In this document: in pieces, positions 1-31,170 of the stretch
Layout of the letters: every line of letters begins with the position of its first letter
Position numbering within the stretch: the stretch's first letter is position 1
Virus record (IMG/VR): IMGVR_UViG_3300035156_000375
Location: 1-31,170 of that record
Length of the DNA: 31,170 nucleotides
Origin: a virus
Reading direction: 5' to 3' (one strand)
The notes under the pieces: generated by a model
The model's database searches: none
What the model was told of the DNA's origin: nothing
What the model saw: only the letters and a program-made list of their open reading frames with translations
Position numbers and translations under genes: made by a program

Positions 1-291
1 TTACTTTTGCGCACGCGCCGGTGTAATCAGGTCCGATAGCCTGCCGAGCGCGGCCCGCTGCGCGTCGACCTGCAGGTGAGCGTAGCGCTGGGTCGTTTGC
101 ACATTGCTGTGGCCGAGGATCTTGCTGATGGTGTACAGGTCGACGCCGAGGCCGAGCATGATGCTGGCGCACGAGTGGCGCAGGTCGTGGAAGTTGACGT
201 GCTCCATGCCGGCTTTCACGCGCGCGCGGCGCCATGCCGACTTGGCACCTGGCGCCGAGATGGCTGGTGTCGATGTCGTTTGGGCCGGCAA
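1..291 (-). pseudogene. Tyrosine recombinase (phage integrase), C-terminal fragment
   Basis: Only the end of the catalytic domain remains. An HDLRHSCAS box (HxxR plus following H), then LGHSNVQTTQRYAHL with the catalytic tyrosine, are the box-II hallmarks of phage integrases. Full integrases are about 330-420 residues; here about 80 residues look native. The integrase-like reading starts around KSAWRRARVKAG (near base 243), and the first 16 codons of the open frame are antisense to the adjoining methyltransferase. The core-binding domain and the first catalytic Arg/Lys are missing, so it cannot be an active recombinase. The stop is TAA at the window edge. An integrase facing outward at the left end fits a prophage boundary just outside the window. 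Confidence 0.85.
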
Positions 292-1126
292 CCACTGGCA
301 GCGGGCCGTCGAAGTTCACGCGGCGAACCATCCCGCCGCGCAACATGCCTGCCAGGACCTGCAACAAGCCCACTGGCGTGACGTACCCGCGCACGACATC
401 ATGCTTGCGTCGCCATGCTGCCAGGGCCACAGCAAGGCGCGCGGCAAGGCCAACGGCAATCCGCAGCACGATTCCAGTCGCTCAACCGCCTGGGCGCCCG
501 TAGCGGCGGCCGAATACCACCGTCCTGACGCATTCGTCATCGAAAATGTTTTGGATTTCACCCGCTGGACCCTGTACCCGGCGTGGGTCGCGGCGATGGA
601 GGCACTCGGCTACTGCCTTGCGCCGCACATTATCGACGCAGCCGATCACGGCGTGCCGCAGCACCGCGAGCGGCTGCTGATCGTCGGCACGCGCAGCAAG
701 AGCCCGCTGATGCTGCAATTACCGATCCGGAGCTACGTGCCTGCGAGCTCTTTCATTGACTTTGGCGCCGGAAAATGGCAGCCGATCGAGAAGCCTGGGC
801 GCGCGCCATCGACACTGCGCCGCGTCGCCGCCGGCCGCGCCGCGTTCGGCGATCGCTTCCTGATGCCGTACTACGGTGGCGGCTCCGGCCTGACCGGCCG
901 CAGCCTGAGCCGTCCAGTGGGCACCATCACCACGCGCGATCGGTGGGGCGTTGTAGACGGCGACCGCACGCGGATGCTCAGCAAAGAAGAGTGCCGTGCT
1001 GCGATTGGATTCCCCGCCGACTACATCTTGCCAGTCAAGCACACGGAGGCGGTTCACATGCTGGGCAACGCTGTTTCGCCGCCGATGATGCGTGACGTTC
1101 TACTGGCAATGCAGGCGGCCGCATGA
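260..1126 (+). pseudogene. Cytosine-C5 DNA methyltransferase, N-terminally truncated
   Basis: The reading frame shows C5-MTase motifs in order: the catalytic-cysteine loop SPCCQGHS (motif IV), VIENVLDF (motif VI, ENV), QHRERLLIVGTR (motif VIII), RPVGTITTRDRWG, then HMLGNAVSPPMM (motif X). The cofactor-binding motif I (DLFxGxGG) that should precede GAEMAGVDVVWAGNHW is absent. The frame upstream of base ~255 is antisense to integrase codons and is not methyltransferase-like. An in-frame ATG at 260 would give 288 residues without the SAM glycine loop, so it is probably inactive. It overlaps the next gene by ATGA, as in an intact operon. It most resembles orphan phage Dcm-like enzymes that modify phage DNA. 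Confidence 0.85.
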
Positions 1127-1557
1127 TCACCCAGCTCGCATTCAACCTCTCGGCCGGCACCGCCGCGCTTCTGGAGCTCGACAACGCTGCCCGCGCCCGC
1201 GCGCACTGGCGCAGCGGCATGGTCACGAGCCTGCCGCTGTTCTGCGAAATCGAAGGGATTGGGGGCCGCTACAGCTACATGCTGCCGGGCGTGGTCGAAG
1301 CGATCGCCGGCGACTTGGCCGACGTGCGCATCTACGCGGCGCCGGAGTACGGCTACGTGCTGGAGGGCTACCCGCTGCACCTGGCGCTAGCCGTCGACGT
1401 GCCGCTGAGCGACCTGGGCCGGTGCTACTGGCACTCGGAATTGCAGCGCATCGCCGACGAAGGGCTGCTGGTCACCGGCGACGCGCAGCTGGCCGCCGAG
1501 GTGCGCGCCCGCGCGAACTGCACGCATGAGCGCGAAATTGCGCAGGTGCCAGCATGA
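1123..1557 (+). CDS. Hypothetical phage protein (144 aa)
   Basis: The start ATG overlaps the methyltransferase stop (ATGA), the standard coupling of this operon. The protein is 144 residues, mildly acidic, without signal peptide, membrane segment or a motif I recognise. It has an aromatic, Gly/Tyr-rich middle (EGIGGRYSYMLPG, YAAPEYGYVLEGYPLH). The codon pattern matches the flanking phage genes (strong G/C in third positions). Its place between a DNA methyltransferase and small early genes suggests an accessory early function, but no function can be assigned. Confidence 0.7.
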   Translation: MITQLAFNLSAGTAALLELDNAARARAHWRSGMVTSLPLFCEIEGIGGRYSYMLPGVVEAIAGDLADVRIYAAPEYGYVLEGYPLHLALAVDVPLSDLGRCYWHSELQRIADEGLLVTGDAQLAAEVRARANCTHEREIAQVPA

Positions 1558-1559
1558 AT

Positions 1560-1889
1560 TTATTCCTCCAAATCGTCTGCGGCTGGGAGCACGCGTTCGA
1601 TCGGATCTTTGCCGTTTGCCCTAACGACATCAAAAGCGTCGTTCGCGCTATCGCTAGCGACAATCCGCCCCTCAAGCTGCCATTTATCACCTTCTTCGAC
1701 TATTGCCCACACTTCGCCGTCAACGCCTTCAATGTGCTCAAGCACATCGTCAGCCGTCAATACGGTCTTGTCATCGGGGCGAAACCACGAACCCCGCTCT
1801 GGCATTCCGGCCTCGCCGAGCTTCGTAAGGAATTTTCGTTCGGTTGCCGCGTCGGCTTCGCGGATCGCATGGATACCAAGCACTTTCAT
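1560..1889 (-). CDS. Small acidic hypothetical protein, antiparallel in early operon
   Basis: A 109-residue acidic protein on the strand opposite the operon. The start is well supported: GAGGAG lies eight bases upstream of the ATG at 1889. The C-terminal half is rich in Asp/Glu (DDVLEHIEGVDGEVWAIVEE) and looks like a real soluble protein. The opposite-strand frame of the same stretch is open but has implausible composition. It is the first of four such small minus-strand genes wedged between coupled plus-strand genes. No family is recognised. It must be transcribed from its own promoter, which I could not define with confidence. Confidence 0.7.
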   Translation of the reverse strand: MKVLGIHAIREADAATERKFLTKLGEAGMPERGSWFRPDDKTVLTADDVLEHIEGVDGEVWAIVEEGDKWQLEGRIVASDSANDAFDVVRANGKDPIERVLPAADDLEE

Positions 1890-1929
1890 AAAACACTCCT
1901 CAACAAGTTAAAAGAAAGGCAAGCATAGC

Positions 1930-2358
1930 ATGATTTATGACCTCGCCCGGGCCTAGCGCATTCACCGCGCCATCAACGCGGAAAACACGCCGGTATCGCT
2001 CTTCCCGAAGCGCTGCGTCTGCGGCAAGCGCGCCTTCGCCAAGCAGCTCGCGCAGTACGGCGTTTGCATCGCCTGCCAGCTGGCCGCGCGCGTTGCTTCG
2101 CTAGAGCCGGAAGACCTGATCAACCTAAAATTCATGCTGGGCGTTAAGCAGGCGCCGCGCTCGACGTGGGGCAACCGCAACGTCTACCTGTGCAACCGCC
2201 GCGACCGGCCGTCGATGGAGCGCCTGGTCACGGCCGGCTTCGTCCGCGCCGGCGAGCAGATTCTCCAGCTGCGCTACTTCCACGCGACGGCGGCCGGGTG
2301 CAAGCTGGCCGGGCTCAATGCGACAGCGCTGCGCCGCGCGCTGGGGGATCGGCCATGA
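1930..2358 (+). pseudogene. Zinc-ribbon-like phage hypothetical, interrupted by amber codon 9
   Basis: The frame opens at ATG 1930, meets TAG at 1954-1956 (codon 9), then continues without another stop to TGA 2356-2358. The post-TAG sequence is plainly protein-like: RIHRAINAENTPVSLFPKRC, a putative zinc knuckle CVCGK...GVCIAC, then SMERLVTAGFVRAGEQILQL and YFHATAAGCKLAGLN. From memory this resembles a recurrent small phage early protein of about 140 residues that combines a Cys4 ribbon with a winged-helix-like tail. The only downstream ATG (2134) would drop the Cys motif. The stop overlaps the ATG at 2355 (ATGA). It is either a nonsense pseudogene or a read-through gene. The simplest ancestral codon is CAG. 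Confidence 0.7.
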
Positions 2359-2396
2359 CGGCACTCAAAGGAATCGCCGAGCCGAGCGGCGCCAAT

Positions 2397-2666
2397 TCAG
2401 AAGAATTCGGTTTCAGCTTGGCTATGTGCCCGCTTCACCTCGCCGGAATCAATAATCTTCTCGGCAAATTCGCGCGCCATCACGCGGGCCTCGACCTTTC
2501 GTTTTGCGCTGCCGGGAATATTGATTACATGCGGCGGCTTGAGCAAATCACCACCGGCCTTCAACCGGACGAGCGCTATGTACGGGCGCCAGTCGCCGGA
2601 AACCTCTTGATAGGCTGTGGCAGAAAAGTCGTATCCGTTATACGAGATCACGCTACAAAGTTCCAT
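2397..2666 (-). CDS. Small hypothetical protein, antiparallel in early operon
   Basis: An 89-residue protein read against the operon. The frame is open further upstream (to 2963), but that extension is Arg/Pro/Cys-rich antisense of the plus-strand gene at 2699, so the ATG at 2666 is chosen. A weak GGGAAA precedes it. The sequence has the pattern of a small beta-alpha protein: VISYNGYDFSATAYQ, then GDWRPYIALVRLK, then a helix AREFAEKIIDSG. The minus-strand gene at 4704-4973 has a similar plan (YKGYTIVI... then a helical tail), so the two may share a fold. Function unknown. Confidence 0.7.
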   Translation of the reverse strand: MELCSVISYNGYDFSATAYQEVSGDWRPYIALVRLKAGGDLLKPPHVINIPGSAKRKVEARVMAREFAEKIIDSGEVKRAHSQAETEFF

Positions 2667-2698
2667 GTATTTTCCCGAAATTTTGATTGGATCTTTGC

Positions 2699-2968
2699 AT
2701 GAGCCCGTCGTTAGCAAACCACGGCGCTGGACAAGCTCGGCTCCGCTACGACGATTCCCACGAAAGCCGCGCGATGGCCCAGCACCGTGCCCGCAAGCAG
2801 GCGCAGGCCGGCGCCGAGCGCAGCCAAGCCGACAGCGACCGCTACAACGGCGCGCTGATGCGCCGCGACCCGCAGTTGGTGCGGCTGCTGAAGGCTTTTT
2901 CGGCGGTGGCTGATGATCAGCGCGAGGCGTTTGTAGAGCGGGCCGTTGCTGGGACTGCAGCATGCTGA
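2699..2968 (+). CDS. Small basic hypothetical phage protein (89 aa)
   Basis: The start at 2699 (MSPSLANHG) is chosen over an ATG four codons upstream because phage-like composition begins here. The centre is a long charged helix rich in Arg, Gln and Ala (MAQHRARKQAQAGAERSQAD), followed by a shorter helix (DPQLVRLLKAFSAVADDQRE). The stop lies inside ATGCTGA with the next potential start at 2962. No Cys, signal peptide or membrane segment. Early-operon position only; no family recognised. The 145 bases after it (2969-3113) hold no convincing gene. Confidence 0.6.
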   Translation: MSPSLANHGAGQARLRYDDSHESRAMAQHRARKQAQAGAERSQADSDRYNGALMRRDPQLVRLLKAFSAVADDQREAFVERAVAGTAAC

Positions 2969-3113
2969 CCGCTGTGCTGACCGGTCAATACGCGGTCCAC
3001 GAGAGACCGCAAGGCCGCATCCCCACGGCGTGCAGTGCTATTGGCCAGAACCACAACCCCGTTCTTGTTGCCGATTGCATGTTTCATGCCGGTATCGGCG
3101 GATTACTACCGGC

Positions 3114-3428
3114 TCAAAATCTCCTTATTATCCTGAATGGAGCGCGATGCGTTGAGTCATTACATTTAAGAGATATCACTAAATCGTTCGTTGGCTCACT
3201 GCGTGAGTGGTGCCCAAGTGCCACTCGTGCGGCATCCTCACTCCGCTCGGCTAGCGTTCTGACCGCTGCCCATTTGCCGAATTCAAACTTCAGGTCATAT
3301 CGAGCACCTTCATTTCCGTCTTCATCGATAAGCCATGCAAACGCTATCGCCGAGTTACTAACCTCCGTCCTAACGATCTGCGTTTGCAGCGCGCTAGTTT
3401 CGAACTCCATGTGGGTGACACTGGCCAT
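3114..3428 (-). CDS. Small hypothetical protein, antiparallel in early operon
   Basis: A 104-residue frame starting at ATG 3428 (MASVTHMEFETS). The frame opens 26 codons earlier, but that stretch overlaps the start region of the divergent plus-strand gene at 3462 and lacks a Shine-Dalgarno. The protein has alternating beta-like segments (SAIAFAWLIDEDGNEGARYD, LKFEFGKWAAVRTLAE) and a basic tail. Upstream of 3428 only a weak GCGAG is present. It is the least certain of the four antiparallel genes, because its codons are not in complementary register with the plus-strand frame and base usage is less biased. No function can be assigned. Confidence 0.5.
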   Translation of the reverse strand: MASVTHMEFETSALQTQIVRTEVSNSAIAFAWLIDEDGNEGARYDLKFEFGKWAAVRTLAERSEDAARVALGHHSRSEPTNDLVISLKCNDSTHRAPFRIIRRF

Positions 3429-3461
3429 CAGGATCTCGCTTGCTAAAAAGGTAAATATAAC

Positions 3462-4520
3462 ATGAACCAAGCTGATATTTTCAGCGCCGGCTCCAGGCGC
3501 CTGCAAATGACCGACTCAATCGAGATGACCATCCAGTCGCTTCTGACCTATGGCGCCACGCACAAGCACTGGGGCGTAGCCTGGGCGGGTGGCAAAGACA
3601 GCAGCGCCACTTTGACGTTGATCACCTGGCTGCTCGACACCGGCCGCGTGCCGCGTCCCAAGTCGCTGACCGTCTTCTATGCCGACACTCGCCAGGAGCT
3701 GCCGCCGCTGGCCATCGCAGCGCGCCAGATCATGGACGAGCTGGAGGAGCGCGGCATCCGCGTTGAGGTCGTCACTGCTCCAATGGAAAAGCGGTTCATG
3801 GTCTACATCCTCGGGCGTGGCGTGCCGCCGCCGAACAACAACACGCTTCGCTGGTGCACGCGTCAGATCAAGATCGATCCGATGCAGCATGCTCTCGAAG
3901 CGCGTCTCGACCAACTGGACGGCCAGATCCTGATGATCACCGGCGTGCGCCAGGGGGAAAGCGCCATCCGCGATCAGCGAATCGAGATGAGCTGTAGTAA
4001 GGACGGCGCCGAGTGTGGTCAGGGTTGGTATCAAAAGGTGCTGCCGGAGGCGAAGGGCTTGCGCGGCCGGCTGGCCACCTTGGCGCCGCCGCTGCACTGG
4101 CGCGTCTGCCACGTGTGGGAGTGGCTCCGGCACTGGGCGCCGACGGTCGAGTTTGGCGACTGGAGCACGGCCGCGATTGCCGAAGCCTACGGCGGCGACG
4201 AGGCGGAGGAGATTAATGCGCGGACTGGCTGCACTGGCTGCCCGCTGGCCGATACCGATATGGCGCTCGACAACATCCTGCTGAACCCGCAATGGGCGTA
4301 CTTGGCGCCGCTCAAGCGCATCAAGCCGCTATGGCGCGAGCTGCGGCTTCCGCAGCACCGGCTGCGTAAGGCCGGCTTGGAAATCCTCAAAAGCGGCAAG
4401 GTCGCGTCGAACCCGCAGCGCATGGGGCCGCTGGCATTCGAAGCTAGGCTGATGGGCTTGAACGAGATTTTGAGTATTCAGCGTGACGTCAACGAGACGG
4501 CGCGCCACCGGCCGGCCTGA
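3462..4520 (+). CDS. PAPS reductase / DndC-like ATP pyrophosphatase family protein
   Basis: The 352-residue protein has a PP-loop (AGGKDSS, residues 42-48) that binds ATP in the PAPS-reductase superfamily, an ADTRQELP element near 75-81, Cys132 in RWCTRQIK, TGVRQGES near 165, and a late Cys pair CTGC (257/260). A Cys after the PP-loop plus a late Cys pair is what Fe-S-binding DndC-type proteins show. In phages this family is unlikely to serve sulfate assimilation. A role in DNA or RNA thiolation or other nucleotide modification is the usual guess and fits the two methyltransferases nearby. ATG 3462 follows an A-rich AAAAAGG leader; ATG 3507 is a possible shorter start. It overlaps the next gene by 38 bases. 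Confidence 0.85.
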   Translation: MNQADIFSAGSRRLQMTDSIEMTIQSLLTYGATHKHWGVAWAGGKDSSATLTLITWLLDTGRVPRPKSLTVFYADTRQELPPLAIAARQIMDELEERGIRVEVVTAPMEKRFMVYILGRGVPPPNNNTLRWCTRQIKIDPMQHALEARLDQLDGQILMITGVRQGESAIRDQRIEMSCSKDGAECGQGWYQKVLPEAKGLRGRLATLAPPLHWRVCHVWEWLRHWAPTVEFGDWSTAAIAEAYGGDEAEEINARTGCTGCPLADTDMALDNILLNPQWAYLAPLKRIKPLWRELRLPQHRLRKAGLEILKSGKVASNPQRMGPLAFEARLMGLNEILSIQRDVNETARHRPA

Positions 4521-4689
4521 GATCGATCTTATCAACGCCGAGGAGGAGGCGCGCATCAGGGAGTTGATTGACCTTGAAACTTGGCCTGATGGTTGGGCCG
4601 GCGACGAGCCGATCGCAACGACGATCATGGATACGATCTATGCGAACGGCGCGGTGCAGCCCAGACTATTTTCCGAAAGCGACTTTTGA
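4483..4689 (+). CDS. Small acidic hypothetical protein (68 aa)
   Basis: The frame begins inside the 3' end of the PAPS-reductase-like gene (38-base overlap) and ends at TGA 4687-4689, overlapping an ATG at 4689. It has a short basic N-terminus, then a charged helix (NAEEEARIRELIDLETWPDG) and an aliphatic C-terminus. The composition is plausible for a real small phage protein, but no family is recognised. The overlapping start suggests translation coupled to the upstream gene. Confidence 0.55.
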   Translation: MTSTRRRATGRPEIDLINAEEEARIRELIDLETWPDGWAGDEPIATTIMDTIYANGAVQPRLFSESDF

Positions 4690-4703
4690 TGAAGCCAAAA
4701 TAT

Positions 4704-4973
4704 TCAGTCGGCCGTTTGAGCGTCAATCCATTCATGCGTCAGCTGAGTTGCCCTTCCAATCGCGCTGGCGCAATTCGAATGGTTCTCGTCGGCAATTCCT
4801 TGATACTTCTGCGGAAGAATCACTGTCTCCGTAAAGGTGTCGGCAGTCTGACGCCGGTGCACACTGAAGCGAGCACCAAAGCCATGAAGGCCTTCCGTGG
4901 CAATGATTACGATCGTGTACCCCTTGTATTCGTGGGCGTCCAATTCTTCGATAACACCTTGAGTATTTTCCAT
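4704..4973 (-). CDS. Small hypothetical protein, antiparallel in early operon
   Basis: An 89-residue protein with the best start of the antiparallel set: GGGGAG five bases before ATG 4973. Its core HEYKGYTIVIIATEGLHGFG followed by ARFSVHRR resembles small DUF-type phage/host proteins with a 'Y-x-G-Y' beta hairpin, and the C-terminal helix (SAIGRATQLTHEWIDAQ) repeats the plan of the gene at 2397-2666. Mildly acidic, soluble, no motif of known catalysis. It lies between two plus-strand genes whose starts and stops are otherwise spaced for coupling. Confidence 0.75.
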   Translation of the reverse strand: MENTQGVIEELDAHEYKGYTIVIIATEGLHGFGARFSVHRRQTADTFTETVILPQKYQGIADENHSNCASAIGRATQLTHEWIDAQTAD

Positions 4974-5005
4974 CTTGCTCCCCGTATTCGAATCGGGATT
5001 CTACC

Positions 5006-5458
5006 ATGATGCGCCGCAGCCCCATGAAGCCCACCAGCGCGCCGATGAAGCGCACCGGGATGGCGCGCAAGCCGGCCGACGCCACCGGCGTGCTGCGCGT
5101 CCAGTCATTCGACCGCGAGAAGAAGGCGCGGCGGCCGATGAAGTCGACGCGGCCGAAGATGACGCCGATCCGCAAGGCCGCGCGCAATGAGGATTGCACG
5201 GTCCAGCTGCCGGGCATCTGTAACCGCGACCCGGCCACGTCTGTCCTCTGCCACAGCAACGCACTGGCGGACGGGAAGGGCATGGGTCTGAAGACGCCGG
5301 ACACTGCGGCGGCATTCGGCTGCAGCGCCTGCCACGACGTGCTGGACGGCCGGCGGCCGCGTCCGGCATGGCTGTCGAAGGATCAGGTCGACGAAGCTTT
5401 CCGCGCCGGCATCGGCCTCACACACGCAGTTTTACGAATGAAAGGTCTGATCGAATGA
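5006..5458 (+). CDS. YbcO/DUF1364-type phage nuclease
   Basis: 150 residues. After a basic, Met/Lys/Arg/Pro-rich N-terminal 55 residues comes the conserved core: RKAARNEDCTVQLPGICN, H83, then CSACHD (C106, C109, H110). This Cys-His pattern is that of E. coli YbcO (DUF1364), a small HNH/beta-beta-alpha-metal DNase fold found in lambdoid nin-type regions. It probably acts on DNA during recombination or packaging. Two adjacent ATGs (5006, 5009) are possible starts. The stop overlaps the next gene in ATGATG. Confidence 0.85.
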   Translation: MMRRSPMKPTSAPMKRTGMARKPADATGVLRVQSFDREKKARRPMKSTRPKMTPIRKAARNEDCTVQLPGICNRDPATSVLCHSNALADGKGMGLKTPDTAAAFGCSACHDVLDGRRPRPAWLSKDQVDEAFRAGIGLTHAVLRMKGLIE

Positions 5459-5802
5459 TGAAACGGGGATTGCAGGCGCTCGGCCGGCTCAAGGTCGGTG
5501 CCATGAACAAGACGGAGGCCGCGTATGCCGCGACGCTGGAGCTGCGGCGCGCGGCCGGCGAGGTCGTCTGGTTCAAGTTCGAAGGGCTGAAGTTCCGGCT
5601 CGCGGACAACACGTTCTACACGCCGGACTTCGCGGTGATGCTGGCCAGCGGCGCCATGGAAGCGCACGAGGTGAAGGGCTTCTGGCAGGACGACGCGAAA
5701 GGGAAGATCAAGATCGCCGCCGATATGTACCCGTTCCGCTTCATCGCCATCAAGGTCAGGGCGAAGAAGGACGGCGGCGGCTGGGTGATTGAAGAATTTT
5801 AA
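5455..5802 (+). CDS. DUF1064-like PD-(D/E)XK nuclease-fold protein
   Basis: 115 residues beginning in ATGATG overlapping the upstream stop; an upstream extension to 5368 is antisense-like and rejected. The signature is NKTEAAYAATLE, then YTPDF (Asp58) and HEVKG (Glu72-x-Lys74), the PD...ExK arrangement of restriction-endonuclease-like folds, with conserved K-x-K and PFRFIAIK after it. Phage DUF1064 proteins have this layout and are presumed nucleases (Holliday-junction or VRR-like) in the recombination module. Pairing with a YbcO-type gene supports a recombination or end-processing role. Confidence 0.8.
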   Translation: MMKRGLQALGRLKVGAMNKTEAAYAATLELRRAAGEVVWFKFEGLKFRLADNTFYTPDFAVMLASGAMEAHEVKGFWQDDAKGKIKIAADMYPFRFIAIKVRAKKDGGGWVIEEF

Positions 5803-5808
5803 AGCGAA

Positions 5809-5836
5809 GCCTCGGCCGGCGGCAACCGGTCGAGGC
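5809..5836 (+). terminator. Strong intergenic hairpin
   Basis: GCCTCG-G-CCGG / CCGG-T-CGAGGC form an 11-base-pair stem (one G-T wobble) with a six-base loop just after the stop at 5802. There is no U-tract after it, so it may be a weak or Rho-assisted terminator, an RNA-processing or stability element, or an attenuator ahead of the methyltransferase. Confidence 0.45.
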
Positions 5837-5862
5837 CTCTGTCATAACACGTTGAGGAAATT

Positions 5863-5919
5863 ATGAGTTCGACAATGATATACGAAGATTCGAGCAGCAC
5901 CGCTGGGGCGCGCCCATGA
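5863..5919 (+). CDS. Leader peptide upstream of DNA methyltransferase (18 aa)
   Basis: The frame encodes MSSTMIYEDSSSTAGARP, starts seven bases after a good GAGGA site, and stops at TGA 5917-5919 inside the ATGA that starts the methyltransferase. The methyltransferase has no Shine-Dalgarno of its own close by, so its translation probably depends on ribosomes finishing this short peptide. It could be a regulatory leader or the remnant of a lost gene. It is too short for homology. Confidence 0.4.
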   Translation: MSSTMIYEDSSSTAGARP

Positions 5920-7301
5920 CGCCGGTGATCGTGGGCACCGCGACGCTGTATCTGGCCGACTGCATCGAGGCCATGCGCACCATGCCGGACAACTCGGTCG
6001 ACAGCGTCGTGACCGATCCGCCGTATCACCTGACCAACCAGTCCGGCGGCCCATCGAATGCCGGCGAGACGCCGCAGTCGCGCGCGCAGGCCGGCGCCAA
6101 CTCGACCGGCTTCATGGGCAAGGCTTGGGATGGCGGCAATATCGCTCAGCGGGTCGAACTCTGGGCGGAAGTTGCTCGCGTGCTGAAACCGGGCGGACAC
6201 GTACTGGCCTTCGGTGGCGCGCGCACATATCACCGCATGGTGTGTTCGATCGAGGACGCTGGTTTCGAAATCCGCGACCGCGTGCTCAGCTTGAACAGCG
6301 ACGGGCAGCTGGAGGAGCATTACCCGGTCTGGATTTTCGGTTCCGGCTTCCCGAAAGCGGAAATCTGGACCAAGGCCAAGGCCGACAAGGGTCAAGCGGA
6401 GAGCGTCAAGATGCTTGAGGCCGGTTACGAAGGCTGGGCGCGCGGCGGCCTGAAGCCGGCGCACGAGCCGATATGCGTGGCGCGCAAGCCGCTCGTGGCC
6501 AGTGTCGCCGAGAACGTTCTGCTGCACGGCGTCGGCGCGCTCAACATCGACGCCTGCCGCGTGCACGCCGAAGATCCGAAGGGCGGCGCCTATACTGTGA
6601 AGCGCCTCAAGCCTGGCGCAACGCTGAACGAAACCCGCGGCAACTGGAGGCCGGAGGATGCTGGCGCCGAGTTGTACCACGGCCAGATGGCGGCCGGACG
6701 CTTCCCCGCGAACGTGATCCATGATGGCGGCGCCGAAGTGGTGGCGCAGTTCCCGGCCGAGGCCGGCCAGCAGGCCGCGCTCAAGACGCGCAACAGCGAC
6801 AAGACGCGCAACGCCTTCGGCGAGTTCGCCGGCAGCCCCGACGCCGACTTCGCGCCGCACGACGCGCGCGGCAGCGCCGCCCGTTTCTTCTATTGCCCGA
6901 AGGCGAGCCGCGCTGATCGAAACGGCGGCCTGTTCATCGGCGCCGCACCGGTGGTGGCCAGTGGCGCCACGATGCGCGACTGCGAGACGGCCGACTGGTC
7001 CGCGCGCAACGGCAATTCGCATCCGACGGTGAAGCCGACCGACCTGATGGCTTACCTATGCCGCCTCGTGACCCCGCCCGGCGGCGTGGTGCTTGACCCA
7101 TTCATGGGCAGCGGCAGCACCGGCAAGGCGTGCATGCGCGAGGGTTTTCGCTTCGTCGGCTGCGAGCTGGAGCCGGAGTACTTGGCGATCGCCGCGGCGC
7201 GCATCGGATACGAGCACGGCCTGGTCGCCGCTGCGAACGTGCCGCCCGAACCGACGCCGCAGTTGGATCTGTTTGCCGAACCGCAGGAGGCAGCAGTATG
7301 A
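5916..7301 (+). CDS. DNA adenine-N6/cytosine-N4 methyltransferase (beta class)
   Basis: 461 residues. The catalytic motif IV DPPY (34-37, TDPPYHL) comes first and the SAM-binding motif I DPFMGSGSTGKAC (from Asp394) last, the beta-class order of amino-methyltransferases. Between them lie LKPGGHVLAFGG and a target-recognition region with HPTVKPTDLMAYL preceding motif I. A long central insert (about 130-330) may carry specificity. No endonuclease gene is adjacent, so it is an orphan phage methyltransferase, probably protecting phage DNA from host restriction. Translation is coupled upstream (ATGA with the leader peptide) and downstream (ATGA with the HTH gene). Confidence 0.93.
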   Translation: MTPVIVGTATLYLADCIEAMRTMPDNSVDSVVTDPPYHLTNQSGGPSNAGETPQSRAQAGANSTGFMGKAWDGGNIAQRVELWAEVARVLKPGGHVLAFGGARTYHRMVCSIEDAGFEIRDRVLSLNSDGQLEEHYPVWIFGSGFPKAEIWTKAKADKGQAESVKMLEAGYEGWARGGLKPAHEPICVARKPLVASVAENVLLHGVGALNIDACRVHAEDPKGGAYTVKRLKPGATLNETRGNWRPEDAGAELYHGQMAAGRFPANVIHDGGAEVVAQFPAEAGQQAALKTRNSDKTRNAFGEFAGSPDADFAPHDARGSAARFFYCPKASRADRNGGLFIGAAPVVASGATMRDCETADWSARNGNSHPTVKPTDLMAYLCRLVTPPGGVVLDPFMGSGSTGKACMREGFRFVGCELEPEYLAIAAARIGYEHGLVAAANVPPEPTPQLDLFAEPQEAAV

Positions 7302-7731
7302 ACGCCAACAACACGCTCACGAAATACCGCATGGAGCAGATCACAGCCGCGCTGGAGGCCGGTCCGCTGTGCGCGCACGACCTCGCGCCAAAGGTGTTCA
7401 TCTGCTTCGAGCAGGCGCGCCGCTACCTTCAGTTCATGCATGGCCTGGGCCTGACCCATATCGCCAAGTGGCCGCTGCGCCGCACGCCGCGCGCCACCCG
7501 GGTTGCGGCCTACGCGCTCGGGCCGGCAAGGACGCCCAGCAGCCCGAACCGCTGACGCAGGCGTAGCGCCAGAAGCGTTGGAAGCACAAGGCCCGGCAAG
7601 ACGGCGACCGCTATGCACTGCTTCGCTCGAAAGACCGCGCTCGCAAGCGCAAGCCCCGTCGCGATCCACTGATCACCGCCATGTACGGCGCGCCGGCGCG
7701 CGCCACCACCGAAGGAGCACCACATGCTTGA
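7298..7731 (+). pseudogene. Small HTH-type phage protein, frameshifted and amber-interrupted
   Basis: Intact sequence starts at ATG 7298 after AGGAGG. Residues 5-60 look like a winged helix (RMEQITAALEAGPLCAHDLA ... ARRYLQFMHGLGLTHI). Near base 7523 the natural continuation moves to the -1 frame: the read frame ends at TGA 7555, while the other frame reads GKDAQQPEPLTQA, TAG (7564-7566), then RQKRWKHKARQDGDRYALLR and RARKRKPRRDPLITAMYG, ending at TGA 7729-7731. One missing G in a GGG run plus one nonsense codon explain it. The ancestor would be about 144 residues with a very basic C-terminus, suggesting DNA or RNA binding. It overlaps the next start by eight bases. Confidence 0.65.
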
Positions 7732-8239
7732 CCCACGTTCATCGGCGCGCGCTGTGGCGTTGACCCCATTCCAGCAGGTGACGGCGCAGCTGAAGGAAGC
7801 GCTGCGCGAAAACGTCCAGTTGAAGGCGCAGATCGCGATCCTGACGGCCGCCGGCGTGAAGTCCGCGCCAAAGCCGCGCGCGATCAAGGTGGCAAAGCCG
7901 GCCAATGGCTACCCGGCCGAGTTCCTGGCCGCCTACGATGCCGGCCGCAAGTGGCGCACCGGCTCAACTCTTGCCGCCGCGTACACCGCATGGAAGGCGC
8001 GCATCGTCAAGGGTGACGCAAACACGGCCGCGAAAATCATCGCCTGCACAGCCGAGTACGCGGCATGGTGCATTGCGACCAACACCGAGAAGAAAATGGC
8101 GCAGACGTTCTTCGGTCCGGGCGAATACTGCCTTGCCGAGTGGCCCATTCCAACGTCGACCACGCAGAAAGGAGTGAAACATGCAAACTTTGCCTCGCAA
8201 GATTACCGCGCTGGGATTGGTCCGAACGGTGAGTTCTGA
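7724..8239 (+). CDS. Replication-associated phage hypothetical protein (171 aa)
   Basis: ATG 7724 follows GAAGGAG at good spacing. An N-terminal coiled coil (PFQQVTAQLKEALRENVQLK) leads to a Lys/Pro linker and a C-terminal region (GYPAEFLAAYDAGRKWRTGS ... AYTAWKARI ... TFFGPGEYCLAEW). That region resembles the C-terminal part of phage replication-initiation (O-like) proteins that contact the helicase loader. The downstream DnaC-like gene begins inside it (59-base overlap), which fits an O/P-type pair. No origin iterons are visible within the gene. The assignment is by resemblance and position only. Confidence 0.6.
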   Translation: MLDPRSSARAVALTPFQQVTAQLKEALRENVQLKAQIAILTAAGVKSAPKPRAIKVAKPANGYPAEFLAAYDAGRKWRTGSTLAAAYTAWKARIVKGDANTAAKIIACTAEYAAWCIATNTEKKMAQTFFGPGEYCLAEWPIPTSTTQKGVKHANFASQDYRAGIGPNGEF

Positions 8240-8999
8240 AGGCCCGACCAAGTACATCAGCGCCGTGCTGGGCGACTGCGGCGTGCACGGCGAGTTCACG
8301 TCGTGGCTGGTGGCTGGCGCATGGTCAGGCTGCGTCACCTGTGACCTGGCGGCCGAGCGGCGCGTGCTGGCCGGCGAGAATGCCGCTTGGCGCAAGGAGC
8401 TGAAGGCGCGGGAGTGGCGCGAGAAGCTGGGCCGGGCCGCGATCCCTGACCGCTTCGCCGACCGCAGGCTGAGCACCTACATTCCGGACTGCGACAAGGC
8501 TGTGCGCGCGCTGGCCGTGGCCACCGCTTACGCTGGCAACTTCGATGAGGTGCGCGCCAAGGGCATGTGCCTCCTGTTTTGCGGCGAAGTCGGCACCGGC
8601 AAGACGCACCTAGCCGTCGGGATTGCGCACGAGGTGCTGGAGCAGGGAAAGCAGGCCGTGTTCACGTCGGTGATCCGCGCTGTGCGGTCGGTCAAGGAGA
8701 CGTACGCCAAGGACAGCGGGCGCACCGAGGCGCAGGCGCTGCGCGACTTGGTTGAGCCTGATCTGCTGATCCTGGACGAGAGGGGTGTGCAGTTCGGCAG
8801 CGACACCGAGAAGATGATCCTGTTCGAGATCATCAACGGGCGGTATGAGGCGTCGCGGCCGACGATCGTCATCAGCAACCTGGCGTCGGCCGCGCTGGAG
8901 GAATATCTGGGCGAGCGCTCCTTTGACCGGCTGCGCGAAGGTGGCGGCCGGCTTGTGGTGTTCGACTGGGCGTCGCACCGTGCGCGGCGGGCAAGCTGA
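8181..8999 (+). CDS. DnaC/IstB-like replicative helicase loader ATPase
   Basis: 272 residues. The N-terminal zinc-type site has C33, H36, C51 and C54 (CGVHGEF...GCVTC). Walker A is GEVGTGKT (135-142), Walker B LLILDE (195-200), sensor-like VISNLA, and a C-terminal FDRLREGGG arginine motif. This is the AAA+ DnaC-type loader found in phages, which recruits host DnaB to the phage origin. The start follows AAAGGAGTGAAAC. It is the last gene of the early operon; a hairpin at 9058-9083 and the convergent cargo gene follow. Confidence 0.9.
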   Translation: MQTLPRKITALGLVRTVSSEGPTKYISAVLGDCGVHGEFTSWLVAGAWSGCVTCDLAAERRVLAGENAAWRKELKAREWREKLGRAAIPDRFADRRLSTYIPDCDKAVRALAVATAYAGNFDEVRAKGMCLLFCGEVGTGKTHLAVGIAHEVLEQGKQAVFTSVIRAVRSVKETYAKDSGRTEAQALRDLVEPDLLILDERGVQFGSDTEKMILFEIINGRYEASRPTIVISNLASAALEEYLGERSFDRLREGGGRLVVFDWASHRARRAS

Positions 9000-9057
9000 T
9001 CGGAACGCGCGCGGGACGACGCAGCGCGAATTGATTTCATAGCGTAAGGCTTTGGAA

Positions 9058-9083
9058 GATGCCCGAGCGCCCACCCGGGCATC
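9058..9083. terminator. Hairpin between convergent genes
   Basis: GATGCCCG and CGGGCATC form a perfect eight-base-pair stem around a ten-base loop, placed between the stop of the DnaC-like gene (8999) and the stop of the convergent secreted-protein gene (9092). There is no long U-tract on either side, so its terminator activity is inferred from position. Confidence 0.55.
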
Positions 9084-9091
9084 TGCTACGC

Positions 9092-10501
9092 TTATTCTTT
9101 GATCATCGTCGCGCGAACGGTGCCTGCTTGATTAGCGGTGTTCCTAACGTAAATCGCCAAGGATCCACCTTCGGGCCACGTCACTGCCTGCGATTGTCCG
9201 TTTGTCAGTGCAGGAGTTTGATACTGCCCTGGAGCAGCACCATTGACAAAAATTGCGAAGCGCAGTGACGCGCCTCCAGTCCCGGTTACCGTGAAGCGGT
9301 ATTTTGCACCCGCAAGTGGTTTCGCCCAGAGTACGCCCGTTTCGCCTGGAACGCTTGCGCTGACACCCCATCCATTTCCGTTTAGTTGTTCAAACGCAGC
9401 CCCGGCGGCGAGCTCGAGATTGCCGGTGTTAGCGTTGTAGGTGACCGGCTGAGTCCATGTACCACGCATTGAAAGCATATTGAAATTGCTTGGCTTGTCA
9501 GCGGTAGTAGGTTGTCCGTTGCCGTCCACGTAACTATATGCAGTCGTCACTTGCCGCAGATTCTTGCGTATTTTCTGCAGTTCGTCGCGGACAGCCTGTT
9601 GGGACCCCGTTGGTACTCCCGCAAAGATATCGAAATTTGCGCCAGTCTCCACGTAAATAAAATAGGGTGTACAGATATTTTCGTCCACCACTCGCGCGCC
9701 AAATGTCTTCAGCGTCTGAACTACTTTTTGGAGTGTGGGATTTTGAATGCCCATTGTGTAATCAGCAGGCAACATCAGTAGCGCGCCTTCCGGGATGGTG
9801 CCGGTGTGATTCGTCGCGGAATAAAGATCGGAACGCGTCGCAGGGTAGATATATGTTGGCTGGCCGTTTTTCCCCGCCAAGCCCTCCTGCGCCAATGACA
9901 TAGCCAAGGCATGGTTATAAGAATCGTCGCCATCGTCGACTTCGTGAGCGCGAATAATGCCCGCCATTGGCGGAACTCCAACTGCGCGGCTGCCTTGATA
10001 ATAGCGTGACGGGTCGCCCCATCCCCGGCCGCCGATAGTGGTCCAAGCGTACGCGCGCGCGCGCCAGAGTCCATTTACTTGCTTCAAACCCCAGAAGCTG
10101 TGTATTTTGCCAGTAGAATTATCGAAGATATCGGCGTGGCCGTCGCCGCCCCACGCAGGAGTTACGGCCGGTGGGAAGTGCGGTATTGTGATCGATGGAA
10201 CATTTCTGACCGAATCTAATTCCCGGATGCCAGATTCTGTAAGTATAGGATAAACGATCATTGGCGGATTTTCGGCTGTAGCTTGAAAAATCGGCGGTCC
10301 GAGCTCGGCGTTCGGTTCGATGCGCGGACCGCAAGTACCCTTTAGCTGGTCTTCCAGACCTAGCACTGGACCGATCGGGCGGATGTTCCATGGCGAATCT
10401 GCTGCGAAAGGTTTTTCGAACGTCCCAAATGCCGCGCTCGTTTGGGCATGCGCGTTTGCAGCGAGAAGAAGAGCAACTATTGACGCAATTTGTTTTTTCA
10501 T
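9092..10501 (-). CDS. Secreted protein of unknown function (469 aa), prophage cargo
   Basis: A clean Sec signal peptide (MKKQIASIVALLLAANAHAQ) starts the protein; the start follows AGAGG on the minus strand. Residues 30-290 form a globular domain with conserved-looking blocks: WGGDGHADIFD, IHSFWGLKQVNGLWRARAYA, a Gly-rich turn, RAVGVPPMAGIIRAHEVDDG, HALAMSL, and later KTFGARVVDENI. This pattern recalls secreted bacterial proteins of unknown function, possibly carbohydrate-active. Residues about 345-469 look like a beta-sandwich, perhaps carbohydrate binding. There is no membrane anchor or PEP-CTERM tail. It is monocistronic, antiparallel to phage genes and flanked by AT-richer DNA (10502-10680), the layout of a lysogenic-conversion moron. 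No phage structural role is apparent. Confidence 0.8.
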   Translation of the reverse strand: MKKQIASIVALLLAANAHAQTSAAFGTFEKPFAADSPWNIRPIGPVLGLEDQLKGTCGPRIEPNAELGPPIFQATAENPPMIVYPILTESGIRELDSVRNVPSITIPHFPPAVTPAWGGDGHADIFDNSTGKIHSFWGLKQVNGLWRARAYAWTTIGGRGWGDPSRYYQGSRAVGVPPMAGIIRAHEVDDGDDSYNHALAMSLAQEGLAGKNGQPTYIYPATRSDLYSATNHTGTIPEGALLMLPADYTMGIQNPTLQKVVQTLKTFGARVVDENICTPYFIYVETGANFDIFAGVPTGSQQAVRDELQKIRKNLRQVTTAYSYVDGNGQPTTADKPSNFNMLSMRGTWTQPVTYNANTGNLELAAGAAFEQLNGNGWGVSASVPGETGVLWAKPLAGAKYRFTVTGTGGASLRFAIFVNGAAPGQYQTPALTNGQSQAVTWPEGGSLAIYVRNTANQAGTVRATMIKE

Positions 10502-10705
10502 TTTAATCCGCCTCTAAAAAGGGAAAGTCCCGCGAGGACTCTACCCTTAATTGTCAATTTGAAATCTATTCAATTGTCACAACTCGCAGATTTATAATCT
10601 ACGCAAAGAAAGCACTAAGATTTAAGTTGCCGCAACGCTTGTTACAGGGTTGTATACGTTATTGCCTTGTGATACTGTCTGCATCGTCTTCAAAGGAGCA
10701 ATTGC

Positions 10706-11244
10706 ATGGGCTTTGCCGATCGGTACGTTAGCAGTCTAAATTCCAGTACGTTGTAGGACGGCGAGGAGCACCACTCGGCCGAGCCGCTGTTCGCAGCTGC
10801 GGTTGCGGACATGGCTGGCGCCGGTCTGGGCGCGCTGCTGACGCGGGTGCAGTTCGCCGACGGCTCGATCCGCAAGACGTCCGAGTCGGGTACGCAGAAC
10901 CTGGCGCAGCTGCTGCGCATCTGGACGATGGCAGTGATCGAGAAGGGCCGGGCGCGCCGCTGGGTTCGCGACGAGGGTATCCACCGCAGATCGCTGGCGC
11001 GCTGTACGTGCGCGTGGCCGACGCTTCGCTGGCCCATTGGCTCGACGGCCACTGCAAGACGTGCGCGGGCACCGGCGTCACCGCGCTACTCGGCAACCGC
11101 GCGTGCACGGCGTGCAAGGGCACCGGCAAGGCCGAGCTCACCGGCATGCGCGAGTACGAGAAGAAGCTGGCGCTCGACATGGTCAGCGAGTTGTCTGCCT
11201 TGTGCGACAGCCACGCGCGCCGCGCCACCGCCCGGCTGCGCTGA
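10706..11244 (+). pseudogene. Q-like antiterminator candidate with DnaJ-type zinc finger, doubly broken
   Basis: ATG 10706 follows AAAGGAG. The frame meets TAG at 10754-10756 (codon 17) and then reads DGEEHHSAEPLFAAAVADMA and TRVQFADGSIRKTSESGTQN up to WVRDEG. Near 10979-10986 the natural sequence switches by -1 to PQIAGALYVRVADASLAHWL and a zinc-finger pair CKTCAGTG...CTACKGTG, ending at TGA 11242-11244. Paired CxxCxGTG motifs occur in DnaJ and in one class of phage Q antiterminators. Position at the end of the early region, directly before a promoter-terminator unit, favours Q, but this is inference. With both lesions no full protein can be made without recoding. Confidence 0.65.
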
Positions 11245-11269
11245 CAAAAAAACGGATCGCGTGAACTGG

Positions 11270-11298
11270 TTGTAAACACAGTGATTTTGGTGTAGAGT
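11270..11298 (+). promoter_or_regulatory. Candidate late promoter (pR'-like)
   Basis: TTGTAA and TAGAGT are separated by 17 bases, directly after the Q-like gene. The predicted start is near 11305, about 150 bases before a strong terminator. The order gene Q, promoter, short leader, terminator is that of lambda late control. The -10 element is only a 4/6 match, so this is a candidate. Confidence 0.45.
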
Positions 11299-11339
11299 GA
11301 GGTTCTACGCTTTTCAGTAAAATTTCCTTCGGAATCGTA

Positions 11340-11420
11340 ATGTCCGGCGCAAGCTGGCAACCATACCCGAAGCTCGCGACAGTACCCGGCCCAGCGCCGT
11401 ACCTGCTCGCACTGAAATAA
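11340..11420 (+). CDS. Very small open frame in late leader (26 aa)
   Basis: ATG at 11340 with GGAA five bases upstream, ending at TAA 11418-11420. The peptide begins MSGASWQPYPKL and is Pro/Ala-rich with no charge pattern of a known toxin or leader. It may simply be a chance frame. It is listed because it lies entirely within the predicted leader RNA. Confidence 0.25.
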   Translation: MSGASWQPYPKLATVPGPAPYLLALK

Positions 11421-11458
11421 GCGTCACCCACTTCGCAGATAGCGCTGGGGCACTCTAA

Positions 11459-11480
11459 GCCACCCATGCGGTGGCTTTTT
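11459..11480 (+). terminator. Rho-independent terminator (tR'-like)
   Basis: GCCACC-CATGC-GGTGGC followed by five T. A perfect six-base-pair stem and U-tract on the plus strand, downstream of the candidate late promoter and between it and the convergent PEP-CTERM gene (stop at 11523). Confidence 0.85.
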
Positions 11481-11522
11481 CTATTGTGGCATCAGGTAAT
11501 TGACGCTACAGCGCCTACTGCG

Positions 11523-12095
11523 CTATATAGCTTTGCGCGATCTGCGAACGCCAATGAGGATTAAGCCTACGAACATCATGTCGAAGGTGCCCGGCTCTGG
11601 AACCGCGCTTGTGAACTGAGCGAAATAAGTTTCGTTTCTTGTTTCCAGTCTATATGGTGGTGTTTCCAATATATTAGCCCGTCCGTAAGGCTGCATTACC
11701 GATGTAAAGTCGCCAGGCTTTCCGATTACGAAATCAACTTCCCGAGGACAATCGGTGCAATAAAAGCCACCGAGGTAGGGCACATTGTAGTAATACGGAT
11801 CTATCCCAACGTATGGCTTTGGAAAAGACACTAGGTAGTCGGGCTCATAGTCATCATGATAGCTTCCTATGTATGAGAAGCGAAAAAAACCGTCTTGAGT
11901 GAGGGTTATTTTGCCTGTGATGACTCCATTTGGCGCCAGCTCGAAATGAACCTTTGCGAAGCTCGGTATTATCTCCGTCTCTGACTGGCCCCTTATAAGC
12001 AGTTCGGTAAAGTAGACGTCCATAGTGTCGGCTTTGGCTGCGGTGCTTGAAATCAGCACGATAGATGAGAGTAGTGCAAAAATTAATTTTTTCAT
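11523..12095 (-). CDS. PEP-CTERM sorting-domain exoprotein (190 aa), prophage cargo
   Basis: The N-terminal signal peptide is MKKLIFALLSSIVLISSTAA, cleaved near AKA. The mature part is Tyr/Pro-rich with beta character (GFFRFSYIGSYHDDYEPDYL) and a CTDC pair near the middle. The C-terminus is a textbook PEP-CTERM signal: AVPEPGTFDMM, a short hydrophobic helix (FVGLILIGV) and RRSRK. Such proteins are recognised by the host exosortase (EpsH/XrtA family) and exported to the surface or matrix, usually with exopolysaccharide production. No exosortase is in the window. It is monocistronic, has its own promoter (12125-12153), sits between the late terminator and small late genes, and is markedly AT-richer than phage genes. 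Confidence 0.9.
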   Translation of the reverse strand: MKKLIFALLSSIVLISSTAAKADTMDVYFTELLIRGQSETEIIPSFAKVHFELAPNGVITGKITLTQDGFFRFSYIGSYHDDYEPDYLVSFPKPYVGIDPYYYNVPYLGGFYCTDCPREVDFVIGKPGDFTSVMQPYGRANILETPPYRLETRNETYFAQFTSAVPEPGTFDMMFVGLILIGVRRSRKAI

Positions 12096-12124
12096 ATTTG
12101 TCCATTCACATTAGCTAAGTTCAC

Positions 12125-12153
12125 ACGATAAATAGGCTTTGTTAGTTTGTCAA
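12125..12153 (-). promoter_or_regulatory. Sigma-70-type promoter of PEP-CTERM gene
   Basis: On the minus strand, TTGACA (12148-12153) and TATCGT (12125-12130) are separated by exactly 17 bases, about 30 bases upstream of the PEP-CTERM start at 12095. This lets the gene be expressed from the lysogen independently of phage control. Confidence 0.6.
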
Positions 12154-12181
12154 TTTATCATCACGAAATTTACCCCGCGCC

Positions 12182-12346
12182 ATGACCAATACGACCCGCC
12201 CGCCGAAAGAGCTGATCCGGGCGTACATGGAGCACCGCACGCACGCGCCCGTTGACCCGCCGCCCAGCGCCGAGGACATCCGACGCGAGCTTGGCTGGCA
12301 CCTGATTCCTGCGAACCGCCAACCCGACGCTGGCGATCAAGACTGA
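12182..12346 (+). CDS. Small phage hypothetical protein (54 aa)
   Basis: ATG 12182 to TGA 12344-12346. The peptide has phage-like composition: RPPKELIRAYMEHRTHAPVD, then PPPSAEDIRRELGWHLIP. Two short amphipathic helices are joined by a Pro-rich linker, and the end is acidic. No Shine-Dalgarno is obvious in the AT-rich leader contributed by the PEP-CTERM insertion, so its original leader may have been displaced. Function unknown. Confidence 0.5.
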   Translation: MTNTTRPPKELIRAYMEHRTHAPVDPPPSAEDIRRELGWHLIPANRQPDAGDQD

Positions 12347-12436
12347 ACTGGCGGCCGCGTGAGCATACCGCGCCGCCCAGCAACGGAGGTGCGCCATGAA
12401 GTAGCCTCAAGAATCACGGCACCTCGCAAGAGGGGT

Positions 12437-12496
12437 TACACGCATGACGACTGCGGCTGGGCAATCCCGGCTGGCATCCCAGTCGTCACCCGTGTA
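12437..12496. repeat. Long two-part inverted repeat (structured RNA candidate)
   Basis: TACACG, a CAT/ACC internal loop, GACGACTG pairing with CAGTCGTC, and an inner hairpin GCTGGG-CAAT-CCCGGC can form a 60-base folded element 74 bases before the first tRNA. There is no U-tract. It may be a processing site of the tRNA transcript, a small RNA, or a recombination remnant. Confidence 0.5.
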
Positions 12497-12569
12497 TCGA
12501 ATTCGCTGTACCTGCGTTAATCCCGAAGCTGAGGCAGAGGATGAGCCCGCAGGGCAGCAAAGCCTCAAC

Positions 12570-12646
12570 AGGTCACTAAGACAGCGGTCCAGTCGGCCGG
12601 CCTCCAAAGCCGTGCAGCGGTGGTTCGAATCCATCGTGATCTGCCA
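12570..12646 (+). tRNA. tRNA-Trp (CCA)
   Basis: The 77-base cloverleaf checks out: acceptor AGGTCAC/GTGATCT (one G-U pair), D stem GAC/GTC with GG in the loop, anticodon stem CCGGC/GCCGT (outer C-U mismatch), loop CTCCAAA with U33 and anticodon CCA, T stem GGTGG/CCATC with loop TTCGAAT, discriminator G and an encoded CCA end. It reads UGG (Trp). It is phage-borne by position, as it lies within the late operon. Confidence 0.8.
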
Positions 12647-12651
12647 GTTTC

Positions 12652-12723
12652 GCGGACAAGCCAAGGTGGCAAGCCGGCCCTCCAAGCCGTGCCAGTAGGG
12701 TTCGACTCCCTATGCCCGCTCCA
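12652..12723 (+). tRNA. tRNA-Gly (TCC)-like, degenerate
   Basis: Acceptor GCGGACA/TGCCCGC (one A-C mismatch), T stem TAGGG/CCCTA with loop TTCGACT, and an encoded CCA end resemble Gly tRNAs. The anticodon arm is CCGGC-CCTCCAA-GCCGT, which places TCC at 34-36 but gives C instead of U at position 33. The D arm has only about 13 bases and no proper stem. These defects suggest a decaying or unusual tRNA. It begins six bases after the Trp tRNA, so both lie on one transcript. Confidence 0.55.
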
Positions 12724-12755
12724 GAGTCTCCCGTCCCGCTACCAAGCGGACGTTC

Positions 12756-12787
12756 GCCGCCTCGCACATCGCTGGGCGGCTTTTTTA
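12756..12787 (+). terminator. Rho-independent terminator after tRNAs
   Basis: GCCGCC and GGCGGC pair across a 13-base loop and are followed by six T. It lies 33 bases after the tRNA-Gly-like gene and just before the small membrane-protein gene. Confidence 0.75.
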
Positions 12788-12800
12788 TTTGAGGTGCACC

Positions 12801-12941
12801 ATGGGTGATATCGGATCGGCCATCATCGGCCTAGCCATCGCGGGCGTGGTGCTCGGCGCCATCGTGGCGACCGCCGCCATCTTTGCTCTGCCGTGCCTTT
12901 GGGCGATGGCAAAGTCAACGCTTCGCGCGCTGGTGGGTTGA
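12801..12941 (+). CDS. Small membrane protein (46 aa)
   Basis: ATG 12801 follows GAGGTG. One hydrophobic segment (SAIIGLAIAGVVLGAIVATA through IFALPCLW) covers residues 5-38 and ends in a short basic tail (AKSTLRALVG). A single-span peptide in the late region could be a holin-like or morphogenesis factor, but no endolysin is adjacent, so the lysis role is not supported. It stops two bases before the next ATG. Confidence 0.6.
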   Translation: MGDIGSAIIGLAIAGVVLGAIVATAAIFALPCLWAMAKSTLRALVG

Positions 12942-12943
12942 TC

Positions 12944-13318
12944 ATGGGCGACATCGTCCACCCATCGCAAATCTACCCGGCCCTGCAGGCGCTGCTCGGA
13001 TTGCCTGACCATTGCGTCTCGTTCGAGCTACGCGCGCAGCAAGGCGAGTACGGCGTCATCGTCGCCTGCGAGCACTACCTCGCCCTCGATGCGCCGGGCC
13101 TCAAGCAGCTGGAGAGCGTGCTCAGCGAGTACCAGCTGGTCCACCGCGAGCAGCACCCCGTCAAGGTCGAGGACTTCGATGCCTGGATGCGCGGCCGCAC
13201 CGACCGCGCCCACGCCGAGTATATGGCCGGCCACGCTGCCGGCGGGATCGATTACAGCAAACGGTATGCGCGCGGCGGCTTCGTCGACGGCTTCCGCCTG
13301 GTGGGCGAGGCTGCATGA
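12944..13318 (+). CDS. Phage hypothetical protein (124 aa)
   Basis: The start at 12944 (MGDIVHPSQIYPALQ) is chosen over an upstream in-frame ATG that lies inside the preceding gene. A soluble protein with an acidic middle (VKVEDFDAWMRGRTDRAHAE) and a Gly-rich end (YARGGFVDGFRLVG). No domain is recognised. It is coupled to the next gene by ATGA. Confidence 0.65.
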   Translation: MGDIVHPSQIYPALQALLGLPDHCVSFELRAQQGEYGVIVACEHYLALDAPGLKQLESVLSEYQLVHREQHPVKVEDFDAWMRGRTDRAHAEYMAGHAAGGIDYSKRYARGGFVDGFRLVGEAA

Positions 13319-13428
13319 GCACTGCCGACTTCGCGCGCTGGATGATCATCTGGGAGCAGCTCTTGTGCATGCAGCGCGACATCGCGCAGCGCCAGGTTCG
13401 CGGCACCGGCACCACAAAGTTTCTCTGA
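13315..13428 (+). CDS. Very small phage protein (37 aa)
   Basis: Begins in ATGA with the previous stop. The peptide is one amphipathic, Trp/Met-rich helix (FARWMIIWEQLLCMQRDIAQ) with a Gly/Thr tail. It could be membrane-associated, but nothing identifies it. The overlap and composition suggest it is real. The 168 bases after it hold only the hairpin at 13571. Confidence 0.45.
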   Translation: MSTADFARWMIIWEQLLCMQRDIAQRQVRGTGTTKFL

Positions 13429-13570
13429 CACGTGCGGCAGCCGCCAGCGCGCCCCTGTGGCGGTATCCAGTAACGGGCGCAGTCGCCGACGAGCAAGAGC
13501 CGGGAATCCTCCGCAGAGCATCGCGGCCATATACGGACCGGGCGGCGACACTGAAGGGCATGTAATAATA

Positions 13571-13593
13571 GATTTCCTAAACGAAAGGAAATC
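13571..13593 (+). promoter_or_regulatory. Hairpin sequestering the ribosome binding site of the next gene
   Basis: GATTTCCT and AGGAAATC form a perfect eight-base-pair stem with loop AAACGAA. The right arm holds the AAAGGAAA Shine-Dalgarno of the gene starting at 13597. Folding would hide the ribosome site, so translation likely depends on unfolding by temperature, protein binding or upstream translation. Confidence 0.6.
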
Positions 13594-13596
13594 CCA

Positions 13597-14076
13597 ATGT
13601 TAGATCGACCAATATCCGACGCAGAGTTCAATGAATACAGCAACCTCCAAACTGAGGCGAGGGTAATTCGTGTACGAGCAGAGCGTATAGCACAGTTGTT
13701 GGTAGAAGAGTTTGCCCCAGACAGTGCTTCACGCTTGACGCACGGTGTGGAATTTGCTCCCGGTGAAGGCAATGTGGTTGCAATGTGTAGGACCATATTC
13801 GGCGAAGGTCGCATCCGACTGGTCATTGGCGCGAAAAATCGCACGGCGACCGGCCGGCTGATAGTTGAGCGCGTTGACGAGGACTCATTTGGCCGGGCCG
13901 CATGGAAACCAGTTTGGAATTTCCATGTTCCATCAAGCGAAAAGCTCGTCATCGGCACGCCGCCGAATGCCCGGTGGTATCTGCTCTATAACAACTCCAT
14001 TCAATCGCACGAGGACGCAATTTATGCATTGGGCATGTCGATAAACTACGCGATAGCTGCATACGCGCCTGAGTGA
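13597..14076 (+). CDS. Hypothetical protein (159 aa)
   Basis: The start follows AGGAAATCCCA within the hairpin described at 13571-13593. The protein has an N-terminal helical region (EYSNLQTEARVIRVRAERIA) followed by beta-rich sequence (RLIVERVDEDSFGRAAWKPV, ARWYLLYNN). Base usage is less GC-biased than the terminase genes beyond it, which hints at a later acquisition. No signal peptide or motif. Nothing about position except proximity to the packaging genes suggests a role. Confidence 0.7.
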   Translation: MLDRPISDAEFNEYSNLQTEARVIRVRAERIAQLLVEEFAPDSASRLTHGVEFAPGEGNVVAMCRTIFGEGRIRLVIGAKNRTATGRLIVERVDEDSFGRAAWKPVWNFHVPSSEKLVIGTPPNARWYLLYNNSIQSHEDAIYALGMSINYAIAAYAPE

Positions 14077-14094
14077 CAATTCGGAGGGGCGTGA

Positions 14095-14736
14095 ATGGCT
14101 AAAGGCAAATCGCAGCATCAGCCTAACACTGCTCGCCCCCTTCCGCCCGAGAGCTTCACCGACCCACTGACCAGCCGCTACATGCCGGCGCCGGAGGTGC
14201 TCAAGTGGGCGCACGCCGAGATCCTGACCGAAGGCGGCCAGCTGCACAATCCTGACTTCGCGCACCTTGAGTATGCCGACATCCAGTTCCTTTGGGCGCC
14301 GCACGGCTTCAACAAGGCCGGCCGCACAGTCCTGGGCCAGTGCGAGGAGGTCACCTTTCGCTGCGGACCGTGGCAGAAGGGGCGCCAGCAACAGCAGATG
14401 GCTGACTGGTTCGGCATGGTGCCGCAGTACCTGATCACCCTGGACGCTGAGCACTGCCTCAAGTGCAGTGACGTCGAGTTCTGCGCGCTGGTCGAGCATG
14501 AGCTGTACCACATCGGTCAGGAGCTGGATGATTACGGCTCGCCAGCCTTCACCAAGGACGGGCTGCCGAAGTTGATGATCAGAGGTCACGACGTGGAAGA
14601 GTTCGTCGGCGTCGTCCGTCGCTACGGTGCGAGTGAGGACGTGCAGCGCATGATCGACGCCGCCGCGACTAAACCAGAGGTGGCAAAACTCAACATCGCG
14701 AGGGCGTGCGGAACCTGTCTGCTCAAGGTTGCATAG
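14095..14736 (+). CDS. Putative phage metallopeptidase
   Basis: 213 residues with a zincin motif HELYH (135-139, HExxH) inside ALVEHELYHIGQELDDYG, followed by FTKDGLPKLMIRGHDVEEFV where a third ligand could lie (H159 region). This is the layout of the phage metallopeptidase family often found beside terminases in Burkholderiales and pseudomonad phages. Its substrate is unknown; processing of head proteins is a guess. Cys pairs (CLKC and the final CGTC) may bind a second metal. GGAGGGGCGTGA precedes the start. It ends with a TAG that must act as a genuine stop, since read-through would fuse it to the terminase small subunit. Confidence 0.75.
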   Translation: MAKGKSQHQPNTARPLPPESFTDPLTSRYMPAPEVLKWAHAEILTEGGQLHNPDFAHLEYADIQFLWAPHGFNKAGRTVLGQCEEVTFRCGPWQKGRQQQQMADWFGMVPQYLITLDAEHCLKCSDVEFCALVEHELYHIGQELDDYGSPAFTKDGLPKLMIRGHDVEEFVGVVRRYGASEDVQRMIDAAATKPEVAKLNIARACGTCLLKVA

Positions 14737-14766
14737 TTTTACGCGGCTTTTGTCGGATGGCAACTT

Positions 14767-15282
14767 ATGGCAGCACTACGAGACGAGGTGAAGCTGTTCA
14801 TCGTCCAAGCGCTGGCCTGTTTCGACACGCCGACGCAGGTGTCGAAAGCAGTAAAAGAGGAGTTCGGGCTCGATGTCATCCGCCAGCAGGTGGCTGCTTA
14901 CGACCCTAATTGCTACGTCGGCCGCAACCTGAGCCTGAAATGGCGAACAATATTCAACGACACGCGCGCGAAGTTCCGCGTGGACACCGCAGCTATTCCG
15001 ATTGCCAGTCGAGCCTTCCGTCTTCGAGCGCTGGCCAGGATGGCGCAGCAGGCTGAGGGTATGCGCAAAATCGCGCTGGCCGTGTCCGTGATTGAGCAGG
15101 CTGCCAAGGAAGTCGGCGACGTCTACGTCAACCGCAAGGTCGACCCGGACAAATCGCTGGACGAAGAAATCAAGCGCCTGGAGATCGAGCGGCGCAAGGC
15201 CGAGCTCAAGCAGCTTGAGACTGGCGGGAGCGACAAGACGGCCGCGCTGCTGTCCGAACTGATATCAAAGCTCCCCTCATGA
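14767..15282 (+). CDS. Terminase small subunit (DUF2280-type)
   Basis: 171 residues: the N-terminal helix-turn-helix (RDEVKLFIVQALACFDTPTQ, then VSKAVKEEFGLDVIRQQVAA) is the DNA-recognition part of DUF2280 proteins, followed by an oligomerisation helix and a charged C-terminal coil (DEEIKRLEIERRKAELKQLE). It selects phage DNA for packaging and hands it to the large subunit, whose gene starts in the same ATGA as this stop. Confidence 0.85.
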   Translation: MAALRDEVKLFIVQALACFDTPTQVSKAVKEEFGLDVIRQQVAAYDPNCYVGRNLSLKWRTIFNDTRAKFRVDTAAIPIASRAFRLRALARMAQQAEGMRKIALAVSVIEQAAKEVGDVYVNRKVDPDKSLDEEIKRLEIERRKAELKQLETGGSDKTAALLSELISKLPS

Positions 15283-16643
15283 ACACTGGCAATCTGCTGC
15301 TGGACCGACAGCTTGCGCGCTGGTATCCGCTGAAGGATCATCCTGTGCAGCTTGCGCTGGTCGCGGCTGTCAGCATGGGGATTCGCTTTCCACTGGTCCC
15401 GGCTGGTCGACGCAGCGGTAAGACCGAGCGCTTCAAGCGCTTCCTGGTGAAGATGGCGAACGCTGTCGTCGGCCAGTACTTCGCTGCCGCGCCGACGCAT
15501 GCGCAGGCGAAGAAAATCTTCTGGGATGACCTAAAGGCTTTCTCGCTGTCGTGTATGCATCCGCACCGGCCGAGCGAGTCGGACCTGATCATCTACCTGC
15601 CGAACGGCAGCGAGATTCACGTCATCGGCCTGGATAAGCCACAGCGGATCGAGGGCATCCCGTGGAAGGGCGGCGGCATCGACGAGTTCGCCGACGTGAA
15701 GTCGGACGCATGGGAGGCGAATATCCTCCCGGCGCTGAACACCGTCAACCCGATGGATCCGGATTACCGCGCCTGGTGCTGGCTGCTTGGCGTGCCAGAT
15801 GGTCTGAACCACTACTACGACCTGTGCAGCAAGGCCGATGCCGGTACCGATCCGAACTTCCGGGTCTACCACTGGAAGTCAGCCGAGATTCTACCGCCCG
15901 ACGTCATCGATGCGATGAAAAGCGCGATGTCGGACATGCAGTTCAAGCAGGAGTTCGAAGCCTCGTTCGAGACGGCCGCTGGCAAGATCTACGAGGACTA
16001 CAGCAAGGCGAACTACACGAACGCCAAGATCGAGCCGCACGAGCAGCTGATGTGGATGCACGATCAGAACTTTACGCCCCTGTCGTCCGCTATCGGTGTT
16101 CGGCGCGCGCGCGAGCAGACACCGCGAGAGCGGGCTGCCGGCGCCAAGGTGGTCCACGATCTGTACCTGCTGGATGAAATCGTGCTCACCAGCGCGATCT
16201 CGAAGCAGTCGGCCGCTGAGTTTGTCGATAAGTACAAGGCACACAAGAACAAGCACGTGCTGATCTACGGCGATCCTGCTGGCCGCGCCGGCGAGAAGCA
16301 CGGCCACGCATCCGACTACACCGACATCGAAGGCGTGCTCAAGGCGAACGGCTGGAGCTATACCCGCAAGGTGAAGCCGGCCGCCCCCGCCATCAAGGAT
16401 CGCCAGAACGCCGTGCGGACGAAGATCAAAACCGCCGATGGGCTGCGAACGCTGTTCGTCAACCCGGCCACAGCGAAGTGGTGCGACAAGGGCTTGGCGA
16501 CCGTCCAGCTGCAAAAAGGCTCGACGTTCCAAGAAGACCAGACGAACAAGTACCAGCACATCACCACGGCGATCGGCTATTGCGTCGACGTGGAGTGGCC
16601 GAGCATCAACAACCGCGCTTCGTCGAGCGAACTGCCATATTAG
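15279..16643 (+). CDS. Terminase large subunit
   Basis: 454 residues. ATPase: Walker A GRRSGKT (43-49), Walker B GGGIDEFAD (131-139). Nuclease: Asp262 in HDQNFTPL, then VLIYGDPAG (328-335) and SDYTDI with Asp346 as candidate metal ligands. It is the DNA-packaging motor and cuts the concatemer. It is intact here, unlike many neighbours. The start overlaps the small subunit by ATGA, and it ends in TAG 13 bases before the portal start. Confidence 0.93.
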   Translation: MNTGNLLLDRQLARWYPLKDHPVQLALVAAVSMGIRFPLVPAGRRSGKTERFKRFLVKMANAVVGQYFAAAPTHAQAKKIFWDDLKAFSLSCMHPHRPSESDLIIYLPNGSEIHVIGLDKPQRIEGIPWKGGGIDEFADVKSDAWEANILPALNTVNPMDPDYRAWCWLLGVPDGLNHYYDLCSKADAGTDPNFRVYHWKSAEILPPDVIDAMKSAMSDMQFKQEFEASFETAAGKIYEDYSKANYTNAKIEPHEQLMWMHDQNFTPLSSAIGVRRAREQTPRERAAGAKVVHDLYLLDEIVLTSAISKQSAAEFVDKYKAHKNKHVLIYGDPAGRAGEKHGHASDYTDIEGVLKANGWSYTRKVKPAAPAIKDRQNAVRTKIKTADGLRTLFVNPATAKWCDKGLATVQLQKGSTFQEDQTNKYQHITTAIGYCVDVEWPSINNRASSSELPY

Positions 16644-16656
16644 CAACAAGGAAACC

Positions 16657-18096
16657 ATGTCCAACAAGGTCAACGACAAATCACCAGCCGTCGAGGCCAT
16701 GGAACCCGGATGGGACAAGATCGACGCGCTGGTCGGCGGCACGAAGGCCATGCGCGCAGCTGGAACGAAGTTTCTGCCGAAGTTCCCGGGCGAGAGCCAG
16801 AAGTCCTACGACTACCGCCTCGCGACCTCGACGCTTTACAACGCGCTGGGCCGCACGCTGGAGAACATGGCCGCGAAGCCCTTCGCCGAGGCGATAACGT
16901 ACACCGATCTGGACCCTGCCGCCGAAGCGTGGATGGAGAACGTCGACCTGTGCGGCAACAACCTGACCGTGTTCGCGCACAGCGTGTTCACCGAAGCGAT
17001 GGGCAAGGGCTTGACGCACATCCTGGTGGACATGCCGAGTACGATCGACGGCGAGGGCAAGCGGCGTTACGCGACCTTGGCCGACGAGAAAGCGGCTGGC
17101 CTGCGTCCATATCTGGTGCATGTCGAGCCTCGGAAAATTCGCGGTTGGCGCAGTGCTAAAGGGATTGACGGCGTCGAGCGACTTACCATGCTGCGCCTGA
17201 TCGAATGCGTTGAGGAGCCGGATGGTGAATTCGGCGTTGCCAAGGTCGACCAGATCCGCGTGCTGAAACCGGGCACTTGGGCGGTATATCGAAAGAATCA
17301 AGGCGCCAAATTCGATGACTGGGCATTTTATGATGGCGGCCCCACATCGTTAGACTTCATCCCGCTAATTACCTTCTACACGAAGCGGACCGGCTTCATG
17401 ACCGCCGAGCCGCCGCTCGAGGACATGGCCGACCTGAACATCAAGCACTGGAACCAGCAGAGCGACCAGGACAGCATCCTGCACACGGCGCGCGTGCCGA
17501 TTTTCGTGATCAGCGGCGTGACCGACGATGACAAGATCGAGATCGGCGCCAAAACGTTCCTGCGGCTGCCGCAAGGCGCTGAGGCCAAGTATGCGGAGCA
17601 CAGTGGTCAGGCGATCGGCGCCGGCCACGCCGCGCTGCAAGAGCTCAAGGACGAAATGCGCTCGATGGGCGCCGAGCTGCTGATGGCAAGCGAAGTGTCG
17701 ATGACCGCGACCCAGAACAACATCGAGGACGGCGATTCGAAGTGCCAGCTCGCACGCATGGTGCAGGCGCTGGAAGATACGCTCGACAATGCTGTGGACA
17801 TGATGCACCGCTGCATGAGTCTGGAATACAAGGGCGCGCTCGACATCTACGACGACTTCTCGTCCGATGCGGTGCTGGCCACGGCCGGGCCGTTCATCCT
17901 GGCGCTGATCCAGATGGTCAACACCGGGCTGATCTCGAAAGAGGACGCTTTTAACGAAATGCAGCGGTATGGCATCGTCAACCCGGACCTGGTCTGGAAG
18001 GACGTGCAAAGCCGCATCAGCCTGGAGCCGCCTATGTTCGAAGTACCGATGCCTGGCGCGGCGAAGACGCCGGCGCCAGAGCCTGACGACGCATGA
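16657..18096 (+). CDS. Portal protein (DUF4055 / SPP1-gp6-like)
   Basis: 479 residues; the start at 16657 follows AACAAGGAAA. Upstream codons in the frame are antisense of the terminase and excluded. Recognisable stretches are GESQKSYDYRLATSTLYNAL, a central beta region, ADLNIKHWNQQSDQDSILHT and EGAEAKYAEHSG-type turns. The order and the adjacency to terminase and a MuF-like gene fit DUF4055 portals, which form the dodecameric DNA gate. Its end overlaps the next gene by ATGA. Confidence 0.88.
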   Translation: MSNKVNDKSPAVEAMEPGWDKIDALVGGTKAMRAAGTKFLPKFPGESQKSYDYRLATSTLYNALGRTLENMAAKPFAEAITYTDLDPAAEAWMENVDLCGNNLTVFAHSVFTEAMGKGLTHILVDMPSTIDGEGKRRYATLADEKAAGLRPYLVHVEPRKIRGWRSAKGIDGVERLTMLRLIECVEEPDGEFGVAKVDQIRVLKPGTWAVYRKNQGAKFDDWAFYDGGPTSLDFIPLITFYTKRTGFMTAEPPLEDMADLNIKHWNQQSDQDSILHTARVPIFVISGVTDDDKIEIGAKTFLRLPQGAEAKYAEHSGQAIGAGHAALQELKDEMRSMGAELLMASEVSMTATQNNIEDGDSKCQLARMVQALEDTLDNAVDMMHRCMSLEYKGALDIYDDFSSDAVLATAGPFILALIQMVNTGLISKEDAFNEMQRYGIVNPDLVWKDVQSRISLEPPMFEVPMPGAAKTPAPEPDDA

Positions 18097-19229
18097 ACCC
18101 GCTCGAAGAGTGGCTCTTAAAAGCGCTGCTCGCCGGCAGCGTCAAGATGCTGCGCGCCGACGCCGAGATGAAGGCCAAGGTGCTCGCGCTGATGGTCCTG
18201 ATGCAAAAAGACCTGGTATCGGTCCTGGCCAACGCCGGCGAGATGTCGGTCATCGGGCGCGCCGGCCGTAACGCGGTGCTGCGCGAATCGAACGAGCTGA
18301 TCGCCAAGTATTACGGCCGCGCCCAACTGCAGGTCGACCTGTTCGGCGTCGCTGAGGTGGAGTCGATGGGCGTTCGCAGGGCGCTGGCGACGGTGATCGA
18401 GCGCGCCGGGCCTGGTGAAATAAGCGCCGAAGTGCGGCTTGGCCTGCGCCTGCCGACCGAGGCGTAGCTTCAGAAGCTGAGCAGCGACATCCTGATCCAA
18501 GGCTCGCCGGCGAAGAACTGGTGGTTGCGCCAGCAGCAGGACACGCAGTTCAAGCTGGCGAACGAGATTCGCATCGGCGCCGCCCAGGGCGAGACGAACG
18601 CGCAGATCATCAAGCGCATCGTCGGGCAAGAGGCGACAGTCATCGCGCCGACGGCCAAGGCACCAGCGCCGGTCATCGAGCCAGGCATTCCAGGCGTGAT
18701 GCCGCTGGCCCGCCGGAATGCTGCGGCAATCGTGCAAACTAGCATGGCGACCGTGGCAGCAGCTGCGCGCCGCGCCACGCTCGAGCTGAACGACGACGTG
18801 ACCGACGGCTTTATGCAGATCAGCACGCTCGACAGCCACACCAGCGACGTGTGCATCGCCTACAGCGGCGCGTCGTGGAACTGGGAATACGAGCCGATCA
18901 ACGGCAACGACCTCCCATGGCTTGGCGGCGTGCCTCGGCACTGGAACTGCCGGTCGATGGAGATCGCCATCATGAAGAGCCTGCGCGACATGGGCATCGA
19001 CATGGACGACCCCGAACCGACACAGCGCGCCTCGGCTGGCGGTCCGATCAGCGCCAAGACGACGTTTGATGAGTTTCTGAAGTTGATGGGACCAGCATTC
19101 CAAGATGAGACGCTGGGGCCTGGCAGGGCGGAGCTTTTCCGCGCTGGGAAGTTGAATAGCCGCGACCTGGTCGACATGTCCGGCCGGCCGCTGCGGCTCG
19201 ATCAGCTCAAGGCCGAGCTGGCGAAGTGA
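18093..19229 (+). pseudogene. Head morphogenesis (MuF-like) minor head protein, amber at codon 125
   Basis: ATG 18093 overlaps the portal stop. The frame stops at TAG 18465-18467 and continues in the same frame, without other stops, to TGA 19227-19229 (378 codons in all). The first part, LLKALLAGSVKMLRADAEMK to GLRLPTEA, and the second, LQKLSSDILIQGSPAKNWWL to LDQLKAELAK, belong to one protein. The second carries the MuF-type core with CIAYSGASWNWEY and LPWLGGVPRHWNCRS. It is normally attached to the portal inside the head. An in-frame ATG far downstream would give only a fragment. Without read-through a virion component would be lost. Confidence 0.8.
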
Positions 19230-19242
19230 GGTAGAATTGGGC

Positions 19243-19452
19243 ATGACCTTCGATCCCAAATCCCTCCTCAATGCGCCGCTGGTAGACCTGACCGTCGACG
19301 GACTTGCTGCCGCGCTGGCCAAACTTCAGGCGGTTGGCATGGGTGGCGCCGGCGTGAAGCTGCCAGGCGGTGCTCCGGTGCGCAAGATTGACCTTGTGGC
19401 GCACGGCGAGCAGGCCGCGCACTTCGTGTTGACGGATGGCGCGCCGCGCTGA
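19243..19452 (+). CDS. Small hypothetical phage protein (69 aa)
   Basis: ATG 19243 with GAGGT upstream, 13 bases after the MuF gene. The sequence is Leu/Ala/Gly-rich: PLVDLTVDGLAAALAKLQAV, then a Gly-Pro turn and KIDLVAHGEQAAHFVLTD. It probably folds as an alpha/beta miniprotein. Nothing links it to a family. A terminator follows. Confidence 0.6.
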   Translation: MTFDPKSLLNAPLVDLTVDGLAAALAKLQAVGMGGAGVKLPGGAPVRKIDLVAHGEQAAHFVLTDGAPR

Positions 19453-19475
19453 ACCTTGTTGGTAAGATCAGGAGG

Positions 19476-19508
19476 GCACCCGCCAGATTCTCTGCATCGG
19501 GTGTCTTT
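19476..19508 (+). terminator. Rho-independent terminator
   Basis: GCACCCG and CGGGTGT pair (seven pairs, one G-U) across a 15-base loop and are followed by CTTTT. It separates the portal/MuF operon from the minus-strand gene at 19527. Confidence 0.6.
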
Positions 19509-19526
19509 TGAGGAGGGCGTGCTAAG

Positions 19527-19796
19527 TTAAGGGACTGGCTTGTTCAGTTCTTCCTGGTCTACGAATGCAATATGTTCTTTCAGTTCAGCGTCCGGATCTG
19601 GTTCTGCTTTGCGCTCTTCGACTGCGGCATGTAAATCCGTTTCAATATTTTGGGACTCGTTCGGGAACATGTTCTGCAACATGGCGATGACAACATCATT
19701 TCTTTCATTGTCATCGTGGCCTTCGTCGATCCCGTTTTTCCAATCGACGATATCAACAGCTTTTTCGATGGCTTGCTTGTAGGTAAGTGAACTCAT
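19527..19796 (-). CDS. Small acidic hypothetical protein, antiparallel (89 aa)
   Basis: A very acidic minus-strand protein (KQAIEKAVDIVDWKNGIDEG ... HDDNERNDVV ... AEPDPDAELKEHIAFVDQEE). It is AT-richer than flanking genes. A perfect TATAAT on the minus strand (19843-19848) lies upstream, though no good -35 box is seen and the Shine-Dalgarno is weak. Like the four early antiparallel genes it is monocistronic and inserted between plus-strand operons, here bracketed by terminators. High acidity could suit a DNA-mimic or inhibitor, but that is speculation. Confidence 0.7.
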   Translation of the reverse strand: MSSLTYKQAIEKAVDIVDWKNGIDEGHDDNERNDVVIAMLQNMFPNESQNIETDLHAAVEERKAEPDPDAELKEHIAFVDQEELNKPVP

Positions 19797-19820
19797 GCTG
19801 ACTCAGTAGTATTTAAGCAA

Positions 19821-19838
19821 CTCCGCCAGTTGGCGGAG
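19821..19838. repeat. Perfect hairpin CTCCGCC-AGTT-GGCGGAG
   Basis: A seven-base-pair stem with a four-base loop and no U-tract. If the minus-strand TATAAT at 19843 is used, the transcript of the antiparallel gene would begin with this hairpin, a position typical of 5' mRNA stabilisers. Confidence 0.5.
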
Positions 19839-19842
19839 AATC

Positions 19843-19848
19843 ATTATA
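19843..19848 (-). promoter_or_regulatory. Candidate -10 box of the antiparallel gene
   Basis: A consensus TATAAT read on the minus strand, about 50 bases upstream of the start at 19796. No convincing -35 is found at 16-18 bases, so the call is weak. Confidence 0.3.
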
Positions 19849-19862
19849 TATGCCTTACCATC

Positions 19863-19884
19863 ACCCGCTCCGGCGGGTTTTTTT
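19863..19884 (+). terminator. Rho-independent terminator, first of a tandem pair
   Basis: ACCCGC-TCCG-GCGGGT followed by a run of six further T; a perfect stem. Confidence 0.8.
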
Positions 19885-19903
19885 ACGCCCACAGATTCAT
19901 CAG

Positions 19904-19926
19904 ACCGCCCTTGAGGCGGTTTTTTT
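19904..19926 (+). terminator. Rho-independent terminator, second of a tandem pair
   Basis: ACCGCC-CTTGA-GGCGGT followed by six further T, only 20 bases after the first. Together they separate the packaging operon from scaffold and capsid, so capsid expression needs its own promoter or antitermination. Confidence 0.8.
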
Positions 19927-20007
19927 ATGCCCGCAGCAAAAGCAGAAAGCCGAGCGCGGGCCGTTTCGGGCAGCAAGCCCATAACCTCCTGAACAGAAAG
20001 TTCAATC

Positions 20008-20787
20008 ATGAAACTCCTCCTCGACGCCAACGGCAATGCAACTCTCCGCGATGGCAAGCAGGTCTATGTGCACGACGATGGCCGTGAAATCGTCTTCGAC
20101 GGCGCACAAGCTTTTGCGAAGATCGGCCAGCTCACCGGCGAAAACACCGACTACAAAAAGCGCTTCACCGATGCCGAGGCAAAAAACAAGGCATTCGAAG
20201 GGCTCGATGATCCGGACGCTGCTCGTGCAGCCCTGGAAACGGTGCGAAATCTCGGCGCGGGTGACTTGAAGACCGCAGCTCAGGTCAAGGAAATTCAGGA
20301 CGCTGCAGCGAAGACGGCCCAGGATCAAGTGGCGGCCAATGCCAAAGCCAGTGCCGCACGCGAGTTGGAGTTGACTGCGCAGCTGGAGAAGCGCACAGGC
20401 GAACTCAACTCGCACATGATCGGCGGCGGGTTCGCAAGCTCGAAGCTGCTCACCGATGACAAGCACCCGAGCCGCCTGGCGATTCCGGCAGAAATGGCTC
20501 GCGCCTACTTCGGGGCGAATTTCAAAATCGAGGACGGGAAGATGGTCCCGTACGACTCCAACGGCAGCAAAATTTTCTCGCCGACTCGGCCGGGCGAGAT
20601 CGCTGACTTCGATGAAGGCCTCGAGGCCATGGTTCGCTCGTGCTCGTTCAAAGACCAGATCATCAAAAGTTCCGGCGCCTCCGGCGGCGGAGCAACTGGT
20701 GGTAAAGCAGGCGCCGGCGGCGCCGACCTCTCAAAACTCTCCCCGACAGAACGGCTGACCGCTGCTCGCGCCGGGGCACAAACTTAA
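20008..20787 (+). CDS. Scaffolding-type protein (DUF6651-like)
   Basis: 259 residues directly before the capsid gene. The N-terminus is a small beta unit (MKLLLDANGNATLRDGKQVY), then a long Ala/Lys/Glu-rich coiled coil (about 35-135, e.g. VKEIQDAAAKTAQDQVAANA), then a globular segment (AIPAEMARAYFGANFKIEDG) and a Gly/Ala-rich tail. This is the plan of internal scaffold proteins that template procapsid assembly. The final SKLSPTERLTAARAG helix could be the capsid-binding end. Confidence 0.8.
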   Translation: MKLLLDANGNATLRDGKQVYVHDDGREIVFDGAQAFAKIGQLTGENTDYKKRFTDAEAKNKAFEGLDDPDAARAALETVRNLGAGDLKTAAQVKEIQDAAAKTAQDQVAANAKASAARELELTAQLEKRTGELNSHMIGGGFASSKLLTDDKHPSRLAIPAEMARAYFGANFKIEDGKMVPYDSNGSKIFSPTRPGEIADFDEGLEAMVRSCSFKDQIIKSSGASGGGATGGKAGAGGADLSKLSPTERLTAARAGAQT

Positions 20788-20799
20788 AGGCTCCAAACC

Positions 20800-21726
20800 A
20801 TGGCTCTCACTCTTGTTGAAGCAGCAAAGCTGGAAACTGGCGACATCATCCGCCAGGCGATCATCGAACTGTACGCCGGCTCGTCGGGCATTCTGATGAA
20901 CCTTCCGTTCGACACGATCAGCGGCAACGCGATGAAGTGCAACCGCGAGGCATCGCTGCCTGGCGTCGGCTTCCGTGGCGTCAATGAAGGCTACACCGCT
21001 TCGACCGGCATTCTGAATCCCATTACCGAATCGCTGGTGATCGCTGGCGGCGACCTGGATGTCGATAAGTTCATCATCGACACCATGGGCGCCCAGCAGC
21101 GCTCCGTGCACGAAGCGATGAAGGTGCGCGCCTTGTCGCTGGCGTGGATGCAGAAGTTCATCAAGGGTGACAGCCAGTCCGATCCGCGCGAATTCGATGG
21201 CCTGCAAGTGCGGGTCACGGGCGCGCAGATGATCGCCGCCGGTAACGCTGCTAATGGCACGCCGCTGTCCCTGGCCAAGCTGGACGAGGCGATCGACCAG
21301 ACGCTGAATCCGACCCACCTGATCATGTCGAAGGCCATGCGTCGTCGCTTGACGCAGGCCGCGCGTAACACCAACGTCAGCGGCTTCATCACCTACGGCG
21401 TCGATGCATTCGGCCGTCCTGTCGAGATGTACAACGGTTTGCCGTTCATCGTGGTCGACCTCGATCACCTCGGCAATCCGATCCTGCCGTTCGCCGAGGC
21501 AGCAACCTCCGGCACCGCGACCGCGACGTCGATCTACATCGTCTCGATGGGCGAGGGCGGCGTGCAAGGTCTGCAAAACGGCGGCATCAGCGTGCGCGAC
21601 CTGGGCGAGCTGCAAACCTCGCCGCTGTTCCGCACCCGCGTCGAGTGGTACAACGGCTTCGCCGTGTTCAACGGCCGTGCCGCTACCCGCCTGTGGTCGA
21701 TCTCCGACGCCCCAGTGGTCGCCTAA
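20800..21726 (+). CDS. Major capsid protein (HK97 fold)
   Basis: 308 residues, 12 bases after the scaffold gene. It starts MALTLVEAAKLETGDIIRQA, with later LSLAWMQKFIKGDSQSDPRE, HLIMSKAMRRRLTQAARN and LPFIVVDLDHLG, features of coat proteins from BPP-1-like and related phages. Composition is even, with no Cys-rich or low-complexity parts. The gene is intact, unlike the MuF-like and tail genes. It forms the icosahedral shell and is followed by its cement protein. Confidence 0.88.
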   Translation: MALTLVEAAKLETGDIIRQAIIELYAGSSGILMNLPFDTISGNAMKCNREASLPGVGFRGVNEGYTASTGILNPITESLVIAGGDLDVDKFIIDTMGAQQRSVHEAMKVRALSLAWMQKFIKGDSQSDPREFDGLQVRVTGAQMIAAGNAANGTPLSLAKLDEAIDQTLNPTHLIMSKAMRRRLTQAARNTNVSGFITYGVDAFGRPVEMYNGLPFIVVDLDHLGNPILPFAEAATSGTATATSIYIVSMGEGGVQGLQNGGISVRDLGELQTSPLFRTRVEWYNGFAVFNGRAATRLWSISDAPVVA

Positions 21727-21755
21727 ATAACCGCCAACGATAAGGATCACACATC

Positions 21756-22169
21756 ATGGCAAATCTATATTCGATGTTCACCTTCGACGCGGCTACCGTA
21801 CTGAAGGCTGCAGGCCCGATCACCGCATCAATTGACGGCGCAATCCTCGATCTGGGTGAAGGCCTGTTCGACGGCTTCCTGGTGCTGGACGTCAGCGCTG
21901 TGGAAGTCGACAGCGGCAACGAGATCTACACGATTTCGGTGGAAGGCTCCAGCGTCCCACCAATGTCCTCGCTGAGCGTGTGCCTGGCAAAGAAGACGCT
22001 TGGCAACGTGGTCGCCCCGATGGATAACCCGACCGGCGCGGGTCGCTTTGTCGTGCCGTTCCGCAATGAAGAAAACGGGGTGCTGAAGCGCTACGTTCGC
22101 CTGAGCACAGCCGTCGTCGGCACTGTCGTTACCGGCATCAACTTCTTTGCGTTCTTGGCAAAGCGCTAA
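21756..22169 (+). CDS. Bbp16-like capsid cement/decoration protein
   Basis: 137 residues. The beta-rich sequence (AILDLGEGLFDGFLVLDVSA ... GNEIYTISVEGSSVP ... GRFVVPFRNEENGVLKRYVR) matches my memory of the Bbp16 family from Bordetella phage BPP-1, which staples capsomers on the outside of the head. Position right after the major capsid gene is as in BPP-1. A bidirectional terminator follows. Confidence 0.8.
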   Translation: MANLYSMFTFDAATVLKAAGPITASIDGAILDLGEGLFDGFLVLDVSAVEVDSGNEIYTISVEGSSVPPMSSLSVCLAKKTLGNVVAPMDNPTGAGRFVVPFRNEENGVLKRYVRLSTAVVGTVVTGINFFAFLAKR

Positions 22170-22186
22170 ACCAACACTCAAGCATC

Positions 22187-22216
22187 AAAAAAAAGCCGGA
22201 GAAATCCGGCTTTTTT
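22187..22216. terminator. Bidirectional terminator with GNRA tetraloop
   Basis: A seven-A run, AGCCGGA-GAAA-TCCGGCT and T-run: a perfect stem with a GAAA tetraloop and U-tracts in both orientations. It closes the scaffold-capsid-cement unit. Confidence 0.85.
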
Positions 22217-22230
22217 CATTGGAGAACTAC

Positions 22231-22692
22231 ATGTCCCTGATTACCTGCTACGACGCGGATGGAAATCCGCATGAAAAAGAGCCGGTCGATGCACGCGAGG
22301 CGTGCCTGCACAACGGTTTCACCATGACGCCTCCGGGCACCACGGCGATCGGCGCCATCGCCGAATACGTACCCACCAAACAAGAACTGCTCGCCGCTCG
22401 TGACGACTTGCTCGCGCGCCAAATGGAGTTGGATGCATGCGATCAGCGGCTGATCGAGCGTTCCGGGTCGCTGGACCAGCGAGAGCAGGCGCTGGCGGAG
22501 CGTGAGCTGGCCAGTCAGCTGAAAGCTGGTCGCCTCGCCGCCGTTCAGGTTGCCGGCGCCAGTGGTCCGGACGTCGCCAGCATGACGAAGGCTCAACTGC
22601 AGGCCGCGCTGGAAGAGAAGGGCGTCAAATTCCCTGCCACCGCCGACAAAGCCGAGCTGCAATCGCTCTTGACCGCAGCACAAACCGCATAA
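22231..22692 (+). CDS. Structural hypothetical with coiled coil and C-terminal HeH/SAP-like motif
   Basis: The start at 22231 (MSLITCYDADG) follows GGAG; upstream codons belong to the terminator and cement gene. It has an N-terminal short domain with AREACLHNGFTM, a coiled coil (KQELLAARDDLLARQMELDA ... SLDQREQALAERELASQL), and a C-terminal helix-extended-loop-helix-like unit (MTKAQLQAALEEKGVKFPA, then ADKAELQSLL). That ending is typical of HeH/LEM-type tails on phage head-associated proteins. Function unknown; probably a virion-associated or assembly protein given its position. Confidence 0.7.
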   Translation: MSLITCYDADGNPHEKEPVDAREACLHNGFTMTPPGTTAIGAIAEYVPTKQELLAARDDLLARQMELDACDQRLIERSGSLDQREQALAERELASQLKAGRLAAVQVAGASGPDVASMTKAQLQAALEEKGVKFPATADKAELQSLLTAAQTA

Positions 22693-22704
22693 CGAAAGAC
22701 CTAC

Positions 22705-25266
22705 ATGACAGTCCTATATTCAGGCGAAAAGACGACGATCGCAGTGCCGGCCGGCAAGGCGCCGGTTATCGTCGGCACCCATGGCACCTCCGGCTGGCTG
22801 CATTGCCTGAATGAAGGGCTGGGCGGTGATGCTGCAACGCGTAGCTGGAGTGTCGGCGAAGGTCCAGTTGGCCCTATCGCGCTAATGGCCGCAAGCCAGC
22901 GTTACACCGTGAAGTGCATTGTTGGCAGCATTGATGTCACCGACGGGAATGTGGCGGCAGACAGCGCCGTCGCGGCTTTCGTAACTGGCTCGGGCGTCGT
23001 CGGCGAGAAGCTGACCGCAACACTGCCCGCCGGCGTTGTGGGGACGTTGCAGTTCGTACGCTTTACCAAAGCCACACCACCAGTGAAATCGCTCATTTCC
23101 GGCGCGGTGGCAAACGCTGTTAATAGCTTGCAGTACACCTACCAGCAGGGCGATTTGATCTACGATCTCGCCTGTGACACTTCGAACACCGTCCAAACCT
23201 CGAACAAGATTTCGGCGGGGGGCACCGCGACCGTTGACCCTGCACCAGTACCCGCAACCGCAGTTACCCTGACCGGCCCGACCTCCGTGGTCGTGGGCGC
23301 CGAGTCGTCTGCTTACACCGTCACGCTGTCGCCAGTTGGCGGTACCGTCGCATCGCCCGTCACCGTTACGCCGACGGCCATCACTGGCGTCAGCTTCAAC
23401 CCGGCCAGCGTCTCGCTTACCACTACATCGCCTTCGGCCACGTTCACCGCCACCGTGTCGGCCGCCGGCACCAAGACCATCGCCGTGACCAGCACCGGCG
23501 GCCTGACCGCGCCAGCGGCGATCAACATGGTGGCGTCGGCAGCTGCCTCGAACGTTCCGAGCGCGCCGGTGATCATCGCCGCGACCGAGAACATCAACGA
23601 CAACACCACGGCAGTTGTCAGCTACGTGGCACCTTCGAGCAATGGCGGCAGCGCGCTCACCGGCTACACGGGCGTGATGACGATGGAAGACGGCAGCACG
23701 GTGCCCGGCACCGCCGCAGCCGGCGCCACCAGCATGAACTTCACCGGCGTCACGGCGCTGAAGTCGCGCTCCGTGGTGATCCGCGCCGTGAACGGCAATG
23801 GCCCCGGCGCGCTTTCGGCGGTAGCCAAGGTCGCCACGCTGCGTAATGTCGCTACGCGTTGCTCGTCGCAGTACGAGTCCAGCCCGCAATTGCAGGCGTT
23901 GGGTCATTCCACGCACTACAACACCTCTGGTCGCACACAGAACATCCTCAAAGTAGTAATTCCGAATTACTATAGCCAGCTTGATACCGGTTCCGGCACG
24001 CTCAGCGTCAAGGTGGTAATTGAATATCCGCCGGAAAGCGGCATTCAAGATTCGTTTATGTTTGACGGCGCACTGCTCGGTTCTGTCGCCGTAAATACCA
24101 ACAAATTTAGCGATTTTCTGACGTTGACGAACATCGTCGGCGGTATCCCCGATGGCGCGGCGTTCCGTCTCAAGTACTTCTTCCAAACCACTTCTGGTGG
24201 CCGCATCCCGTATTGCCATAATGGTTCTACGAGCAAATACGGCGCCAAGTACGATTTGATCCGCTTCGGCGCGTCGGGTCAAGATCGTCTGACGGACGAT
24301 GCGGCTACTTGGAATGCGCGCGTAAATGACGACGCCACCAAAAATTACTGCTTCAAACCACTGGCGATCCTGGGCTATTCCACCGCAGACGTCCATCTCA
24401 TTAACGGCGATTCGAACACTGCGGGCGGCGGCGTCGATCAAGCTAGCGATACCTTCCTGCTGTGCGGTTTGGGAGAGAAATTGGTCGGCCGTGGTGGTCC
24501 GTTCATCAACCTGGCCCAAAGTGGCGAGAAGCTGGAAGACTGGCTTGACGCAAGTAAAGCCCTGCGCCGGAAGGAGATGGTTCCCTACACCACGGTGCGC
24601 GATAACTTCTACGGCACCAACACCTTTGCGAACCAGACCGATGTTGCCGCGCTGAATGCGCTCGACGTGCGCTATAGAAACGAGTGGGCGCCGTTCAACA
24701 AGCTGACCACTTGCACGATGCCGCCGAAAACGACGCCAGCGACTGGGCCTTTCAATACGCTGGCCAGCCAGAACGTGGACACCACGCAGGACGCAAAACG
24801 CGTCGCGTGGAACGCCGCGCGCGTGGCGAAAACTGCCGTTGCGTTTGACCAGGTGTTCAACATTGCGCCGTTGCTCGCCGCCCCGACCGATGAGCGTAAA
24901 TGGGACGTCCATCCACTGGGCCGTAACCTGACGGTGAGCATGACGGCCGGCTCGAACGTCGTTACCGCCACCACCGGCACTTTCGGCGCCGACGACCCAA
25001 CGACGGAACTGGTCTGCGTTACGCAGGCGTCCTACGCCGGCTCGGCGCCGTACATTTCGGACGGCGGTTTGATCGGGCTGATGCAGTACACCGAGGCGAC
25101 GCACGCACTGATCACCGATCGGGCTGGCGTTGCCCGCCCCGCTGGCGTGACCGTAACTGGCTTGACTATGCACATCGGCCTGTGGAACGTAACAGGTGAC
25201 GGTACACACGGGCGCGAAGCCATGTATCAACGCATCCTTCCTGTCGCGCTGACCGCACCGCTCTAA
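22705..25266 (+). CDS. Large virion-associated protein with Ig-like, Fn3-like and SGNH-esterase domains
   Basis: 853 residues. Residues 1-180 are a beta-rich anchor. Residues about 185-275 form a bacterial Ig-like unit (VTLTGPTSVVVGAESSAYTV ... VTSTGGLTAP). Residues about 285-375 look like Fn3 (PSAPVIIAATENINDNTTAV ... KSRSVVIRAVNGNGPGALSA). The C-terminal part is an SGNH/GDSL hydrolase: GDSN with Ser570, block-II Gly607 in NLAQSGEKLEDW, and block V with Asp832 and His835 (DGTHG). No clear GxND block III is seen. Such domains deacetylate or cleave surface polysaccharides during adsorption. Placement between capsid and connector genes is unusual for a tail fibre; it could be a head spike. Confidence 0.8.
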   Translation: MTVLYSGEKTTIAVPAGKAPVIVGTHGTSGWLHCLNEGLGGDAATRSWSVGEGPVGPIALMAASQRYTVKCIVGSIDVTDGNVAADSAVAAFVTGSGVVGEKLTATLPAGVVGTLQFVRFTKATPPVKSLISGAVANAVNSLQYTYQQGDLIYDLACDTSNTVQTSNKISAGGTATVDPAPVPATAVTLTGPTSVVVGAESSAYTVTLSPVGGTVASPVTVTPTAITGVSFNPASVSLTTTSPSATFTATVSAAGTKTIAVTSTGGLTAPAAINMVASAAASNVPSAPVIIAATENINDNTTAVVSYVAPSSNGGSALTGYTGVMTMEDGSTVPGTAAAGATSMNFTGVTALKSRSVVIRAVNGNGPGALSAVAKVATLRNVATRCSSQYESSPQLQALGHSTHYNTSGRTQNILKVVIPNYYSQLDTGSGTLSVKVVIEYPPESGIQDSFMFDGALLGSVAVNTNKFSDFLTLTNIVGGIPDGAAFRLKYFFQTTSGGRIPYCHNGSTSKYGAKYDLIRFGASGQDRLTDDAATWNARVNDDATKNYCFKPLAILGYSTADVHLINGDSNTAGGGVDQASDTFLLCGLGEKLVGRGGPFINLAQSGEKLEDWLDASKALRRKEMVPYTTVRDNFYGTNTFANQTDVAALNALDVRYRNEWAPFNKLTTCTMPPKTTPATGPFNTLASQNVDTTQDAKRVAWNAARVAKTAVAFDQVFNIAPLLAAPTDERKWDVHPLGRNLTVSMTAGSNVVTATTGTFGADDPTTELVCVTQASYAGSAPYISDGGLIGLMQYTEATHALITDRAGVARPAGVTVTGLTMHIGLWNVTGDGTHGREAMYQRILPVALTAPL

Positions 25267-25290
25267 TCTGCAACATCTCCGCGAGCATCT

Positions 25291-25341
25291 ATGACCATCA
25301 CCACCGAAACCGGCGCCGGCCTGCCCGACGGAAAGCCCTAA
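25291..25341 (+). pseudogene. Orphan 5' end of head-tail connector gene
   Basis: The frame reads MTITTETGAGLPDGKP then TAA. This matches the start of the connector gene 0.77 kb downstream (MTLIVEAGMGLPDAESY): same length and 9 of the first 13 residues identical. The PEP-CTERM gene lies between the two copies. It is the ancestral start left behind when the cargo gene was inserted. A hairpin (25330-25351, GGAAAG/CTTTCC) lies at the break. Confidence 0.65.
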
Positions 25342-25363
25342 AGGACTTTCCTGCAAAGAAAAC

Positions 25364-25987
25364 TTATTTCTGTTTTCGGCGGCGAGCAAAGGCGCCCATG
25401 AAACCCAGACCTGCTAGAAACATTGCGTAAGTCTCAGGTTCTGGAACCGCAGAAGGTATCTGTGGAATCGGCGTGGGCGCATTCGGACCGACGGGTTCAT
25501 TAAATCGCAGATCATCCAGTGCTACGACGTGCAATAACGAACCCATTACGATGAAATTGATGTTCGCAAAGTCGAGGGTGTACGTCGTGTAATCGTTGGT
25601 GACGTGTAATGCTTGCGAAAAGGCCGGATGCTGGGCGTGCACATCCTCTTTGAAGTATGCCGTGATGTAGACATCATCGGTTGCTCCTTCAATATAAGTG
25701 CGCACCGAAAGGCTATTTAATGTGAAATCAGCGCCGGTAGCGCTACGGATCACTGGGAACGCCTCGTTATAAATAACCATTACGCCGGTGCCAGACTGAG
25801 CGACTGGTGAATAGTGCGTGTAATTAGCTCTGCTCCAGCTAAGTCCCGCATACGTCGAAGGCATTTGCTCAATGAAGCCAGTGTCAGGTAAGTCTTCGAA
25901 ATCAATAGTTGTTGCTTTAGCAGCGAAGGTCAGCGAAAGAATTGCGGACAATCCTGAAGTAATGATGATTCGTTTTAAGCTAAACAT
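25364..25987 (-). CDS. PEP-CTERM sorting-domain exoprotein (207 aa), prophage cargo
   Basis: The start at 25987 is chosen because GGGGAGG precedes it and a signal peptide begins there (MFSLKRIIITSGLSAILSLT, cleaved near AAKA); the longer frame upstream is not protein-like. The mature domain is beta-rich (TIDFEDLPDTGFIEQ, SLSVRTYIEG, DDVYITAYF, TYTLDFANINFIVM, VVALDDLRFNEP), like the jelly-roll domains common in PEP-CTERM proteins. The end is VPEPETYAMFLAGLGFMGAF then RRRK, a complete exosortase signal. It is monocistronic, antiparallel and AT-richer than the phage genes. An extended -10 (TGCTAATAT) lies upstream on the minus strand within 26010-26025. It is expected at the cell surface or in the matrix. 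Confidence 0.92.
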   Translation of the reverse strand: MFSLKRIIITSGLSAILSLTFAAKATTIDFEDLPDTGFIEQMPSTYAGLSWSRANYTHYSPVAQSGTGVMVIYNEAFPVIRSATGADFTLNSLSVRTYIEGATDDVYITAYFKEDVHAQHPAFSQALHVTNDYTTYTLDFANINFIVMGSLLHVVALDDLRFNEPVGPNAPTPIPQIPSAVPEPETYAMFLAGLGFMGAFARRRKQK

Positions 25988-26065
25988 GCGCCTCCCCTGG
26001 AGTTGTAATGTTTGCAATATTAGCACGGAAGTCTGTAGAAATTGGATGATTTTATGGCGAAAGTA

Positions 26066-26569
26066 ATGACACTTATTGTTGAGGCAGGCATGGGTCTGCC
26101 GGATGCCGAGAGCTATGCCAGCGTGGCGCAGGCGGATGCATATCACGCGAAGCGCCTCAACACCGCGTGGGCGGCGCTCGCCGAGCCGACCAAGGAATCG
26201 CTGCTGATCAAGGCAACGGAATACATGGTCGGCCAGTACCGCGAGCGCTGGAAAGGTCGGCGCCGCACGTCAACGCAGGCGCTGGACTGGCCGCGCTACG
26301 ACGTCGAGATGGATGACGTCGAGGCTTACCTCGGCGCGGACATTGTGCCGGTCGAGGTGCAGAACGCATGCGCCGTCCTGGCGCTTCAAGCGAACAGCGG
26401 CGACCTGGCGCCGGCGCTGAAGCGCGCGATCAAGGAGAAGGTCATTGGCCCGATCAAAACCGTCTACGCCGACGGCGCACCGGAATTTGTCCGGTACCGC
26501 GCGGTCGACCAGCTGCTCAAGCCGTTCCTTTGCGGGTCTGGCTTGACCGGCCGAATGGTGCGGTCGTGA
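26066..26569 (+). CDS. Head-tail connector / DnaT-like (DnaT_2) phage protein
   Basis: 167 residues from ATG 26066 (MTLIVEAGMGLPDAESYASV); ATGs at 26054 and 26042 are alternative starts without homologous sequence. The pattern QADAYHAKRLNTAWAALAEP, LLIKATEYM and QALDWPR is that of the family annotated 'DnaT-like ssDNA-binding', which in phage gene order is a gp6-type head-tail connector. The first ~25 codons are AT-richer and differ from the remnant at 25291, so the 5' end was replaced or rebuilt with the cargo insertion. It is coupled to the next gene through GTGA. Confidence 0.75.
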   Translation: MTLIVEAGMGLPDAESYASVAQADAYHAKRLNTAWAALAEPTKESLLIKATEYMVGQYRERWKGRRRTSTQALDWPRYDVEMDDVEAYLGADIVPVEVQNACAVLALQANSGDLAPALKRAIKEKVIGPIKTVYADGAPEFVRYRAVDQLLKPFLCGSGLTGRMVRS

Positions 26570-26940
26570 GCGGCTATCCGACAGTGAAGATCGACGGCTG
26601 TGCGGTTCACGAGAACACGTACAGCGACAACTGCAAGATTTGGACCGTCACCAACCTGATCGCGCGCGCCAAAGAATTGACGCCGTTCGATCTGCCGCTG
26701 GCGGCAATCTACACCGGCAGCCAGGTGTGGGATGCAACCGGGTCGGCGTATGGCATGGCCCACCACATGCGCCGCGCGCTGGATGTTGATACGAGCTATC
26801 CGATCATCCTCGACCAGGAAGGCTTCATTATGGACGGATGGCACCGCGTGCTCCGCGCGCTGATCGACGGTAAGGCTACGATCAAGGCCGTGCGGTTTGC
26901 TGAAACGCCGCCGCATGACTATTTGAAGCCAACGCCATGA
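26566..26940 (+). CDS. ParB-nuclease-fold-like small phage protein
   Basis: 124 residues from GTG 26566, overlapping the upstream TGA. The C-terminal part (PIILDQEGFIMDGWHRVLRA, then LIDGKATIKAVRF) carries the G-x-x-x-D-G-x-H-R pattern of ParB/Srx-like domains. A partition role is unlikely for a single-domain protein amid neck genes. A nucleotide-binding accessory role is possible. It overlaps the next gene by ATGA. Confidence 0.65.
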   Translation: MSGYPTVKIDGCAVHENTYSDNCKIWTVTNLIARAKELTPFDLPLAAIYTGSQVWDATGSAYGMAHHMRRALDVDTSYPIILDQEGFIMDGWHRVLRALIDGKATIKAVRFAETPPHDYLKPTP

Positions 26941-27323
26941 GCGACTATGCACAAGACGCCATCGACGCCGACGAAGCCCTTCGCGAGGACGGCCAGCTGC
27001 TGACGCTGACCTACAAGCAGCCCGGCATCTACGTCGGCGGCGCGGTCGTGCCCGGCGTACCGCCGATCATCCGGCACGCATGGGGCATAGAAACCGGCCT
27101 CACGACCAACGACCTCGGCATCGGCGCCATCAATGGCACGCTGATCAAATCGGGCGACCGCAAGATCACCATGTCGGCGCTGGATGACGCCAGCGCCGCG
27201 CTGCCGCCGATGAAGAACGAGGACATGGTGCTGGCCGGCGGCGTGCTGTACACCGTCAAGAACGTCGATAAGGTCGCGCCCGGCGGCATTGTCGTGCTGT
27301 GGCGGCTGGTGGGGCGCGTCTGA
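26937..27323 (+). CDS. Neck/head-closure-type hypothetical (128 aa)
   Basis: Starts in ATGA and ends in TGATG with the next gene. A beta-rich protein (GQLLTLTYKQPGIYVGGAVV ... TLIKSGDRKITMSALD ... LAGGVLYTVKNVDKVAPGGI). The size, fold type and position between connector and HK97-gp10-like genes suggest a head-closure/stopper protein. The assignment is by gene order, not by a recognised motif. Confidence 0.65.
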   Translation: MSDYAQDAIDADEALREDGQLLTLTYKQPGIYVGGAVVPGVPPIIRHAWGIETGLTTNDLGIGAINGTLIKSGDRKITMSALDDASAALPPMKNEDMVLAGGVLYTVKNVDKVAPGGIVVLWRLVGRV

Positions 27324-27916
27324 TGGCTATGTCCTTCTCGCTGCAAATCGCGGCATGGGTCGAGAAGACCAAAGGCGACCTCGATAAGGTGGTGCGCTAC
27401 GCGGCGCTGACCATCGACGGCAAGCTGATGTATCGCTCGCCGGTCGGTGATCCGACGAAGTGGAAGGTCAACCCGAACAGACCCAAGGTATTCGGCAAGT
27501 TCTCGGCGGCCGGCCCGAAGGCGAACTGGCAGGCTGGGTTCATGAGCAAAGGCGCGTCGACCTACCGCAAATCCGGCGCCGGCTACGTGGGCGGCCGATC
27601 CCGCAGTGCGTGGATGTTCTCGATCGGCTCGCCCAGCAATGAGCAGGGCACCGTGGTCGACCCGACTGGCAAGCTGACGCTCGACGCTCACAAGGCGCTG
27701 ATCGCGGCGGCTAGGGCGGGCGACATCCTGTACTTTCAAAACAACATGCCTTATGCAAAGCGCCTGGAGCAGGGCTGGTCCCAACAGGCGCCGTTCGGCA
27801 TGGTCGCACTGACCGTCGTCGAGTGGCAAACCATTGTCGACAACGTCGTCAACGGTATCCGGGCCGGCACTTCTTCCAGCGACTTTGCGCAGGGCTTCAA
27901 CACCTACTCCTTATGA
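27323..27916 (+). CDS. HK97 gp10-like tail-completion protein
   Basis: 197 residues. The sequence SFSLQIAAWVEKTKGDLDKV, then TIDGKLMYRSPVGDPTKWKV, and later LYFQNNMPYAKRLEQGWSQQ is characteristic of the HK97-gp10 family, where a basic helix plus the YA..LE.G segment is conserved. It joins the tail to the filled head. It overlaps the next gene by ATGA. Intact. Confidence 0.75.
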   Translation: MAMSFSLQIAAWVEKTKGDLDKVVRYAALTIDGKLMYRSPVGDPTKWKVNPNRPKVFGKFSAAGPKANWQAGFMSKGASTYRKSGAGYVGGRSRSAWMFSIGSPSNEQGTVVDPTGKLTLDAHKALIAAARAGDILYFQNNMPYAKRLEQGWSQQAPFGMVALTVVEWQTIVDNVVNGIRAGTSSSDFAQGFNTYSL

Positions 27917-29409
27917 GCATTCCGTATATCCGCAACGCGCTGGAGACGGCGCTGGCCAGCATCGAGCCGGAGATCGACATCGTGCACGAGAACGGCTTGC
28001 GGTACGAGCCGCAGCCGGACGTGGCGTACTGCGAGGTGTACTTGCTCGTGGCCGAGCCGGCGAATCCGACGATCGGCGAAGCCTTCTACGTCGAGCGCGG
28101 CATCCTGCAGGTCACCCTGCAATACCCGCCACTGGTCGGCACGCTCGACTGCGCGCTGCGCGCCGAGGCGATCCGTTCTCTGTTTAAGCGCGGCGCCACG
28201 TTCGCCGACAACAGCGTCACCGTCCAGATCGACCGCACGCAGAGCATTTCGCAAAGCCTGAGCGATGCGTTCGGCGAGGGTGGCAAGGCTATGGGCGGTA
28301 TGTTCCAGGCGTACGCCAAGGGCATGGAAGGCCAGCTGCGCGCACAGAAGGATTTGGCGGCTGCAAAGAAACTGGCTGCCGATGATCCGAGCAAGATTGA
28401 AGCCATCAACCGCGCGCAGCTGAACGGCTCGCTCGCTCAGATTCAAAGCTATGTCGGCATGACGTCGGCGGCGCAGGGCTTCTTCAACGAGTGCTCGCGT
28501 GGATACCAAGCCATGCACGCGGCAACCGTTGCGCTGCAAGGCGCCGAGATCGCGCTGAGTGTGATCAAGGGCATCAACGCCTTGCTCACGCAGGGTGAGG
28601 GCGATCCATACACAGCGTTCGGCCGGATGGCGGCAATGGCCGCGCTGGTGGCCGGCCTCGGCGTGGCGATCAGTGCTGGCGGTGGCGGTGGAGGGCAATC
28701 TGCCGCTGACGTGCAGAAGTCGCAGGGCACCGGCTCGGTGTTCGGCGACAGCTCGGCCAAGTTCGATTCGATTCGTCGCTCGATCGAGCAGTTGACGTCG
28801 AACTCGTCGGACATGCTACCAATCAATCAGGGCATGCTGACCGCGCTTCAAAGTATCGAGGCGTCGATGGCCGGCCTGACGAACTTGGTGGTGCGCACGC
28901 CCGGCATCACCGACGGATCCAATATGGGCATCCAGACCGGGACGATCTCCAAGTCGACCGGCGCGTCGATCGCTGCCGGCGCCCAGCTCGGTAGCATGGT
29001 GGGCGAGTATTTCGGGCCAGTCGGTTTGGTGGTTGGCGCAATCGGTGGCGCGATCATCGGTGGCCTAAAAGGCATCTGGGGCAAGACGACGCAGAACATC
29101 GTCGATTCGGGCCTGCAATACGGTGGCAGCGTCCGCAACTTGCAGGGCGGCCAGGGTTTCGACCAGTACGCCAGCATCGACACGACGAAAAAGAGCTTCT
29201 TTGGCCTGTCGAAGAAGACCAGCAACTCTGTGCAGACCGAAGGGCTGAACGACGAGCTGTCGAAGCAGTTCGGCCTGATCTTCACGAATCTGGATAAGTC
29301 GCTGCAAGCCGCTTCGGTGGCGCTCGGCGGCTCGGCAACAGCACCTTCGGCACCGGCAAGGCCACGGTGGTGTCGTCGCTGGTCGAGCAGGCCAGGGCGA
29401 TCGTACTGA
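27913..29409 (+). pseudogene. Tail terminator (DUF4128)::tape-measure fusion created by deletion
   Basis: Residues 1 to about 112 (MSIPYIRNALETALASIEPE to VTVQIDRTQSIS) are a DUF4128-type tail terminator lacking its last ~25 residues. From about SLSDAFGEGGKAMGGMFQAY onward the sequence is the C-terminal part of a tape-measure protein: coiled segments, ALVAGLGVAISAGGGGGGQS, Ala/Gly-rich membrane-like stretches (VGLVVGAIGGAIIGGLKGIW) and LSKQFGLIFTNLDKSL. The tail tube, chaperone and tape-measure N-terminal genes are missing, so about 3-4 kb was lost in frame. Phage sequence ends near 29330; the last ~26 codons are host DNA read out of frame. The product cannot form a tail. Confidence 0.8.
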
Positions 29410-30272
29410 AAGGCTACACCGAACCGGCGATCGTCGCGGCGGTCGCACCGAAGGACGCCGACGATTATCCGAAGGTCGCGTCGACGGTTGCGCACTGGCG
29501 CTTCTTCGGCGGCACCGACGGCGCCGCCGTCGCGCCGGGCACCCGCATCGCCGATGTCACCGGCGCCAACCCGCTCACGCGCGACCAGCTCAACAAGGGC
29601 GGCGTGGTCGGCGCCGAGGCCGGCGACATCGTTTGGAGCAGCGACCGCCACCGCCTGTCGTCGGCGCCGGGCTCGGTGAGCTTCGTCAACACCGACAAGA
29701 ACGCGCCGCGCCTGAGCTACTTCGTCACCGATGCGGCGGCCGCCATCAACGCGCAAACCTTCGCCGCCACCGGCTACACGGTCGAAGCGTTCATCAAGAT
29801 CAACCAGGCGTGGGACAAGACCAAACATGCGTGGATGAATATCATGACGCGCGACGGCAAGCGCGGCAGCCTTGCCGGCTTCGACGGCGGCGATCCGGAA
29901 TCGCCGCCGCTGCTGTTCGCCATCTCCAGCCTGCGCGAAGTGCAGTGGGAAGTGGTGCCGGACGTCGCCGGCAAGCGCGACGCGCTGGCCAGCTGGTCGG
30001 GCGAGATCATCGCCGGCACCTGGGTCCACGTCGCCATCGTCAACGATCCGGTCACGCACGACACGGTGATGTACGTGGAAGGCGCGCCGGTGCTGCGCAA
30101 CAGCAGCAACGTGGTTGGCATGGCGGCGTCGTCGGCGAGCGCGCCTTGGGTGGTGGGCGGCGGCTCGTGGGATGGCGCGCGCGCCGACGGCTTCTTCGGC
30201 AACATCGGCGAGGTGAGGGTGGCCGCAGCCGCGCTGTCGCCGGCGCAGTGGTTGACGGCGCGGCGCAGCTAA
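29331..30272 (+). pseudogene. Host LamG-domain protein, 3' part only
   Basis: The frame, different from the tape-measure frame, reads LGNSTFGTGKATVVSSLVEQ and on to the TAA at 30270-30272. Residues corresponding to 29480-30260 form a concanavalin/LamG jelly roll: STVAHWRFFGG, GYTVEAFIKINQAWDK, IAGTWVHVAIVNDP, MYVEGAPV, NIGEVRVAAAALSPAQWL. In related bacteria such a domain ends long secreted proteins, including calcineurin-type phosphoesterases. The N-terminal part, signal peptide and start codon are absent; it is fused directly to phage DNA. It may have been split by the prophage, with the rest outside the window to the left. Confidence 0.8.
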
Positions 30273-30321
30273 AGGAAGCAAATCGCCGCCGCGCCGCCGC
30301 GCCGCCACACTGCCAAGCCGC

Positions 30322-31170
30322 CTAGTGGGCGCCGTCGACCGTCAGCGACGCCGACAGCGCGCGTTGGGCGTCGATCTGCGCCTGCATGACCTTGAGGTTG
30401 GCTTCCACGGCCGCCATCGCGTCGGCCCCGGCGACGAAGCGCGGCGGCAATTGTGCCGCGTCGGACAGCTGCACCAGTGCGACGGCAAGCTTCGCCGGGT
30501 CGCCCGGCTGCCGCCCGTTCATGCCTTTCAACGCGGCCACCGTCTGCGCCGTTCGCCCGGCGTAATCGGCGATCGACAATTCCGGCCAGATCGTCGACGC
30601 ATCCTCGACCAGCAGTTCGGTGCGGAAGAAACCTGGCTCGACGGCCATCGTGCTGATGCCGAACGGCGCCAGATCGAAGCGCAACGACTCGATCCAGCCT
30701 TCCAGCGCGAACTTCGAGGCCGCATAGGCGGCACAGAATTCCGAGCCGACCAATCCCGCCGTCGATGTCACGGTGATGATCTGCCCGCCGCGCCGCTGGC
30801 GCATGCCGGGCAAGACGGCGCGCGTGACATTGAGCGGGCCAAAAAAGTTGGTCTCCATCTGCGCCCGAAACTGGGCATCGCTGATCTCTTCAAAATAGCC
30901 GGCGTAGAAATTGCCGGCATTGTTGACCAGCACATCGATCCCGCCGAAGCGCGCCACAGCGGCCTCGACCGCTTGCCGGGCGGCGTCCGGGTCGGTGATG
31001 TCGAGCGCCACGCTCAACAGATTGTCGTGCGCGCCGACCGCTGCAGCCACGCGCTCGGCGCTGCGTCCCGTGGCGACAACGTTGTGGCCCGCGCCCAGCG
31101 CCTTGCGCGCGATGTCGGTGCCCAAGCCCCGGCTGGCGCCGGTGATAAACCATGTTTTTTTGTCAGTCAT
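30322..31170 (-). CDS. Short-chain dehydrogenase/reductase (host)
   Basis: 282 residues of a classical SDR: nucleotide loop TGASRGLG (10-17), NNAG (83-86), catalytic Ser in TVTSTAG (near 136) and YxxxK Tyr149/Lys153 (YAASK), then PGFFRTELL. There is no Asp/Arg-specific feature that fixes the cofactor; Arg36 after the second strand (TGRSAER) favours NADP(H). The substrate is unknown. The start codon is the last base triplet of the window, and it stops with TAG. It converges on the LamG gene and is ordinary chromosome, marking the right side of the prophage. Confidence 0.9.
   Translation of the reverse strand: MTDKKTWFITGASRGLGTDIARKALGAGHNVVATGRSAERVAAAVGAHDNLLSVALDITDPDAARQAVEAAVARFGGIDVLVNNAGNFYAGYFEEISDAQFRAQMETNFFGPLNVTRAVLPGMRQRRGGQIITVTSTAGLVGSEFCAAYAASKFALEGWIESLRFDLAPFGISTMAVEPGFFRTELLVEDASTIWPELSIADYAGRTAQTVAALKGMNGRQPGDPAKLAVALVQLSDAAQLPPRFVAGADAMAAVEANLKVMQAQIDAQRALSASLTVDGAH

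Follow-up and report, generated by a model that had tools for sequence, protein, structure and literature searches.

Gene content of the prophage remnant

The window, a stretch of 31,170 nucleotides comprising positions 1 to 31,170 of IMG/VR record IMGVR_UViG_3300035156_000375, is a worn-out prophage remnant of Oxalobacteraceae type from a soil or water bacterium (Table 1). Among its phage genes we recognized those encoding a DnaC-like loader, the large terminase subunit (TerL), the portal, MuF, scaffold and major capsid (MCP) proteins, Ad1, Hc1, Ne1 and the tape measure protein (TMP). A first-pass annotation of this DNA had placed three intact genes for secreted proteins on the minus strand, and this was confirmed: all three open reading frames lie exactly where they had been reported and run from ATG to stop, and all three proteins begin with a K- or K/R-containing n-region, which is followed by a hydrophobic stretch and then an A-x-A-like site. 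The signal-peptide calls were made from the sequence and, for the two PEP-CTERM proteins, from hydropathy as well. The three genes are referred to below by their first coordinate.

Table 1. Positions of the cargo genes and neighbouring features in the window.
Feature	Position	Strand	Remarks
DnaC-like helicase loader	8181–8999	+	left-hand neighbour of slot A
Secreted cargo 3 (slot A)	9092–10501	−	469 aa, no PEP-CTERM; exopolysaccharide-locus family, kin to proteins of phage virions, with a partial match to phrog_17388 (minor tail); GC 54%
Q-like gene, broken	10706–11244	+	in-frame TAG plus frameshift; separates slots A and B
Terminator-like hairpin	11457–11477	+	putative end of plus-strand transcription ahead of slot B; weak alone
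PEP-CTERM cargo 2 (slot B)	11523–12095	−	190 aa; signal peptide, marginal PEP-CTERM tail VPEPGTFDMMFVGLILIGVRRSRKAI; GC 46%
PEP-CTERM sorting signal of cargo 2	11532–11606	−	PF07589
Sigma-70-like promoter of cargo 2	12125–12153	−	TTGACA, 17 nt, TATCGT; weak alone (scan: 3 found, 1.7 expected)
Terminase large subunit	15279–16643	+	
Portal protein	16654–18096	+	
MuF-like head protein	18093–19229	+	frameshift splits gene into two frames
Major capsid protein	20800–21726	+	
Decoration-type protein	22705–25266	+	fn3 domain; N-terminus common to relatives; left-hand neighbour of slot C
PEP-CTERM cargo 1 (slot C)	25364–25987	−	207 aa; signal peptide, unknown mature domain, VPEPETYAMFLAGLGFMGAFARRRKQK tail; GC 48%
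PEP-CTERM sorting signal of cargo 1	25373–25450	−	PF07589, E 6.6e-12 in DNA search
Head-tail adaptor Ad1	26048–26569	+	right-hand neighbour of slot C
Tail terminator joined by deletion to middle of TMP gene	27823–29337	+	
Host chromosome, 3' part of Tat-type phosphoesterase gene	29337–30275	+	84–88% DNA identity to Oxalobacteraceae genomes

Two of the proteins had been described as ending in full PEP-CTERM signals. Both exceeded the PF07589 cut-off of 20.7 bits, but only the 25364 protein did so strongly (37.7 bits, and 41.4 bits in the DNA search), while the 11523 protein was marginal (22.1 bits, and 16.9 against a TIGR02595 cut-off of 16). No PEP-CTERM matches were obtained in 14 control genomes, and both window proteins stayed below the cut-off of every full-length NCBIfam PEP-CTERM family. 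No relative of the 25364 mature domain was found in 295 Oxalobacteraceae genomes, and the protein gave no match at E ≤ 1 to deposited phages in a search where low-complexity filtering may mask short signals. For both cargo types, the predicted structures had low confidence (mean pLDDT 41 and 35), and a molecular activity is therefore not assignable to the cargo. Among the cargo genes, a recognisable promoter was found for 11523 only, in a scan whose yield was close to chance.

The 9092 protein belongs to an undescribed family for which Pfam and PDB profile searches returned nothing. Chromosomal relatives are present in 55 of the 295 Oxalobacteraceae genomes, several of them less than 20 kb from an exosortase gene or adjoining acyltransferase and glycosyltransferase genes. 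Distant relatives are the phrog_17388 minor tail protein and protein 18 of Gordonia phage Stormageddon (27% identity over 65%). The window protein scored 23.5 bits over part of the phrog_17388 profile, and two of its relatives scored higher (L003, 70.7 bits; L223, 43.3 bits). The phage versions lack a signal peptide and are encoded amid virion genes, whereas in the window the protein starts with a signal peptide and its gene lies on the opposite strand in a non-structural position, between the replication and Q-like genes and outside the structural operon. Stormageddon protein 18 is deposited under two labels, minor tail protein and glycosylhydrolase. The occurrence of this family at exopolysaccharide loci and its virion kin were absent from the first-pass annotation.

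With respect to decay, the reported damage to the Q-like gene, the MuF gene and the tail module was found again, but no integrase fragment was detected in the window ORFs tested. The PAPS-reductase-like gene carries a frameshift close to its end, and the TMP fragment passes directly into the 3' part of the host phosphoesterase gene at ~29337. TerS, TerL, portal, scaffold, MCP, Ad1, Hc1 and Ne1 are intact. Because most phage genes of the window are thus undamaged too, selection cannot be read from the intactness of the cargo alone, and the argument implied earlier, from intact cargo in a broken phage, was dropped as weak. With its tail module lost, this phage has become unable to assemble particles, and its cargo genes therefore presumably either benefit the host by now or are on their way to being lost.

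Recurrence of PEP-CTERM genes in phage gene slots

Scans of viral contigs with peptides of the three cargo proteins yielded one relative only, owing to the high variability of the mature parts; the anchors used instead were Ad1, the terminase and the motif for sorting. Slot C was defined as the site between the capsid/decoration genes and Ad1, with the occupying gene on the divergent strand. A PEP-CTERM gene was found there in 13 non-redundant cases, namely the window and 12 other phages or prophages (G002, L124/L134, L128, L129, L130/L231, L135, L137/L138, L161, L232, L233, L234 and L235), of which five come from genome assemblies. In the genomes with L231, L233 and L234, the prophage that bears the cargo looks complete. 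The nearest relative of the window, G002 (56.9 kb, TerL 89% identical), is one of these carriers; nucleotide synteny with most terminase relatives was confined to 14–19 kb of the window. All slot-C PEP-CTERM genes are reverse-oriented, against the late operon. In L123, it is slot B that is occupied by a PEP-CTERM gene. In other viral contigs, such genes adjoin portal and terminase genes or lie within replication modules, which suggests that PEP-CTERM cargo reaches other phage types. The initial proposal that phages deliver exosortase substrates is thereby supported, and the phenomenon is recurrent.

The mature domains of the PEP-CTERM cargo fall into at least nine unrelated groups, while the signal peptide, the PEP-CTERM tail and the low GC content recur, so that the common property is sorting and not fold. 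As genes of this kind recur in the same slots of a dozen or more related viruses, these coat proteins look like regular virus cargo, and cargo of this kind is apparently undescribed in phages. A literature search for phage-borne exosortase substrates, with thin coverage of subscription journals and bioRxiv, found only incidental co-mentions.

The frequency of this arrangement was assessed at 30 Ad1-bearing Oxalobacteraceae loci. Five carried a PEP-CTERM gene, whereas 609 such genes spread over 183 Mb would by chance give 0.08 (P ~2e-8). An order-wide Ad1 search outside the Oxalobacteraceae found almost nothing, and the enrichment figure is therefore confined to this family. The other 25 loci had no PEP-CTERM gene, which shows that the cargo is optional. 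Likewise, none was found in 54 terminase relatives that have Ad1; where their hosts are named, these are mostly Pseudomonas, Stenotrophomonas and allies. Slot C of L196, a further Oxalobacteraceae prophage, is occupied by a gene with weak similarity to Lit, as would suit an exclusion slot.

Host exosortase and a predicted surface function

At each locus, the cargo genes were lower in GC content than the remaining sequence (46–55% against 57–63%, except in L123, where the contrast is weak). In the window, the comparison proposed in the first-pass annotation gave 46–54% for the cargo and 58–68% for the phage genes, the low-GC ORF 13597 excluded. The same annotation had made the sorting signals dependent on a host exosortase and had named the lack of one as a ground for refutation. 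This enzyme (PF09721) is encoded in all seven Oxalobacteraceae proxy genomes, among them the six that most resemble the host flank, and likewise in each of the five genomes with PEP-positive prophages. This outcome favours the annotation; by way of these proxies, the presence of the enzyme in the window's own host is predicted.

We consider it likely that the three cargo genes are morons that serve lysogenic conversion and belong to a siphovirus lineage whose lysogens are Oxalobacteraceae with an exosortase; a change of the surface matrix brought about through the host exosortase is predicted. Each cargo gene would be transcribed against the phage operons. As their sequences show, two of them encode precursors in which a signal peptide is combined with a PEP-CTERM tail. 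By analogy with the known PEP-CTERM/exosortase system, these would be exported by the Sec pathway, the host exosortase would cut the tail, and the proteins would join the exopolysaccharide-rich surface. Since its relatives adjoin host exopolysaccharide genes and phage virion genes, the 9092 protein, which carries a signal peptide, may bind or act on the same exopolysaccharide. In the last and least certain step, the altered lysogen surface would benefit the prophage, plausibly in the first place by blocking adsorption of competing phages and in the second by increasing aggregation or host fitness.

Alternatively, the slots could be permissive intergenic sites at which numerous mobile host PEP-CTERM genes are caught without benefit to phage or lysogen. 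This would agree with the up to ~60 PEP-CTERM genes per host genome, with the unrelated mature domains and with the majority of prophages lacking such a gene, but it leaves the five occupied slots far above the chance expectation and does not fit a dN/dS of 0.20–0.40 between related cargo copies or a cargo GC far under that of both host and phage. The 25364 mature domain, being absent from the 295 Oxalobacteraceae genomes, was not recently picked up from them, and we regard such passive capture as unlikely. That the PEP-CTERM proteins are late products with a role at lysis or on particles, and do not act in the lysogen, is very improbable: although slot C sits within the structural operon and other phages encode 9092 relatives amid virion genes, every slot-C PEP-CTERM gene faces against the late operon, and its product has a signal peptide that virion proteins do not need. 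A chimeric assembly of host exoprotein genes and phage contigs, which the origin of the window as an IMG/VR record and the lower GC at the cargo genes might suggest and which had been raised at the outset, has a negligible probability and is refuted by the same architecture in 12 independent records or genomes, some of them prophages embedded in contigs longer than 1 Mb.

Beyond the moron interpretation of the window, we tentatively put forward, as something that could well be wrong, that phages of exosortase-bearing bacteria generally use the exosortase for lysogenic conversion. One slot would be reserved for this purpose and repeatedly receive different sorted proteins, here together with an exopolysaccharide-acting protein, that may coat the lysogen and block rival phages or keep it within an aggregate.

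Relation to known systems

A known case of the PEP-CTERM/exosortase (EpsH/XrtA) system is the flocculation protein PepA of Zoogloea and Aquincola (PMC9850573). The window PEP-CTERM cargo resembles it in combining a signal peptide, a PEP motif, a transmembrane stretch and an arginine-rich end, and shares with this system the small secreted proteins and the setting in exopolysaccharide-making betaproteobacteria. However, the known cases are chromosomal genes, whereas the window cargo is phage-borne and located in conserved phage gene slots.

Lysogenic conversion and superinfection exclusion are exemplified by lom and bor of lambda and by surface-modifying genes of Pseudomonas and Shigella phages. 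As in such morons, the cargo consists of single reverse-oriented genes in the late region that deviate in base composition and are optional among relatives. Known surface morons employ outer-membrane, lipoprotein or glycosylation routes, while the window PEP-CTERM cargo is predicted to depend on the host exosortase. A parallel to the Lit-type exclusion protein is given by the weakly Lit-like gene in slot C of L196, but Lit acts in the cytoplasm, whereas export is predicted for the PEP-CTERM cargo.

Exosortase-bearing bacteria encode dozens of PEP-CTERM proteins per genome, the purpose of which is mostly unknown. If our explanation is true, phage competition at the exopolysaccharide coat may drive part of this variety, and the enigmatic PEP-CTERM class would gain a testable function, while environmental biofilm and floc bacteria would be subject to a new route of lysogenic conversion.

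Intact cargo in a prophage remnant

The first-pass annotation had proposed that the window is a decaying prophage with three intact genes for secreted proteins, two of them exosortase substrates. All three reading frames were found intact at the coordinates it named, and each protein begins with a plausible Sec signal peptide (judged by hydropathy for the two PEP-CTERM proteins). The PEP-CTERM tail was recognized strongly in the 25364 protein and marginally above the Pfam cut-off in the 11523 protein, while the same model gave no match in 14 control genomes. Searches of 295 Oxalobacteraceae genomes with the mature part of the 25364 protein, and of 50,697 deposited phages with its full length, gave no relative.

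The siphovirus-type carrier spans the left end of the window to ∼29337 and encodes an HNH endonuclease, Holliday junction resolvase, DnaC-like loader, TerL, portal, MuF, scaffold, major capsid and decoration-type protein, the head-tail adaptor Ad1, Hc1, Ne1 and a fused tail-terminator/tape-measure remnant. Its nearest relative is the 56.9-kb record G002 (TerL identity 89%). Comparison with G002 bore out the proposed decay: frameshifts interrupt both MuF and the Q-like gene, the latter with an in-frame stop as well, and the tail module has lost several kilobases; a PAPS-reductase-like gene is frameshifted too. The flanking phosphoesterase sequence shares 84–88% DNA identity with Oxalobacteraceae genomes. 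Since the tape-measure fragment is joined directly to the 3′ part of this host gene, a deletion eliminated the remainder of the tail module, the right prophage end with anything between, and the 5′ start of the host gene. The remnant is unable to build a normal tailed particle.

The low-GC ORF at 13597-14076 is probably another accessory gene, and the decoration-type protein looks like a swappable capsid-displayed module.

Features of the window, of its relative G002 and of other phage loci
Locus	Position	Feature
Window	9092-10501 (-)	Slot A, right of DnaC-like loader; secreted, 469 aa
Window	11523-12095 (-)	Slot B; PEP-CTERM, 190 aa
Window	12570-12646	Predicted tRNA-Trp (cca), inside prophage, between slot B and terminase genes
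Window	13597-14076 (+)	ORF, 52% GC; 29% identity with same-place ORF of G002
Window	22705-25266	Decoration-type protein; N-terminal part conserved among relatives, C-terminal part variable (here fn3, with SGNH esterase-like GDSN motif, by eye)
Window	25364-25987 (-)	Slot C, divergent site before Ad1; PEP-CTERM, 207 aa
Window	29337	Deletion junction; tape-measure remnant abuts 3′ part of host Tat-type phosphoesterase gene
L113 (G002)	2244-3125	Slot B; different reverse-strand gene, 293 aa
L196	300-1466	Slot C; unrelated single gene
L209	2046-2933	Slot C; unrelated single gene
L222	2034-3197	Slot C; unrelated single gene
L156	2381-2950	PEP-CTERM, adjoining portal and terminase; unrelated phage
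L142	6709-7398	PEP-CTERM, adjoining primase or DNA polymerase gene; unrelated phage
L192	4806-5516	PEP-CTERM, adjoining primase or DNA polymerase gene; unrelated phage
L153	1792-2514	PEP-CTERM, near tail-fibre gene; unrelated phage
L136	3787-4581	PEP-CTERM, between RNA ligase and PhoH genes; 56.8-kb viral contig

Recurrence of PEP-CTERM genes upstream of Ad1

No PEP-CTERM gene was found within 10 kb of the terminase in 104 terminase relatives. When 50 such loci were searched over their whole records, G002 was the only virus record to have one, in the same slot and on the same opposite strand as the 25364 gene. Further cases were sought by scanning viral contigs for the motif PEPETYAM, by a wider motif scan and by surveying Ad1 in Oxalobacteraceae genomes. 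Besides the window, 12 non-redundant cases have a divergent PEP-CTERM gene as the immediate upstream neighbour of Ad1 (G002, L124/L134, L128, L129, L130/L231, L135, L137/L138, L161, L232, L233, L234, L235), and L123 has one in slot B, at the counterpart of the 11523 position. Five slot-C cases come from genome assemblies. L233, which lies on a 6.3-Mb contig, has a complete-looking tape measure gene; the L232 and L235 prophages are degraded. Misassembly of host genes with phage contigs, named beforehand as one of two findings that would overturn the proposal, is therefore ruled out by these independent cases.

Together, the 30 genomes from which the Ad1 loci came contain 609 PEP-CTERM genes in 183 Mb; five were observed in the slot against 0.08 expected (800-base slot × 30 loci; P about 2e-8). 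By their mature parts, the 15 cargo proteins split into no fewer than nine unrelated groups; what recurs is a signal peptide, a sorting tail and a low GC content. The suggested composition analysis placed PEP-CTERM cargo at 46–55% GC except in L123 (60.8%), always lower than elsewhere in the locus.

Slot C is a general cargo site: of the unrelated single genes that other Oxalobacteraceae prophages have there, one shows weak similarity to the exclusion protein Lit. The slot-B gene of G002 gave no Pfam or PADLOC match. Outside the lineage, the L136 protein has no match in deposited phages, and the L156, L142, L192 and L153 genes have PEPxxWA-type tails, by which several of the contigs look alphaproteobacterial.

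Host exosortase and the third cargo gene

The window is a 31,170-base viral-database record without a host genome; a check by proxy detected exosortase in all seven Oxalobacteraceae genomes considered, six of them nearest to the host flank. Of the 30 genomes that bear Ad1, 28 also have an exosortase, among them all five whose slot C holds PEP-CTERM cargo, whereas slot C is free of such cargo in 54 Ad1-bearing relatives found via terminase, with named hosts that are largely Pseudomonas, Stenotrophomonas and allies. Since the two samples were drawn differently, this contrast between host groups is suggestive only.

Searches of Pfam, NCBIfam and PDB gave no match to the 9092 protein, and no Pfam model exists for its family. 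Relatives with 39–48% identity occur in the chromosomes of 55 of the 295 Oxalobacteraceae genomes, many adjoining acyltransferase or glycosyltransferase genes; in G170, G090 and G139 they lie on the exosortase contig, at most about 20 kb from the exosortase gene. These three genomes hold two to three copies each around the exosortase/exopolysaccharide locus (G170:C65, G090:C2, G139:C17). Relatives in other phages lack a signal peptide and have structural genes as neighbours: Ad1 follows immediately in the G090 prophage, a tail-fibre-like gene adjoins in L253 and a capsid-like gene in L255 (neighbours partly identified by eye). They score better than the 9092 protein against phrog_17388, a minor tail family. 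In Gordonia phage Stormageddon, a distantly related protein has two deposited names, minor tail protein in one entry and glycosylhydrolase in the other. The invariant aspartates, histidines, arginines and a glutamate (DGH-D, IR-HE, HAL) suggest an enzyme or saccharide-binding site. In the simplest reading, the family would act on exopolysaccharide, periplasmically in hosts and on the virion of some phages, with a signal peptide fitted in the window phage.

Possible function of phage-borne exosortase substrates

Morons and lysogenic conversion have long been known, and the exosortase system has already been described. Phage-borne exosortase substrates unite parts of both, a combination for which no linking paper was found in the literature searched, which included few subscription journals or preprints.

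The sequences show directly that the genes lie in reverse orientation in recurring slots, that two of those in the window encode sorting signals of the exosortase type, and that matching hosts have an exosortase. By analogy with the exosortase system described in PMC9850573 and its references, the cargo pre-protein would be exported, exosortase would remove its PEP-CTERM tail, and the processed protein would enter the extracellular matrix. That the prophage would benefit is the least certain step. The main rival is that the cargo is carried without any benefit. Intactness of the cargo is no evidence of selection in the window copy, since many other phage genes are intact too; between phages, dN/dS was 0.20–0.40 where cargo genes could be aligned. 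Aggregation or general lysogen fitness is a fair alternative benefit. We favor interference with adsorption by other phages, because phages encounter the matrix before any other layer, one other prophage has the weakly Lit-like gene in slot C, and the 9092 gene points to the same layer.
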